Assembly: GCF_022376445.1 (NCBI RefSeq)
Contig: NW_025954998.1
Location: 248,001-312,000 of the forward strand
DNA from: Fomitopsis serialis
Taxonomy: Eukaryota > Basidiomycota > Agaricomycetes > Polyporales > Fomitopsidaceae
DNA: 64,000 nt
Direction: 5' to 3'
Part shown: piece by piece, positions 1-64,000 of the stretch
Position numbering within the stretch: position 1 is the first letter of the stretch
Layout: every line of letters begins with the position of its first letter
The notes under the pieces: model-generated
Database searches by the model: none
Told to the model about the DNA's origin: nothing
What the model saw: only the letters and a program-made list of their open reading frames with translations
Made by a program: the position numbers and the translations under genes

Positions 1-25
1 AGTCCTGACCGGTGCCGTCCCACAG

Positions 26-1870
26 CTCGGCGGCGACGGGACCGTGCTCTTCACGTCGTGGCTCTTCCAGCGGATCGTCCCGCCCGTGCTCCCGTTCGCG
101 CTCGGCTCGCTCGGCTTCCTGACCAACTTCGACTTCGCGGACTACGCCGCGGTCATGGACGCCACGCTCGACAACGGCATCCGCGTCAACCTCCGCATGC
201 GCTTCACGTGCACCGTCTACCGCGCGGTCAAGCCCGAGGACGAGCGCACGACGCGGCGCGCAGTCAAGAAGGCGACACGGGCGAGATCCTGATGAAGAAT
301 CTCGAGAAGGGCGGCTGGGAGGCGCTCGAGAGCGGGTGTGCGCCCGCGTTTGATCCCCTGGGCACGGGCAAGGTCGGCAAGGATAGGGAAATCATGTGCT
401 TTACGACGAGGCCGGTGGAGAGCTTCGAGGTGCTGAACGACCTGGTCGTCGATCGGGGGCCGAGTCCGTATGTGAGCCTGCTGGAGCTGTTTGGTGAGTC
501 GGCTTGCTCGAAGTCGTCGTACACTTGCTGACCCCTTGTCTTTTAGGTGACGAGCACCATCTGACGACTGTACAAGCTGACGGGCTCACAATATCGACAC
601 CCACGGGGTCGACGGCGTACTCAGTACGTGTCTCATTCGTGCTTGAAGGAGACGGCGATTCATTCATATACTCTGCTACAGTTATCCGCGGGCGGATCAC
701 TAGTACATCCCGAAATCCCGGCCATCCTAATCACACCCATTTGCCCACATACGTTATCGTTCCGACCCATGCTCCTCCCGGATAGCATGGAACTCCGCAT
801 CTGCGTCCCGTTCAACTCGCGAAGCACTGCGTGGGCGTCCTTCGATGGCCGGGGCCGCGTCGAATTGAAGCGTGCGCATCCTTCTCTTCCTGATTATCTG
901 TTTTTCCTCACGGTCCGTCGTAGAGGGCGACCACATCAAGGTGACCGCGTCTAAGTACCCGTTCCCGACCGTCTGTGCGGACACGCAGTCGACGGATTGG
1001 TTCAACTCGATCTCGCGCACGCTCAAGTGGAACGAGCGCGAGCGCCAGAAGTCGTTCGTCGTCGTCGAGGAGGGCCCCGCGCACAAGAAGGACAAGAAAC
1101 GGCGCCTCTCGGAGGCGTCCGAGAACGGCGAGCCCGTCCGTGGCGACCACCCAGAAGAGCAAGGTGGTGAGGACGAAGAGGAGGACGAAGATGAAGAGGA
1201 GGAGGACGAGACGTTCGACATCGACGACCTCTCGTCGACGGAGTCGTCCCCACCCCGCGTCGTCTCCAAGCTCGAAGAGAACCTCCTCCAGCCCGACGAG
1301 GCGAGGATCGGCAAGGAGAAGGTCGTCGAGCAGGCCAACGGCGGCGACCAAGCGCACGCGGACGTGCAGTCCACGGCGGAGGACGTCGCCCGTCTGCTCA
1401 CCGCGAACAACCCCTTCCTCCAGATCCCGCACGGGCGCTCGGGCGTGCAGTCCGGCATCGAGACCCCGGATAGGTTCACCGGTCCCCACCCCCATCCACC
1501 ACGCGTGTCGCCTCGCCATGTGCAGTTCGCGCAATCGAACGACTCGTCGAGCGGATCGCTCGCGTCGCTCGACACACGTCACCCTGCAGCAACAGCAGCA
1601 CCGGCCCCACCGTTCCGGCGGGAGCTCAGAGAAGAGGGCGGCCGGAGCCAGACGAGGCGGACGGGGACGTCGCGCAGTCGAACGCCGAGGACGCGAGAGT
1701 CTGAGCTTGAGGCGCAGAAGACGCCGAGGGGCTTCGACGAGGCGAGGATACGGAGAACGATGTCTCGGAGCCGGTCGAGGGACGTCCCGCGCGAGGCGCA
1801 TGTCCGGCGAGCGTTTGCGGTGTGGGGCCAAGACGAAAGCGATAGTGCGGCGAGCGACAGCGACACATAG
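26..1870 (+). CDS. NAD kinase, 3' part (5' end outside window)
   Basis: ATP-NAD kinase, which phosphorylates NAD to NADP. Seen: the exon opens right after a CAG acceptor at 25 with the LGGDGT nucleotide-binding motif, followed by [13 protein letters not shown], the [10 protein letters not shown] block and AGGSLVHP, all hallmarks of the family. Introns read as 494-546, 624-681 and 872-923, each GT-AG and 52-58 bp; the last exon runs 924-1870 to TAG. After the catalytic core (ending near the [16 protein letters not shown] segment) there is a long low-complexity tail with an acidic run (Glu/Asp, about 1150-1225) and an Arg/Ser-rich end; such tails occur in fungal NAD kinases. Odd: the frame changes at about 270-272, between AVKK and GDTGEI, as if one G were missing, giving a premature TGA at 290-292 if taken literally. 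The N-terminus lies upstream of the window. Family call is very sure; integrity is not. Confidence 0.93.
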
Positions 1871-2898
1871 CGAGTCGCGAAGGGTTTGACGGCTTGGTAG
1901 CATCGGTGGATCCATGGACCGGAAGTTCACGTAGATTGACACGATAATATGGTCTCATCATACATTTGACTCACGACGCATTCATACATGCAAATAGATC
2001 AGGATGCTCGATTGACGGCTCGGTCGTTTTGGCTGCGACTTGTATTTTACACAGAGGGTTGTTCGTTAGCACATTGAAAGCTAGTTCTCAACGCGCGGAC
2101 GTTCCTGAAATGAGACGATGGGCCCGCTGGCACATGCAGTCTCACGCCCCCTAACGTCTTAAGTATGTAGCAAGTAACTGAAATGATACAGCATCCGCGC
2201 CTCAGTCTCATGCTCACTGCAGCTCAGTACAAGCCATCTGGCTCAGCAACACGGTGACCGTGCAACAACTTCTTGAACCTTCTCCTCGGAGCTCCATCTC
2301 GCTGCATCTTGGTCCTGGGTCGTTTCTTTCACAGTATTCGTCGAGACTATGCTTTGATCGAAGCTCATATCGTCTTAAAGGCGAGGTATGCTATTGCTCG
2401 CTGTTCACGCCGGGCCGAAGGTGCTCTGCCAGCCATACTGTCATTGAGGCCCGGCCGGAGGCCGCTCATGCTGCGTAAGTAAGGTCCGAGTCATATTCTT
2501 CTCCGACTTCGCGCGCTTCGTGCTGAAGACTTCGAGGATGCCTAGAATGCGAATCGCCGTGTCTATACACGCGACGCACTGGCAGTGCACTCGGTCCTTT
2601 CTTCTCGAAGCCAACCTCAATCTCATACGTTCGCCGCTCGGGCCTGAGACTGAAGAGTGAGTCAGCTGCCCCCAACATATGAAACTCTAAAGTGTCCAGC
2701 TCGTATCGACGAGAGCGACGAACCCGGGAGCATGGCACGACTGCAGATGACGGGGTCCTCGTGTCGGCAGCATGGCTCCAAGGTGTATGATATTAGGACG
2801 GCTGCGAGGTCCAGCTGCTCTGTCAGCTTGCTTTGCGGCCCTCAGAACGAAGATCCCAGGCTGCTAGTCTCCGCTGTGCGGCATTCGGTCCCACCACG
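1871..2898. other. Intergenic stretch, no supported gene
   Basis: Between the NAD kinase stop and the next convincing exon I see only short, mutually overlapping open frames without a recognisable motif or a consistent exon chain. A stretch around 2,250-2,480 is open in two plus frames and could be a 5' exon of the following gene, but no splice chain ties it in. Confidence 0.4.
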
Positions 2899-5401
2899 AT
2901 GAGCATCGTCCCTTTCGTCTTGCAGCTCACGTCACTGTGGCAGGCCGTCACAGGCGACGGTAGCGCTCCCAGGAAAAAGCAGCAAGAGTTCCTTGACGCA
3001 TGCAAGAAATACTCCGGTCGGCACATTTCCGAGATGACCCACACGCTTCCTATTGTTGGCCACGTTAAGGGTGCGTCCACAGGCCGTCTATCTTCAGTTG
3101 CTAATCATGGGCGAGTTCCAGGTGTAGTTCATTTGGCATTGGGCGACACGGAAACGATCTCTCGCTCAGAAGATGCCCCGACTCGTACTTTGATGGTATT
3201 GGGCTCCGGCGCGCTAACCGCAGGCACCGGAGATGTAGCGGTGCCCATTCTGGGCGGTGTCGCAACAGGAAACATCGCTGACTCGAATATCGCTATCACA
3301 GGTGCGAAGACTAGCACAATTTGATTTGACGTACTCATTGCCATGCCCGTCGTGTAGGTAGTATAGATGCACGACATCAGATATACAATCCTCAAGGTGA
3401 CCTCGGCGCAGTGTCTGAACACGCGTCTGACTGGCGCGGAGGAGTGTTCGATATAGTTGCTCTCGGCGTTGGCGATGTGGTACTGAGCGTCAATGGAGCT
3501 CTAGCGAAGGCGACATCCAGGACAACCAAGGTGAGCGTTGTAGCTATACTGTTCCTCATAAGCCCACCGTCTTCTGGCAGGTGTTCCGTGTCGAGGGCGA
3601 AGGAGTCTTCCTGACAGAACGAGGTATGGCCCAATACAGCGCGAACAACTGTATCTTCCCCGGGCCAGGAGGCAGCACCATCGAAAGCCCCAACATCGTA
3701 GCGACGATAGTGCGTTCCAAGGACAGATCGCAAAATATCGTGTTTAGGCGACCATCAAAACTCTACATGAACATCGGCGACACATCTCACTCTGACAAAT
3801 ACTACGAACAGAAACTCTTTCAATACGACGAGGCCGTCGAACAGCTGAGACATAATACGGGCACGGATACTCTTGGTGAGAGTGTTCTCGACATCCGCTT
3901 CTGAGTACACTCACCATTAATATTGCTTCCCTCATAGTCTCACATCCCGCAGCACGCAGATTTACGTTGCAGTCATTCCGCATCCTCACGAATGACGCCA
4001 AATGCATGTTTCGCTACATTCCAGAGAATTCGGATGGCAATATCAATCTCAGGTCTTCCGACATCCGGCGAATCGATATCACCAGGACGTCTGCGTCGTT
4101 CGAATGCTCCCAGCCGATATACGTACCGGTCATCGCAAACGCAATTCCTGACACATACAGTGAAGAGCTTCCGACCTGGCTGCATCATATGCCGACGCGC
4201 CTTTCAGAGCTCATGAGAGACGACCAGGTCAGGAACAAAAGCACGAACTCGTATTTACCAGCGATCACTGACTCGGACGCTCGTACTTGGTGTAACATCT
4301 AGATCACCTACGGCTGTGTTAGGACATTCGTCGTTTTCGCGCCTCAATTCAGCAGAAGATCCCTGAGAGCGGACATAGCGCTGACGATCACCGACCAGGA
4401 GCTCAAGCGGCTAGAACACGCCCCCGTGTCACTATCAACCCTGAGCCCTGACGGTGTCGATAGCATCAAGGTCCGGCAAGAGCCTGTCCGTCGTCTGTGC
4501 CAATCCCGACAAGTCAAGTGCGGCCGTAGGGTCCTCGGGGACGTTGACCACGGGCGGCACACAGAGTACCTCGCCGAACTGAGTGATGGTTCGACCTTCT
4601 GGGTCCCATCGTGCAACGTCGCAGAGGACCTCAAGCAGGAGTTCTGGAAAGTCATGACCACGGGAGCAAAAGAGGTTGCGGAGTTCGTCAATTCAGACCC
4701 GTCTACAGGCAAGGTAACTGTGAAGCGGCCTGACGGGACGACAGAGATTGTACAGCAAACACAGATATTCTGGCAGGAGGAGTCCGAGCCGACAAGGTTG
4801 ACCGATATGGAGCTCGAGGCGCTCCTGCACCATGGTCATTTCGGTCTCGACGTCACCGAGTTTGTACCGTGCACGGCGTCCATCAACACGGATTGGGCAA
4901 AGGTTGAAGTCCTGAGCAAGGGCGCAGCGATTATGAAGGACACGGCCGCCTCGAAGGCCGGCGAGTACGATGGTATACGTTTTGACGTACGTTCGATATC
5001 GTTGTCAAAACCATTCGGTGGACAATTTGTCTCGCGGACAATCCCGTACGGGTTTCTCTGTCGCGCGCTTTTTGCGTACATCGTCATATTGAATTTTGCC
5101 GACAGATTCTTCATTGCTAGTAATAGCACCACATTCGACATCAAGGTCACTCACGGCTACTGCAGAACGGCGACAACAAGGGGTGATGGAAACGTCGTGC
5201 TCAACCTTCATGACGTGCGTGTGCTACCTCCATTCAACCTAGTATACCTGAGCTTCATTTTGGTCGTAGGAGCGTTTTGAAAGCGGCGCTGATCCACATG
5301 ATACTGACCACAACCTGAGCGAGTTCCATATCCGTGAGGTCACTCTCGTGCTGCAGTATACCCGTTCTGACGATCTGCGCTCTGTAGGACCTATCATCAC
5401 C
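2899..5401 (+). CDS. Multi-exon gene of unknown function, 3' end cut by a retroelement leader
   Basis: I do not recognise this family. Supported exons, all joined by GT-AG introns of 50-75 bp: 2899-3070, 3122-3301, 3358-3530, 3581-3875, 3938-4227, 4303-about 4972, then shorter exons to about 5401. The reading frame is kept across each junction up to exon 6, which is good evidence that it is real. The first Met used is at 2899, but the frame is open upstream, so the start is uncertain. Visible pieces: a Gly/Ala-rich stretch in exon 2 (LGSGALTAGTGDVAVP), and in exon 6 a segment YLAELSDGSTFWVPS that loosely resembles a small beta-barrel (chromo/Tudor-like) sheet; this is only a resemblance. The last readable exon (about 5388-5401) ends exactly where the sequence switches to the gypsy leader beginning TGTAAGG, so the gene was probably disrupted by insertion. 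No continuation appears after the element. Confidence 0.6.
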
Positions 5402-5707
5402 TGTAAGGACGATGGTAAAGTAGTTTAGTCAGCGCCTTAGTCAGCGACCCGGAGTCCGCCGAAGGACCGTTTTATAGCTGACGCGCCCCGTTGCTCTCGT
5501 CGTCTTTTCCCCATCGTTGTACACCGCTCGCCCCTGCAATATACAGGCTTTGGCTAGCTCAGTACGGCGTCCGAGAAGACCTACACCCCTTATATCTTTT
5601 TGAGCTACCGACCTCGTTAAATCGAGGAGCCCCCTTACTCTCTCGCTTCACTCTCTCGCTTCCTTCTGCTTCACTCAACTCTCGCGCCATCCATCTACCC
5701 CCAATCT
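5402..5707 (+). promoter_or_regulatory. Gypsy leader / probable 5' LTR
   Basis: About 300 bp between the broken upstream gene and the gag start codon. It opens with TG and ends in a pyrimidine-rich tract (ACTCTCTCGCTTC type) just before the ATG, as expected for a fungal transcript leader. LTR limits and the primer-binding site cannot be fixed without the 3' LTR. Confidence 0.45.
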
Positions 5708-8700
5708 ATGTCGACAACAACAACAAAGACCAAAACCAAAAGACGGACTCAACAGACTACTACTAGTCGACCCGTCACCCGCGCATCGAGCCGAGCTACG
5801 ATGTATGCTCAGGGCAATATCCGGGACGTCGACGAGCGTCGTCCCGAGGACCAGGGCCCCGGTGAGCAAATGCCACCTCGCTCACCTATCCCTGACGGTT
5901 CTGTTCGCAGAACCTCTTCGCCTCAGCACGTCGAGCAAGAGCTCGAGCACGAGCGCACACCACCCGCGGGCGCACCATCTCCTGCGCCCTCAGCTCGCTC
6001 CGAAACACGGCGCACGTCGGAGACCAGCATCCGTGACATGTGCCAAGACTTTTTCGACATGATCAACGACCGTCTCGAAGATTCGGACGAGGTCATCCGA
6101 AATGCGGCGAATTTCGCCAACACTGCCTTGCGTGATGTCATGGCAGCTCAGCAACGAGCGGCCGAGACTCGCAACCTCACGCGGACGATGTTCCTGGACA
6201 TCCGTAGACAACTGGACCGTCTTGGGTACGGACCAGCCGAAGAGGAAGACGAGGTACGTGATGATGATCACAGACGCCATGCCTCTCCGCATTCTGTTGA
6301 CAGCAGGCAACCATCGCCGCATATCCGCGATGACGACTACGTCGAGACCATGTCCCTCGACACTATGTTCGCGCCGAGGCGACCGAATGAATCCGACGCT
6401 CAATACGCCAACCGGGCCCGACGTCGGGATCAATTTCTGGACCGCCAAGGAATGGAGCAACGCCGACACGAACGTGAAGCTCGCATCGCGCAGACCTGGC
6501 GCGAGGCTGCGGAACGACACGGAGGTGATCCGTACGCCAATCAGCAGGCCTACGCGCCGTACCCGGGTCCTCATGATGACGATGACGACCCGGGGGACGA
6601 CTACGACGGTGACCCGCGCCAACCGTCGCCGCGAGACCCTAGGCCACCCCGAGATCATCCAGATGTGGATGGTCAACGAGGTGGAGCCGCTCCGCCGCCA
6701 CCTCCGCCACCTGGCGGACCACCCGATGGCGACGATGGAAGCAATGGGTCGGACGATCGCGACGACGAGCAAGACCCTCAAGATGACGAGCAGGACGCGC
6801 GCGAGCCCCCGCGCCGAGATGAACGTCGCTTCACCCGTAGTCCCACATACTTAGCTGACCGACGTGTACCTTTGTACGATACACGCACTGGCAATAGACG
6901 AGTCCGTGACCCCTACGATCCGGACTACGATGACACTTTCAGAGCTGAAGGCCTTCGTATGATACGAAGGCTAGTCCGCGAAAAACTGTCTGAAAGCATG
7001 CCTGACAGCAATGCGCTCAAGAATATTAAGAACATACCCACACCCTCGCAGTACGATGGTACTGACGACTACGAGCAGTTCGAAAACTGGCTCAAGAACT
7101 TACTTCGCTGGATGAGTCTCTTCCGTCTAGGTGGACCGACACTCGACAAAGAACGCTTGTATATACTTGGCCAGTTCTTGAAGGGAAAGGCTGCCGACTG
7201 GTATAATGATACCATCGATGCTCCTACCACGAACGGAAGGCCTTGGACGTTCCTTGAGGCACTCTGTGGTCTATTCGATAGATTCTTACATCATGCGACT
7301 GCCAGCACAGCAGCCGACAAGTTCTACGCTGCTAAATACACTAAAGAAGGTGGTATTAACAGCCTCTGGGACTATCTCACGAAGTATGCGGCCCGTATGC
7401 CCATACCACCTGACGACTACACGTTCGCACGCGTGTTCACGGAGGCGCTTCCCAGCGACATCGGCGTGCCGCTGTTCCAGGCCAAAAACGTATCCGTCGA
7501 GTCGACTCCTCTACAGCGACTCCGACGTCTTGCTCTGCAGCAAGAACACAACAATAAGCAAGTTGCGGCCTACCGTTCAAAACACGCTGCGCGGGTTGCG
7601 ACAACTATACCCAATACTGCAAGCAACCCTTCGACGCGAAGCACTGACCGTCGTGTCGAGTCGAACCATCGCGATAGCCGAGGGCATAGTAGTGGCCAAC
7701 AGGGCACTCGTAAGTTCATTCGTTTCGTTCGTCGCTCTGACCTCTTGGCTGCTGCAGCTCGCGGCGGAGGTGCGCCGCTGATTCGTCCTAAGGGACTGCA
7801 ACAATCCTCTCAGCCGACCTCAAACATCCGTGGTGGTGTTGCACCTGCTTCGGGCAACCGTTCGTCAGGCCAGCAGGGTGCGTCGCACCAGTCTCATTCT
7901 CACGCACATGGCACTTCGCAGCACTCACGCAAGTGCTTCAACTGTGGAGAAGAGGGACACTTCTCAAAAGACTGTCCCCATCCACCACGCACAAACTTCC
8001 GTGCGGCGCGTATCGTCGATGATCGCGACGATCCCGATGTAAACGAGTCGGAACGTCCGCCCGACAATCCTGTCGAGGCGCCCGAAGTGTCGCCGGATGC
8101 GACGCCGGAGGCTCCTTCGCCTGCGGTTGAGGCAGCAAGTGCTGATAACCAAGACGAAGTACTCGCCCAATTAGAGGACGAGTACCTCGCCATGGATGGA
8201 TCACAGTATGATCCTGACGAGTACATCACGATGGAGGATGCACTCGAGGATGACGACAATGTCGTATACTACGGCTCAATGCGTCGCATCGAGGTTTCAC
8301 AGGTCGATAATGACTTGGTGGAGCACACCGAAACCTCACACGGAGACCATACGTCATATGGGCTTCGTGTCTTCCATATTCCTCGCGATGTTAGCATGCA
8401 GGACAGTGTCTTCGAGCTCGAGTGGCGCCGCGCGCTTAGTAATGGTGCTGACAACATCGACCTCGAGTCGATAGACAACGTTGCAGTGCGCGAGATCCTG
8501 CGTCGAGGCCCATCAATTGAAGCCGTCTCTGAACGCAGTGGTATAAGCTATGAACACATAGCCGAGGACTTCGTGGGACCTGCACCAGTGGACGCTGCAG
8601 TTGCCACTGGGTCAGGCGAGCCCGACGCCATGTCGATCTCTTCTGACGACTCGATACCATCTCTTGAAGAGATACCCGAGTCTGATCATGTTGTCCCGGA

Positions 8701-9619
8701 CTTCACTGACGAAGAGACGTATGCTCTCGCGCTTACAGGCCGCTTGCGCACGCTGTGCCGCGAACTCCTTTGGACACGATACGAGCTGCTGCGCAGCCTC
8801 GAGCGCTACCGGCCAAGCGCAGAAGATCGCGAGCGCATTTGCAATCGACTGGACAACCAAAACTGGTTGGTAGGTTCCATGAACATACCAGATTTATCTT
8901 ACGACTATCTAGACGATCCCTCGTTTGGCACGACCATTGCACTTGCCGAACAAGTGCTCAGAGAAGATGCAGACATGCATGACCCACCTCCGCCATACCC
9001 GGCATTACGAGCAATGCTGGCTCGTACTGGACGCATTCCCGACGCGCCCAACTCGAGTGTACAGCCCCTCGCAACACGTGCAACCGTGCGACGCGCTGTA
9101 ACAGGTCGTCGACCTGACTTAACTCGGTATGACCAAACATGCCTTACCGCTTACCTGACAATCAACGGATTGCAGGCCTTAGTACTCCTCGACTCCGGAA
9201 GTACTACTGACTCCATAAGCCCCGACTTCGTGCGAGTCGCTGGTATCGAAGCTTTTGAACTCGAAAACCCGGCGATCCTTCAACTTGGCTGTGTCGGAAG
9301 CCGTTCACGCATCAACTACGGCGCGAACGTACCCGTGATCTGGGGTCAATTCAAAGGTGAGGTCTACTTCGATGTTGTGAATCTTGACCGCTACGATGCA
9401 GTGCTCGGCACACCGTTCATGCGGAAGTTCGGTGTATGCCTTGACTTCGCGAAGTCGGCAATCTGCATCGGAGACATTGCGATACCCGCATTGCTTCCGC
9501 GGGAGGAGGAGGACGCCGCAAATAGACGGCGACGTACCTTCCCTTCTCGCCGGAGTGTCACAAATACATCGCAGCAGACGCCTGCTCCGTCTGCGCCCCC
9601 GCCTAATCCCTCATATTGA
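5708..9619 (+). CDS. Gypsy gag-protease polyprotein (1303 aa)
   Basis: Structural and processing polyprotein of the gypsy element. Residues 1-400 are charged and Pro/Arg/Asp-rich (disordered). The capsid-like region is around residues 440-620, with the typical YDGTDDYEQFENWL and FLKGKAADWY segments of retrotransposon Gag. A CCHC zinc knuckle CFNCGEEGHFSKDC lies at about 743-756 and binds RNA. After an acidic linker, a retropepsin-like aspartic protease shows LVLLDSGSTTDSIS with the catalytic Asp-Ser-Gly at about 1161-1163, and ends near residue 1250. The protease is in the same frame as gag, not with the RT. The frame ends with TGA followed by CTAG, and the RT frame continues in the same phase nine bases later. 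Confidence 0.92.
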   Translation: MSTTTTKTKTKRRTQQTTTSRPVTRASSRATMYAQGNIRDVDERRPEDQGPGEQMPPRSPIPDGSVRRTSSPQHVEQELEHERTPPAGAPSPAPSARSETRRTSETSIRDMCQDFFDMINDRLEDSDEVIRNAANFANTALRDVMAAQQRAAETRNLTRTMFLDIRRQLDRLGYGPAEEEDEVRDDDHRRHASPHSVDSRQPSPHIRDDDYVETMSLDTMFAPRRPNESDAQYANRARRRDQFLDRQGMEQRRHEREARIAQTWREAAERHGGDPYANQQAYAPYPGPHDDDDDPGDDYDGDPRQPSPRDPRPPRDHPDVDGQRGGAAPPPPPPPGGPPDGDDGSNGSDDRDDEQDPQDDEQDAREPPRRDERRFTRSPTYLADRRVPLYDTRTGNRRVRDPYDPDYDDTFRAEGLRMIRRLVREKLSESMPDSNALKNIKNIPTPSQYDGTDDYEQFENWLKNLLRWMSLFRLGGPTLDKERLYILGQFLKGKAADWYNDTIDAPTTNGRPWTFLEALCGLFDRFLHHATASTAADKFYAAKYTKEGGINSLWDYLTKYAARMPIPPDDYTFARVFTEALPSDIGVPLFQAKNVSVESTPLQRLRRLALQQEHNNKQVAAYRSKHAARVATTIPNTASNPSTRSTDRRVESNHRDSRGHSSGQQGTRKFIRFVRRSDLLAAAARGGGAPLIRPKGLQQSSQPTSNIRGGVAPASGNRSSGQQGASHQSHSHAHGTSQHSRKCFNCGEEGHFSKDCPHPPRTNFRAARIVDDRDDPDVNESERPPDNPVEAPEVSPDATPEAPSPAVEAASADNQDEVLAQLEDEYLAMDGSQYDPDEYITMEDALEDDDNVVYYGSMRRIEVSQVDNDLVEHTETSHGDHTSYGLRVFHIPRDVSMQDSVFELEWRRALSNGADNIDLESIDNVAVREILRRGPSIEAVSERSGISYEHIAEDFVGPAPVDAAVATGSGEPDAMSISSDDSIPSLEEIPESDHVVPDFTDEETYALALTGRLRTLCRELLWTRYELLRSLERYRPSAEDRERICNRLDNQNWLVGSMNIPDLSYDYLDDPSFGTTIALAEQVLREDADMHDPPPPYPALRAMLARTGRIPDAPNSSVQPLATRATVRRAVTGRRPDLTRYDQTCLTAYLTINGLQALVLLDSGSTTDSISPDFVRVAGIEAFELENPAILQLGCVGSRSRINYGANVPVIWGQFKGEVYFDVVNLDRYDAVLGTPFMRKFGVCLDFAKSAICIGDIAIPALLPREEEDAANRRRRTFPSRRSVTNTSQQTPAPSAPPPNPSY

Positions 9620-9631
9620 CTAGCCGAGATG
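9614..9631 (+). promoter_or_regulatory. Candidate stop-codon readthrough site UGA-CUAG between gag-PR and pol
   Basis: The gag-protease frame ends TAT TGA CTA GCC GAG ATG, and the RT frame continues in the same phase. UGA followed by CUA is the best-known leaky stop context in eukaryotes, including fungi. Readthrough would give a Gag-Pol fusion in a low ratio. Reinitiation at the ATG at 9629 is the alternative. Confidence 0.55.
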
Positions 9632-11548
9632 GACAGTAGTGCGTCACCCGACCCACTACAAACCGTCTCGTTCCACCGTATTACTGCTAATGAGTCAACT
9701 CCAGTTGCAGACGAAGCGCGCATCACACAGATCCGCGAGCAATTCATGACGAAATACGCTGAACTCTTCGGTCCAGTACCACCTGGACTACCCCCGGTAC
9801 GAGAGGTCAATCACACTATACCCCTAGTTGATGACCGAAAACGGTACACTTACTATCTACCTAAGTGCCCAGACTCTCTCAAGCCCAAATTGCTCGAGAA
9901 GATACAGCTCTACACCGCCAATGGCTGGTGGAAAGAGTGCCAGACAGAGCAAGCAGCACCAATGCTCTGCCTCGCGAAGAAAGACGGCGGACTACGCACC
10001 GTCGCAGACGTTCGCCAGCGCAATGCGAACACCATCAAGGATGTAACGCCTTTTCCGGATCAAGACCAGATCCGGAATGACGTTGCCCGCGCTCGATACC
10101 GCTCGAAGATCGACATGTCAAACGCCTATGAACAGGTGTTAGTAGAACCGAAGGACGTCCACAAGACCGCCTTCGCGACGATCTATGGTACGTTCTACAG
10201 CCTTGTTATGCAACAAGGGGATGCGAACGCCCCGTCTACGTTCCAACGCCTCATGACATCGATCTTCCGCGATGCCATAGGGATATTTGTCCATGTTTAT
10301 CTGGACGATATTTTTGTCTTTTCAGACACTCTCGAAGACCACGAGAGACACCTTGAATGGGTTTTCAAGAGGCTTCGTGAAAATCGACTGTACCTCAGTG
10401 TCAACAAATGCGCATTATTTGCGAGACGAGTTGACTGCCTCGGACACATCATTGACGAGAAAGGACTCCATGCAGATACTGACAAAATGGCCCGAGTTCG
10501 CAACTGGCCTGTACCTCGGAACTACCATGAAGTACAGCGCTTTCTCGGCCTTGTGCAGTATCTCGCTCACTTCATGCCTAACCTCGCAGCATACACAGGT
10601 CCAATTTCGAGCATCACACGAAATGGCCAGTCATTCGACTGGCGACCTATTCATCAAAAGTGCTTTGACGAAATCAAGGCACTCGCGTGTAAGACACCCA
10701 TCCTACGACCAATCGATCCTAGGAATTCCGACCCCATTTGGGTCATTACTGATGCATCTACATCAGGAGTCGGTGCTGTATATGGCCAGGGCCCTCAGTG
10801 GGACAACTGCCGCCCGGCTGGCTTCATGTCGAAGAAGTTCACGTCCGCGCAGCACGCGTACTTCACTTACGAGATGGAGGCCCTAGGCGTCCTCGAAGCA
10901 CTCCTTAAATGGGAAGACAAACTGATCGGACGACATTTCAAGATCGTCACTGACCATCGCGCGCTCGTCTTCATACAAGACAAGCGGAAGCTCGCGCCAC
11001 GACTCAAGCGTTGGACGGAATACCTCAGTCGTTTTGACTTTGAGATTGTGTACGTCCAAGGCTCCAAGAACCTTGTCGCTGATTCATTCTCTCGCTACTT
11101 CTCTAGTGAGGGCGCCGACGTGTTACACGAGCCACAGGACTATGTCTCCGCGGACATAAGGATCGATCCCTACGGTGAGACACTTTCTGATGCTCGACTC
11201 GCAGAGATCCGAGCTCAGCGTGTTGTTGAACACGTCGAGCCTCGAGTTCGCGAAGCCGAGGAGCTTGCGGCTCACTACCCGCAAGGCCCTGATGCGTCCG
11301 ACTCGGACGCAGACTCATCATCCGTTCAGGACGACCCAACCGCAATTGATTCCACAATTGCCGGACCACCGCTCGACACGGTTGTCCAGCAAACCCTCGA
11401 CCTGCAAGATACCGTGCGATCTGGCTATGCCAATGATCGTTTATTCAAGGCCATTATGGACCACCCCGAGGATCACCGTATGTTCCTCGTACATGACGAG
11501 TTGCTTTGGTACAAGCCACACCCAGAAACTGAGGTATTATGCATACCT

Positions 11549-11733
11549 TGTTGGAACATGAGGTCAGGGACGAGCTCGCAAGCTCGGCCGCGATAGTACC
11601 TGGCCGAAAATGGATTAGGGAAGGGTATATATACAGGGGTTTTCGATGTACATACCTCACGCGATTGCCCTTCGGGCATCGTCCGCGCCCGGGACACTTG
11701 CGCCCGTCGACCGTCGTTCCGCTTGTTCTCACA
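11549..11733. repeat. 5' LTR of TRIM-like element
   Basis: 185-bp TG...CA repeat. It contains GGGTATATATACAGGGG, a likely TATA box. Confidence 0.88.
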
Positions 11734-12441
11734 CAATCGCGTCAGCCCACCTGGGGGTTTACTACCAGAAGGCTCTGGGGGCAGCCGAAAGCCCGCCGCT
11801 CGCTGCGTTGCCGTACCTCGCGCGTATGCTGTCGCTCGCCGATACTCTGCTGGCCGTTGCCATGCCACAGACTCCCGCCGTCGCCGTCGACCCACCTGCC
11901 TAGACGAGGCTGAAGTCGTCTACCCGCCGTTGAATGTTTGAACGCCACACGCGCGCCACCGCCGCCGCACGTCGTACGATCGACCTGTCGAACCGAACCG
12001 CCCGGGACAGGGCCGAAGCTGTCCACCGCTGCACCGCCAAACCGTTGTCTTGCCCGCCGCCGAGGGTACCGTCGTCGAACCGCCGAACTGTTGAACTGTC
12101 AAACTGCCCGCCGAGGGTACCGAACCACCTGCCGAGGGCACCGCCGAACCGTCTGTCGAGGACACCGTTGATCGAACCGCCGCCGTTGCTGGAGATGTTG
12201 AAGAGTTGCCGGATTTGGACAAGGATTGCGCCGCCGTACGTGTACGCCTTACCTTCGCACCTAAGGGTCGCCCGTCGGAGCTCGCATGAGCATGGACTAT
12301 CGGCCGGATGTCGGAGTGTTGGAATGGGTGTCGGAGCTGGATGACTGCGCCGAGAGGATGAGGATTTGAAATTGGGGGAGTGCTGGATGTTGAACTGCGG
12401 GGAGTGCGCGCGAGCACTCGCTTGCTTCGCTCGGGGGAGTG

Positions 12442-12626
12442 TGTTGGAACATGAGGTCAGGGACGAGCTCGCAAGCTCGGCCGCGATAGTTCCTGGCCGA
12501 AAATGGATAAGGGAAGGGTATATATACAGGGGTTTTCGATGTACATACCTCACGCGATTGCCCTTCGGGCATCGTCCGCGCCCGGGACACTCGCGCCCGT
12601 CGACCGTCGTTCCGCTTGTTCTCACA
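12442..12626. repeat. 3' LTR of TRIM-like element
   Basis: 185-bp copy of the 5' LTR with three substitutions, followed by the TACCT target duplication. Confidence 0.88.
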
Positions 12627-12977
12627 TACCTCGAGTCAAGGTACGTCGTCGACTACTACCTGAAATTATCCTCGACGAGGCGCATACTGCGCTCGGGCAT
12701 CTGGGTACCCGACGGACGTCGGACTACGTCCGGCGATGGTACTGGTGGCCCAACATTGGCAAGGACATAGCCGCATTTTGCGCGAGCTGTAGCACCTGTC
12801 AGATGTCCAAATTTTCGCGCCAGAAGCCCACTGGACTGCTACATAGCATGCCTATCCCATTGCGACCTTGGCAGTCTGTTGGGATGGATTTCGTCGGCCC
12901 ATTCCCCTCATCACGAGGCTTGGATTACCTATGGGTAATTATATGCCGACTGACTTCACACCTGCATCTGATTATAT

Positions 12978-13270
12978 AGTGTTTTCTAAAGGGGGTACAG
13001 GTTGGGATAGGGTCCGGGTAGCACCACTTTTGCCTACAGAATGTTGGGTTTTACCCTCCAAACAGGTACCAAACCCGATGAAACAGGGGAAAAACAGCGC
13101 AGATTCGACGTATTGGAGTAACATGGGTTTGGGTACGGATTTTTTGCCCCAAGATATCCCGACTTTACAGCGATCTATGGTCCGACACGACCCAACATAC
13201 ATAATATTCATGTACAGCGAGCAGACATCTCCGACATCACTGCGACGAGAGCCCTGTGTCCGACAGTGCT
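12978..13270. other. Unassigned segment at the gypsy breakpoint
   Basis: Sequence after the integrase breakpoint begins TATAGTGTTTTCTAAAGGGGG and is lower in GC, with several GGGTA/TACCC words; a GGTACCAAACCCGAT segment and a later GGGTTTGGGTACGG are roughly inverted. It could be the end of another transposon, but no matching terminus was found. No gene. Confidence 0.3.
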
Positions 13271-13816
13271 ACATCGTTCATGATTGATGTAGCCGACAGT
13301 GCTGTATCGTTCATGAACGATGTAGCCGACAGTGCTGTATCGCTCATAAACGATGAAGCCGGCAGTTGTAGGATGCATCGTTTACGAACGATGTAACACT
13401 GTCGCATACATCTGCAGCTATGCAGATGTATGCGACAGTGTTACATCGTTTGTGAACGATGCATCCTACAACTGTCGGATGCATCGTTCATTAACGATAC
13501 AGCACCGCCGGCTACAATCGCTGCAGATGTATGCGACAGGTCGGATGCATCGTTCATGAACGATACAGCACCGCCGGCTACAATCGCTGCAGATGTATGC
13601 GACAGGTCGGATGCATCGTTCATGAACGATACAGCACCGCCGGCTACAATCGCTGCAGATGTATGCGACAGGTCGGATGCATCGTTCATGATCGATGCCT
13701 CCGACAGCACTGCAGTTGTATACGACAGTGTTACGTCGTTCGTGAACGATTTATCCTACAGTGCTACATCGTTCATGGACGATAAAGCCGATAGTGCTGT
13801 ATCTTTCATGAACGAT
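13271..13816. repeat. 33/66-bp minisatellite built on a 16-bp palindrome
   Basis: Palindromic cores occur at 13271, 13306, 13339, 13377, 13445, 13483, 13549, 13615, 13681, 13735, 13768 and 13801. Spacing is 33 bp in the outer parts and 66 bp for the four units from 13483 to 13681, whose 66-bp unit is nearly identical. The best cores read ATCGTTCATGAACGAT, a perfect 16-bp palindrome. Because 33 and 66 are multiples of three, both strands stay open; the repetitive peptide is probably not a gene. Confidence 0.85.
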
Positions 13817-13937
13817 TCATCCGCAAGTACTGCGTCGTGGTAACCATGTAATAGGGTTAGGGTCCACACAGGGAAAATGGTTGTCTTGAATTCCCTCCCA
13901 CAATGGGACTTGTCGCAGTGTGTCTGAGGTGGACCAC

Positions 13938-13953
13938 ATCGTTCGCAATCGAT
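13938..13953. repeat. Dispersed 16-bp palindrome site
   Basis: ATCGTTCGCAATCGAT, in the non-coding stretch between the minisatellite and the first small paralogue gene (about 630 bp upstream of its start). Confidence 0.6.
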
Positions 13954-14578
13954 GCGCCCATTAACATTAGAGTGTCAATAGCTACCATGATTCACCTCAG
14001 CTACCAATCGACAGAAACAGTTGAGATATCCAGTCCCATCTCTATTACCGTAGCTTGTGTCGTGACGTCTGACAGTAGTTATTACAGAAACCCATGATGG
14101 AGTCGGTTGAGGCTTGCTGAACGCTTGTCATTCGTAAAGACATACCCTCGTCGCAGCATCCATTCAGTCAAGATGTACTGTTCTGGTGAACCCACTGCCA
14201 GGTTCCGCATTCAATGGCGTCAACTTGTAAGATCATGCATAGAAACAAACTCCAGTAGTCGTTTTTAAGGCTTCAGGAAAGGCACGTCGGTTGTATCAAA
14301 CTCTATGTCTTTTTTGTCGCTGATGTATAGGCCATCGGACGCACCTTGTGATTCTCTCAAAATGATGGCCGGTGTGTCAGCGACCTTGCGTCATCATCCA
14401 CCCATCGGTATGCCGACACAATCACAGGAATCAATTGGAGATCACTGGATGCGAGCCTCGAGGTGCAGCAGGATCTGTCGGACCAACGTCCGGTTTCCCC
14501 CGTCGTTGACTTTTAACGACAGTGTGATTGCAACCAGGTCCATATCACTTCACCCCCCACTCTCTCCGAGCTGCTGCC
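13954..14578. other. Non-coding stretch upstream of the small paralogue pair
   Basis: No supported gene. A pyrimidine-rich tract (CACCCCCCACTCTCTCC) lies just before the start codon at 14579, as in many fungal promoters. Confidence 0.35.
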
Positions 14579-15440
14579 ATGGTTGGACCTTGCACTGTCG
14601 ACTTTGTTCTGGGCATCATGTCCTTACTGGCACCCCCAGGCAATCTATCTCCCCGTCCCCGTCATGAGATCGTGACGGGCAGCCGACTGTTCACCGATCT
14701 CCCTCCAGATCCAGAGGCGTGGGATGCCGACACTCTGCAACGCCTCGAAAACACGCTATGGGCACTCTTCGATAGTCCCTTGAACGTGCCAGCCTTTGAG
14801 CTGTTCGTTCGCTGCCAAATCCTCGTAAGTCGGGACCTCCGACGATTGTGTCTATCGCAAGACTAAACCATCCGACACACAGACACCCCGATGGATGCGG
14901 TCGCTCATGCGTTCGGGACAGCAAAAGAACTTTCCGGTCCTTCTGCTTGCTATGTTTCAGTGGATCACCTACGACCCGGCGGCCATTCCCTGCGACACTC
15001 ACGATATCACAACATTCTTGATGTCGCACAAGGGATTAAAGCCAGAGGTTATCGACCTGAAAGCCAACCCTCAAGTATATATGCGAGGCCTCGTCAATAT
15101 CACTCTCCGTTGGATGTGTACGGTGTCCTCTGCATACCTGCGGTGTTGTACTGACATGTATGTTGGCTTTCAGTGAACTCCCGCTTGGCGTGTACGTATC
15201 TACGTGTGAATGTCCGTCCCACTTTGCTAATGCGACAATAGCTTTGCCTCGCCTGGGCCGGGTTAAAGACTTGTACACGAGCTTAGGTTCACTTGCTCAC
15301 ATCCGACGTTTTATAGAGGACATTGAGACTGGTATGTGCCCAGATTGTTTTCGAGGTATTCATAACACCTTCAAAACTTATGCTTCCTAGATGACGAGGA
15401 GGATAGCGAAACAGATAGTAGCGACGAGATTATGGGCTGA
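14579..15440 (+). CDS. Unknown small protein, paralogue 1 of a tandem pair (212 aa)
   Basis: Five exons: 14579-14824, 14883-15117, 15174-15191, 15242-15331 and 15391-15440, total 639 nt including TGA, all with GT-AG introns of 50-59 bp. The 18-nt third exon is unusually small but is supported by an identical arrangement in the next gene. I do not recognise the family. Visible: PPDPEAWDADTLQRLENTLW (a helical Asp/Trp-rich motif), a conserved PRWMRSLMRS block at the start of exon 2, LLAMFQWITYDP, MSHKGLKPEVI, and an acidic tail (DDEEDSETDSSDE). Soluble, no signal peptide or membrane segment. The start at the first ATG agrees with that of the paralogue. Lies in the palindrome-bearing island. Confidence 0.72.
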
Positions 15441-15925
15441 GCGACAATGTCTGTGACTGGTAGCCATGTATCCCCGCCGAAATGTGGTATTTACGTATTT
15501 GAGCAGCAGGAAGGTTTGTGCGCTTGTCAACGTTGGATCTGTCCGACTGTCGCCGCACTATCTGTCGGATTGGCATGTGTCGTTTAGAGAGTGTGTCGCC
15601 GTAATCGTTATACCTTCAGGAAATCTCAGTAGTTGCTCATAAATCGTGGATCTTCTAAGTCGTTGAAACATAGACAGGGGGGCCCACGGTCTGAAAGCCC
15701 CCGACGACGGCCGAGATGTCGGGGAGCTTGAGTAATCATTAACTAATCAGCATGCGGATACGATCATTCGTATCCAGGTTAAATCGGAGCACCCGAGGGT
15801 CGGGTCGGAGCCCGTTTCAAAGAACTGTCGGGACAAGATCCGATGGCCCCATCCATGTGTTTTAACGACGAAGAATTCCTGACGACGTCCACATTCATTC
15901 CCCCTACATTCTTCGTCCTGGTGTC
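15441..15925. other. Spacer between the two tandem paralogues
   Basis: No gene or palindrome site recognised; functions as the promoter region of the second copy. Confidence 0.35.
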
Positions 15926-16784
15926 ATGGTTGGCATTTGTGACATATCCCAGCTTCGCTACCTCATCTTTAACTTGACCCCCCGTGGACGCCAATCGCCC
16001 CGTTTCCGCAACGACGTCCTGTTAAGCGGCAGTCTGTTCACCGACCCCCCTCCAGCTCCAGAGGCGTGGGATGCGGACGCTCTTCAATGCCTCGAAAGCA
16101 CACTGTGGGCTGCTTTCAACAGTCCACTGGACTTCCTCAACTTCGAGTTGTTGGTCCGCTGCCACATCCTCGTAAGTCGGAGGTCCGACGATTCTGTCTA
16201 TCGCAAGACTGAACCGTCCGACACGCAGACACCCCGATGGATGCGGTCGCTCATGCGATCGGAACAGAAAGAAAGCTTCCCTGTCCTGCTGCTTGCCATG
16301 TTTCAGTGGATCACCTACGACCCCGCCATTCCCCGCGACACTCACGACATCATGGCATTCTTGATGTCGCACAAGGGACTCAAGCCAGAGGTCATCGCTC
16401 CGAACGCTGACCACGTCATATGCCGCCGGGCCGGTGCTGCCATTACTCTGCGCTGGATGTGTACGCTGCCTTAATTTCCATTCTCATGGCTTCGTACTAA
16501 CATCTGGCGGGATCTCAGTGAATTCACGCCTGGCATGTACGCACCTCCGTCCAAAATTTCGTGCTCACTTGCTAATTCCGTATCAGCATTACCTGACCCA
16601 GTCCAGCTTACAGACCTGTACATGCCCTCAGCCATGGAAACGATCGCTCAGATCCGACGTTACGTAGAGGACATGACGTTGGGTATGTCCACGGACAGTG
16701 TTCCTCATGATATCCTGAAGCTTACGATGTGTAGACGACGACGAGGACAGCGACATAAACAATGTCGGCGAGTTGATTGACTGA
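15926..16784 (+). CDS. Unknown small protein, paralogue 2 of a tandem pair (213 aa)
   Basis: Exons 15926-16171, 16229-16460, 16519-16536, 16587-16682 and 16735-16784 (642 nt). Intron positions and phases match paralogue 1 exactly, including the 18-nt exon; exon 2 is one codon shorter and exon 4 two codons longer. Shared blocks: PEAWDADAL..LE.TLWA, FELLVRCHIL, PRWMRSLMRS, LLAMFQWITYDP, LMSHKGLKPEVI, and an acidic C-terminus. This is a tandem duplication in which both copies kept their frame without any indel fix, unlike several larger genes nearby. Function unknown; the family is not recognised. Confidence 0.72.
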
Positions 16785-17859
16785 AAGAAATGGGTGGATG
16801 AGCTTGCAGTAGTAAACCTTCAAGTCTAAATACCTGGCGCGCTTCTGTCGATGTCGAATTCGCCCCACTTTCCATCTACAATCCGTTGTGTCGGTATGCA
16901 TCGTTCAAAGACGATACAGCAATTCATCACCATGTCGTTTCACATTCGTAGTACCACCCCGACATACCCTGGAGGATTCCGACACTGAGAGGGGCCACCA
17001 GGTGCCCTCCGTTGCCTTAGGCGACACTCCGACGTAGCGCAGCCGCCCGGTCTATCAATTCGACCGCAGATTTTGGGTTGAATCAAGTGACACGCTCTTC
17101 CTGAAGGCTCGGGTAACTTACCTGTCATGAAGGTAGACCATGTGATTTTGGAGTGGAACTGTGCCTGAGCACGCCATTTGGTGGTGACGCGTATCTGTCG
17201 GAGCGCTGTCCGGCGCGTATCAAGCCTGGATGGAACTAATCAGTGTCGCAAGGTCGGACAATGCGTCATGAGAGTCATTCTCATGTTGAATGGCCATTGT
17301 ATTCAGCTATGTCGCACAGAACATACATCGCACGACACGCAAACATGACACGTCGGAGTGGAATGAGGAACATCAGAATCATTTGATTGAGTGGATATTG
17401 TGTGTGACTTCTCCCGTCAAGACTTTCGATCGTGATCGATCGGGGATCTTTTGATTCAGTAAGCCTCTGATACGTGGATATATGACCGCCTCCACCCTCT
17501 GCAGTGAAAACGCACACCTTGGAAGATTGTGTGCTTGTATCAAAGTAGTGTGATTTATTTGCCAGGATCACATTGTTTTATCTACATAGCGAGGGCTTTT
17601 TAAGTACCGCACAAGCAGTGAGATCGCATTACAGATTCGTTTCGGATGTGACTGCTCCCGGTCAAGGGAATTTCTAGATCGCTTCTGCACCCGGCCAGTA
17701 GTCACATGCCTCAGCCCGGTTCTTGGTAACACTGCCTGCCTCCTGTGTGGCAGGCATGTCCGACAATCACTGGCGTCGTTCCTCTGTTGCACCACGACAC
17801 TATCTCTTGACGCCGAACTGCCCCCAGCCCCACTGCCCCCCTACTCGCTGCCCCTCACA
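16785..17859. other. Long non-coding stretch before the ParB-like gene
   Basis: About 1 kb without a supported gene; lower GC than its surroundings between roughly 17,260 and 17,600. It holds one palindrome site at 16,900 and is the upstream region of the ParB-like gene. Confidence 0.35.
16900..16915. repeat. Dispersed 16-bp palindrome site (degenerate)
   Basis: ATCGTTCAAAGACGAT; outer half-sites kept, one mismatch. Between paralogue 2 and the ParB-like gene. Confidence 0.5.
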
Positions 17860-20800
17860 ATGCCTTCTGCCCGTGGCAAAGCCAAAGACACCAGCGAGCG
17901 GTCGCGCACCAACAAGCGCGGCAAAAAAGCGCAGAATGCGACAGCGAAGGGAGCACGAAACGTCGCGGGTGGCACTGAGATTCCGCAGGACAGCCGCGCG
18001 CGAGACAAGGACATTAGCGAGGAGGAAAGCAAACTCTGGGACTCGATGACCGTTCGTAATTGCTGCTCTCCATCGATTCCATGTTTTCTGAGGGATATTA
18101 CCTAGACCGAGTGGGACGAAATCAGCCCGGCGAGGCGGCTCGAGTTGGATAGGAGGGCACGCGATGCGTTTCTGGGGACGATGAAGTTCGACATCATCGA
18201 GACGAAGACGGATGCTATCGTTCCCCGCTTCGGCATGTACAACGATCGGCCCCTCGACAGGGGAGCCATGTCCCGGCTGAAGGCGAACATCACGAACCGT
18301 CACGCTCATGGTTTCCAAACCGACTCTCACCTGATATTCGCCGTGGCCACGCGCGACCTCATTCGCGATCCAGCCCCTGTCGGGAGTGAGCTTCTCGGGT
18401 CGGACCTTCCGGAATTCGACCTCCAAGACAGCGTGGAGCCTCGGTCGGTACTCGCGCTTGCTGGACAACACCATATCGGACCGCAAACGAGCTGTACGCG
18501 AAATGGAGAAAGGAGCTCAGAGAGCGACGTGGAATGGCGACAGAGGATGACGATGGGTGTCCATAGCGGCATCAGAGGGAGCGAAGTCGTCGAGTGATGA
18601 TGTCGATCTAGACACCATGGATGATCTCGAACGTCGGATGGAGGAGGTACGATGGTGGGGTGTGCGATTGTACGACCTCAGTAAGCCCGCTATGTTAAGC
18701 TGTCCTCATGTCTTCTGACAAATGTCGCCACCGCTACAGAGAAGATTCAGTCGGATGAAGAGCTTGCGGATCATCTGTCGCGCAACGAGTCCAAGGTTCA
18801 ACACTCGGAGACGGAGGAAGAGTCGCTGGTCCAGAAGTTGAACCGAATCCGCAGCATCCTAGCAGACCTCGGAATGGCAGAGTTCATGAAGAAGCACCAG
18901 TCGCTCACCTTGTCGAAGCTGAAGCTGAATATCAACTCGTCGATGTCACGGATCATCATGAACGTCTACATGCTCCTCATGGTCCTCTCGATGACGCGAC
19001 ATGGGTCGCACTTTAGGGCTCAGCCGGAGTTCCGAGTGTCGTGGCTGAAGAACCTCAGCGATGCTCACGGGACGGTACGTATCTGACGCCTATACGAGAT
19101 CCGTGGCCTCATACAGATCTTCATGTCGCAGCTGCTTTCATGGATCTTCATACGACAGTCTGAACGCATGGCTTTGGTCGACTGCGTCTACACCGGGAGA
19201 TCTGAGCAGAGAGCCGACGCGACAGATGAGGCATCTCGCGCCGACAACCCCAGCAATGCCGAGAACGTCGGCGACATCGAGGTCGTTCGTGGCGACGCCT
19301 GGCCCTCTTTCCAGACAATGAGGAGTGCGTTGGGTACGTCCAAGTCGGTTGCCCCTTACCCCTACACTGCCGAGGAGCTGGCGATACTCGCTCGCAACTT
19401 TTCCCTGGGTGAACGACGATTCCAGGGCATATTCCACGACGACGCGATCATGGAAGCCCTCGACGATGCGTATGTAGACGCGTTCCGAGGTGTCGACAAC
19501 ATGTTTATGATGCTTGGAATCGACATGCCCGAGTATTGTTCCGCACTCGCCACCTACCGCATCGCCGTTGTGGCCCTCCTCCGCGAACACTTCCCCGTCG
19601 AGGACGCCGAGTTAACCAAGTCCTATCGAGTGCCCAAGGAGCAGCGCAGGCTTTCCATAGCGACTCGAAACTACGACCAGCTGCTCTCTCGGGTGCTCTA
19701 CAGTTTGTCGGAACGCGATGACGGCGGAAACTTGAAGCCCTTACCATTCCTCACGATCAGCGTCTTCCGGGACCTCCACAGGGCATTCAGCCAGACACCT
19801 TTGGCTTTCAAAGAGGTATGTCGCTCACCGGATATGTCACACCGACTCCCTCGCGGACTGCGGCATCGTTTGCGATCGATGTGTACCTCCCGACTATTAT
19901 CGGAAGCTTTGCTCGTATCGTTCGCGAACGATGCCGGCCCAGCGCCTCGCCGCTGTCTGGCCTGACTTTAATTCACGATGTGTTGTCCCGACGGAATGCT
20001 GATGCGCTGCCTGTGTCGCAGGTTGCTGGTTGGTTCGAGGGGCTCCATTGGTACTACCGCGGCTCGAACGCCGCAACGCAAGACTTCAACGACGCGACCA
20101 ATGCCATCTTCATTGCTGCGAACAGATGGAGGGCGGAAGAATTGAACGCAGCCCAGCATCATACTATCCTGGATAGGGTATGTCATCCACATCCATAACG
20201 CAGTATGACAATGTAAGCGCTCACGTCTTTGGTCTTTCTAGATTGCCGACGTATTCATATTGGGAAAGGCGCACCTCATGCCTGACCTCGAGCACAGCAT
20301 GTCGGACATCACCATCCATAGGCCGACAAACAAGCAGGCGCTCAAGGCGATCGTCGCGTCGGGGGCTGTGTATAAGAACAAACAGCTCATTCTGCCTAAA
20401 TCCGACTCTGTTGTCGTTAATCCGGCGGCGCTGAGGTTCTGGAACGGCATGGGTGGGCTGTACTCAATCACAACTCATCATAATGCGTTGCTACTCAAGG
20501 TCGGGGTTAAGCCCCTCCCGAGGAATGGGTATCCGACGGAGTATCCAGCCAATCCTTTGGGATACCGACTCATTCGCAGTGGCACCTCTAGAGACATCCT
20601 CCGAACGGCAACTAGCATGAAGGAAGTCAGGAGCTACGAGTGGCTGTACGCTGCGGCGGTTGTTGAGGATTCCATCATTCGCACCTATCGCACGAGCAAA
20701 GTCTTGGGCATCTTGCCCAGCAATCTACGGTTTCTCTTGCGAGAGGCGATGAATATCTACAGCCACGTCGGACAGCCTGACGACGACGACGATCCGTTTG

Positions 20801-21300
20801 CGACTATGGGGACCTATTTTGCGTTCTGGGACCAGCCCACGGAGCCTGACGACTTCGTAATGAATGAGGAGATCTGGCATAGCGTGACCATCGAGGACAT
20901 CGTGGAGAAAGTCGGATTGCTGCAGGTAGCGTCCAGCATGCAGCTGGAGCGAAAGCAGCTGTGCGACCTGGTTGCCACGCTCGAGGCCAGCCCCCTTGGA
21001 AAGTATCGTGTACCGGATACTGGGAACCCAAAGCGGACTGCACCGCTGTCGAGGGAGTGGTCGTTAGCTATGGATGCAATAGTACAGGTGCGCCACGACA
21101 CGTCCCCTCACAATGATATGATGACGACGTACTCTTCGTCGGTCGACAGGCAGCCATTCAGACATGCACCAGACGACGTCTCTGGAAGGAAGGAGAATCA
21201 GAGAGTTTGCCCTTCGACAGAACAACGGTAGATTACGAGATGCCATCGCTCGTGTCGGAGGTTCACACCCACAGAAAAAGCGTCGGGCCTATATTCAGAG
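17860..21300 (+). CDS. Long protein with ParB/sulfiredoxin-like N-terminal domain
   Basis: Start ATG at 17860 (Lys/Arg-rich N-terminus), exon 17860-18051, intron 18052-18105, then a region resembling the ParB/Srx fold: MYNDRPLDRGAMSRLKANI (an 'R-x-L' strand and helix) followed about 50 residues later by LALAGQHH, the usual G-x-H-R-type motif of this fold. The match is by motif only. Later exons: to 19074, 19117-19815, 20022-20177, 20242-21087 and about 21150-21300, in one frame at each junction; no other domain is recognised in these ~650 residues. No helix-turn-helix is evident. Two frame breaks: a duplicated AT near 18472 directly after GQHH, and one missing G near 18558. The intron 19816-20021 is 206 bp, about four times the local norm, and contains two palindrome sites. 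ParB-type proteins bind palindromes and NTPs in bacteria; here the role is unknown. Confidence 0.55.
19865..19880. repeat. 16-bp palindrome site in intron
   Basis: ATCGTTTGCGATCGAT within the 206-bp intron 19816-20021 of the ParB-like gene. Confidence 0.6.
19917..19932. repeat. 16-bp palindrome site in intron (perfect)
   Basis: ATCGTTCGCGAACGAT, a perfect palindrome, 52 bp after the preceding site in the same intron. Confidence 0.7.
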
Positions 21301-21361
21301 TAAGCCTTCCTCATTCTCGTGACGACCGTCTGGCTCATTTCAGGTGTAGCTTCATGGTGTG

Positions 21362-23089
21362 CTAGTGATCGATGACGAGGAGGAGAAAGCAAAGGCCAAA
21401 AAGAAGTCGGAGGCGTCAGGATCGACTAGCAAGAGAGAGGAGAAGTCCGCGACAAAGCCTACTGTCGCACCAGCGCAGGGATCCAAGTCGACGCTAAGCC
21501 CAGTGGCGACAACTCGAAGCCTGAGCCGATGAAGGGAAAGCGCAAGTCGGGGCCTCCCAAGTCGCGTGCCATCATCTTGGACAGTGACGAGGACGCTCCC
21601 TATGAACTGGATCCAGAGGTCGACGACACCTTCGACAACGCACTTGCGACGCAGACCTTCATACCCACTCCAGATGACGATGAAATCATGAGCATCCCAG
21701 ACAGTGAGCATGTTGAAGTACTAGAGGTGAGCGATTTCCCTCTACACTATTGGCAGCTCCACTGACGGACTGCATACCAGACACCGGCGAATGCGCCACA
21801 GGCACCCCGTCATGTCGAGACCCGTCCGACAAAGCCACAGCCCCAGGCCGATCTCCCAGTGACGCCTCCACGACGTGAGAACACGTCGGCAGGTGAGTAC
21901 CATTCCGCTGAGTGCTCATGGGCTTCACGTTACGTGTATCGTTTGCGAACGATGTGTCACCTTTCATACATTTTGTGCGATCCGATTCTCCGACATTACT
22001 TACACTGCGCACGATGCCTCTGGTGGCGCTTTCTGCCCATTACTGACTCCGTTGTTACTACAGCGGGACCTCGAGACAAGTCTTCCGGATTTCAGCCACG
22101 TAAGATGACGGGTTCATCGGGAACGTTTACGGTGTTGGAGCCAGGCAAGCCAGGTGCTCATTATTATTGCTGGTCTCATCCTTTGGATTTGGTGCGATCG
22201 GAGAATGTGGCGTGCATGAACGTACGCGTTGCAGGACTCTACGACTTTGATGCGCCGTCTACTGAGGAGCCTCCCAGTGCGGCTGCCATTGCACGGGTGC
22301 TACAGAGCGTGAAGGCGAGGATAATTCCTGTTGAGGGACACCGCCGTGAGCGAGTCCGTCGTACCATGGAATTGCGCATAAGGCTCACGCTTTCTGCTGT
22401 ATAATCTCCGCGACAGAAACTAAGCTGATGCCTGACCGTCTGTTTGCAGCTCGAAGGCTGCGGAGCCAGAGACGATCGATCTAGACGCTACGACCGACGA
22501 TGAGCCACCGCGGCCAGTGGAAAGAAAGGTCGTGAAGAACATGAAGCCCAAGGCTGACCTCTCTGCTAATGCCGATGCGAAGCCCTCTGCAGGAGGAGGC
22601 AAGAAGGCCCGCGACAGAGTACCTCCTCCAGCGCTGCGTCCGCCACCGCGACTCAGGCGTCGACATCATCGACCGGTCTGTTTTCACGTGATGACGCCGT
22701 TTAGCCCGGATAGCTTACACCCTTCAGTAGTTCCCGCCAAACGTCAATCCAATGCGGCGGATGCAGACGGTCGGGCCGAGAAGAAGGCCAAGGTGGCGGC
22801 CCCAGCGCCCCCAGGAAGTCGGCCGACACATCGAAGGCGAAGAACGCTGGTTCGGCTTCCAAGAAACCGAGCGCGAAGAAAACACAGGTATGTGGTCGCT
22901 TCCATCCATGCCGCCTTCGAAGCTAACCGAGATCAAGGCAAAAGTCTTCAGGATGATTCGGAGGACGAGGATGAATACGGTGCCAAGAAGTTCAATCCCA
23001 TCGTCAAGGGCGCGACGAAGCCGTCTGGAAGCCGTCCGCGTCCATCAGAGACAAGTGGGCAGAACCTCAAGATGGTTTCAGATGCATAA
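21362..23089 (+). CDS. Lys/Asp-rich C-terminal part of the ParB-like gene, or a separate gene
   Basis: Coding-like exons continue on the same strand: a charged exon from about 21367 (DDEEEKAKAKKKSE), one frame change near 21485, then KGKRKSGPPKSRAIILDSDED, an exon about 21780-21893, a long intron about 21894-22072 holding a palindrome, and an exon about 22073-22400 that looks folded (FTVLEPGKPGAHYYCW, then VRSENVACMNVRVAG). After about 22450 it is Lys/Pro/Arg-rich to a stop at 23087-23089. The basic, disordered composition suggests a nucleic-acid-binding tail. Whether it belongs to the ParB-like gene cannot be settled by eye; no clear start codon or promoter separates them. Confidence 0.4.
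21938..21953. repeat. 16-bp palindrome site in intron
   Basis: ATCGTTTGCGAACGAT in the ~180-bp intron starting at 21894. Confidence 0.65.
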
Positions 23090-23358
23090 AGTGCGATGGT
23101 GGGAGTAGCACCGGTCGGATCATGTTAGGCCCTGCGTAAATACATTCGTTCATGCAATCTCAATACCTGCCGGCGACGGCACCAGGTCCAGAGCGTCTCG
23201 GAAGTCATTGGGATGAAATGATGAGAGTATTTCTGGATGATTGGAGCAAGGCACTATCAGAAGAGCATATGCAGGCCGATGGTTCTACGATCCGTCGCGA
23301 CGCGACAAGAAGATTTCCATCACTCCGACGTCGGATTTGTCGGACCATGTCGCGATAT

Positions 23359-23392
23359 AACCTAACCTGTACCGTTAGCGTACAGTTAGGTT
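23359..23392. repeat. Short inverted repeat upstream of the second giant gene
   Basis: Arms AACCTAACCTGTAC and GTACAGTTAGGTT around a 7-bp loop, about 140 bp before the putative start at 23531; could be a promoter element or a small hairpin. Confidence 0.5.
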
Positions 23393-23530
23393 CCCCCCTC
23401 TCTCTTCCAGACCATCTCCTTCTCCTCTTGTTGCCGTTCAGCCGTCGGGGACATCATGTTTGAAGACGATCCCGTTGGTCTACACGACGAGCAAGTCATC
23501 CCTTACTTTTGATGTCTCGGCGGTGTACTT

Positions 23531-25295
23531 ATGGATTCCGACAAACACAGCGAGGAGGACGTCGATGACAGGAGTGAGCCTCTGTCTCCCAGCGAGGTGC
23601 TCACCGCGTTGGTGGATGCTCCAGATGTGTACGTCCAAGCGGTTGTTTCGTCTGCGAGACACTACGACTAACGTCTCCACGTTCCAGCGTCGTTGCGGAG
23701 CAGCACATCAATCGCACTCTCAACGGAACCGAGGGGCCCTTCGACCTCGCCGATGTTCCCGACGCCATCAGCGCTGAGTCCAACATTCAGCAGAGCGACA
23801 TCTACAACACCATGTTCCAAGGCAACGACCCGATGGACAAGCTTACCGACTGGGAGCACCTCCCGCAAAAGAACCTTCGTCTGTCGGACCTGCGCAGGAT
23901 CTACGAAACAGGGAACGCCGAACGTGCGATGAGCCTCCTGAGCAAACGCATCAACCTGACGATCGACGACCACTATACCATCGACGCTCGCAGCGAGGAC
24001 CTCCTGTGGAACATCAGTCAGCATGCTTTGGACTTCTTCGCAGCGTCGTCGCTTTACCCCGGGCTCGACGCTGGCATTCCGAACGTGCTCATCGACCACA
24101 ATTGGATGGGTAAGATTGATCTGCTGAAGACGTTCTTCGCGTTCAAGGCGAAGTACTTCGACCCTGGCTTCAACTTGCACGGCCGGATGCTGTATATCGG
24201 ACGCGTCGGTACGCAGGATCTGTGGCTTGCGTTGCGTCCCCGAGAGCACTTCGAGGTCGATCCGACTGTCGAGGACGAGAGGCTCGAGGCGCTGGAGCGC
24301 AAATACGGGAAGAACGGCCTGGACACGCGCCTTCTTCCGCATCACGCGGAGATCATGATCCTATTCCTCTGCAAAATGCTGTCGCTCATCAACACCAAGG
24401 ACATCACCGTTTCGAGGGACTACGGCGACAGCAACGCCCGCAGAGACCCCACAAGCTACACGCAAGGGCGTGTACGAACGCTTGTGAGTGTCGTTCAGCG
24501 GCCATACGTCGTCCACAGATACTGACTACGTTTCGCTCCACCCTATCTCGCGCACATGTCGCTCACCGTCTCACGTCACTCCTGCATTGATCGCGAACGA
24601 TGTGGCCTCTACGCCGCCAGCCTGCACCTCACCATCGACCTCAATCTCGAAGAGTTCAGGGAGCTTTCTGGGCTCATTCACGACAACTGGGCGCGTTGGG
24701 TCGATTGCGCGCCCAAGGCGTGGAAGAAGGACGGGTTTATCACCGAGCACGAGCCATCTCTATCGTTTGTCGCTACGGCCAGAACGTCGCGCTCGCACGC
24801 GACAACATGCAGGCGACGGAGGAGTTGAACTGGCTTCGCGACCGCGACTACACCAAGATTCGGTATGTCGCATTCGCGATAGCATCTCACATTGAGTACG
24901 CAATACACTTTATTATGTGCTGTATCAACCTGACATCCGCCACCAGGTGCAGCGAGGTTGACGAATGGGTACCCCGCCCTGTCCGCGACGTCGGGCGAGG
25001 GCCCCCCTGTACCTATCCCATAACCCCCGTGACCGCGCGCTCGTGACCGACCTTGACAACCTTCCTCTTCGCGACGACGAGGGACGCGAGATCAGAGTTT
25101 ACGACTCGCGAGGCATGCGTGTCCCTCGCTTCCAGGTCGCTGACCCTCAGCGGTTGAAGAAGTGCGACGTCAAGATGAACCTTCGCACGGCGAACGACAT
25201 GTTCCAGCCTGCGTACGGCGACACCCTCCGCATGGAGGACTACGATGTACGTAGACGCGGTAACAGGCGGAGACGTGGTGCGCCCCGTCGTGGTG

Positions 25296-25342
<47 letters not shown>

Positions 25343-28300
25343 AACCCGTTTGCACCAGCCGATGTCGACTCGGACGACGAGGAGAATGATCGTCGCCGAT
25401 GGCAGGACGTCGAGGGCATCTTTCGTGGAGCCGGGGCCAGTGCGCCTGTCGTGTCGGTGTATCCCCAGGCGTTCATTCGCCACATTGGTAACATCCAGGC
25501 CACCGCGACTCCGACATCGCTCGATCCCTTCGTCGACGCGATCAATCGCAAGGCCCGCCTGGACCTCAGTCGCAGTCACCTCGAACAGGACGATGTCGCG
25601 CCCGGCCCTGCCTCGCCGGCCCTGCCAGTCGGAGCTCAAGCATTGATATCGGTAGCGATGGACTCCCACCGCCTCTTGACCTTGGCAATCGAGACGTCGT
25701 GGAACCCAATGATGACGACGAGAATCGCGGCGGCGACGACGATGACGACACCGACTTTTCGGAACACAACCCAACCACCGTCGCTATTCAGCCCATCTCC
25801 TTCCAAGCATACGGTCTTATCTCGCATCGCGTTCGCCCGAGTGCCGGACAGCATGAGACTACGCACGGTATCTGTGGTATGGCGCTCGCTGGAGCGTACG
25901 CAGCCAAGGGCCCGACTCGTCGCGTGTTTCAAAACATCTACAACAAGGTCGCCAACGGCATGCCGCACGACCGCTACAATAGCAGGATCCTTGAGGCCAA
26001 CGCTCCTCGCGCGCTGCGATTTGAGTCGGTGTACCAAGTTGACATGCATGCGTTTGCGGAGTCGAAGCGAAACGGACGGTGAGTGTCGACAGCTTCCTCA
26101 TGTCGCTACTTTGCTGAATGCGTAGCACACAGCGACCTCTATCGCGACATCCTCTACGTCCTCGCGACTGCGGTGAAGCACCCGTCCGTCTTTGAAGAGC
26201 TGCAGTCTCACCTCGTCGTATTCAAGGGAGAGGTCAGTCGACTATTTGCTAACCGACGGCTGAAGGAACGTGCTGACAATCCATGTCCTCAGGTCTCACC
26301 TGCGTACACGGCGTGGACGACGTATGGGGTGACTTCAATCATCGAGAAGATTTGGGATATGAACAAGGAGAAGGTGGAGGCAGTCATCGCAGACATGGAG
26401 GGCATTCATCTCGACAGTGACCTTCCCTCCCCGGCTGACGTCGAGATCATGGCGCTCTGGGAGCGTATTCTCGCCTACGCTCACACCGGAAACGCGAAGG
26501 TTCTTGTCCCTGCGCTGATGCGTCGGGCACAAATACTGCGGGCTCTGCTCTCGAACGGCCTCCCGACTGTCGATCAGGGCGTCATGAAGATCATCCCAAA
26601 CCGTGGGGCTCCGGTAGTCATCCAACCGAGGCACTGGCCGATGAAGGCCGGAACCCTGGAGCCTGCGAACGCGTCGCGCAGGGCCCAGATATTGACATAC
26701 GGTGAACCGCACTTTAACGTGAGTGTCGATTTTCTGTCTGCGCCATAGCGAGGCTGTCTTTCCGAGACTTTCCTGCGCTCTTTAAGGCGCTGCGACGCTG
26801 CGTGCTGCGTTTCGCTGCCTTCTCGCTTATCCTTGCATCGATCATGAACGATGGTGCTCTCCATTTGTGTCGCACGGAAACGTAGACATGCACACGCTGA
26901 CCATTCCTCATCTTAGATGGTATTCACCCGTCTCCGCATCGCGCTGGCATCGTTTCACCTCGCCGACAATCGGTACACGACGCTCACTGGTCCGATGCGA
27001 CACGCGGTCATCATCGCGGAGATCTTCTTCCGGCTGTATCTGGACGACGTCAAGCAGATGGTCGTCCGTGCGGTAAGGCCAACCTGTCGATCATCACCCG
27101 CCAGCGTGAAGCCTCCCAGTCGACGCTTGGTGGCGGTCTCGACGACATCACGGAGGAGGAGCATCGGACGCGCCTGAAGGCGCTCGACAAATGGAAAGCG
27201 TCGCCCATGCCTCTGACGTACAAGACGGCGACGATATCTGCGCTACTCCTCCGGGCGATCACCGACGACGCCTCTCGTATCGGCGACGGACTCCCTAACC
27301 CGACAAACCAGCAGATGAGCCTCCGCGAGTTTGTCGTTGGTCTTTATCGCATGGGCAAGCCGACGAACCCCGACAAACTGGCATCTCCGATGACCTCTGG
27401 GGATCTGCGTCGAGCGTTCTGAGGGTCGCTATCGCAGCAATGATCGCGCATGCTCCGCGGGAGTGGTCCGAAGACACGACGAGCTCCGCGCTGAAGCGGA
27501 CGCGCCAGGAGGAGCTCGAGACCTGGGTGTGCAAGGCCCTCGCACGTGCAATCGAAGAGCTGCAGATACACTTTGTCCCCGCGAAGACTGCCGGAGCAGC
27601 AGGGCGACCGAGCCGCTGGGCTTCTGCATATTCGTGGGAGTCGCTGGGCAAGCCTGACGGCGGTAACGAGCGGTTCAAGGCCACCGACGTCACTATAGGC
27701 CTCTCTACCGCGCAGAAGAACAACCGGTCTGCTTTGGAGGCTACGCGTCGCGCATCTCATCAGCACGCCCGCACGCCCTGGTCGGCCTGCTCGCTCACTA
27801 TCCAGAACTACGGCGACTTCCTAACCGGGAGATCCTCCCCGACGAGTTCAACATCTCGGAGTCTATTCTTACCTTCAGCACTGACCCGGAGGACGATTAT
27901 GTGTCGAAACATATCGCTGGGTGCGTCGCAACTGGTCGCCGAGCAACCCTATCCACCGCCTTGCGCTCTTTGCCGGCTTCATGGTGTCGAAGATCCTTCC
28001 CAAGGTGTTCCACGACCTCGGTGAGGATGCGGCTGTCATGACCGGGATGTCGGCCGCCGACACGATGCGTATCCTGCGGAACTTGACCTGGGTCGCGAAG
28101 GACGGAAAGTCGGCCGATGGGGCGGGCGGCAGGATGTCCGCGCGGAGAGGAACGTCGGACGGGCCTCGGTACCTTGTTCAGTTTGTGGTGACTATGCTCG
28201 GCCTCATCGAACGCGACGCGCCCCTCCGCAAGCGCATCGACCAGTACGGTCTCTCGGCACGCCCTGGACCAAGAAGCACGGTCAGAAGGCGATCGGACAT

Positions 28301-28690
28301 CTGCTTTACATACGCCTTGGGCTTGCGAGCTTCGACGGCGGTCGGAAGGCGTTCAAGAGCGCACGATACCTCCAGGACTGGCGCTTTCACGACAACGCGA
28401 CGTTGATCAAGATGTGGGACACGTACAAGAAGCTGCTCGTTACCTACCCCTACGGACCTTCGACGTCGCTATGAACATGGTCGGGGCGAAGATGGCCCTC
28501 GAGCTTGCGGGGGAGGGGAAGAAGCTCTGCACGGCTCGTCCGGGCGTCGCCGCTGAGATGAAGATCGGCTACGACACCGTCCCTGGTGAGGACGACGAGG
28601 AGTTCGACTGGGGAAACGGCCCCCGAATTATTTCAGCGGGGAGTACGGAAGCGACGGCACCAGGACGCGTTCGCGGACGATGGATTTGAG
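23531..28690 (+). CDS. Very long multi-exon protein of unknown family
   Basis: Start ATG at 23531 after an in-frame stop; exon 1 23531-23628, intron 23629-23687, exon 2 23688-24483, then many exons to about 28,690, coding for well over 1,200 residues. I recognise no catalytic domain. Notable parts: a helical segment WEHLPQKNLRLSDLRRIYE, LLWNISQHALDFFAAS, a basic patch (RRRGNRRRRGAPRR) followed by a run of 15 Asp encoded by pure GAC repeats (25298-25342), and later helical, Leu-rich exons. The start of exon 3 is not fixed because the preceding intron (from 24484) is long and carries a palindrome; so does the intron 26720-26916. Several single-base frame changes occur, for example near 24752, in a C-run near 25006, near 25615 and after 27,000. 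The same strand and adjacency to the ParB-like gene suggest a functional pair. Confidence 0.5.
24586..24601. repeat. 16-bp palindrome site in intron (degenerate)
   Basis: ATTGATCGCGAACGAT in the long intron that begins at 24484. Confidence 0.5.
25298..25342 (+). repeat. (GAC)15 microsatellite encoding poly-Asp
   Basis: Fifteen uninterrupted GAC codons in the second giant gene; prone to length change. Confidence 0.9.
26837..26852. repeat. 16-bp palindrome site in intron (degenerate)
   Basis: ATCGATCATGAACGAT within the ~197-bp intron 26720-26916. Confidence 0.55.
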
Positions 28691-29715
28691 GCGGGCCCTT
28701 CCAATGTCGTCAGGCGTCGCTAGTCTGTATATGCAGTGCGATTGTCGGTGCTATACCTCCGTGATACGTCTGACCGTATATTTCTGTAACTACCTACCAC
28801 ACGTTCAATTGATATGACGAGATCCAATGATCCACTCACTCCCACATGTCGCATGTCCTGTATCGTTTGCAATCGATGCGGTACAGTGTTCACGTGTCAG
28901 AACCGTCGCGGTGCTCACAGTATTAGCACATGAGTTGCGAAGTATGAGTATGTCTGGAACTATACAAATATGACACGGATGAGATTCTCCCAAGGATACA
29001 GCCTACGTCTGATGTGGGCTGCGTCATCTCTTGCCAACGTCTGACCCATTCATAGATGCAATGTCAAACTGTCATCGACTTGCCTCCCAAATGGGGCGGT
29101 TTGACGTGCCAATGAACATTATGCCTGTCTATATTCACAGCTCGTGCACATTACGTCTTGTCCTACTCTGTAACCGGCATGGAAAGCACATATGCGCATC
29201 GATGTTGTCTCTCTATGGTTCTTTCTTTCGCTTCAACTTCCGACAACCTCCGGGAGCACACCAAGCACAGAGAGCGGCGTCATATCAACGTAGCCTGACA
29301 CTCAGGGCCGCTTTAAAATGAGTGTTTCCATTAAGTTCGCGACGTGCACACGCGCGATACAACAAGACGCGAAGCGGGAATTCCTTTTCCGACAATGCAG
29401 TCGAGGCTGGTCGTTGTAAACACATTCACTGTCGTCGCCAGCAGCTAGCGGCAATCTCATCTTCGAAACTGTTACTGCGTCTGTGATACGATTGGCTATA
29501 CTAAACTATGTAGATTGCACTTGTGCCACGTCAAATGAGTCGCTCGATAGTCTAGACGACAGGACTCCACAGGATTACGACAAATGTCGCACACCGATCG
29601 ACAGATTCATTGGCTTCGCGAGAGTACCAAAGTTAGCGAACGATGGCAACGAAATGGATCTCCGAGTGCATGACTTACGGTAATCACAGCCCATGGCGAG
29701 TCACTGCGCCCGCCT
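28691..29715. other. Non-coding stretch between the plus-strand giants and the minus-strand array
   Basis: No supported gene. Contains a palindrome site at 28862. Since genes on both sides end here, this is a shared 3' region. Confidence 0.4.
28862..28877. repeat. 16-bp palindrome site
   Basis: ATCGTTTGCAATCGAT, about 170 bp past the end of the second giant gene. Confidence 0.6.
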
Positions 29716-30587
29716 TCAAGTCGCACGACGAGCCACTGATGAGCCTCGCGACGGGAGATTGCGACTCGGGCCCGCTTCTCGTTCTCGGCGATACAGTCGG
29801 GCGGCGGACTCGCGACGCCCTTTCCGCTTGTGAGCTTTCTGGATCCTCCGCAGCCGCACTCTGTTTTCGGCTATGTCGGTCGAGTAGAAGGACTCCACTC
29901 GTTCCAGCTTGACTATCTCGTCAGCGACGTTGGCCCACTCCTCTTCGGTTAGCGACTGATGTTTGCGGCGCAATCCGTCGATCTTCTCAATAGTTCCCCG
30001 CGCATCTCCTGATACAGTCCGATGAGCTTCTCCACGACGTCGGCATCACCGTGTTCGCCTTCGATGCCTGTCGCCCATGTTATTAGTATGTCCACTTTGG
30101 CAGGATAAGTACGCGCTCCAACACGCGCACTTCCGAATTCAGCCTCACCATCCGTGCGCTCGGTGCCATCCTCATGGCCACGCCTCGACTGATAACCCAC
30201 AGCACTGGAATTGGCCACCACCCACCATCGCGATCCAGGCCAGCGACTGTCTCCGCCCTCGAGCAGCTCAGGCCAATTGATCTCCACCCATTTTCGCGCA
30301 TCGTCGGAGGTTACCTCGCTCTCCACAAGCCCGGCAAACTGCTTGAGTCGGCGAGTGATCCACGCTGGCTGTGGAAAACACCCCAAAGCGATTCCATGGT
30401 GGGTCCCATACACGTCCTACTCTCTTTGAATGAGACCCCAGATGATATTAGGTAGCGAGTCACGTACCAGTACCTCCCTCAGACGTTCAACGATGGTCAC
30501 ACAGATCTTGTCGTGCCTAGCCTCCTGACCTTCCGCCAAGCGAAAGTAGCACTCAATCATTGCGATCGAGGAGTCATCACTCGACAT
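29716..30587 (-). CDS. Array paralogue A: WPEL-motif/coiled-coil protein lacking the cysteine cluster
   Basis: First (leftmost) unit of a ten-gene minus-strand array. Start placed at the Met beginning MSSDDSS (30587). N-terminal helices include RLREVLVRDSLPNII; the next exon (about 30413 down) carries the family signature WVEINWPELLEGGDSRWPGS, nearly identical to units B and C. The C-terminal exon (to the stop at 29716) is a charged helix likely to form a coiled coil, ending EAGPSRNLPSRGSSVARRAT, which resembles the ends of B and C. Unlike B-J, no six-cysteine module is visible between the two, so this copy has lost it or never had it. A palindrome site lies about 255 bp upstream of the start. 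Function unknown. Confidence 0.55.
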
Positions 30588-30841
30588 TTTGCTTGCGATC
30601 GGCGCCATCGCAATCGGAGGGGCGAGATAAACCTGAGTGGGAATGGTGGGAGGTGACGGAGGGTGGAAGGGCCACGTATCCACCGAGTACATCCCCGCGC
30701 CGTGTGTGCCTCGTGACCATCGGCAAACTCGCGTAGTGTGTGTCACCCCATCAGACAACTGTCACAGTATCACGAACTGCACAGACGCCCCAACTGTACG
30801 CGCGTTCTCTGAGAAACACGTATTCGCTTCCGGTGTGCCGT

Positions 30842-30857
30842 ATCGATTATAAACGAT
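30842..30857. repeat. 16-bp palindrome site upstream of unit A (degenerate)
   Basis: ATCGATTATAAACGAT, about 255 bp upstream of the unit A start codon. Confidence 0.55.
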
Positions 30858-31415
30858 GCGAGCATACAATCTTTGCGCTGTGACCGAATGGTATGTCGAT
30901 TCGCCCCACGCTGTCGCACTTGGAGCAATGGCTTCGGCACGACTCGTTGAGAAGCTTCTGCTTCTGTGTCGACGACAAACGGTAGGATATCCCAAATGTT
31001 CCCCGCGACGTTACTGGCAAAGACATCAGGTCAACTTGTCTATGTCGACAACCGGTCTAGTCTGCGCCCCTTCACATACACACTCACTGCATGGTCAATT
31101 TCACTGGCTATGTTCACACCCACGACATCCATGCTTGCGACACAATTGAGAATAGATCTGTGATGCGTGTGAGTTGAGACCAGGCTTTACGATTATTGAT
31201 ACAGCTACAGATACACTCGATCGGATGAAAACAACTCTAACACTGCAGACGGCTTCGTTAATACACGCATAACCGTTCCGCCATACATCCTTCATTACAT
31301 CTTGGCAGGGACATCTGTATCGGGGTGGTGCAATCCTCAGTTGCGTTCAAGATTCCTCACATCGTCTCACTCACCCATATTCCTACATCGCTCCAAGACC
31401 CACCAATAAGACTGG
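30858..31415. other. Spacer between units B and A
   Basis: No gene recognised; likely the promoter-distal region of unit A. Confidence 0.3.
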
Positions 31416-33050
31416 CTAGGTGGCCGAACGCCTCGGCTCTGGCCCCGCCTCTTGCACTCGCCGCGCCACCCTAAGCTGCTTTCTGTGGAGGTCGAGATCG
31501 ACGCCTAATCGGCGGTGTTGGTGTTGCAACGTCTTGATCTGCGTGTCAACGGTGCTTCGCTGACGCGTGAGGAACTGGATGAGGGCTTCCAGCGCCTCGA
31601 TCGAAAGGCCCTCGTGTGTTTCGTCGGTGTCTAATCCCGTCAGGCTAGTGTCGGATCCGCTGTTTGACATTGGTACCTCCTCGCTGCTGAGGTCGGTATC
31701 GTGCCAGCCATGCGTGTCGCATGCGAACGTGACGTGGCGGTTAGATCTCGTGTCCCTGGCCTCGGATGGTGCAGCCCCGATGTCGGAAGCAACCATTGAA
31801 GCCACTTTCGATGAGCGTAGTATCCCCCCTTTGGTACCCTTCGGCCCCTCTTCCATCTTGGCACGCTTCCTCCTCGGAGCGCCAGTTGTCGACGTCGGAA
31901 GCCGGTGCTTCTCAGGCAGAGCTTCTGGCGACTTGAATGAGAGCCTCCTTTGGCCAGGCGTGTCGTCCTTGTCACTCTCGTCATCCGTTATGTCATGCGT
32001 CGACCTAGCTACCCATTGAGCGCCTTGCTGCTTCCCCATCGATGGAGGTATTCGCAGCATGAGCCGCTCTTGTCGTTCGACGGTAGGCATGACCGTCCCA
32101 GTTCGGTTGTCGGAGGCGTCGGACGGTGAAGAGGCCTCTGTTTTCATTAGGAAGCTGATTAGTGAACGATCGCAAGGATGGTTTTCACTGAGATGTCACT
32201 CACTGCGTTTCTTCGATCCAGTCAGGGATAACCCGTTGAAGTAACATCCCTTACCAGCCCGCTTGCATGTGCCACAGGTAAAGGAGCCCTTCTCTATAAC
32301 ACAGTCCCTCACGGTCCTCTTCGCTGACCTGCAGTAGTCGCACTGTGTGCACTGTGATCAGTTGAATACCCCTACTGGACGTGCAATGCAACGCGTACCT
32401 GCCTAAGATCTTGCCGGCGCATCGTCGTCTGTGGCACATTGATCTCCTTCAACGCGTGCGCGACATCAGTGTTGCCCTTGTTATTTGCGCCTTGTAGCGG
32501 CGAGTGCGACAAGGCTCGTCTTCGGTCTCATGGCCTTCCCTGGTGTCCTCCCGCTGTTCCACCTCGAAGGACCTTCTCCATAGTTTCTTACGTTCCACAC
32601 TTGATCCTCAGTTCCGTCTGCGCCACTCCTCTCTGCTCCTATATCCGTATTACTAGCTCGATCTCCGCGTCCCCTCCCCGGCCAACGACTCTCATTGTCG
32701 CCGAGAAGCTCGGCCATTCCTCGTGAGCCCACTGTCTTGCGTCTTTGTTGAATTTCCTCCCTTTCACGAGCGCCGCGAGCACGTTGAGCTCATACACATC
32801 CAAGTCGGCTCCGACTTCTTGCCATCGTATATTCCGGATGCGACTCCGTATGCAGTCTGCGTGATTACGTTCAGCCATTCTCCGTCCATGGGGAATAACG
32901 AGGACGTACCAGATTCCTATGTAGTGCTTGTAACAGCGACTTCGCCTTGGTAAAGCCCTTGAGATCGCCCTTCGTTCCAGTCAGGAACCACCATTCTAGG
33001 ACGTCGATCAGCCCGTCGCCGGACGGGATCGTGCTTGTCGACTTCGGCAT
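31416..33050 (-). CDS. Array paralogue B: variant Zn2Cys6-like cluster and coiled coil
   Basis: Start MPKSTST at 33050. N-terminal helical part, then FNKDARQWAHEEWP, where the family WPELL...SRWPG motif is split by a one-base loss near 32717. The cysteine module (32242-32342) starts right after an intron: C-x2-C-x9-C-x8-C-x2-C-x6-C, with QCDYC, CGTCKRAGKGCYFNG and SLTG. The last exon has a basic APRRKRAK segment (nuclear-localisation type), an acidic Ser-rich linker and a C-terminal coiled coil (EALEALIQFLTRQRS onward) ending at 31416. The cluster spacing approximates Gal4-type Zn2Cys6 (C-x2-C-x6-C-x5-12-C-x2-C-x6-8-C) with a longer first loop, and Gal4 proteins also carry a dimerising coiled coil, so DNA binding as a dimer is plausible but inferred. 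Two palindrome sites lie 224 and 295 bp upstream. Confidence 0.65.
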
Positions 33051-33273
33051 GTGAGACGTTCAGTCGCGACAGTTTACGGTCTGTCTTAATACGCTGGTGA
33101 GTCGTCAGATTGTGAGAGATCCGAGATCGGTCTGCAGCCACACCAACACTTGCCGCCTCGTGGCTATGGACCGTGCGCGTCAATCAACGCAGTGCGATAG
33201 GCTCATTATTCCCACAGCGTGGTAACATTCGCGCGAGCTCAAACGACCCTTACATCCGGCTGTGATGGGCTGC

Positions 33274-33289
33274 ATCGTTTGCGAACGAT
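33274..33289. repeat. 16-bp palindrome site upstream of unit B
   Basis: ATCGTTTGCGAACGAT, about 224 bp before the unit B start. Confidence 0.65.
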
Positions 33290-33344
33290 GCATCCCAATC
33301 GATCGAAATGTGATCCTGTCACCTATGATTGATAATTGGGCTGC

Positions 33345-33360
33345 ATCGTTTACAAACGAT
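33345..33360. repeat. 16-bp palindrome site upstream of unit B (second)
   Basis: ATCGTTTACAAACGAT, 71 bp beyond the first; both are preceded by GGGCTGC. Confidence 0.6.
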
Positions 33361-33618
33361 GCAGGCCATGTCATCTTACCATAACGCTCGCTGTTATTGA
33401 CGGTTCTGGCGACGCAGTATGCGGGTGTACATAGAGCGGCATGCATTAGGACATCGAATACTTAACAAATGACTACGAACGCGGGCAACGGAGGAACAGG
33501 ACACGGAGACGACGATCCAAGTAATGATACATTTCGTACAGCAAACATCGACGTCGCCGGCAACTACCGCCGAGAGTCAGGTCGCGAAACGTAGATGACG
33601 CTGAAGCATCACGCACCT

Positions 33619-35389
33619 TCACTGAGCGCGAGGATGCTTGGAGGGTGCCCGGCCACGGACAGGACGACTTGGCGCAGGTTGATCCGCAACAGCGGCAAGA
33701 CGACTTGGGCCTGGCTGTGTCTCCTGTGCCGCATTGCGTAAATCCCGCAGTCGCTTCTTGGCCTCTTGCAGGTTTTGTGTAAGCAAGGCGTGTGTCGCCT
33801 GCAGGGCAATCACCTGACCGGAAAGCGTGTCGCGCTCCCTTTCGATGTGCCTGACGACATACTCCAGCGATGCAATGTCGGGCGGTTCCCCACTCAACGA
33901 TCCTACCAACCCGCTGTCGGACCCACCATCAGATTGGACATCTTCATCGACGTTTAGGGCGCCGAATCCCGACACCTGGGTCTCGCTACCAGGCGACCCG
34001 TGACGGACCGGTCCCCCAGTCTCTACGTCAGACGACGGAGTCACGACCGTCTGCGACGACGATCGTGTCGACGCCAATGTCGACGAGCGAAGCCTCTTGC
34101 CCTCACCGGTGGGCGCAGGTTTGTCGTCAGGCTTCGCCCGCTTCCTGCGCGGCGCGTCTCCCACTGAGTCCGTCAGTTCGCGTTTGGGACGCAGACTCCT
34201 CGTCTCCTTGGTTGAGACCACCGTCGTAGAAGCCGTGTCTTCTTCATCTACATCGACCACGGTGGCGGTCGACTGCGATCGTCGCGCCCGATGAACCGGC
34301 TTGGCCTTTGCAGCCGCGGTCGACGTGCGACGCGTCGCTCGGCTGGCGGGAACAACTTGCACTTCCTCCGGGGCCTTTCTCTTACCCTTAGTTCTGGACG
34401 CGGCGGGGACGTTCACGGCTGGCTGCGGTGTTGTCGCTTCTGAGGATGGTTGACCGTCAGATGTGCTCCGCTGTCCGGGCCCGAAACCCGACCATTGCAC
34501 TTACTTTTGCTCTGCGTTCCGGTTAGGGAGTATCCGTTGTAGTAACACCCCTTTCCTGCGGTTTTACAAGTACCACATGCTACCGCGCCCTTCTCCAACA
34601 CGCACGGTCTCACGGCCCTCGTAGCCGTCCGACAGTAGTCGCACTACACTTCGATTAACTCGACACCAACAGTCCGCACTTTTCCGAACACACACCTTTT
34701 TGAGCTGCTTGCGGTACTGCTCTGCCTTCGTCTTATTTCCTTCCTTTGCCGACTCAGCGAGGATCGACGCGCGTTTGGTCTTCGCCTGCTCAGATTTCCG
34801 AGGCGGAGACTGCACCTCATCCTCCCCGACGTTTTCATCATCGTCCTGCTCTAGCTCGTCCTGCTCAGCTTCGTCCTCGTCTTCTCCTCCATTCCCCGGC
34901 ACTCCGTCGTCCTCGCTGCCAGACTGACCTTCGTCGTTGTCCTCGTTGTCGAGCTGGTCGCCTGCCATTGGATCGTCGACATCGTGGTTCACGTCCTTCC
35001 ACAGTCGGCTCCCGGGCCACCTACTGTAGCCACCATGCAGGAGTTCCGGCCATTCCCGCTTGACCCACGCGAGTGTGCTTTGTTGAACGATTTCCCCTTG
35101 ACCACCTCCATGAGATCGTTCAGCCGCAAAGACGCCCACATAGGCTCGAGCGTCCTCCCCGTCGGAAGGCCGATGAGAGCACCATATCTGAGCTGCGTGC
35201 AGAGTGTCAGGTCGCCGACCAATAAGGATTGGACAGCATGACGCACCAGCAATTCTCGGATCTCCTCCACCACATCTTGGGTCGCGTCGGCGGACCGCGG
35301 TCCACAGAGTTCGCTTGGTCGAACCAAAGGTCCAAGTTTCCCTCCATCTGTTCCTTGCGCGACAGTGGTTTGGCGGGCACCTTCGACAT
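33619..35389 (-). CDS. Array paralogue C: variant Zn2Cys6-like cluster and coiled coil
   Basis: Start MSKVPAK at 35389. EIRELLVRHAVQSLLVG parallels unit A. The family motif VKREWPELLHGGYSRWPGS is complete, followed by a long Glu/Asp-rich linker. Cysteine module 34545-34643: CDYC, then CGTCKTAGKGCYYNG and SLTG, spacing C-x2-C-x9-C-x8-C-x2-C-x6-C, identical to B. The final exon (about 34500 to 33619) has DAPRRKRAKPDD, shared with B, a Ser/Thr-rich linker and a coiled coil from IASLEYVVRHIERERD, ending in a basic Pro-rich tail. B and C are the closest pair in the array. A palindrome site lies 232 bp upstream of the start. Confidence 0.68.
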
Positions 35390-35620
35390 GGCTAGACGGC
35401 AGTGGGTGTAGATCAGGACGTAGTTGACCGAGTTGAGATTGGGAGCCTGTGAACCGACGAACGCCACGCCAGCACCGTGTTGATCACGGCTCGCCTGGCA
35501 GGCGCCTCGTGCCGGTCATGTGTGACCGGACGACAATCAAACTGATCAATCGCCGCTTACAAAGAGAGACTGATACGTCGCGCCTTCCAAAAGGCGTGCC
35601 GTTTGATCGCGCGGTGCCAC

Positions 35621-35636
35621 ATCGTTCGCAAACGAT
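35621..35636. repeat. 16-bp palindrome site upstream of unit C
   Basis: ATCGTTCGCAAACGAT, about 232 bp before the unit C start. Confidence 0.65.
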
Positions 35637-35923
35637 GCAGCCCTGGGCCTCCGCGGCCCATCGGTATGGGGAAGGTCGCATACCACAGCCCAGTGCGTTG
35701 TCGATCGATGTGGGTCACGGGATCCATTTTCCTGTTGTGCTCACTGTGCCTCCAACACGCCAGCGATGAAGATTCGACGCGCCAGTCTGTATTACAACGC
35801 GATAATGTGCATGTAGTACACCTTTTGGATTTGGGTATCTCCCGCGCATTTTAATTACACATTGAGATTTTCCAGGAATCGACATGAGACATTCCGATAC
35901 GCGTTCTACGAACTAATCCACCA

Positions 35924-37493
35924 CTAGGCATTCCCCGCCTTGCGTGCTGCCTCAAGCTCTGACAGTTCCGCCCACGCTTTGTCCAAGATTTCTCGTTCCT
36001 CAGCGACACTCGCCCGGAGCTGCTCCGTCCTGTGAACCTGTGCGGCAACATCTGCCTCCGCCCGCTTGAGGTCCTTCTGGTAGTGTCGCAACAGAGCCGC
36101 TGGCGATGGATCCATAGGCAGCTCCTCAACAGGTCGGTACAGGCTCAGGTCGACATCCGTTCCTGGGACGCGGACTTCGGCGCGATGCACGGGTGTATGC
36201 CGCGCCACCTCCGTGCCCGTCTTCAGCGGTTCCTCGGACGAGTCGCGCTCAGAGGTCGCCCGTTCCTTTCCGCGCGACAGCGCCCGTGCCTTCGGGTATC
36301 CTGTGCTTTTCGAGGCACCGGCACTGGGGGCGTCACTCGTAACGGCCTTCTTCTGTTGCTTCGGATCAGCCTTCGGTTCACTCGCGGTGGATCCGCTAAG
36401 ATGCTCTGGAAACCGAGTCAGGTTGTGTCGCGAGTGGGACGGCATCGCTACGTCGGCAGGGAGGCACTCACTGCTCATATATCCACTGAGTGACCCATTG
36501 TCGAAGAAACAACCTTTGCGCCGCCTCTTGCATTCCTCGCATTTGAGGTGGCCTGGGAGCACAACACAAGGCCTGTTGACGTTGACTGCCGATTTGCAAT
36601 AATCGCACTGTGCTCGTCACACATACTCTGAACGCATTCCTTACGCATCGAGGTGAAGATGCGTACCTTTTGTCCGGCTTGAAGGCGGCTTCGCGCCTGT
36701 TCCGCGATGACCTCTCTCTTCCCCGTCGCATTTGCCGTGGACCGCTTCGGCGCAGACCCACCTGCACGTCCGTCATCCAGCACGACATTCGACACCCGGG
36801 CTTCTCAGGCTTTCCCCCACCGGCTTGCGAGTCCTCGCTGACTCGCACAGTCTTCGCCTTTCCGAGTACCCCTTTGTCGTTACCTGCGGGTTCGGATGTC
36901 CTGTACAAGCCGTCAGTCGCCAGAATCAATGCCGCGCTTTACCCTGACCTACCTACGGCTGATGCTACTTGTTATGGTTGTCATGAGCCCTTCGCAAAGT
37001 GTTAACCAATGTTCGATGCGGCCATGCTGCGACCACTTTACCTATATCCTTCTCGTCGAATTCGAACCGTGTTGGAAGCACGGGAATTGCATTGGCGGGC
37101 GACTTCAAACTTGACCAGTGCTTTTCAATCCAGTGGTCGACTTCCTTCGGTTGCTTCTGGTTAGCCATCGCGGTCGCAAACGCCTTCACCGCTTCCCCGA
37201 TGTTCTCCTTGTCGCCCTTGGCCTTCCATGCTGTCCTGTCCTTGTACAGATCCTCTTTCACTCCGTAATTTATCTGTCGTCATCAGTATCAGGTCGTCGT
37301 GGCGTCACTACACGGAATCGGGACGTACCAACGCGTCACGCAGAAGCCTCAGACCGTTGATTTGCCATGTCACCGTCCCGACGGCGAAGACCTTCTTGTC
37401 AATCGCATCCAACACCTTTCGGACGTGCGCTATGTGCGGGCGTGGCGGCGGGCTTGCGGTACCTCCAGTGGCAACTTTGGTGTGAGGCGGCAT
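35924..37493 (-). CDS. Array paralogue D: variant Zn2Cys6-like cluster and coiled coil
   Basis: Start MPPHTKVATGG at 37493. N-terminal helices and VDHWIEKHWSSL in place of the WPEL block. A short basic/Ser-rich exon precedes the cysteine module at 36509-36607: QCDYC, CEECKRRRKGCFF and SLSG, same spacing as B and C. The last exon (to 35924) holds a charged linker and a long coiled coil (LLRHYQKDLKRAEADV onward). No palindrome core was found in the gap between this start and the end of unit E. Confidence 0.65.
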
Positions 37494-37886
37494 TATTGTT
37501 GGAAGAGCGGTTAGGGGGTGAGCTATCAAACACAACGGGTGAAAGTCGTCCGGGAAGTGTGGCGGGAAATAAGCGCTTTGTGCAAGACACAACAGACGCC
37601 CGTAGTCGACACCGCTGCGGTGGCGCACCTGGGCCACAATCTGTGTCGACTTCACTGGTCGGCTTGGATGTCGGTAACGGATAGCTGCGCGAAGTGTAGT
37701 ATAGTGACATTCCACATGCGCCGCATTGCATGCTAAGCCTAGATACGGTTGCTATACAATCCGTTCGAGCTCATTTGCTACTTGTTGCCTTTGTACGTCT
37801 TACACGTCCGATAATGTTACAATTTGATGACATGTTGGGGGACAGTACCCTTATAGCTACAATGCGTAATACACCTCCTTACAGTA

Positions 37887-39049
37887 CTACTCGTCGTTAT
37901 CGTATCCCAGTTCGGCTATACGGCGCTCACAGTCACGGAGGTTCCTCTTCAGCGTTGCCTCCTTCTCCTTCGCCGCGGAAAGCGCAACATTGGCACGTGC
38001 GAGTTGCCCCTCAAGCATCTCCAGCTTCATCGTATGCTTCGCGACGTACCGCCTGAGGGCATCCTCGCGGGTCTCGTCACCAGCCTGCGGAATATTGGGA
38101 CTGCGTACAACCTCACCAACCCCGTGGCCGATCGAGGATATGCCCTGCGCATCCGAAGACGCATGCGTCTGTCGTACTCTCTTGGGATGCGGGGGGCGGT
38201 GGCCGATTGAGGCCGCTTGCGCTTGAGGGGCGGAAGATGGACGTCGGAGTGCCGCCCCTGTGTCACAGCTAATCCAAATGTCGCAGGCCGAGGCACTGTC
38301 ACGACACTCGAGGGTTCATTGTCGGGCGGCGTCGCAATGGCTGTCGGGAATGTATGCGATGCCACGTCATCACGCTGCGGCCGCACGTCGACTTGTCGAA
38401 CACTGCACTGATGTGAATAATGGTATGTCGGTCATGGCCTCGCGACTCACTCACAGCGAACACCCGGCACCAACGAAAGACCCTGGAAAGTGCAGTCGCA
38501 CTGAGCCTTGACGCAGTTCCCACACGCGACGCTACTCCTCGGTTCGAAAGTACACCTTCGAGCAGATGACCCGGGCGCGAGGCATTGATCACACTAAAGG
38601 ATTGTCAGATACAATTAGATGCTCTTCCCCGTCGGCTCTATATGACAACGTACCACGACAAGCCGCGCCTTCATGACTCGCGCGAGAGCGGAGACATCGA
38701 CCGCAGATGTTGCGCTGGGGTCCACATCTTGAACGCGCCGGTCGTTTCCCGTGGTCTCGCTCATTCGAAGATGTTCCTGGACCCCGTCCGAGTCTTCTCC
38801 TCCCTCTCCGGAGTCGACCTCCGCCCCAGAACCTTCGTCTGAAAGCGGCTCACATGGATCCGACGACGAAGGTGAGTCGTCTGACCCTTCCCAGGGCTGG
38901 GCTTCATCGTTCTCTGTCCAGTCCTCGTCGCTGGTTTCTTTCCCGCCCTTCCTCGACGATTGACCTTCCACCGCCAGTCTTGTCTGTCGATTATCGGTGG
39001 TTCTGCTTCGGGAGTGTGTGACTGTCTGGTGGGAGCGCAGGTGCGACAT
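37887..39049 (-). CDS. Array paralogue E: variant Zn2Cys6-like cluster and coiled coil
   Basis: Start taken at MSHLRSHQ (39049). This copy lacks a recognisable WPEL block; its N-terminal exon is acidic and Ser-rich (DEDWTENDEAQPWEG). Cysteine module 38492-38593: CDQC and CGNCVKAQCDCTFQG, with nine rather than eight residues between the third and fourth Cys and one extra Cys. The C-terminal exon forms a clear coiled coil (VAKHTMKLEMLEGQLARAN onward) ending at 37887. A palindrome site lies 167 bp upstream of the start. Confidence 0.6.
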
Positions 39050-39215
39050 CGAGGAATGGTAAAGGTGTGTTAAAGCGATTGCGGAGGACTGGTGGACGAG
39101 TGTGGCTGGCTCCCGACGCAATGACCACGTGTCTCATCATTAGCGCTCGTGGCCCATTTGCGATATTCCCGGACTGCGACAAGGGGATGACATCGGCCGA
39201 CGATACGTCAGGAGT

Positions 39216-39231
39216 ATCGTTCGTGAGCGAT
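39216..39231. repeat. 16-bp palindrome site upstream of unit E
   Basis: ATCGTTCGTGAGCGAT, about 167 bp before the unit E start; one mismatch in the right arm. Confidence 0.55.
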
Positions 39232-39610
39232 CCGTGGGCTTTCAAGGCGAAAACTGCCTACATTCCACGCTCCCAAGTTGTCCGTGCTCTTGTCGCGTCA
39301 TTCACTCATCTTACGTGTATCCTCACAGCGAATGCTCATTCCATTCGCCAATGTCGATAATGTACGATGAGTAATACAGGTGAGATAAAACATGGGTCGA
39401 CAACTTCGACAACAGACGAGGTTTGCATAAATCGAGCGCACCACCTATGAACTTTCCCCGCAACCGATCATATCCCTGGCTTACGCTCCTTCGCCGCACA
39501 CGCATCCATCATCCACCATGCACGTCGCGACATGAAAGAACGGGTGCCGACATCGACGTAGACTGCGAGCGGGGCGTGTGCGATGGACCGAGGTCCGGTG
39601 GAGTGCACAG

Positions 39611-41212
39611 TCAGCGGTGCACGCTCGGCGATCCGGGCTGACTGCGATCACTTGCCAACTCCTCCGCCTCGTCCAACGTTGCGATGTACGCGCGCAAACC
39701 CTCGGCCTGATACTCCAGGACCTGCATCCGTGCATTGATGTGTCGGAGTTCATCATACGCAGCTTGGTACAACCTGGTGCCTTGGTATACGTCCATCCGG
39801 GTGCCGTTCGAATGCCTGACTTCAGCGGAGGAAGCTACCATTGCGATCGCCGTAGCGCATCTGGCCATGACACCTCCGGCTTGGGGATGCTGACTCGCCC
39901 TCGTCCTTCTTCGTCCCCCGGGATATCTTGCAAGACGTCGTCGTTTTGGACAGTATGTCGACCGCCGCCCACGGCCGCTGTCTCGGAACGGCTGCGACGA
40001 GGGCGTTTGGTGCGGTCAGACGGCTGTGGGCTCTCGCGGCCTTCCGCGTCTTCTCCAGTATCTTGTGGGGCTTCCACCGCCGTGTCACCCTTCTCCTCTT
40101 CAGGACGGCCAGCTGTCTCCTCCTCGCCCGTTTCGACTCCCGGAGCCAAGGTCACGGAGGGTCCATCCGTCGACGTCGCCGTGTGCTCGACCTCCGCGGG
40201 TCCCCCATGCGTGACGCCTGCATTGGGAGCCGCTTGCACCCCGTTCTCCTCATCAACCGTCGGTTTAGACGGCCCCAGCACTTCGACACGCTGTCGCTTC
40301 GCGTGGCCTGGATTGTGTGAGCCTGCATCGTAAAGTACTGATTAGTCGCACACACCGTCAGATGTAACATATCGCCGCTCTCCCGTGTTCCACGAACATG
40401 CCAGTTGGTTTCGAGGCACCGTGCACACTCCGACGCCCCCGCCTCTACAGTGCACTGCGCTCCACTGGGCAGCTCCATGCAGTTGTCGCACAGCTGTAGT
40501 CCAACGTCAGCGCGTGTGATAAGAGAGTGAGAACGTCGTCGCGTACCTGCTCGGATGCTGCGCGGAGCCTTCCCCAATCTCGCCCTCCTCCATGTCCGTA
40601 GCCTTTCGCTTTCCACTCGCTTCCCTCCTCATTGGCTCTGAATCTGCGTTGGCAGAAGGGGCTACCTGTTTGACTATTTTCACCTTCCTCCCCGGTGGTC
40701 CCGGTGGTCCGAACTTCACGACTGCTCCGTCGAGGGCCACGATCGGTGCGACCTTCTGCTGGTGTGTTGCAGCCTCGGGCCGTGGCGCGCGACGCTTCAT
40801 TTCAGACAGCTGGCGTCAGGTCGCAGTGCAAAGAACAGGAGACGTAACGTACCGCTCCTCTCGGTGGGTCGGTCGCGGTATAGATCACACTGTCAGTAGG
40901 GAATGATGGTCCCAACCATGCTTTCAAGTCTACGGGGCCCGCTCGTGAACCTTCTCATAGCGTCCTTCACTGCGGTCGCCAGCTCCTCAGCATGCGGCTC
41001 CGTGGGGTGGTTCCCTCGATGGGCGAGGTACAGATCCTATTTGGTCATCATTTCAGGCCATACGTCGCGGCCAGTAGGTTCGTCACACTCACCTGAAGCT
41101 GCTTGTACCCCACTATCCAACGGACCAACTCATCTCCTCCCTCCGGCACAGGATTGATCCGCAGATAGCGCATCACCTTCTCCACGGGGCTTAGAATACC
41201 AAGGTGCGACAT
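39611..41212 (-). CDS. Array paralogue F: cysteine-cluster and coiled-coil protein
   Basis: Start MSHLGILSPVEK at 41212; RINPVPEGGDELVRWIVGYK resembles the N-termini of G, H and I. Next exon: helix EELATAVKDAMRRF. A Lys/Pro-rich exon ends with SGKRKATDMEEGE, close to unit I (SGKRKATDLDHD). Cysteine module about 40400-40490: CDNC and CARC; the sixth Cys position reads Trp-His (NWHVRG), so the cluster may be incomplete. A Glu/Pro-rich linker carries RTKRPRRSRSE, and a C-terminal coiled coil (AAYDELRHINARMQVLE) ends at 39611. Confidence 0.58.
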
Positions 41213-41533
41213 GTCGAGATTGACGGGGAAGGATGAGAATGCAGGTCGCCCGAACGCGCGACTGCGACTGCTCGGGTATGAAGTGTGGCTTCGGCCTTGC
41301 CGTTTTTGGAGAACAATGCCACGTTTAGCGCCCGATCGGCTGATTAGCCGCTCGTCGTTCCTCGTTCTGTGGCGCACGAGGGAGTCGCATATGCAGGCAA
41401 AACTAAGTACGGAGCGAGATGTCGCGCGACCTTTCGTGTGAGCCACGCCACTCTGCAGAACTCATGACTGTATTTAAAGGCGGACGTCCCTAGGTACCTG
41501 CAGACATGCACTCCACATCGTGACGGTTGGTAC

Positions 41534-42808
41534 CTACTGTTTGCAATCTACCGGGTCTTCCAGCTCCGCCATAATGAAGCGGACTGCCGTTGCCCGTCTT
41601 TCCAATGTCGCGATTTCCCTAAGGGTTGCGTCGAGGGCCGTCATCGCGCATCGACGGGCCATTTCGATTCTTCGGGATCGTCGGGAATGGCCTCTAGGTA
41701 TACTACAGGGACCTGACGGAATGGCCGTGGGCTCGAGACGCGTTCGAGGCCACCCACTTGTGAATGGATCTCGTCCGGCTTCGTAGCGGTGTCGGAGCTG
41801 TGCGACACGGTGTCGCCCGCGCTCCCTAACGTGAGGTCTTGGGTGTTCCCTCGTTGGCAGCGCGCAGCACCTGGAAGCTTGGAGGGGACCCTCACCTGGC
41901 CATGCGCAATTGTCTCAGCCTAATTACAGCACGGTGAACGGTATTCTCACCATCATAGCTTTCTGCCGACATTGAGAAACCCTCCCACGTACACGGACAC
42001 TCGTCGTAGCGACACTTCTCGCACGTAGTACTGCCTTCCGCGAGATGGCAATGCATTATGGCCCCCATTTCCCCAAGCATCGATCACACTTGGCGGACTG
42101 GTGAGTCTGTCGCGCTAGCGTTCATGAAGCCGCTAGACTGCTTACCTTTCCTCTACGCTCGTATACTTCGTATGCGCGACTCACCATCTCGTCCACGTTC
42201 ACTTCTTCGTTTGTCTTCGTCGCCTGCATCGTCGCCTCATCGTCGCCTGCACGTCGCCTGCATCGTCGCCCATATGGCTTTCCATGTCGCGCCCCTTTCC
42301 CTTGGTGTCAGGTCGCCCTTTCTTGCTCCCGTGTGACCGCGTGCGTCTCTGGCGACCGCTGCGCGCCGGCCAGCGCGTCCGCCCCGCTGGGTGGGTGCCA
42401 TGCCTTCCACACTCGCTGGTGACCCGCGATTATTGGCAGGCCTATCGATAACCAACGCCAGGGCAAACTCCTTCTCCTGACGTTTAACAGCCTCGGAGAG
42501 CTCTGGAAAATGTTCGAGCACCCAGTCCCTGAGCTCGCCGGTAATCCTGTCCGCGACATCGTCCGTGGCCTTTCGTACCATCTGCCATATTGCCTCGTCG
42601 CGTGGCTGGGCCATCGTCCTCTGTTTGTATAGCACCTTGGTATCCTTTCGGTTATACGAAGTGGTGAAGAACATTCGTTGTACATGCTTACTAGGACGTC
42701 GTTGAACTTGTCGACCCATTGCGGCAATTGGGAGTCGTCGTCGGGCACTGACTTGGCCAAGAAACTGGTGACCCTCTTTGCAGGGTTATTGGACGACGGC
42801 TGGTGCAT
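41534..42808 (-). CDS. Array paralogue G: variant Zn2Cys6-like cluster, one-base frame break
   Basis: Start MHQPSSNNPAK at 42808. LPQWVDKFNDVLVSMY parallels F and H; LRDWVLEHFPELSEAV is this copy's version of the WPEL helix. Cysteine module 41991-42088: CDRC, then CEKCRYDECPCTWEG, fitting C-x2-C-x9-C-x8-C-x2-C-x6-C only if one base is missing in the GGGG run near 42070. The C-terminal helix (TLREIATLERRATAVRFIM) is a short coiled coil ending at TAG 41534-41536. Confidence 0.55.
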
Positions 42809-43907
42809 GATGATGATGGCAAAGCGAGACGGCAGCACCGAGCATTCATGCGCGTGGTCGACGTCACGTATCAGTGCCAGATATGATCTCCTGCGTGTGT
42901 GTGAAGCACGTGGGTTCGGCGATCGCGAGGGTTTGATCTCCGACCTGCCGGAGCGCCCGAGTATCAGCCCCTCCGCTATTACGCGCATGCAGCGTATCTG
43001 TTTCCGCTACAATCCTTGGTCCATCTAGCGTACACGGCACATCAATCGTAGTGGATGAACTGACGGAATTCGTGTTACCATTTGTGAGGTTCATATCGGT
43101 ATGCAAGCCACACACACGACGTCCATAGTGTTTGAAGTCGCACAGACGTGTTCACTCCGAGGTATGAGACTGTCGCGCCATCGCTATTTTCAGCAGTGAT
43201 AGTGCGAACTGCTTCGTACTTTAATGGCCTGCGTGGCATCAGTAGCTTGCCAGGTATATACTGGTCTGCCCACGCTCGCACTCAGACTGCAGACGTGTCG
43301 CGGCATTCGATCGCTGCCACAAGTACACACACCGGAAGCATCTGGGCCTTGTTCCCGTCCGCCTCAAACCGCTAGGTCTATACTGAGATTTGCGGTTGAC
43401 GCATGTTCAGAGGTCACCATACTGAGTCGCTGACGTGCGACACACGTCCCGCCAGCTATCGCCGTCCTTGCATCGTAATTTAACGTATCGACCTCGTCCG
43501 CCTTGATGCGATACGCCCCAACGGTGTATACCGGCTTAGGGCATTCGCCTCCTGTGCACCCAACACATTCAAAGATTCAGACATCCGGATGCCTATCAGA
43601 CTGGCCTTCCTGCGCGTCCTGGTAATTGATGTCCGGGTGACATGCAATCGCAGCATCAGAGCCATACACACCCTTCTCAGATCGTCGCTGGGCATCTGCT
43701 GCGCCTATTTGCCGTTGCGGTTCCTCTATATTGTCATATAATAATCGCCACGCCTTGAACAGCAGCACCCCAGCAGGGAGATATACACTGGATGCTTCGA
43801 ACGATACTTTTTGATACACATTGTCGAGCATTTTCGGCACCGGTGATCCCAATTCTAGCCCGTTATTCACTGATATTGTCGACATCCCTACTACCCTTCT
43901 TCCTATC
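42809..43907. other. Gap between units H and G
   Basis: About 1.1 kb. A minus-strand open frame at 43577-43930 has no recognisable motif and no family resemblance; I do not call it a gene. Confidence 0.35.
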
Positions 43908-45181
43908 CTAAATAGTTGCCGTACCGTCAACGTCCTCCATATCCTGGATAAGCATTTCCAATGAACGACGCTGATGCATCAATACAGCCATACGCGCGTC
44001 CAGGTGCAGGATCTCCTCTTTGGCAGCATAGTACGCGAACGTCTCCTCCCGTTCTTCCGGAGACGGTGCCTCTTGCTTCGACGTGTTCATTGTCTGCGAT
44101 ACGTCCCCACTGTGAGATTTAGCAAGCGCACGCTGTGGCGTCGAGGCCTCTCTGTCGCGGGGATCGGCGCCCCTAGATGCGACAAATGTCTCCGCCATGC
44201 TGACACCGACTTTGTGCGACGCGAAAGGGTGTTCATTCTCCTTTCGAGGTTTCTTCCCCGTGACCCTTTGGTCCGCTGAATGTCGGACGTTGAGAGACTG
44301 GATACATGTCGCTCCGTTTCCGACAATGTACGCACCTTCGCGCATAATGTCGCGCGGGCTCACGCGGTCCCACATGCAGTTCAACCTCTGGTCCAGACAG
44401 CTCTGGCAGGCTGTCGACCCCGGAGCGACATGACAACCGGCTTTTGTGGGCCGTGCCTTGCAATTGTCGCACTAAGAATGTTGGCTGTCGGCACAGCGGG
44501 GTGAACGGATCGCGATAGTCGACATACCTGATGGTAGGTATCCCCGCCGTCCTCCAGGCTATCATCGAACCCCACCTCCGATGCAGTGCGTTTGCCCGCC
44601 ACACGTTCCGTGCTTCGCCCGGGGAGCGCTACGTGGTTTGAATGTATCCTCTCTCTGACCGTTTCCCCGCTTGGGACAGAGTCGGCCTGCGCAGAAGGCC
44701 CTCCCTCGACGCCTTGTTCTGCTGTGATGTCGTGATCGACTGGCTTTGCGTCTCGCATCTCTTTCTCCGCATTTCTCTACGGTACGGTTACCTTCCTTCA
44801 AAAGTGTCACTGACATTGTGTAGGAGTAACGCACCTGCGCCCTGCGCTTCTCAATTGGGTGGGACATCCAGGGATACGTCGCGACCCGCCAAGTGTGGTA
44901 CTGCGGCGTTCCTTTGGCGTCCATCTCGTCCCATATGTGGTTCAGTGCCGCGGCTTGTCTAGCCTTGTCTTCCACACTGGTATTTGGCCCGCGACTCCGG
45001 GTGTACTCATTCTGGTAGCACTCGGCGGTGAGCTCAGGTAAGGCCGTATCCATCCACTCACTGATGCTCCGTTGAACTTCACTGTCCACTGCAGCAGATC
45101 CTCGCCCTTCGCTGGCATCTTCATGCGCTGCATCCACGCGATATACTTGTCAAGAGCAGATCCACTGGCAGTCGACGACAT
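43908..45181 (-). CDS. Array paralogue H: variant Zn2Cys6-like cluster and coiled coil
   Basis: Start MSSTASGSALDKYIAWM at 45181, with GEDLLQWTVKFNGAS as in G. Second exon: SISEWMDTALPELTAE, then ALNHIWDEMDAKGTPQYHTW, matched in unit J. Cysteine module 44376-44471: CDNC, CQSCLDQRLNCMW, spacing C-x2-C-x8-C-x8-C-x2-C-x6-C with the Trp two residues after the last Cys seen in G-J. The C-terminal exon ends in AAKEEILHLDARMAVLMHQ, a coiled coil closely related to F and J. Confidence 0.65.
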
Positions 45182-45752
45182 GGTGAGCAAGGGGAATGAG
45201 GTCGTGTGGACAGCGGGAGACTTGGTGGGCGGTCTGAGTCAAAATCGCAACCTGGCCGAGAGTCGCAATCCGTCTATTTGAATGCCCGACATCCGAGATG
45301 TGCACCCTAATCTCGTGCCGACCCGGGTGCAATTTGGCACAGCACATGCCAGGAGTATGTTGCGATCACCAAACTCGTATTTATCTAGATTGCGCACTGA
45401 CGTAGTACGTGATGCGTTCTGCCCTCGTGTCTTACCAGGCAATGTATTCTGTTTTCCTATCGCACGGGCTACCATTACACACCTGTCATGAAGGTGTTCT
45501 GGTCGTTGTGCGTCACTTAAAGCTTAGCTTAATACGCACCGCGCTACCGTCGTGGTGTATGAATTCACCCTCGGGCATCTCTCTCGCGGGCTGTCGTTGT
45601 GCTTTATATTGTCGACAGCTGCCCTCGAATATGTGTACGCAGTCACAGGCATGTTTGGCCACCCAGCGTTGGCGTATCGTTTCCTTCCGTGGATAGACGC
45701 TAAGATGCATAGAGGATGTGTGAAATGCTCCTTGACTAAATCCTCTAACCTC

Positions 45753-46973
45753 TCAGATGTCGGAAGCCCCCGGACGCTGAGCCAATTCGTTAACCAACCC
45801 TACCAAATACTCTTTCCGACGCGCGAGGCCCGCCAGACGTTCCTCTACACCTCTCAGCTCCTCCTCGCACACACGGTGTAAAGCCCTCTGCGGCACGTTA
45901 TGCAGACCAATTACCTCTGGCCTTGAGTCCCCGGAGCTCCCGATATGTCTGGTTGGTGCGTTTTGCATCTCTGTCGTTCGTGGAGCATCACCTCCAACGG
46001 GCGTGGCCAACGGTTCCAAAGTCCCCGTTCTCGAGGAGCTGATGTAAGGGGCCTGGCTGAGTACTCGTTTCTTCGTAGGCCGCAGCGCCCCTGTAGCACC
46101 CACTTCAGGACATCGGCTCAAGCCCCTCGTTGACCTTCGAGAAACAGTTACTCACATTCGCACCGAACGTCGTCCAGCGTCACGCCGCTCCACATACAGC
46201 ACGATGCGCTGTCCATGCACGGTTGGCATGATGATGATCCAGTGGCGACGTCGCATTCGCCATCTGTCTTCCCGGCCGTGCAGTTGTCACACTGGTTGGC
46301 CCACGTTATGAGGGCGTATGCGCGTGGTGCAAGTGCTAAACGTACCTCAGTGAAATCGTGGTCAAGGTCCGTCGCCTTCCGCTTGCCGCTGGTAGATTCA
46401 GTCGAATGAGGCTGATTTACTTTCGACGTCATGGATCTTGCGTTGTCAGCGTTTTCCAACATCATCACACTGGGACCCCTTCTTGGACGGCTTCGCCGTT
46501 CGTTTTCGTCTGTGCCAACCCCTCAGGACTTTGGCCGCTCGGTATCCCCTTCCCTGCGTCTTGCATCGTCTGTCGCAAAACTGTTATTCATGTTTGCTCC
46601 CTACCACACTCAGTCAAATCATACCCTAGCTTTCCATCGCTCAAACAGTTTCGCCGCGGCTGGGTATGTCGCCCTAAGCCAGGCGAAGAATTCCGGGCTT
46701 CCTCTTTCTGCAAAAGGCCGCATGATTTTGTCGTCGAAAGCGATTTTCACCCTCGCATTCTCGAGTCTTCGTTCCTCTCTTGAGCATCCCTTGCCATACA
46801 CGTCCTAATCTTGGTTAGATCTGAGCGCGGCTGTTCTGTGTTGTGCGACCCACCGTGGCCCACATCCATGTCTTCGTCCATATCTTCATATTCCTGTCCC
46901 CTGTGGGTACCGGGTTTCGCTCAAAGAAACCGAGGTATATGTCGGTCTTGGATCGCGGTTCCACACTCGACAT
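45753..46973 (-). CDS. Array paralogue I: variant Zn2Cys6-like cluster and coiled coil
   Basis: Start MSSVEPRSKTDIYL at 46973; ERNPVPTGD matches RINPVPEGG of unit F. Helical exon FFAWLRATYPAAAKLF. Then SGKRKATDLDHD (shared with F) and the cysteine module 46196-46291: CDNC, CQPCMDSASCCMW, spacing C-x2-C-x8-C-x8-C-x2-C-x6-C. C-terminal exon (46121-45753) ends in a coiled coil RVCEEELRGVEERLAGLARR. Confidence 0.65.
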
Positions 46974-47438
46974 GTCAGAGAAAAGCGGCGAGTGCGCCGG
47001 GCGGCGTGGTGTATGCGCAAAAGATCATAACAGCCACAGCTGGCCTCTTTGTTTAGTGGTTTCCATATAGGGTCGTTACCATAGGCGCCCGATGGCCTCG
47101 GACGGGGCATACAGTACCACCTGCCGCATTCGTGTCGCGTTGAGAACGGATCGTCGCGACATCTCCCCGTGGTCGAGCATGATTACGCGTCGAATCGGGA
47201 CTGTCCGCGCTGTGTCGACAACATCCCGAGGGAATACAGTAGTAAGGGAGAATACTCGCGCGACACCGATTGTCTAGGAACGATCTCACACGTCCTCATC
47301 AGGTCAACGGTACCCACCTCAAGGGAGAGTGGATATGCCTTGAAGCGTGTCAGCCCGTTTGGGCATGTCATGATTCATGGAATGTGACATAGCTATATGA
47401 CACCAGTCAAACGTCGGATATGTCCTCTAATGTGTCCT

Positions 47439-48505
47439 CTAATGGCCATCCATCATCAGTACCTGCAGTGATTTGCGCCGATGAGCGAGTACTTCCAGCT
47501 CGGCCTGAAGCCGGAGGATCTGGTCCCGTGCTGCATAGTACAATTCGGATGACCCCCTCCTGTCGGGAGTTGGGGAATGTCGGCGTGGAGTGGCGTTGCC
47601 GTTCCACATTCCTACTGGGTCTGTACGTCGCTCGCAAATCCTAAGGCTACCGTGCTTGACCGCCGCATCTTGGGCGAGATGTGTCGCGGCTAGCGTTGAT
47701 TTCTTCTCAGGTATCATGGGAGATGTTTCGACATTCTCGCCCTCCGTGTGACTTGTCTTCGACATGTCGGTTGTCGGAGCGGTTGAATTGTGAACTGTTA
47801 ACGCACTGAGTAACTTGCTGTACACGGGTATTACCTCATTTGAAGTCGTTCCGCTGGCCCAACCGCGACCACATACACATCAGGTTGTGGTCAATGCACC
47901 GCTGGCAAACGGAGGACTCCATGGCGACATGGCACCCGATCTCCGTCGGGAACTCTTGGCAATAGTCGCACTGTACAAATCCGACGTTAAGCCATTACAA
48001 CGATGGCGTTTAGTGCCCCATCCATACCTGATCCCAGCCCGACCCCGGATGGTGCTCCCTACTGTGGGAACTTGCACCCAAGGCTGGTGCTCTTCCTGAC
48101 TCGTTCTCCGTGCTTTTGGCGGTGGGGGGTGTGTCAGAGAAGGAGCCTGACTTTCCTATCGCGTTTGCGACGGCATCGGAGTCCACCTCCGCCGCCACTA
48201 CCTTCGCGATGCACCCGACAGGTGAGCTATTGTCTGAAGTTATGATTGATGCGGCCAAATTGACTGCAGATTGTTTGTGCCATTGTACTTCGCGTTGGCC
48301 CCCCCAGTAAAAATGTAGGAAGCGGACGAACCTCGTTCATTCGTCTCTCAAGGTTCTCGGTGATCCATTCGTATTCTCGATCCCGCCAAACGGCATACTC
48401 GAGCGTCGCTTTAGCATGAAGGGTGTCCCAGACGTAGTTCAATGCTGTAAGCAATCGTAGGCTGTCTCCGCCCTGTGTGGTGCCGTCGCGCGACTGCATG
48501 TACAC
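47439..48505 (-). CDS. Array paralogue J: variant Zn2Cys6-like cluster and coiled coil, N-terminus unclear
   Basis: The first recognisable exon (from about 48505) has ALNYVWDTLHAKATLEYAVW, the counterpart of unit H. A linker exon follows, then the cysteine module 47875-47970: CDYC and CQRCIDHNLMCMW with C-x2-C-x8-C-x8-C-x2-C-x6-C. The C-terminal exon contains ELYYAARDQILRLQAELEVL and ends near 47439. The first family exon (helix with the conserved Trp) was not found upstream, so this copy may be 5'-truncated. Confidence 0.58.
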
Positions 48506-50063
48506 GTGCTGTGCGTCGTCAACTGTCGAGTCGCGTCCGAATGACTTTCATGGCCTTACAGAGACGTCATGGAACTCGCGCGTCCATTATTTCAGCTTCT
48601 CCGTCTCATGGGGAATAGCGTGACTCTGTATCCAGGAGATTTAATCATTGAGGGGCGTGCTGGACAAGCCTGAGGACATCTAGAGGGTAGCGCGACGATG
48701 TGTGTGCCACACAAGGGCTCGATTGTCATCCGTAGGCCACTACCACTCTTAAGTAAGCAGTATTGCGAATTGACTCTGATATCTAATCGAGATATGACAG
48801 GAAAGATAACCGAGTTGCCGATAACGTTACGGCACGATCCAATAGCTCTGGTCAGCAAACGTCGGCGTGGCGATAGGTCAATGTGAAGCACGTCGGCCAT
48901 TACGTGCTGCTTTGCATAAGTCCTTACGAACCACACTATCAGAGGACTATCGGTGAAGCAGCCTATCGGTGGCAGCCCCCGCTTGCACCCCGCCCCCTCG
49001 AGTGACAATCATTCATTAACTGCGGCGATGAGGTGGGAGGGATTATATCCGGCGATGGAGATATCTGTGATGGATAGATGTGGCCGTAAAGGCCCATGTG
49101 GCGATTAACTTGGCCATTAATATGCGTTAGCCATGGAACATATCGGAATGTTGCTACAGTGGTGGGTATCATACACCATTCGATCGACCGACCCACGCAC
49201 CTGTAGCGGTACGACAGGTGGGTATCGTGTGCCGACATTCACGGATGGGGTTGCATCGATCGCGATCGATGCAGGCATTATCAGCCTTGGTGTGGAGATT
49301 CATACGTTTCCCGCTCGTTACATGATTCCTCCAGCCCCGCAGTCCAACCGCTAGTGTCGCGCCTTGCCAAGGTCGAATCTCAACGCTATTGTCCCATCGA
49401 AGTGCTGTCATGTACCTGCGTCACGCGCTACAAAGGGTTTGTACTGGTCGCAATGATGCTCCTTACCGTCCCGACGCCTACGTCTGTGTCGCGACATACT
49501 TCGAGAGTTAGGTTTGTCGCGACAGCACATATGGTTCCATTATATTGTTATAGTCCCCCGCCAACCTACACACCATTCTTGTAAAATGTATCATAAGCTA
49601 TTAGGCTGCCTACCATGTACAACCGTATCTCCCTCATACTACATAAGTGACGCTAGTTCATACGTCCGGTAACGTTGCTGTCCCCCCCGGCCTCTCGGTC
49701 TCGATGATAACTCTGTGGAATCTTTAGTACTGCATGTCAGCGACGCACCGTGGAAGTATATCCATTACCAGACCACCGCCTGGCACGGCTATCGAGCTCG
49801 CGATTGTCGGGATCCGACCGTGTCGACCACCTATAATGAAGTGAATGCCGTTAGTAAGAAATGTACCCAGGCAGACAAAGTCGCCCCCTTGCGGTATATC
49901 TTCTTGCAATGCATCTGGTGGATGATACCACACGTCTCTGTGGCCAAAACACGTCACTGATTCCGTCGGCCGCACGACACATGCGACACTACCCCACCTG
50001 CGACATCCCGGAATCTCATTTAGAAGTACACAACAGTTGATCCGATCGTACGTATGTGACAGA
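48506..50063. other. Non-coding stretch right of the array
   Basis: About 1.5 kb with no supported gene; holds the rightmost palindrome site (49255). Above it begins the R1/R2 gene pair. Confidence 0.4.
49255..49270. repeat. 16-bp palindrome site (perfect, rightmost)
   Basis: ATCGATCGCGATCGAT, a perfect palindrome and the last member of the family seen in the window. Confidence 0.6.
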
Positions 50064-50644
50064 TTACAAAACGCTCATTCCTGCTAATATGTGAGCTGAA
50101 ACTCAAGTTGGGAGCAACGTGGGACTCACCGATCCTAAGCAGGTTACTTCCGACCCGTCGTCGCGGTCCCTCTCCCATCGCGACGCTGCGATCGAGGATC
50201 CTGCCCTCGCCCGACACCAGCGCCATCTCCCATCTCTCCAGGGTGACGAATTCCCCGAGGTCCCGAACCCAGACATGGCTCGACACCGCCTTGAACGAGG
50301 GCTTCTTGCGCAAGGGGAGTCGAAACGCAGTCCGGTAGTACTGCTCGGGCACGGGGATGTCGCGACGGGCCCAGTCAACGGCCCGCCATGCAGCTTGATC
50401 GCCCTATCGGGCCGTTCTAATCCCTTTACCAACCACAGATAACCGAGAGACTCACCTTCGACAAGTCCAAGGAGCTCGTCAACGGCGCGATCCAGAATCC
50501 GGTGACGGTCCCGCTCTCCAGCCCTTCGATCCGGGTAACGACGGCCGGTCGCACCTTGAAGGAGTTCCTGCCTCCATAGGCCTCGGCAAACTTCGGGTCG
50601 GAGACGCGTATGCGGACGAGACAGTGGGGGATGGGAGCCGGCAT
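50064..50644 (-). CDS. Small protein R1, weak PemK/MazF-fold resemblance
   Basis: Three exons on the minus strand: 50644-50456, 50403-50130 and a short last exon ending at TAA 50064-50066; about 165 residues. The first intron acceptor is fixed by comparison with the neighbouring copy (both exons 2 open with Gly-Asp). Visible: KVRPAVVTRIEG, then WIAPLTSSLDL, and SSHVWVRDLGEFVTLE. The order 'RPAVV', 'PLTS', 'S-h-V-x-V-x-x-L' recalls the SH3-like barrel of PemK/MazF-type proteins, which in bacteria include RNA endonucleases, but this rests on short motifs only and catalytic residues cannot be assigned. Fungal function unknown. Three GTCGCGCGAC boxes lie 76-176 bp upstream. Confidence 0.5.
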
Positions 50645-50719
50645 GATGTCAGAAGGACGCGGAGCTAAGAGCGATGTGCGACAACAAAGGGGAGGTGGAA
50701 GTGCGGTGGTCGACAGTAA

Positions 50720-50820
50720 GTCGCGCGACACGAGAGTCGGTAGCGCCCAATCGACTCTCGACAGAGCGTCGCGCGACACCGAAAAGCGCCCAAGTGGCGT
50801 TCGACAGAATGTCGCGCGAC
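50720..50820. promoter_or_regulatory. Three GTCGCGCGAC palindromic boxes upstream of R1
   Basis: Perfect 10-bp palindromes at 50720-50729, 50768-50777 and 50811-50820, each followed by A/G-C-A/G-like context, in the promoter of R1. Confidence 0.5.
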
Positions 50821-51042
50821 GCGGCACTCGCAAGCGCCGGCACGTTCTTCGTGACGTCGCCGGTTAACCCCCTTCTCCATTCTCGCGCTTTCGTCCCTGC
50901 GATGTATGTGAGTCTTGAAAAGTGCTTACGGCCTGCTCTACATCTCAGAGATACCTTTTCTACGGGCCTAACGGCCACGAGAGCTATTCAAAGTCGGGTG
51001 TGCGATGGCGCGACCGTGCCGACAATCTGACAGTGCACGCAA

Positions 51043-51453
51043 TCATTCCTCGAGTGATATAAATCGACAGTAACCACGGACCCGACTATGGCTTGCCACG
51101 GCTATGAGCGACATCGATTGACGGAGAGGAAGTCGGAACGGAGTGGGAGAGTGCTGCTCAGGCACGGGGATGTCGGGACGTGCCCAGTCGACGGCCCGCC
51201 AGGCAATGGTGTCTCCCTATCGCCGCCGTCTTGAATGTGTGTCGCCACGAGAAATAGAGGTAATTCTCACCCAGGCTAGGTTCAACGAGCTCGTCAATGG
51301 TGCGATCCAGAAGCCGGCGACGATGTTACAATCGAGGTGTTCAATCTTGGTAACGATGGCCGGTCGAAGCTTGTGCGAGTTCTTAGGATCCCTCTGTAAG
51401 CGGCTGAAAACCTCGAGCATGCGCACCAGGCGCCAGGGGATAGGAGGTTGCAT
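51043..51453 (-). pseudogene. R2, truncated paralogue of R1
   Basis: Exons 51453-51271 and 51217-51043, with the intron at the same place as in R1. MQPPIPWRLVRM, LRPAIVTKIEH and WIAPLTSSLNL match R1; exon 2 matches through AWRAVDWARPDIPVPEQ, then degenerates (SHSRVRGYCRFISLEE for SSHVWVRDLGEFVTLE) and stops about 30 residues earlier in the alignment than R1's second exon. Probably a decayed tandem copy. Confidence 0.55.
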
Positions 51454-51573
51454 TATGTCGGACGGATGGTAGATAGATAGCAGTGTGTCGCGACAACGGA
51501 GGAGGCGAGGGAGTGGGCGTGGGGGGTGATCGCCAGCCAGTCGTGCGACACGACAGTCGGCAGCGGACAGAAA

Positions 51574-51583
51574 GTCGCGCGAC
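51574..51583. promoter_or_regulatory. GTCGCGCGAC box upstream of R2
   Basis: Same 10-bp palindrome as upstream of R1, about 121 bp before the R2 start. Confidence 0.45.
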
Positions 51584-54393
51584 ATGGGACTTGCAAGCGC
51601 CAAAGTCGCAATGGATAGGCAAGTCATGTTACATGAGAGTCTCCAGTACTGATAGCAGACATCCTTCAATATCGCGCTCACTTTTGTGTGCAATTGTTTG
51701 TGAGTTTGATCAGTAGGTGTGTAGACCGGCGTGAAAGCAGAAGCTGCAACAGAGGCGTGTGCACCACACTCACAGGAGACAATCTATGGCCATGTGAATG
51801 TAACTGGAGGGCGAGGGGGCTCTGAACAAGTTTTGACCCACTCAACTGTTGAATGGAATTGTTTGGAAGTAAAGAATGCTCCTGTATTGCATTCTGGCCC
51901 ACAGTGGCCAAGAGCAATTCCGTAGGTTTCATGTTGAATAGGGTTGCAACAGTGGTTGCAGCCCCTACCAATCCTGTCAATTGTGGTCTACTCACTGTTG
52001 CAACGCAATGCCCCAAGCTTCATATAGACAATGTATGCCTAGATAAGGTTGGTGTGGTGGCCATCAATAATGTGGGAATCCAGTGTCATTGAGTTTGTGC
52101 ATCAGAGTTGCTGTTAGTGTGAGAATAGTTGAGCCACCATGTGAGCACTCTGACACAAACACCCCACGTAGGCGTGAAATAACCATACCAAAGTGATGCA
52201 CACACTACAGTGTTGCTTAGGGATTCTGCTGTGTAACCCAGAGTGTCTATTGGTACTCCCTGTGCATGTGGTACCTGCCTTCCAGGGAATATGCATGCTC
52301 ACGGTTAGGGTCCTACTGAGCCACTTACTGTACTGCATGAGGTAACAAACACTCTAAGCTCCCTCAGAGCTTGTACATTTAGTGAATATCACATGTACAG
52401 AGCATTAGTACAGCATGTGAAGGGGTTTGTCTAAACTCAGTCAATCAATCAGATATGAAACACGAGAAAAATATTTCCTCTAAATCACTCAATGATGATG
52501 GTTTGACCATATAGTTCTAAGGAGCAATGTCAGTTGTGGCTCATTCAGTCAACCAAAATTCAGGTAGGAAATGATGAGAAATAGTATTACTGAGGAACAT
52601 CAGCTCAAACCTCATAACTGTACAATTGGTGTGCAAGCATCCTGAGGCATTTTAGTAGTGCAAATGCCTAAAAATTCTCAGTTAATCTACAGATTATGTG
52701 ATTTTACAATCTGAGATCAAGAGTTGATCAATCAAGCTGTGCTATAATATTTGGCCAAACCACTTGGTGACTCATCTTGAGGGTAGAACAGGCTATTGGT
52801 TCCTGCACAGCCTGATTTGGGAATTGGCTGTCATAAAATACTCACCAAGCTTGTTGAATAATTATAATAGCTCATAAGCCCATCTGTGTGTCATCACAGG
52901 CTTTGAACAAATTGTTACTGTTCATACACACTGTGACCTGGTCTCTTTTGCTGTGGTGCTTGCAACTGTAGTATCTCACACCTGATATGAGTTCAATGAG
53001 CTGATGAGAACTGCTCTTGCCTTGTATGAAAGGATCCTACCTGAAGAAAGCTCTGTGATGATGTGGGAAGTCAAGAGTCCTTGTGAGAGCTTATGTTGTA
53101 GCAATCTCTGGGAGGTATTACATTGTGCTGAATGACAACTGGAGCCCAACAGAACTTGGGGCCTTGGCAATTGGTCCTTGTAAAGCCAAAATGCACACTT
53201 TTAGAACTGGGCACAAAGCAACATCTCACATCTCTGTTAAGCACTGAGTAGATGGTAGTAGGATGAGTGCACCAACATTAGAATAGTTAGGTTAGAAGAC
53301 TAGTAGCCTTGGGTGATATGGTAAATAGAAACGAGGATGATTCTTCATTACAGAGGAATAGTAACAAAGTAGTAGGAAGGTGTAAGGGATTACCAATGTG
53401 GGTAAAGGTTTGAAGCCTGGTCACATCCAAGTCTGACTCTAAGACTGACTGACTCTCTATGCCCAAACCCTTATTGGTAGTGCAAAGCTATACCAATTAA
53501 GGGGCTGTTAACAACAGAAACCAAGAGTGCAGTGTGCAAGTCCAGCAGTGGTGTATGAGACAGTCTTGCACAGAGGAAAGATTCAATTGTAGAAGTATAG
53601 ATCAATATTTGAGGACTCTTGCTACAACTTGTATACATGTACATGATTCCCAAATGTTCTAAGTATGTTATGTATTTGAGACTATCCTGTGCTACTAAAT
53701 CTGTCCCACACAGCTCTACTCATCCACGCTCTGCTGCCCCAACCCTGTCCAATGAGTCAGTATACAGCCTTGCTTTGGCCGTCTGCCCGATTCCCACAAT
53801 CTGAGACTTACCGGTCATTGGCCACTTGGGCAAATGAGATCATCACTGAATAGCCATTGTTTCCCGAAGGGGGTATTGGGCTAATCCTGATTGTTGGGAA
53901 TGTCTGAGAGCCTTGTGGTTGTGGCCGGAGAATAGCCACACAAAGGTCAATACGACTGGTTGCAAGGTATAAGAATAATAACCAAACACTGCACAGTGCT
54001 AAGCTGACTTTGGGAGTGTCAGCTGTTTGGCCATGCAGTGTTTGTTGTGTTTCTTAGGTGGTCTCCTTTGCTGTACTAACCAGAGCCACACTGGGAACTT
54101 GCTAAACTTGAGTAAGGCTTGTGGCTGTTTTCTTTCTTTTGGTGTTTGGGCAGAGCCAAAACACCAAGTGTGAAAACAGTGGCATGCCAAGACTATCAGT
54201 GTTTTGTGTCAAGTGTCAAGTGTTGGACAATGACTCAAGTTGAGCACACAGCACAACAACACAGACAGCAAGAACAAGGGCCAAGCTTTGGTCATCTGTT
54301 TGAGTAACCAGTGCAGTTTGTGCGGAACTGAACTGAGAGTTTTCAAATCTGGTTTGAAACTTCAAGGCAGTAGAAGCCGAGCCTGTGGAAATC

Positions 54394-54429
54394 AGTCGTG
54401 ACTAGAAGTGTCCTCTTGTAGTCACGACT
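54394..54429. repeat. Short hairpin, 11-bp perfect arms
   Basis: AGTCGTGACTA (54394-54404) and TAGTCACGACT (54419-54429) around a 14-bp loop. Confidence 0.6.
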
Positions 54430-54750
54430 TTTACCCAAAGCCTTGACAAGGGTGTTGTTCAGAACGACTGGCCTCTGTGCTTGGAGAGGACTTACTTACT
54501 AACGTGAAGTGCTCGAGCAGTTGTGTGACAGGTGGGAGTGGGTGTCAGTGTGCAGGCCCGAAGTGAGCAAGGTAGTTGAGGCTTGGAAAGTGAACACAGT
54601 GACAGGTAAAGAGGTGGTTCTCTTGGGAGTGTGGTGGAGTAACAGTAAAGTGCTTTGGACAAGTGTTGTTGCTGTACAAAAACTAGAGGGCTGTGTTACT
54701 TAGTGGGCTGAGAGTGAACAAGTTGAGGAGGCGTTAAGTCCAGAGACGTT

Positions 54751-54881
54751 GAAGAGTGACTTGTGAGTGCGAACGGAGTTTGTGTCCACTGCAGGCGGAG
54801 AGCTCACCCACTTGCACGGCTCGCTGGCGGCACTCCACCTACAGTGGACACAAACTCTGTTGGGCTCACAAGTCACTCTTC
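54751..54881. repeat. Inverted repeat with ~44-bp arms
   Basis: Left arm 54751-54795 and right arm 54838-54881 are inverted copies with few mismatches (both contain AGAGTGACTTGTGAG and GAGTTTGTGTCCACTG in the same orientation when one is reverse-complemented); loop about 42 bp. Could be a relic of a MITE or fold into a hairpin RNA. Confidence 0.7.
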
Positions 54882-55019
54882 GGTGAGAGGCTGTACAGGA
54901 AGACGTGGAGTGTACAAAAGTGTTCCAAGTGTCAGTGGGAGTCTCAACTTCCAGGCTCACAGTGCACTGTTCTTAGCCCCCACCTGCAGTCTGTAGCTGT
55001 AGTGTACAACCTAAGCTTG

Positions 55020-55270
55020 AACTCTGTACGTGTGAACCCTGGCCCTAAGCTCCCTGTAAACTCTGTACACGTGAACTGCGCCTCAAAGTCACAGGTCTGA
55101 GCTTACAGTGAAGTCCACACGTGTGAACCCCCGCTGCCAGTCTGTGGGTCTTACACCCTGGGCTGTCAACTCCCACCCACAGTACACACGTGTGTGAACC
55201 CTGGCTCTCAGTCTGCACGTGTGAACCCCAGCCCACAGTACACAGTACACACACGTGTGAACCCCAGTCC
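55020..55270. repeat. Degenerate minisatellite with ACGTGTGAACCC core
   Basis: About six copies of a CACGTGTGAACCC word at irregular 30-70 bp spacing, immediately left of the satellite array. Confidence 0.55.
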
Positions 55271-55454
55271 CCTATAACTAGTATTCCGATGCTGGAGGGT
55301 CACCATACCTTTGGCCCATACAGATGTTTTGACCAGTGCACCCCATGTCGCGGAGAATCTCATTACATTCTCCATCCTTTGAGGCACATTACGTAATATT
55401 TCCATTATTTATCATCACTAAGTTCAGCCACAATTCAATGTACAACCAGAAGGT

Positions 55455-58400
55455 GCCCAGAACTTCAAAGAATATTACACAGGGGTTCACAGACATCCAC
55501 ACCCCCTAGTCTCATCTATTTCAGAAAATGGGATATATATGGTAGATCATATGTGGAAAGTATGGGGGCATTATATCACAAAGTTCTCCCAGTAGTTGAA
55601 TAAGAGTACTTGGGCCCAGCCAAGTACAGCCCAGAATATTCAGATATTCACCCACAGTGCCAGGAACATCCACACCCGATGGTCTCATCCAACTCAGAAA
55701 ATGGGATATATATGGTAGATCATATGTGGAAAGTATGGGGGCATTATATCACAAAGTTCTCCCAGTAGTTGAATAAGAGTACTTGGGCCCAGCCAAGTAC
55801 AGCCCAGAATATTCAGATATTCACCCACAGTGCCAGGAACATCCACACCCGATGGTCTCATCCAACTCAGAAAATGGGATATATATGGTAGATCATATGT
55901 GGAAAGTATGGGGGCATTATATCACAAAGTTCTCCCAGTAGTTGAATAAGAGTACTTGGGCCCAGCCCAGTACAGCCCAGAATATTCAGATATTCATCCA
56001 CAGTGCCAGGAACATCCACACCCGATGGTCTCATCCAACTCAGAAAATGGGATATATATGGTAGATCATATGTGGAAAGTGTGGGGGCATTATATCACAA
56101 AGTTCTCCCAGTAGTTGAATAAGAGTACTGGGCCCAGCCAAGTACAGCCCAGAATATTCAGATATTCACCCACAGTGCCAGGAACATCCACACCCGATGG
56201 TCTCATCCAACTCAGAAAATGGGATATATATGGTAGATCATATGTGGAAAGTATGGGGGCATTATATCACAAAGTTCTCCCAGTAGTTGAATAAGAGTAC
56301 TTGGGCCCAGCCCAGTACAGCCCAGAATATTCAGATATTCATCCACAGTGCCAGGAACATCCACACCCGATGGTCTCATCCAACTCAGAAAATGGGATAT
56401 ATATGGTAGATCATATGTGGAAAGTATGGGGGCATTATATCACAAAGTTCTCCCAGTAGTTGAATAAGAGTACTTGGGCCCAGCCCAGTACAGCCCAGAA
56501 TATTCAGATATTCATCCACAGTGCCAGGAACATCCACACCCGATGGTCTCATCCAACTCAGAAAATGGGATATATATGGTAGATCATATGTGGAAAGTAT
56601 GGGGGCATTATATCACAAAGTCCTCCCAGTAGTTGAATAAGAGTACTTGGGCCCAGCCAAGTACAGCCCAGAATATTCAGATATTCACCACAGTGCCAGG
56701 AACATCCACACCCGATGGTCTCATCCAACTCAGAAAATGGGATATATATGGTAGATCATATGTGGAAAGTATGGGGGCATTATATCACAAAGTCCTCCCA
56801 GTAGTTGAATAAGAGTACTTGGGCCCAGCCAGTACAGCCCAGAATATTCAGATATTCATCCACAGTGCCAGGAACATCCACACCCGATGGTCTCATCCAA
56901 CTCAGAAAATGGGATATATATGGTAGATCATATGTGGAAAGTATGGGGGCATTATATCACAAAGTCTCCCAGTAGTTGAATAAGAGTACTTGGGCCCAGC
57001 CCAGTACAGCCCAGAATATTCAGATATTCATCCACAGTGCCAGGAACATCCACACCCCTAGTCTCATCCAACTCAGAAAATGGGATATATATGGTAGATC
57101 ATATGTGGAAAGTATGGGGGCATTATATCACAAAGTCTCCCAGTAGTTGAATAAGAGTACTTGGGCCCAGCCCAGTACAGCCCAGAATATTCAGATATTC
57201 ATCCACAGTGCCAGGAACATCCACACCCGATGGTCTCATCCAACTCAGAAAATGGGATATATATGGTAGATCATATGTGGAAAGTATGGGGGCATTATAT
57301 CACAAAGTCCTCCCAGTAGTTGAATAAGAGTACTTGGGCCCAGCCAGTACAGCCCAGAATATTCAGATATTCATCCACAGTGCCAGGAACATCCACACCC
57401 GATGGTCTCATCCAACTCAGAAAATGGGATATATATGGTAGATCATATGTGGAAAGTATGGGGGCATTATATCACAAAGTTCTCCCAGTAGTTGAATAAG
57501 AGTACTTGGGCCCAGCCAAGTACAGCCCAGAATATTCAGATATTCACCCACAGTGCCAGGAACATCCACACCCGATGGTCTCATCCAACTCAGAAAATGG
57601 GATATATATGGTAGATCATATGTGGAAAGTATGGGGGCATTATATCACAAAGTCCTCCCAGTAGTTGAATAAGAGTACTTGGGCCCAGCCAGTACAGCCC
57701 AGAATATTCAGATATTCATCCACAGTGCCAGGAACATCCACACCCGATGGTCTCATCCAACTCAGAAAATGGGATATATATGGTAGATCATATGTGGAAA
57801 GTATGGGGGCATTATATCACAAAGTTCTCCCAGTAGTTGAATAAGAGTACTTGGGCCCAGCCAAGTACAGCCCAGAATATTCAGATATTCACCACAGTGC
57901 CAGGAACATCCACACCCGATGGTCTCATCCAACTCAGAAAATGGGATATATATGGTAGATCATATGTGGAAAGTATGGGGGCATTATATCACAAAGTCCT
58001 CCCAGTAGTTGAATAAGAGTACTTGGGCCCAGCCCAGTACAGCCCAGAATATTCAGATATTCATCCACAGTGCCAGGAACATCCACACCCGATGGTCTCA
58101 TCCAACTCAGAAAATGGGATATATATGGTAGATCATATGTGGAAAGTATGGGGGCATTATATCACAAAGTTCTCCCAGTAGTTGAATAAGAGTACTTGGG
58201 CCCAGCCCAGTACAGCCCAGAATATTCAGATATTCACCCACAGTGCCAGGAACATCCACACCCGATGGTCTCATCCAACTCAGAAAATGGGATATATATG
58301 GTAGATCATATGTGGAAAGTATGGGGGCATTATATCACAAAGTCCTCCCAGTAGTTGAATAAGAGTACTTGGGCCCAGCCAGTACAGCCCAGAATATTCA

Positions 58401-58735
58401 GATATTCATCCACAGTGCCAGGAACATCCACACCCGATGGTCTCATCCAACTCAGAAAATGGGATATATATGGTAGATCATATGTGGAAAGTATGGGGGC
58501 ATTATATCACAAAGTCTCCCAGTAGTTGAATAAGAGTACTTGGGCCCAGCCAGTACAGCCCAGAATATTCAGATATTCATCCACAGTGCCAGGAACATCC
58601 ACACCCTAGTCTCATCCAACTCAGAAAATGGGATATATATGGTAGATCATATGTGGAAAGTTGGGGGCATTATATCACAAAGTTCTCCCAGTAGTTGAAT
58701 AAGAGTACTTGGGCCCAGCCAAGTACAGCCCAGTA
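55455..58735. repeat. Satellite array, ~19 tandem copies of a ~173-bp unit
   Basis: The word AGAAAATGGGATATATATGG recurs at 55523, 55696, 55869, 56042, 56214, 56387, 56560, 56732, 56904, 57075, 57247, 57419, 57592, 57764, 57936, 58109, 58282, 58454 and 58623. Spacings are 171-173 bp except the last, 169. Inner units are almost identical; the first and last are diverged, as expected from unequal exchange. No open frame. The unit length is that of a nucleosome plus linker, typical of heterochromatic satellites. Location (centromere, subtelomere, other) is not shown by the sequence. Confidence 0.95.
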
Positions 58736-59387
58736 TACTGCAGGATTGCTCTCCCTCCCTACTCTTCTTTCCAGTCAAAAAATTAGACATATGTAGTAGA
58801 TTAATTGTATAGAATATGGGGTCATCTCATCCCCTTGTTTTCCCTCCAGTTGAATAGCACAATGCCTACAGGGTCAGTCTTTATCCCATTATATTTTATT
58901 CTACTTGTCTAAGCTTGTGAACCGATAATTCTTTCTCTCTATGCTGTTAGACAACGTTGTCCTTCCATATGGTTCCTTTGTCATTATCTATGGGAATATT
59001 CTACGATGTTGTGTACGATCTGTTTGAATAGCTGTACCAGGGGCTGCTAAATAATACGATTGATCAGCACGGATTATCGCCCTAGAACTGGTTTACTCGC
59101 CTTTCTACTTGTTTGTTCCCTGTCATTACCCCGAATATATTTCCCTCCGCCATATTTCCGCCTGCCGTGACATGGAATTCCGGACTTTGAGGCTATCTAC
59201 GCGTTGGGGGACTGCCCGGCTTGTGTGGTGGCTGCCCGGTTTGGGCATGTGGCTGAGACCACGTGCGCGCATACTAAATCGGGCAGGAGAGCCAAACAGC
59301 GCCACAGTGTTCGACTCGCGTCGTGCTCTCTCCACTCGCTCTTCCTTCCTCCTCGTCGCCCGTCTCGTCGTGCTCTTCGACCCCTCC
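58736..59387. other. AT-rich to GC-rich transition, no gene
   Basis: AT-rich sequence after the satellite gives way to GC-rich sequence at about 59,150. No gene recognised. Confidence 0.35.
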
Positions 59388-59535
59388 GCCGTGCTCGCCG
59401 TCTCCTCCGCCGCGCTCGCCGCCTCCGCCGCGCTCGCCGCCTCCCTCGTGCTCGCCGCCTCCCTCGTGCTCGCCGTCTCCTCCGCCGCGCTCGCCGCCTC
59501 CCTCGTGCTCGCCGCCTCCCTCGTCGTCGCCGCCA
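59388..59535. repeat. Pyrimidine-rich 18-bp-type minisatellite
   Basis: Tandem GCTCGCCGCCTCCCTCGT-like units. All three plus frames and a minus frame are open because of the composition, so no gene is inferred. Confidence 0.75.
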
Positions 59536-60959
59536 TCACCCTCTCCGTTGGGTGCCGATGCCGTGATAGCTGCATTCGCAGGTAAGTTGCTACGCTACGC
59601 AATCGAGCAACGGCTCACTCGTATCTGTAGGTCGTTGGTCGCCGCGTCTCCCTCATTCCCTCTCCATCGCTCGCCGCCCGTCTCCTCGTCGCCCCCGCGC
59701 TTCTCCGCACACGCTGCGGTCGCCGACGCTGGTTGGAGTTGGTTAGGGGTTTAGCGATGGGTTGAAAGCTGCGGTACGTCCCCTCTCTCTATTTCCTACA
59801 TGTCCCATGTCGTGGCCGGTGAGGGCTGGACTCGTCCGCCCTGACCGGTAGAGGCCCATCGCCCGTTCTCGAACGGCAACGATGCCTCTCCTCTGCGTTC
59901 GCCTTCGGGCGCGCAGTTGCACGGCCGCTGGGGCCTAAGCTAACTACTCTTTAACCCCCTGGCCCGCCTCGTCGCCCCGGACCCGCACCCCGCACCCTGG
60001 AACTGGACCTGGCCACCCCTGGACCTGGACCTTACGGCGGACCTGGACACGCACCCCCTTCCCCATCCCTCCCTCATCGTATTCCCACTCGTTGTATGCG
60101 CGCGCAGCTAGTTTGCTGCTCCGTCTCCGTTACTTATCCATAATTACACGCTGTCGTTTCAGTAGCCGTAGCCGTAGATACCATGTAACGATCGGACCCT
60201 TCGCATTTCGTGTATCACGCGCGTCGTCCACATTCGACCAAAAATATATTCGTCTAGAGACCTGGCTCGCCGCTCGGACCTTATGTCCCTGGTCTTCACG
60301 GCCCGAGGGATGTATATGCGTCTGTTGCCGCTGTATGCGCACACGCATCTCCCCATTCTACGCGGAAGCACAGAAAATGACGTCGACACCGTCGTGCCCC
60401 GCCGTTCGGCTGTTCATATGCGTCTCTCCGCTCCAAAGAAACTCGACGCGAGTCGACCATTTCGTCCCCCGTCATCGACACGCGCGTTCCACGTCCCTAT
60501 TGATCTGCGCGCGGTGCCTGAGCAGATGCCGACTCTTCCATCTCACGGAAGCCTGCCAGCCCTCCGCCTTCTCCCCCTCCGTCCGTCAACAATCTGCCCT
60601 TTTCGGGACACGCCCTGTTGTGCAGCCGCCGACACCTTGTCTTTCATGTCGCCTCCGAGCTCCCTGTCGATCAGCGCTGCGCCGTTTCCCCAATGCGTCA
60701 TTCCCCGGCTACGCTGACCGATGCATGCGTGCTCGCCCACCGACGCCGTCCACGCAAACTCCACGTCAATTCGTTCTACGTGTACCGACCTTGTTCAAGC
60801 CCAGTTCCGGTTCGCTTTACCACTGCCAAAGTGATTCCCGGACGCGCGTTCTGGACCTCCCTTCACCTCCCTGCCCGGCCGCCGCCGGTTCATATTACAA
60901 CGTCGCACATGGGCCGTATCCCTTCGCCTCCCCCTCCCGTTACTTCTCAACGCTTCAGC
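59536..60959. other. Pyrimidine-rich region upstream of the OrsD-type gene, no supported gene
   Basis: Long CT-rich sequence with open frames created by composition only. It probably holds the promoter and leader of the gene starting at 60960; the CT-rich tract directly before that ATG supports this. Confidence 0.4.
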
Positions 60960-63900
60960 ATGCCTAACAAGTATGTTACAATTCTCTCCCACCCCGTCTA
61001 TGCGTCTAATCATCCCTCAGATCCATCTTCTGCTCAAGATGTGGGCACAACGTTTGGGCAGCCAGCCTTGACGCGCATCGTCGGCAGCGGCACCAAGCCT
61101 GTACCGAATGCGTGTACCCAGATGGCGAACGCCTTACGTTGGAGAAGGATAATGAAACTGGCAAGTACCATTGCAGGCGCTGCAATTTTGCCCACACAAC
61201 AATTCGTTATATACGCGTAAGTCTCCTCTTCTTCCTTGTTGTCGCAATACTTAACAGTCTACAGGAACACATAGCGTCGTGCTTTGCGCTCGCAAATCCC
61301 GATGACGAAGACGATGCGACGATTGAAGCACTGCCGCCCGCAGACGGGCTAGGTCCACGGCCGTCCCAGCCAGCATGTCCATCGCAGCGCCCTCCGTCGC
61401 AGCACCCTCGTCGCAGCACCCTCCGTCGCAGCACCCTCCGTCGCAGCACCCTCCATCGCAACACCACTTCGTTCTCTCCACCGCTCCGCTACTTTCCCAA
61501 CGTCCCAGTGCGTCCTCGGCTCCCCCCTCGCAAGTTCCAATCCCATGCCATTCCGATGATCTGTTTGCTCCACTACCCTCCCCGTCTCCCGTCTCTCGCT
61601 CTCCGCCCAAGTCGGATTTGCCTAACTCGTCGCCTCCTTCTTCCACGCCTTCGGGCCCTCGTCCGCATTCTCCTGACCCGCTCATCGCCCATCTATCCGA
61701 TCTGCCGTCTCCTGACGACGCAGAAGACGACGCAGCCGACGAGGACGATCCGGCACCGGTCGTCTTACCTGGCGTCGACACGGTGGTCACGCCTGACTTC
61801 CAACGCTGGGGGATTGTCGTCAACACCACCCACGACGTCGTAATCTGCGTTAGCTGCCACAAAACCATCCTCAGAGGTTCCGTCTTCACGCACCTGAAGT
61901 CCCACGGAATCTTTGACATCCATGCGCGAGATGTCACCGAGGCCTTGCATCCGTACCATACGAAAAGTGCCCGCGCCGCCATCGTCCCTGTCATTCCCGC
62001 AGGCGCCTCTACCATCCCTGCGGTCTTCGGCCTCAACGTCCTCGAGGACTGTGCTTTCTGTTCCGTTTGCCATCGAGGGTATGGCTCTGTCGAGTCTCTG
62101 AGGAAGAACCATTTCGCCGTCTCGAAATGCAACCCTAGTCGTCACTTTCACGAAGGCCCTGGCCAAACGTTTTTCACCAACAACTGTCGCCGAGTCTTCC
62201 CAGTCGTTCTTCCCGATCCTGTCCCTGCAACGTCCTCAATCAGTCTCTTCGATTCCTTTCTACGCACCATGGAACCTTCCGATCCCGCTCTGGAAGCGCT
62301 TTCCGAGCCTGCTAATAACCGTTCCCTCAGCCGCTTTCTTGCCCGCGAACGATGGGTCGACGTTATCCGTAAATTCTCGGTCGATTACCTTCATCAGCTC
62401 ATCGACGAGGAGCCGCCCCATCCCTTCCTTGAGCCCATACGCGCTGCTGCCCACGCATATCTCGAGAAGGTCGTAGAAATCCTCGCACACACGTCTCCAC
62501 AATTTAAACGGCAAATGGCACAGTACGGCGAGTAAGTGGTCTTAGGTTATGTTTCCTTCCCTTACTGACGTCTTTCAGCGGCCCATACGGCGGTGCATTC
62601 AGCACTGTTCGACCAGGCACAGCGATGCACTATTCAAGATACTTAGCGCGGCTCGTAGTCTTCGTTTTGCGTGCGCAGGAGCCCACCGACACCGTACACG
62701 TCGTACCTTTCTCCGAAGACCAGCGCATTGCCGGTGAACGTTTCCTGGACGCTCTCCGCTCAAAGTCCAATGAAGATCTTCCTCGACTCCTCCACACCCT
62801 CCTCTATGGTCTCGTCACGCAAACACCCGCCGATGCGAGCCTTGACTCGTTCATCTTCGCCATCACGAATTTTCAAGTCCTCAGCTGCTTCTCGTCCAAG
62901 AACGAGTTCTTACGTACGAACGACATACGGAGGTTGAACGCTCAGCTCATCTACATCATGCGCTCTGTGCTTTTCACGGAACTGGTGTCGCGTATGCAGG
63001 CCGATAACCTGCAGTTCTACCCGTACGTGTCCTTTCGTCCCATCTGGTCCGTCGACTCATGTCCGTTGCAGAGTCTACCACCAGCTCCGACCGTTCCTCA
63101 TTGCGGAGGCGCAGACGCCGTTTGCGTATTCTGCCGCGGTGTCTGGCATCCTCCGTAGCATCGAGAGTCAAGATGACATGATGCCACAGTTTCAATGGAA
63201 GGATTTGGAGCGCAAGGTTATCTTGTTCCAAGACATCGAGTTCTCACACGCGTCGGTAGCCACCGTTGTTAGAGGTGCGATGGCCGAGTACGACACTCTG
63301 CTCTCGTCGAAGCTGCTGTGCGGCAATTCCAAGGACGACCCTGCGTTCAGGCTCCCCGGGGATATTTCCAAAATCCTCGACCAACCGCAAAACCACACGC
63401 CCGGTTTCTGCTTCTTCGATGACACTCGCAATGACCTCTCTCACCTCCAGCACGCCCTCCTTCGTCGTCTGGTCGAGCCGCACGGCGTATCCGGTCCCTT
63501 CCACTACGTCCATAACGATCGCTTAGTATGGGTAGCTGATACGTGCTTACAGTTCCTCCGCGATGCTCACGAGGCCGAGCAACGACTGTGCACCATGATT
63601 CACCTCTCTTACGGTCAACCCGCGCGAGGCGAGGAGCTCGCCTGCATGACTTATCGCAACATCCCTGCAGGCTCTGCTCGCGCTCTGTACGTCTTGCATG
63701 GTCTGCTCGTGCTTGTCGGGGGATACTGGAAGTGCGCAGAGCAGGTACGTCGCCACTCCCCCGCTGCTATGCTGTCGTATTCACCATGTTGATAGACCGG
63801 TCGCGACAAGGTTATCGCTCGTGCGCCCGCTCCCGATGTCGCTCAACGATTGCTCTTCCACCTCGCCGTCATACGTCCCGCCCAGCTCACTCTCGCCCAG

Positions 63901-64000
63901 ATCTTCCTTCCGAAGGCCGATGCCGACAGATTCAAGTACTATCTTTTCCCCGGCCTGCACAAGACAACCACTGGCGAGGATGTCTCGGCGTATATCCGCT
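60960..64000 (+). CDS. OrsD-domain zinc-finger protein, 5' part (continues past window; possibly RecQ-type)
   Basis: Start ATG at 60960; an 11-nt first exon (60960-60970) joins 61021-61216, then 61265-62531, 62579-63022, 63072-63744 and 63796 onward, in frame at every GT-AG junction. The N-terminal region has FCSRCGH and CTEC...CRRC fingers. A Pro/Ser/Gln repeat (PPSQH units, about 61396-61470) contains a one-C loss that shifts the frame. Then the OrsD-type (PF12013-like) pair of C2H2-style fingers: VVICVSCHKTI...HLKSH and CAFCSVCHRG...KNH. Downstream helical blocks, including GQPARGEELACMTYRNIP and LYVLHGLLVLVGGYWK, recall the large fungal proteins that end in a RecQ-like helicase and carry a tyrosine-recombinase-like region. 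The helicase itself would lie outside the window and is not seen. Confidence 0.65.

Follow-up and report, generated by a model that had tools for sequence, protein, structure and literature searches.

Within a 64-kb stretch of the Fomitopsis serialis genome (hereafter the window; the genome comprises 66.2 Mb in 806 contigs, labelled C2, C50 and so on), a 16-bp palindrome recurs that an earlier sequence-only reading suggested to be under selection, as a protein-binding site would be, raising the question of what carries this palindrome and which protein, if any, docks on it. Searching the window with the pattern ATCGWTNNNNAWCGAT returned 18 exact matches, against a mean of 0.02 and a maximum of 1 in 100 dinucleotide shuffles. 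All 14 dispersed sites listed in that reading were found where it placed them, 11 as exact matches and the other three (16900, 24586 and 39216) carrying a single mismatch, and its "about a dozen" minisatellite sites correspond to 12 array positions between 13273 and 13801, each with zero or one mismatch. No site with zero or one mismatch lies in the window outside 12971-55271; the claimed confinement stands, although the element that carries the sites extends beyond the 36-kb stretch (12971 to ~55271). The flanks of the sites, described as unrelated, are mostly so, except at 16900, which is set in 33 bp that are 88% identical to an array unit.

A weight matrix built from the 14 dispersed sites, to which it gives 19.8-35.4, reached at most 10.3 in the rest of the window outside the array; the same place gave the peak of 10.3 on a 47.9 kb background (L001, L005 and L006 together with window positions 1-12900 and 59001-64000), and five sites on C63 that were absent from training scored 23.4-34.8. 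The conserved unit spans ~20 bp (GY-ATCGWT-YRYR-AWCGAT-RC), longer than the 16-bp core first noted.

When the motif was counted genome-wide, the loose pattern gave at least 103 forward matches, versus 7 in a reversed control, and the strict form ATCGWTYRCRAWCGAT occurred at 35 distinct places, versus none. This distribution is far from uniform: 33 of the 35 strict places fall on C2, C50, C56, C63, C176, C251 and C312, contigs that carry copies or cousins of one element. The remaining two are on C472 and C805, where the sequence round the site is identical. A variant motif with a C in the half-site had 25 of its 29 places on element contigs (reversed control: 4 matches on each strand).

The "36-kb stretch" is the inside of a large, multi-copy and apparently mobile element of 42.3 kb, termed here A (Table 1), a nature of the "island" that lies beyond what a single window could show. 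The analysis shows that A is repeated, that its left end is fixed and cuts into sequences found whole elsewhere, and that the motif is both confined and conserved. On C2, C50, C56 and C251, the copies share the base at which the left end lies; genome-wide it occurs at 7 places (6 exact, one with 2 mismatches), adjoined by differing sequences, and a related left end occurs at two further places, on C115 and C24. Six of these nine left-end flanks were searched, and for four of them uninterrupted copies were found elsewhere; among the intact target copies inspected at these four sites, 11 of 12 carry AT at the junction and one carries AC. On C247, the left end interrupts a repeat kept intact on three other contigs. 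The right end was placed at ~55271, where C63 and C279 cease to be homologous and a second repeat, B, starts; the left end of B interrupts a copia-type reading frame on C50, and a protein search with its helicase returned 11 proteins, including a Rhodofomes roseus relative. Terminal inverted repeats were sought genome-wide with 31 left-end bases, allowing 3 mismatches, and none of the 7 left ends had an inverted partner on its contig.

Table 1. Features of the window, in order of position.
Feature	Position	Strand	Basis or remark
Element A	12971..55271 (right end about)	.	fixed left end; homology limit at right
Left terminus of A	12971..13001	+	first bases AT common to target site
Palindrome array	13260..13823	.	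33/66-bp minisatellite with 12 palindromes
Dispersed palindrome	13938..13953	.	exact match, weight matrix
Two related small coding stretches near left end	14528..16784	+	homologue on C115
Dispersed palindrome	16900..16915	.	1 mismatch; minisatellite-like flanks
Large plus-strand gene	17860..22347	+	relative of P0013 (1314 aa); located by tblastn with P0013 and P0012
206-bp intron of large plus-strand gene	19816..20021	+	holds palindrome doublet
Dispersed palindrome	19865..19880	.	first of doublet, intron of large plus-strand gene
Dispersed palindrome	19917..19932	.	second of doublet, intron shared with 19865 site
Dispersed palindrome	21938..21953	.	in 171-bp intron (21893-22063) of large plus-strand gene
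Coding region	23531..28686	+	no Pfam match in scans
Dispersed palindrome	24586..24601	.	1 mismatch; between predicted coding stretches (24525 and 24600)
Dispersed palindrome	26837..26852	.	crude gene model: terminal exon
Dispersed palindrome	28862..28877	.	outside predicted exons
Dispersed palindrome	30842..30857	.	upstream of apparent remnant of minus-strand array gene
About nine paralogous genes with six-cysteine cluster	31419..48600	-	seven intact by pattern in window
Dispersed palindrome	33274..33289	.	first of doublet; 0.92 kb upstream of Cys-cluster exon
Dispersed palindrome	33345..33360	.	second of 33-kb doublet
Dispersed palindrome	35621..35636	.	978 bp upstream of Cys-cluster exon (cousin C63: 982 bp)
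Dispersed palindrome	39216..39231	.	1 mismatch; C251 copy fits ATCGWTN4AWCGAT
Dispersed palindrome	49255..49270	.	last before right end of A
Two related coding stretches near right end	50023..51783	-	homologue on C115
Repeat B (not part of A)	55272..64000	+	173-bp satellite, followed by relatives of subtelomeric-type RecQ-like helicase genes

Scanned with Pfam (up to E 1; introns could hide weak domains), eight frame-stretches of A, i.e., all three plus frames of 12971-27972, all three minus frames of 28000-41640 and two of the three minus frames of 41630-55271, showed no match to a transposase, recombinase, integrase or reverse transcriptase, and the same library did recognise the neighbouring gypsy at 5.7-11.6 kb. 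For the coding region 23531..28686, the scans took in the plus frames to 27972 and the open reading frames 23812-24522, 24965-26122, 26083-26745 and 27885-28403; contrary to the crude gene model, we consider palindrome 26837 to lie between exons. In A, a polypore has a large, apparently mobile unit with no recognisable transposase in the scanned frames.

Several known classes of element were compared with A. The captain of a Starship is a tyrosine recombinase with DUF3435, encoded by the first gene. Like Starships, A measures tens of kb, holds several genes, shows no terminal inverted repeat in our search and has a fixed left end with a short target shared with that end (AT, in 11 of 12 copies at four sites); unlike them, it has no recombinase domain in the scanned frames (Pfam, up to E 1), and it comes from a polypore, whereas Starships are defined round their recombinase and described from Pezizomycotina (PMC12134995). 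In CACTA/En-Spm (TnpA motifs) and Ac/Ds elements, subterminal repeats bind the transposase and, as in A, many short motif copies are massed beside the element end; the motif of A, however, is a long palindrome, dispersed over 36 kb including introns, with no array at the other end. Helitrons begin with 5' TC, end with 3' CTRR and insert between A and T; the target AT fits, but A begins TTATATAG and ends ...CCCCAGTCC as far as its right end is placed, and no Rep/helicase domain was found in its scanned frames. For KDZ, CACTA, LTR, LINE and Penelope elements, the scanned frames held no transposase or reverse transcriptase of these families.

The claim that the palindrome itself is selected is supported by its persistence in an intron, by agreement upstream of matching genes, by low divergence and by a cousin's own minisatellite. 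The intron of the large plus-strand gene that holds the doublet has a counterpart on C115, where the protein is 46% identical and the intron, 163 bp long versus 206 bp, holds one palindrome. Overall, palindromes differ at 1 of 64 bases versus 82 of 768 in their flanks (p=0.015). When the cysteine-cluster genes of the window and of C63 were paired by best match, in our judgement, presence or absence of an upstream site agreed in five of six pairs: exon-to-site distances are 978/982 and 623/956 bp in two pairs, three pairs have no site on either side, and in one pair only the C63 gene has a site (1070 bp). One cousin bears a minisatellite of its own, in which units of 84 bp are built around this palindrome and lie beside a related left end. 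A promoter-only account is nevertheless incomplete and was rejected as a full explanation, because palindromes lie in introns of the large plus-strand gene and three cysteine-cluster genes on C115 have no site in the readable 1.19-1.33 kb upstream. In the window, five of the nine array genes have no upstream palindrome.

We tentatively favour the explanation that the palindromes are candidate docking sites for a DNA-binding dimer that the element itself encodes, most plausibly a Zn2Cys6-like one; the Zn2Cys6-like family would rank first among the candidate binders and the ParB-like protein second. Zn2Cys6 dimers with coiled coils, such as Gal4 and Put3, bind palindromes of fixed spacing, and A combines such a palindrome with six-cysteine proteins whose C-terminal part we read as a putative coiled coil. 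Twelve peptides, chosen by a six-cysteine pattern, share the spacing CX2CX8-9CX8-9CX2CX6C; Zn_clus was the Pfam family that matched most of them, though weakly (5 of 12, best E 0.024), other families matching one or two each. Against PDB (up to E 10), 10 chains matched, seven of them Zn2Cys6 (Lac9, AlcR, Put3 twice, Gal4 twice and CBF3 subunit B, which we take to belong to this class), with a best Zn2Cys6 E of 0.53; the best match overall was a disintegrin (E 0.28). The proteins of A differ from Gal4/Put3-type regulators in a longer first loop (CX2CX8-9C, the canonical one being CX2CX6C), in numbering about nine paralogues in one element and in their weak profile matches.

From these features we infer binding, the identity of the binder and a role in transposition or silencing. 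The palindromes would serve as self-recognition sites of a giant mobile element: an element-encoded dimer, likeliest one or more Zn2Cys6-like coiled-coil proteins of the minus-strand array, would recognise ATCGWT-N4-AWCGAT, each subunit taking one half-site. Placed 0.3-0.85 kb from the left end, the array would concentrate this protein there for end pairing or control of transposition, and the single sites, ~2.4 kb apart in the left half, would let it mark or regulate the element body, with some promoters of the binder's own gene family among the regulated targets. An end-pairing role is unsupported at the right end of A, since no array of the motif is found there. Several observations do not sit easily with this explanation: the intron sites of the large plus-strand gene are no usual promoter sites, array genes that have no upstream site occur both in the window and on C115, the likeness to Zn2Cys6 proteins is weak, and paralogues with differing cysteine clusters ought to have differing specificities, whereas one uniform motif is seen.

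Another possible, though rather unlikely, binder is the large protein encoded at 17.9-22.3 kb, for which the palindromes would be parS-like sites. It would load at the array and the dispersed sites alike and coat, condense or chemically mark the element, in the service of partition, silencing or protection. The ParB-like label given to this gene rests on the short motif GQHRHRMA in P0013, its counterpart on C115; the motif can be seen by eye, and we take it to resemble a ParB box or ParB-sulfiredoxin motif. Profile searches do not back the label, as P0013 had no Pfam match up to E 5 and no PDB match, the ParB_N profile had no match in the elements, and PHROGs returned unnamed families alone (E 3.5 and 0.43). 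In its favour, the 27 genomic matches to P0013 all lie on C2, C24, C115, C251 and C312, all five of which bear palindromes, and the gene itself holds palindromes in corresponding introns of two cousins. However, cousin C63 has five sites and no match to the gene, a point that also counts against the explanation we favour. Even spacing would suit such a protein, and from 13938 to 35621, doublets counted once, the CV is 0.15, as even in 1 of 200,000 random placements, for a subset picked once the data had been seen; when all 12 spaced positions are taken, the CV is no smaller than chance (p = 0.17), so that even spacing was rejected as a general law, and the minimum interval gives p = 8.5e-5. 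For giant algal transposons (Ectocarpus Sola1-1; red and green algae), accessory ParB-like proteins are proposed to bind the very transposon they belong to (PMC12477816). They share with A a large transposon and a large gene with a ParB-like feature; they differ in carrying a DNA methyltransferase domain, whereas P0013 has no Pfam match, and a candidate DNA site is seen in A, whereas the available part of the algal account gives no cognate site (PMC12477816).

As for the large plus-strand gene itself, its frame is disrupted in the window copy by comparison with C2, and over 20242-21228 it differs from C251 by 11 synonymous changes and 1 non-synonymous change. Its 171-bp intron was placed from matches to P0012 that end at 21894 and resume at 22054, with GT/AG borders. 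A protein search with the exon 20260-21228 found nothing, and one with a spliced model returned two proteins, both from Fomitopsis serialis; this is weak evidence of absence from other fungi, because candidates needed shared exact words and similar length. A viral origin was rejected, no P0013 relative being found in viral contigs by a scan that reaches close relatives only.

It is unlikely that the carrier is a chromosome-end repeat rather than a transposon, with A and B blocks added or exchanged at ends behind a constant inner edge and the palindromes acting as sites of a subtelomeric protein. Six copies of A (on C2, C50, C56, C251, C312 and C24) do head toward a contig end, but long repeats break contigs anyway; the gypsy cut by the left end of A is not resumed to its right in the window (368 bases of continuation), and a B-like satellite lies upstream of an A left end on C176. 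Against this, the C247 junction and the AT shared by left ends and targets are insertion-like, and no end of A can be placed at a telomere, because (TTAGGG)4 within one mismatch is absent from the assembly. Telomere-linked helicase repeats and Terminons resemble A as large units near contig ends, and its neighbour B has a helicase; they differ in that neither a reverse transcriptase nor a helicase occurs in the scanned frames of A, and the assembly has no telomere repeats. The helicase of B, which A abuts, is of the subtelomeric RecQ-like type (PMC7473861).

Quite unlikely, too, is a host protein as the reader of the sites, e.g., a regulatory protein or a factor that recognises and silences the element. 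Intron and promoter positions would fit a general regulator, and a perfect palindrome stands 44 bp before an ATG in an apparent host promoter on C472 and C805; yet more host sites would be expected, the one host sequence with the strict motif being about what chance gives (roughly one half by our estimate) and the variant motif outside element contigs, at 4 places, matching its control.

More speculative, and improbable as it stands, is a transposon-borne eukaryotic equivalent of ParB-parS, in which spaced palindromes would nucleate the element's own ParB-like or Zn-cluster protein along its whole length, giving a self-made chromatin domain for transposition, segregation or escape from silencing. 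Bacterial parS is a 16-bp palindrome, and A likewise has a 16-bp palindrome at several sites and a protein with a GQHR-type motif; the site sequence differs, however, the ParB_N profile misses P0013, and no ParA domain occurs in the scanned frames of A.

Finally, the notion that the palindromes are functionless minisatellite leftovers spread by local copying within the element is already disfavoured and very improbable: the 16900 site has minisatellite-like flanks and arrays range from 9 to 27 palindromes in five copies, but the motif is kept in the corresponding intron and upstream of matching genes in diverged cousins, changes less than its flanks and, besides 16900 and 33256-33290 (35 bp, 83%), shares with the array at most 30 bp, mostly palindrome.

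Neither the element nor the motif was found in titles or the starts of abstracts among the matches listed, a weak negative. This wood-rotting fungus carries a family of giant, apparently mobile elements in which a palindrome crowds near one end and recurs along the body, probably as the docking site of a protein made by the element itself. For some eukaryotic giant transposons, encoded proteins have been suggested to bind the element's own DNA (PMC12477816). Here, a candidate site now comes with places, a consensus, conserved copies and two encoded candidate proteins, and therefore the idea of self-marking giant elements becomes directly testable.

Across the window (C312:248001-312000 of the 66.2-Mb, 806-contig assembly), the palindrome ATCGWTNNNNAWCGAT has 18 exact matches, against 0.02 in shuffles. 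All 14 dispersed positions listed in the sequence-only reading were correct (11 as exact matches, the other three with a single mismatch), and the minisatellite, said there to hold about a dozen palindromes, comprises 12 positions (the array). A weight matrix trained on the dispersed sites scored them at 19.8-35.4, and five C63 sites kept out of training at 23.4-34.8; the best place in the window beyond sites and array scored 10.3, and this same place was the maximum of the 47.9-kb background, which came in part from the window's own ends. The consensus spans ~20 bp, GY-ATCGWT-YRYR-AWCGAT-RC.

When the genome was searched with the strict form ATCGWTYRCRAWCGAT, 35 places were found, compared with none for a reversed control pattern and a chance expectation that we roughly estimate at ~0.5 match. 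As suspected from the window, the motif clusters rather than spreading uniformly: 33 of the 35 places lie on contigs bearing copies of a large, apparently mobile element (A, window 12971 to ~55271) or its diverged cousins. The other two, on C472 and C805, have identical surroundings and stand 44 bp before an ATG; there a perfect palindrome, ATCGTTCGCGAACGAT (L028:1475 and L029:1444), sits in an apparent host promoter and could be either chance or a host site. A looser form gave 103 forward matches genome-wide, the first of which were listed by place, versus 7 for the control.

Contig comparison places the start of A at exactly window 12971 on C2, C50, C56 and C251. Its left end occurs at seven places genome-wide (six exact, one with two mismatches), a related one is found on C115 and C24, and the flanks differ at all nine left ends. 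Six of these flanks were searched: four (C312, C2, C56, C247) have element-free copies elsewhere, and for C251 and C50 no copy extended to the junction. A begins ATTATATAG, and 11 of 12 element-free copies inspected read on with AT at that point, the exception (AC) being a 75%-identical copy, one of the three for the C56 site. By our reading of the protein sequence, A interrupts a gypsy-type element in C312 and C56; the continuation of the former right of A, judged with 368 bases, was not found. Some copies keep the left end only, the match to A spanning the first 1.7 kb on C50 (L008, C50:88018-89676) and just ~0.6-0.8 kb on C247 (L025) and C176 (L026).

The right end is placed at ~55271, where homology to C63 and C279 ceases (C63 matches the last 1.4 kb of A at 92.7%) and beyond which the sequence is also found behind other neighbours on C192 and C50. 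A-like right ends on C63 (L021:9270-9420) and C279 (L023:4050-4190) continue into AGCTCCC/AGCTTTT repeats of variable length, resembling the 3' tails of some retroelements. Right parts vary among copies, C2 diverging from the window copy at 22355. Between ~24100 and 27800, several kb show zero substitutions and a few indels relative to C251, a copy differing elsewhere by ~2-9%; recent gene conversion and an assembly effect are the alternatives. Within the neighbouring repeat B are a 173-bp satellite, a stretch weakly resembling OrsD and a RecQ-like helicase of a type known from fungal chromosome ends. Repeat B follows A on C312 and splits a copia-type reading frame on C50; on C192, it is preceded at a distance of 3.5 kb by sequence with which the A-bearing contig C2 ends. 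(TTAGGG)4, with one mismatch allowed, was not found in the whole assembly; either telomeres are absent from it or their repeat differs.

Features in and around element A (window coordinates unless a contig stretch is named)
Feature	Position	Strand	Remarks
Gypsy-type retroelement	5708-12970		Zinc knuckle, protease, RT, RNase H; truncated at 12970 by A left end
Array copies compared	13273-13816; L002, L008, L011, L014		
Two small related coding stretches	14.5-16.8 kb	+	
Large gene	17.9-22.3 kb	+	
Further coding region	23.5-28.7 kb	+	
About nine paralogues with six-cysteine cluster (array genes)		-	Seven intact by pattern in window
Two related stretches	50.0-51.8 kb	-	
Repeat B	55272-64000; C50 (L009, L010), C192 (L022)		Fixed left end CCTATAACTAG...

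The large gene and P0013, a 1314-aa protein of the C115 cousin, share 46% identity across 88% of the query. The window copy of this gene is frame-disrupted relative to C2; against C251, 20242-21228 differs by 11 synonymous changes and one non-synonymous change, and therefore this stretch was under selection. Genome-wide, P0013 has 27 matches, on C2, C24, C115, C251 and C312, all five of which carry palindromes. One cysteine-cluster protein had at least 11 matches (C312, C63, C115), a lower bound because the query missed known paralogues. No transposase, recombinase, reverse transcriptase, integrase or helicase was matched by Pfam in eight frame-stretches of A, scanned with stops as X (every + frame of 12971-27972, every - frame of 28000-41640 and two of the three - frames of 41630-55271), where SlyX (E 0.034) and DUF7518 (E 0.94) were the sole matches; for the third - frame of 41630-55271, the + frames right of 27972 and the - frames left of 28000, the scan covered some single ORFs.

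The proposal that the palindrome itself is under selection gains support from its intron position, its upstream positions, its lower divergence and a separate array in a cousin. Fomitopsis, a member of the Polyporales, is a brown-rot genus (PMC9019680), and genes of this genome have introns. The large-gene intron 19816-20021 (206 bp) holds two sites and the corresponding C115 intron (163 bp) a single one, ATCGATGTTGAACGAT, a match to the loose pattern that departs from the YRYR centre; the site at 21938 also lies within an intron (171 bp). Other exon gaps of the gene are mostly shorter, yet one in C115, of ~0.57 kb, is longer and without a site. Among six window-C63 pairs of array genes (best matches, which we paired on similarity and order), the distance from cysteine exon to next upstream site is 978/982 and 623/956 bp in two, none/1070 in one and none/none in three. 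On C63, the gene at 18.3 kb (local) is similar to two window genes, each with an upstream site, and that at 29.6 kb to three, one of which has its upstream site at 1285 bp.

In the more diverged part, substitutions affect 1/64 site positions versus 82/768 in flanks (p 0.015), and over 13 sites together 2/208 versus 95/2496 (p 0.031), p values that are somewhat generous because neighbouring flank windows overlap. Array palindromes (0-1 mismatch) number 12 on C312, 22 on C2, 11 on C50, 9 on C56 and 27 on C251. C115 has an 84-bp minisatellite around the same palindrome, with the half-site variant ATCGTC, and C24 shows equal spacing; among the BLAST matches listed, its likeness to the A array is limited to the palindrome and short surroundings. 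The variant pattern occurs at 29 distinct places; element contigs account for 25 of these, and the other four lie elsewhere (reversed control, four forward and four reverse). On the opposing side, five of the nine window array genes lack an upstream site, as do three C115 cysteine-cluster genes within the 1.19-1.33 kb read. Spacing from 13938 to 35621 is 2.0-3.0 kb (CV 0.15, doublets counted once) in a subset picked post hoc; the final gaps widen to 3.6 and 10 kb, and with all 12 positions included the CV is no lower than expected by chance.

The palindromes would be sites for a dimeric protein encoded by the element itself. Judged from sequence, the leading candidates are the Zn2Cys6-like coiled-coil proteins (the C-terminal coiled coil of the array-gene paralogues is our reading), followed by the ParB-like protein. 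Zn_clus matched 5 of 12 cysteine-cluster peptides (best E 0.024), whose common six cysteines are no independent evidence because the peptides were selected for them. Seven of ten PDB profile matches are Zn2Cys6 proteins (best E 0.53), one of them presumably so; the top match overall is a disintegrin (E 0.28). The GQHRHRMA motif of the ParB-like protein resembles the ParB box; the ParB_N profile had no match in the elements, and searches of Pfam, PHROGs and PDB sequences with this protein gave no useful match. There is a precedent for such element-encoded binding: giant transposons of Ectocarpus and other algae encode proteins, ParB-like and methyltransferase in one, for which binding to the transposon that carries them has been proposed (PMC12477816).

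Among the literature matches listed, there was no description of this element or motif. Arrays of binding sites next to the ends of transposons have been described; what is new here, in our judgement, is a palindrome that is also dispersed over tens of kb of a giant element in which no transposase was recognised, and that appears to be retained in cousins, both within an intron and upstream of genes.

Follow-up and report, generated by a model that had tools for sequence, protein, structure and literature searches.

The locus examined here raises the question of why one short palindrome recurs along a single stretch of fungal DNA. The window, that is, the whole stretch analysed, comprises 64,000 nt of Fomitopsis serialis (GCF_022376445.1, NW_025954998.1, positions 248,001-312,000, forward strand), and all coordinates below refer to it. 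We found 18 exact matches to ATCGWTNNNNAWCGAT (ATCGWT-N4-AWCGAT) in the window, all of them within 13306-49270, while 100 dinucleotide shuffles of the same sequence yielded a mean of 0.02 and a maximum of 1. Allowing up to two mismatches to ATCGTT-N4-AACGAT gave 30 matches against 2.63 expected; only one of these, at 5513, lay to the left of the palindrome stretch, and three additional weak matches inside it (29629, 47269 and 48823) were absent from the list in the preliminary description of this DNA. That list contained 14 dispersed sites, and all 14 coordinates do carry the palindrome: the exact W pattern was present at 11, and the sites at 16900, 24586 and 39216 differed from ATCGTT-N4-AACGAT by one or two mismatches. 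The remaining copies sit in the units of a minisatellite (13260-13823), for which about a dozen palindromes had been claimed; we counted 7 exact ones and 12 with at most one mismatch. We then scored the window with a 20-bp matrix built from the 14 dispersed sites, which is circular for those 14 and not for others. The dispersed sites scored 22.1-32.7 bits, and the best other score outside the minisatellite was 10.3 in 13.8-64 kb and 10.1 in 1-13.2 kb.

Alignment of the dispersed sites extended the motif to a full 20-bp site, RYATCGWT-YRYR-AWCGATRY. The four spacer positions, originally described as free, read YRYR in 13 of the 14 sites, and RY preceded the core in all 14 and followed it in 12. 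The fifth arm pair was broken (A-A or T-T) in six sites, showing that the half-sites vary independently. The flanks of these sites are mutually unlike, in agreement with the earlier claim, and no minisatellite unit recurs in the 15 bases to their left or right. Comparison of two copies of the region revealed changes at 1 of 156 arm bases, whereas the flanks differed at 66 of 1836 positions (p 0.027). When the comparison was limited to its more diverged half, the 20-bp sites had changed at 2 of 120 positions and the flanks at 60 of 844 (p 0.011), and over all 13 comparable sites the conservation of the 20 bp was borderline (4/260 versus 66/1836, p 0.052).

The genome-wide count, run as a refutation test of the preliminary description, did not refute it: the distribution was non-uniform, with 103 palindrome matches in the genome and 7 in a reversed control. 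Six of the 103 were not placed, and 91 of the 97 placed matches fell on contigs that carry the left end of the element described below, the gene that we call A, or genes of a minus-strand array. A stricter core, ATCGWTYRCRAWCGAT, gave 35 distinct sites and none in the control. Many of the 35 are one site repeated across several copies; 32 were located on C2, C50, C56, C63, C251 and C312, where the left end or array genes are present, and three outside this set, on C176, C472 and C805. Gene A was found on five contigs, each with an exact palindrome. Similarly, a genome search with one cysteine cluster of the array produced 29 matches, the strongest 15 of which (E ≤2.6e-8) lay on four contigs, all carrying exact palindromes. 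Relatives of a second gene, B, on six contigs had no palindrome within the 3.2-3.6 kb around each match (best score 5.6). The notion that the motif is confined to one stretch held within the window and failed genome-wide, where further copies of the element carry these sites again.

The stretch is one copy of a repeated and apparently mobile element, judging from its boundary on the left. The left end lies at 12971-12996 on the plus strand, where the shared sequence begins with ATTATATAGTGTTTTCTAAAGGGGGT. The genome contains six exact occurrences of the 18-mer starting at 12973. Five of these copies were read, and in each the common sequence begins at 12971 after a different preceding sequence; the sixth is known as an exact match alone. 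The minisatellite lies about 0.3-0.85 kb inside this end, and its number of palindromes varies among copies. Position 55271 was initially taken as the right terminus, since the similarity shared with C63 and C279 ends at this point; similarity to C797 stops 77 bases earlier. This assignment was ruled out by C192, which shows a separate repeat, R, starting at that position, and the coordinates of C50 and C555 are consistent with this. As repeat R begins at 55271, the right end lies outside the window. Scans of exons revealed no recognisable transposase in those covered, and no Rfam family reached its gathering score in the window. Base composition was also considered. CpG depletion as a methylation footprint was set aside, as depletion was limited to 51.7-58.8 kb, the palindrome domain was CpG-full and no footprint was seen. 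CpG content does not follow the motif, the site-free left flank being as CpG-rich as the element, so it provides no test of an involvement of methylation.

Within the element, the dispersed sites are apparently non-coding wherever gene models permit a judgement. Two are intergenic, at 13936-13955 (633 bp upstream of a predicted start at 14579) and at 16898-16917 (952 bp upstream of gene A). Gene A (approximately 17860-23089, plus strand) encodes about 1,100-1,300 aa with many introns and no known domain, and single bases present in its C251 counterpart are missing from the window copy. Its 206-bp intron (19816-20021) contains the palindromes at 19865 and 19917, and the K-E-V-A-G join matches public models P0008 and P0009; its 171-bp intron (21893-22063) contains that at 21938, in agreement with P0008. 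Our own draft model of gene A had read both of these introns as open frame. Gene B (approximately 23531-28720, plus strand; about 1,470 aa in our model) belongs to a family present in several Agaricomycetes and gave no useful match to solved structures. The palindrome at 24586 lies in a predicted 137-bp intron with a putative acceptor (24484-24620), and that at 26837 in a 198-bp intron (26719-26916) whose ends agree with the P0001 alignment. Long introns thus hold five dispersed sites, four of them in three introns backed by public protein models. Among 18 other introns of the draft models, 11 measured 47-64 bp and seven less certain ones 75-129 bp. A further site (28860-28879) follows gene B and precedes the array.

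The array comprises about ten minus-strand genes (29719-48680). Five palindromes were located 175-303 bp upstream of the predicted starts of four of them, three of which carry zinc-cluster-like motifs: one at 30840-30859, 263 bp from the start at 30587; a pair at 33272-33362, 232 and 303 bp from 33050; one at 35619-35638, 240 bp from 35389; and one at 39214-39233, 175 bp from 39049. No cysteine cluster was read in the gene starting at 30587. The outermost dispersed palindrome (49253-49272) is 584 bp upstream of another predicted start, 48679; the frame that opens there carries stops in the window. We read eight intact clusters of the form C-x2-C-x8/9-C-x8/9-C-x2-C-x6-C, seven in the window and one in the C251 copy. 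Some of them precede a tail that, on visual inspection, resembles a coiled coil. When a profile of the clusters was compared with solved structures, the best match was AlcR, a weak one (E 0.055), and Zn2Cys6 regulators accounted for four of the seven matches (AlcR, LAC9 and two PUT3 sequences). Pfam Zn_clus scored 8 bits, below its cut-off of 21, in one of the four array pieces scanned. Canonical Zn2Cys6 clusters are spaced C-x2-C-x6-C-x5-12-C-x2-C-x6-8-C, a pattern from which those read here depart in their first loop of 8-9 residues. A search of a protein collection with one array protein, its query starting with eight residues that are not in the sequence, returned no homologue at E 0.01. 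From their sequence, the cysteine-cluster proteins are plausible binders of the palindrome.

Two diverged relatives of the element, on C115 and C63, retain some sites at matching intron or promoter positions. On C115, whose gene A is 48% identical, a palindrome at 11745 (18.7 bits) lies in the counterpart of the 206-bp intron, and a weaker one (14.6 bits) at 9116 lies about 0.6 kb upstream of gene A. This relative has just two exact sites over 68.8 kb, and their spacers are not YRYR. A separate C115-type motif, ATCGWTGTYRAWCGAT, was tried and rejected: with at most one mismatch it gave 27 rows versus 11 in the control, with no cluster on C115. On C63, a palindrome pair lies about 217 and 383 bp upstream of the start of a gene whose protein is similar to that encoded from 33050. 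Taken with the unlike flanks, the constrained spacer and flanking bases and the conserved arms, these matching sites support the earlier suggestion that the palindrome is under selection as a putative protein-binding site.

What a bound protein might do is suggested by the distribution of the sites. Our reading, which we consider evenly poised between right and wrong, is that zinc-cluster-like proteins encoded by the element itself bind the palindrome as a dimer, address the copies of the element and keep their genes active. The binder would be a Zn2Cys6-like protein from the minus-strand array, and a homodimer would fit the paired half-sites. The five sites that precede four array genes by 175-303 bp would be promoter elements, which would make the array self-regulating, while the intron and minisatellite sites would spread the binder across the whole element. 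So distributed, the binder could hold off host silencing, as VANC proteins do on VANDAL transposons. The fuller version, in which a VANC-like self-recognition evolved independently of plants and zinc-cluster proteins strip silencing from all copies through the 20-bp palindrome in the element's introns, promoters and end repeats, is an analogy that we propose tentatively and regard as possible though not probable; the host genome would be left untouched because the palindrome is nearly absent from it.

Two reports describe VANC proteins of Arabidopsis as binding motifs in VANDAL introns, upstream regions and tandem repeats, with related families differing in motif and the repeats gaining or losing units (PMC5735166, PMC10398659). 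In both systems a short motif is enriched in a single family of elements and less frequent in the rest of the genome (103 versus 7 in the control here), and it is placed in non-coding DNA that includes upstream regions, introns (one of the four here being predicted) and tandem repeats. They differ in that the F. serialis site is a 20-bp palindrome, mostly single outside the minisatellite and in a fungal host, whereas the VANDAL motif is a directional nine-base word at dense sites. Pfam scans of selected exons and of the relatives' proteins gave no VANC-like match. With Gal4-type Zn2Cys6 proteins the array shares six cysteines (C-x2-C ... C-x2-C-x6-C), paired half-sites and AlcR as best profile match. 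In that class, the first loop has 6 residues and the half-site is a CGG triplet; here, in contrast, the loop has 8-9 residues, the half-site is ATCGWT and the AlcR match is below significance. Starships, giant transposons described from Pezizomycotina, are likewise large, gene-rich fungal elements. Their captain is a tyrosine recombinase (DUF3435), and no captain-type gene was recognised in the selected exons and relatives' proteins scanned. The mushroom KDZ and Plavaka transposons carry TET/JBP dioxygenases, which act on cytosine methylation, according to one report (PMC12730594). By analogy with that account, the present element may also be a mushroom DNA element with a gene that affects cytosine methylation. 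As the anti-silencing gene, TET/JBP itself was rejected: none of its 71 genome matches fell in the assembled parts of element copies, no match occurred on C2, C24, C50, C63, C115, C247, C251 or C312, and the C56 match is separated from the left end by about 19 kb, on the outer side of the element, a check that covers the sequenced parts, as contig ends cut most copies.

Other explanations account for some of these observations. The sites before four array genes, together with the C63 pair, would be expected if the palindrome were a promoter element alone, recognised by a transcription factor that either the element or the host encodes, with the intron sites serving as enhancers and no role in silencing or chromatin. 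This we find doubtful, as sites are also present in four introns (one predicted), after gene B and in the left-end minisatellite, while no site stands in the 500 bp upstream of 6 of the 10 predicted array starts; moreover, a host factor with numerous targets in the host would not be expected to have its sites almost restricted to the element. TnpA of En/Spm binds subterminal repeats, and the minisatellite, which starts some 0.3 kb from the left end and varies in site number, would suit transposase binding for excision or insertion. Such a role is unlikely given 14 more sites across 35 kb of the interior, in introns and upstream of genes, and the failure to recognise a transposase in the exons scanned.

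The remaining alternatives fare worse. Partition or spreading would liken the palindrome to parS, the 16-bp palindromes that are the sites of ParB, and the 16-bp length and the clustered and dispersed arrangement fit; a G-Q-H-R-x-R stretch in gene A also bears some resemblance to ParB, and the preliminary description spoke of a ParB-like protein. That label was not borne out: the full protein of a gene A relative and an exon gave no Pfam match at E ≤10 (HMMER filters drop most weak matches), NCBIfam detected no ParB domain in gene A, and a two-sequence profile matched only an unrelated regulator among solved structures (E 0.97). Partition would also leave the palindromes upstream of array genes unexplained, and we consider it very improbable. 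We attach equally little weight to a passive relic, in which minisatellite pieces were scattered by chance insertion and then decayed; the same palindrome does occur in the minisatellite units, but the dispersed flanks do not repeat the unit, the arms and spacer are constrained and the relatives hold some sites at matching places. Least credible is a stem-loop in the transcript, which the self-complementary arms and four-base loop would permit, in view of the broken fifth pairs, the sites upstream of genes beside those in introns and the lack of an Rfam family reaching its gathering score in the window.

Read modestly, binding by the element's own zinc-cluster-like proteins would amount to an element-wide regulon, in an element family that we did not find in the literature searched. 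If the VANC-like version were true, sequence-specific anti-silencing by transposons would not be limited to plants and would have been reached twice, by seemingly unrelated proteins. A defined 20-bp address with few candidate proteins would then be available for studying how eukaryotic elements recognise themselves, and it could provide a possible tool for chromatin targeting in mushrooms.

The window contained 18 matches to the palindrome ATCGWT-N4-AWCGAT, whereas 100 shuffled sequences averaged 0.02. The preliminary description had located 14 dispersed sites, apart from those in the minisatellite, and a site was present at all 14 coordinates, exact under the W pattern at 11. A 20-bp matrix built from these 14 sites scored the same sites at 22.1-32.7, while the best other score, minisatellite excluded, was 10.3 in 13.8-64 kb. 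No sites had been seen in 1-13.2 kb, and the top score of 10.1 there agreed with that observation. Since nothing else exceeded these two values, sites and background were cleanly separated. The core described earlier was maintained but its length had to be extended, the full site being RYATCGWT-YRYR-AWCGATRY. The spacer was YRYR in 13 of the 14 dispersed sites, and RY was found 5′ of the core in all 14 and 3′ of it in 12.

A genome-wide count had been put forward as a check on clustering. In the genome (66 Mb in 806 contigs, with the window at C312:248001-312000), the pattern matched 103 times, compared to 7 for the reversed control, and the matches were concentrated on contigs of the element and its relatives. 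Specifically, 91 of the 97 placed matches were on C2, C24, C50, C56, C63, C115, C247, C251 and C312, all of which carry the element's left end, gene A or array genes. The remaining six placed matches (C135, C176, C224, C229, C472 and C805) roughly equalled what would be expected from the control. The stricter core ATCGWTYRCRAWCGAT gave 35 distinct sites (control, 0), many of them one site recurring in several element copies; 32 were on C2, C50, C56, C63, C251 and C312 and three on C176, C472 and C805. Gene A matches were found on five contigs (C2, C24, C115, C251 and C312) and each of these had an exact site, the spacers on C24 and C115 not being YRYR. When one cysteine cluster of the array was searched, the 15 strongest of 29 matches (E ≤2.6e-8) were on C63, C115, C251 and C312. 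The other 14 were weaker (E 1.5e-4 to 6.5e-3), and just one of them, on C115, was on these four contigs. Gene B was more widely distributed, with 12 matches on nine contigs. Sites are present on three of these, C312, C251 and C115; on the other six, the 3.2-3.6 kb read around each match had a best matrix score of 5.6. Variants of GTCGATGTYGAACGAT recurred on C39 (every 10-15 kb) and C46, perhaps as a repeated gene.

Judged from sequence comparison, a repeated element has its edge at 12971, where the stretch starts on the left. An 18-mer at this end was present at six genomic places, and in the five left flanks read (the sixth is on C247) the common sequence started at 12971 while the preceding sequence differed. 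Long open frames at 5708-12970 resembled a Gypsy-type retrotransposon, apparently interrupted where the element begins, and two neighbouring genes just inside the left end (14579 and 15926) were alike and had no assigned function. Copy C251, which extends from the left end up to the contig end, shared 98% identity with the window in the first 18 kb and 91% in the following 10 kb. At dozens of places (13841-41120) the window copy lacked single bases present in C251, and these gaps persisted even in 23.8-27.8 kb, where substitutions were near zero. They are probably long-read assembly errors, and the reading frames of the window are therefore unreliable. In copy C2, about 3 kb of extra DNA (C2:600293-603459) split the gene A coding region. 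A separate repeat R (55272-64000) begins where the element part ends (55271), so that the element's right end is outside the window. The left edge of R, CCTATAACTAG, was read also in C192; by coordinates, C50 and C555 have the R match beginning at the same edge, and C3 about ten bases further on. Repeat R includes a 173-bp satellite (55493-58737). At 51.7-58.8 kb, a zone spanning the last portion of the element part as well as the satellite, the CpG observed/expected ratio dropped from about 1.1 to 0.0-0.4 and TpG/CpA was raised, which looks like decay of methylated cytosine or may have other causes.

Within the element, sites 19865 and 19917 were located in one 206-bp intron of gene A (about 17860..23089, plus strand), in agreement with public models P0008 and P0009, and site 21938 in a 171-bp intron of the same gene, in agreement with P0008; our own draft model had an open frame straight through both introns. 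For gene B (about 23531..28720, plus strand), the P0001 alignment put site 26837 within an intron of 198 bp. Site 24586 falls in an inferred 137-bp intron with an unconfirmed acceptor. Among 18 other introns in the draft models, 11 measured 47-64 bp, and the lengths of seven less certain ones were 75-129 bp. In the minus-strand gene array (29719..48680), with start codons predicted and chosen by eye, site 30842 was 263 bp upstream of the start at 30587, sites 33274 and 33345 were 232 and 303 bp upstream of a start, and sites 35621 and 39216 were 240 and 175 bp upstream of theirs. Among the six other predicted array starts, one was 584 bp from a site and five had none within 1,200 bp. The cysteine cluster was read in three of the four genes with upstream sites; none was read in the gene at 30587. 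Sites 13938, 16900, 28862 and 49255 fell between genes, to the extent that gene models are available. The minisatellite was located 0.3-0.85 kb inward of the left end, and its exact sites differed in number among copies (7 in the window, 22 in C251, 17 in C2, 5 in C50 and 4 in C56), indicating that units had been gained and lost.

Conservation was compared between the window and C251, with p values that assume independent bases. The arms of 13 comparable sites (12 bases each) differed at 1 of 156 positions, against 66 of 1836 in the flanks (p 0.027); for whole 20-bp sites the figure was 4 of 260 against the same flanks (p 0.052, borderline), and in the more diverged half it was 2 of 120 against 60 of 844 (p 0.011). 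In the diverged relative C115, whose gene A was 48% identical, the 10 kb read contained two clear sites. One, at 11745 (18.7 bits), occupied the intron corresponding to that of 19865/19917, and the other, at 9116 (14.6 bits), was upstream of gene A. At the position of 24586 it had a weak score at 16474 (5.5 bits, the background level), and no counterpart of 21938 was found in these 10 kb. The network is thin in C115, as its 68.8 kb held just two exact sites, at 1581 and 11747. In a second relative, C63, two sites were located about 217 and 383 bp upstream of the start codon of a gene whose first 36 residues shared 39% identity with those encoded from 33050 (single comparison, E 5e-7). At the nucleotide level, the 3 kb read there did not match the window at E 1e-20.

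Regarding the binder, the fifth-base arm pair was broken in 6 of the 14 dispersed sites. The arms vary independently there; this is compatible with a dimer that reads two DNA half-sites, but not with an RNA stem. Clusters in the array proteins had the pattern C-x2-C-x8/9-C-x8/9-C-x2-C-x6-C. A profile of eight clean rows had AlcR as its top match (E 0.055), with LAC9 and PUT3 lower, and Zn2Cys6 regulators were four of the seven matches listed; this sequence likeness is suggestive, though not significant, of a relationship to these regulators. The first-loop spacing of the array clusters differs from the canonical Zn2Cys6 spacing. A ParB-like label was not supported for gene A, in which Pfam, NCBIfam and a profile search of solved structures gave no ParB domain. 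Gene B family members occurred in Suillus, Pisolithus, Pluteus and Amanita, none with an assigned function; a precomputed Pfam label, PF26608.1, was attached to six of the seven gene B relatives found, and a Pfam scan of four returned no such match. Mushrooms with TET-bearing transposons are known to have expansions of the TET/JBP domain; the whole genome had 71 TET/JBP domain matches, and no TET/JBP gene was found in the sequenced parts of the element copies. At the level of literature listings on the element, its host and element-encoded zinc-cluster proteins, no description of the element was found.

Published work on the VANDAL/VANC system of Arabidopsis describes a motif that is mostly non-coding within one family, including introns and upstream positions, that is also present in tandem repeats changing in number, and that differs between related families. 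The arrangement of our sites matches it (introns, upstream positions and variable tandem repeats), and on this likeness we propose self-addressed regulation, in which a protein of the element's own would address the sites and regulate the element. Anti-silencing by this protein would be the bolder part of the mechanism, and CpG content gives it no support, the site-free left flank being as CpG-rich as the element. The firmest part of the proposal is that the element's protein would control the element's promoters.
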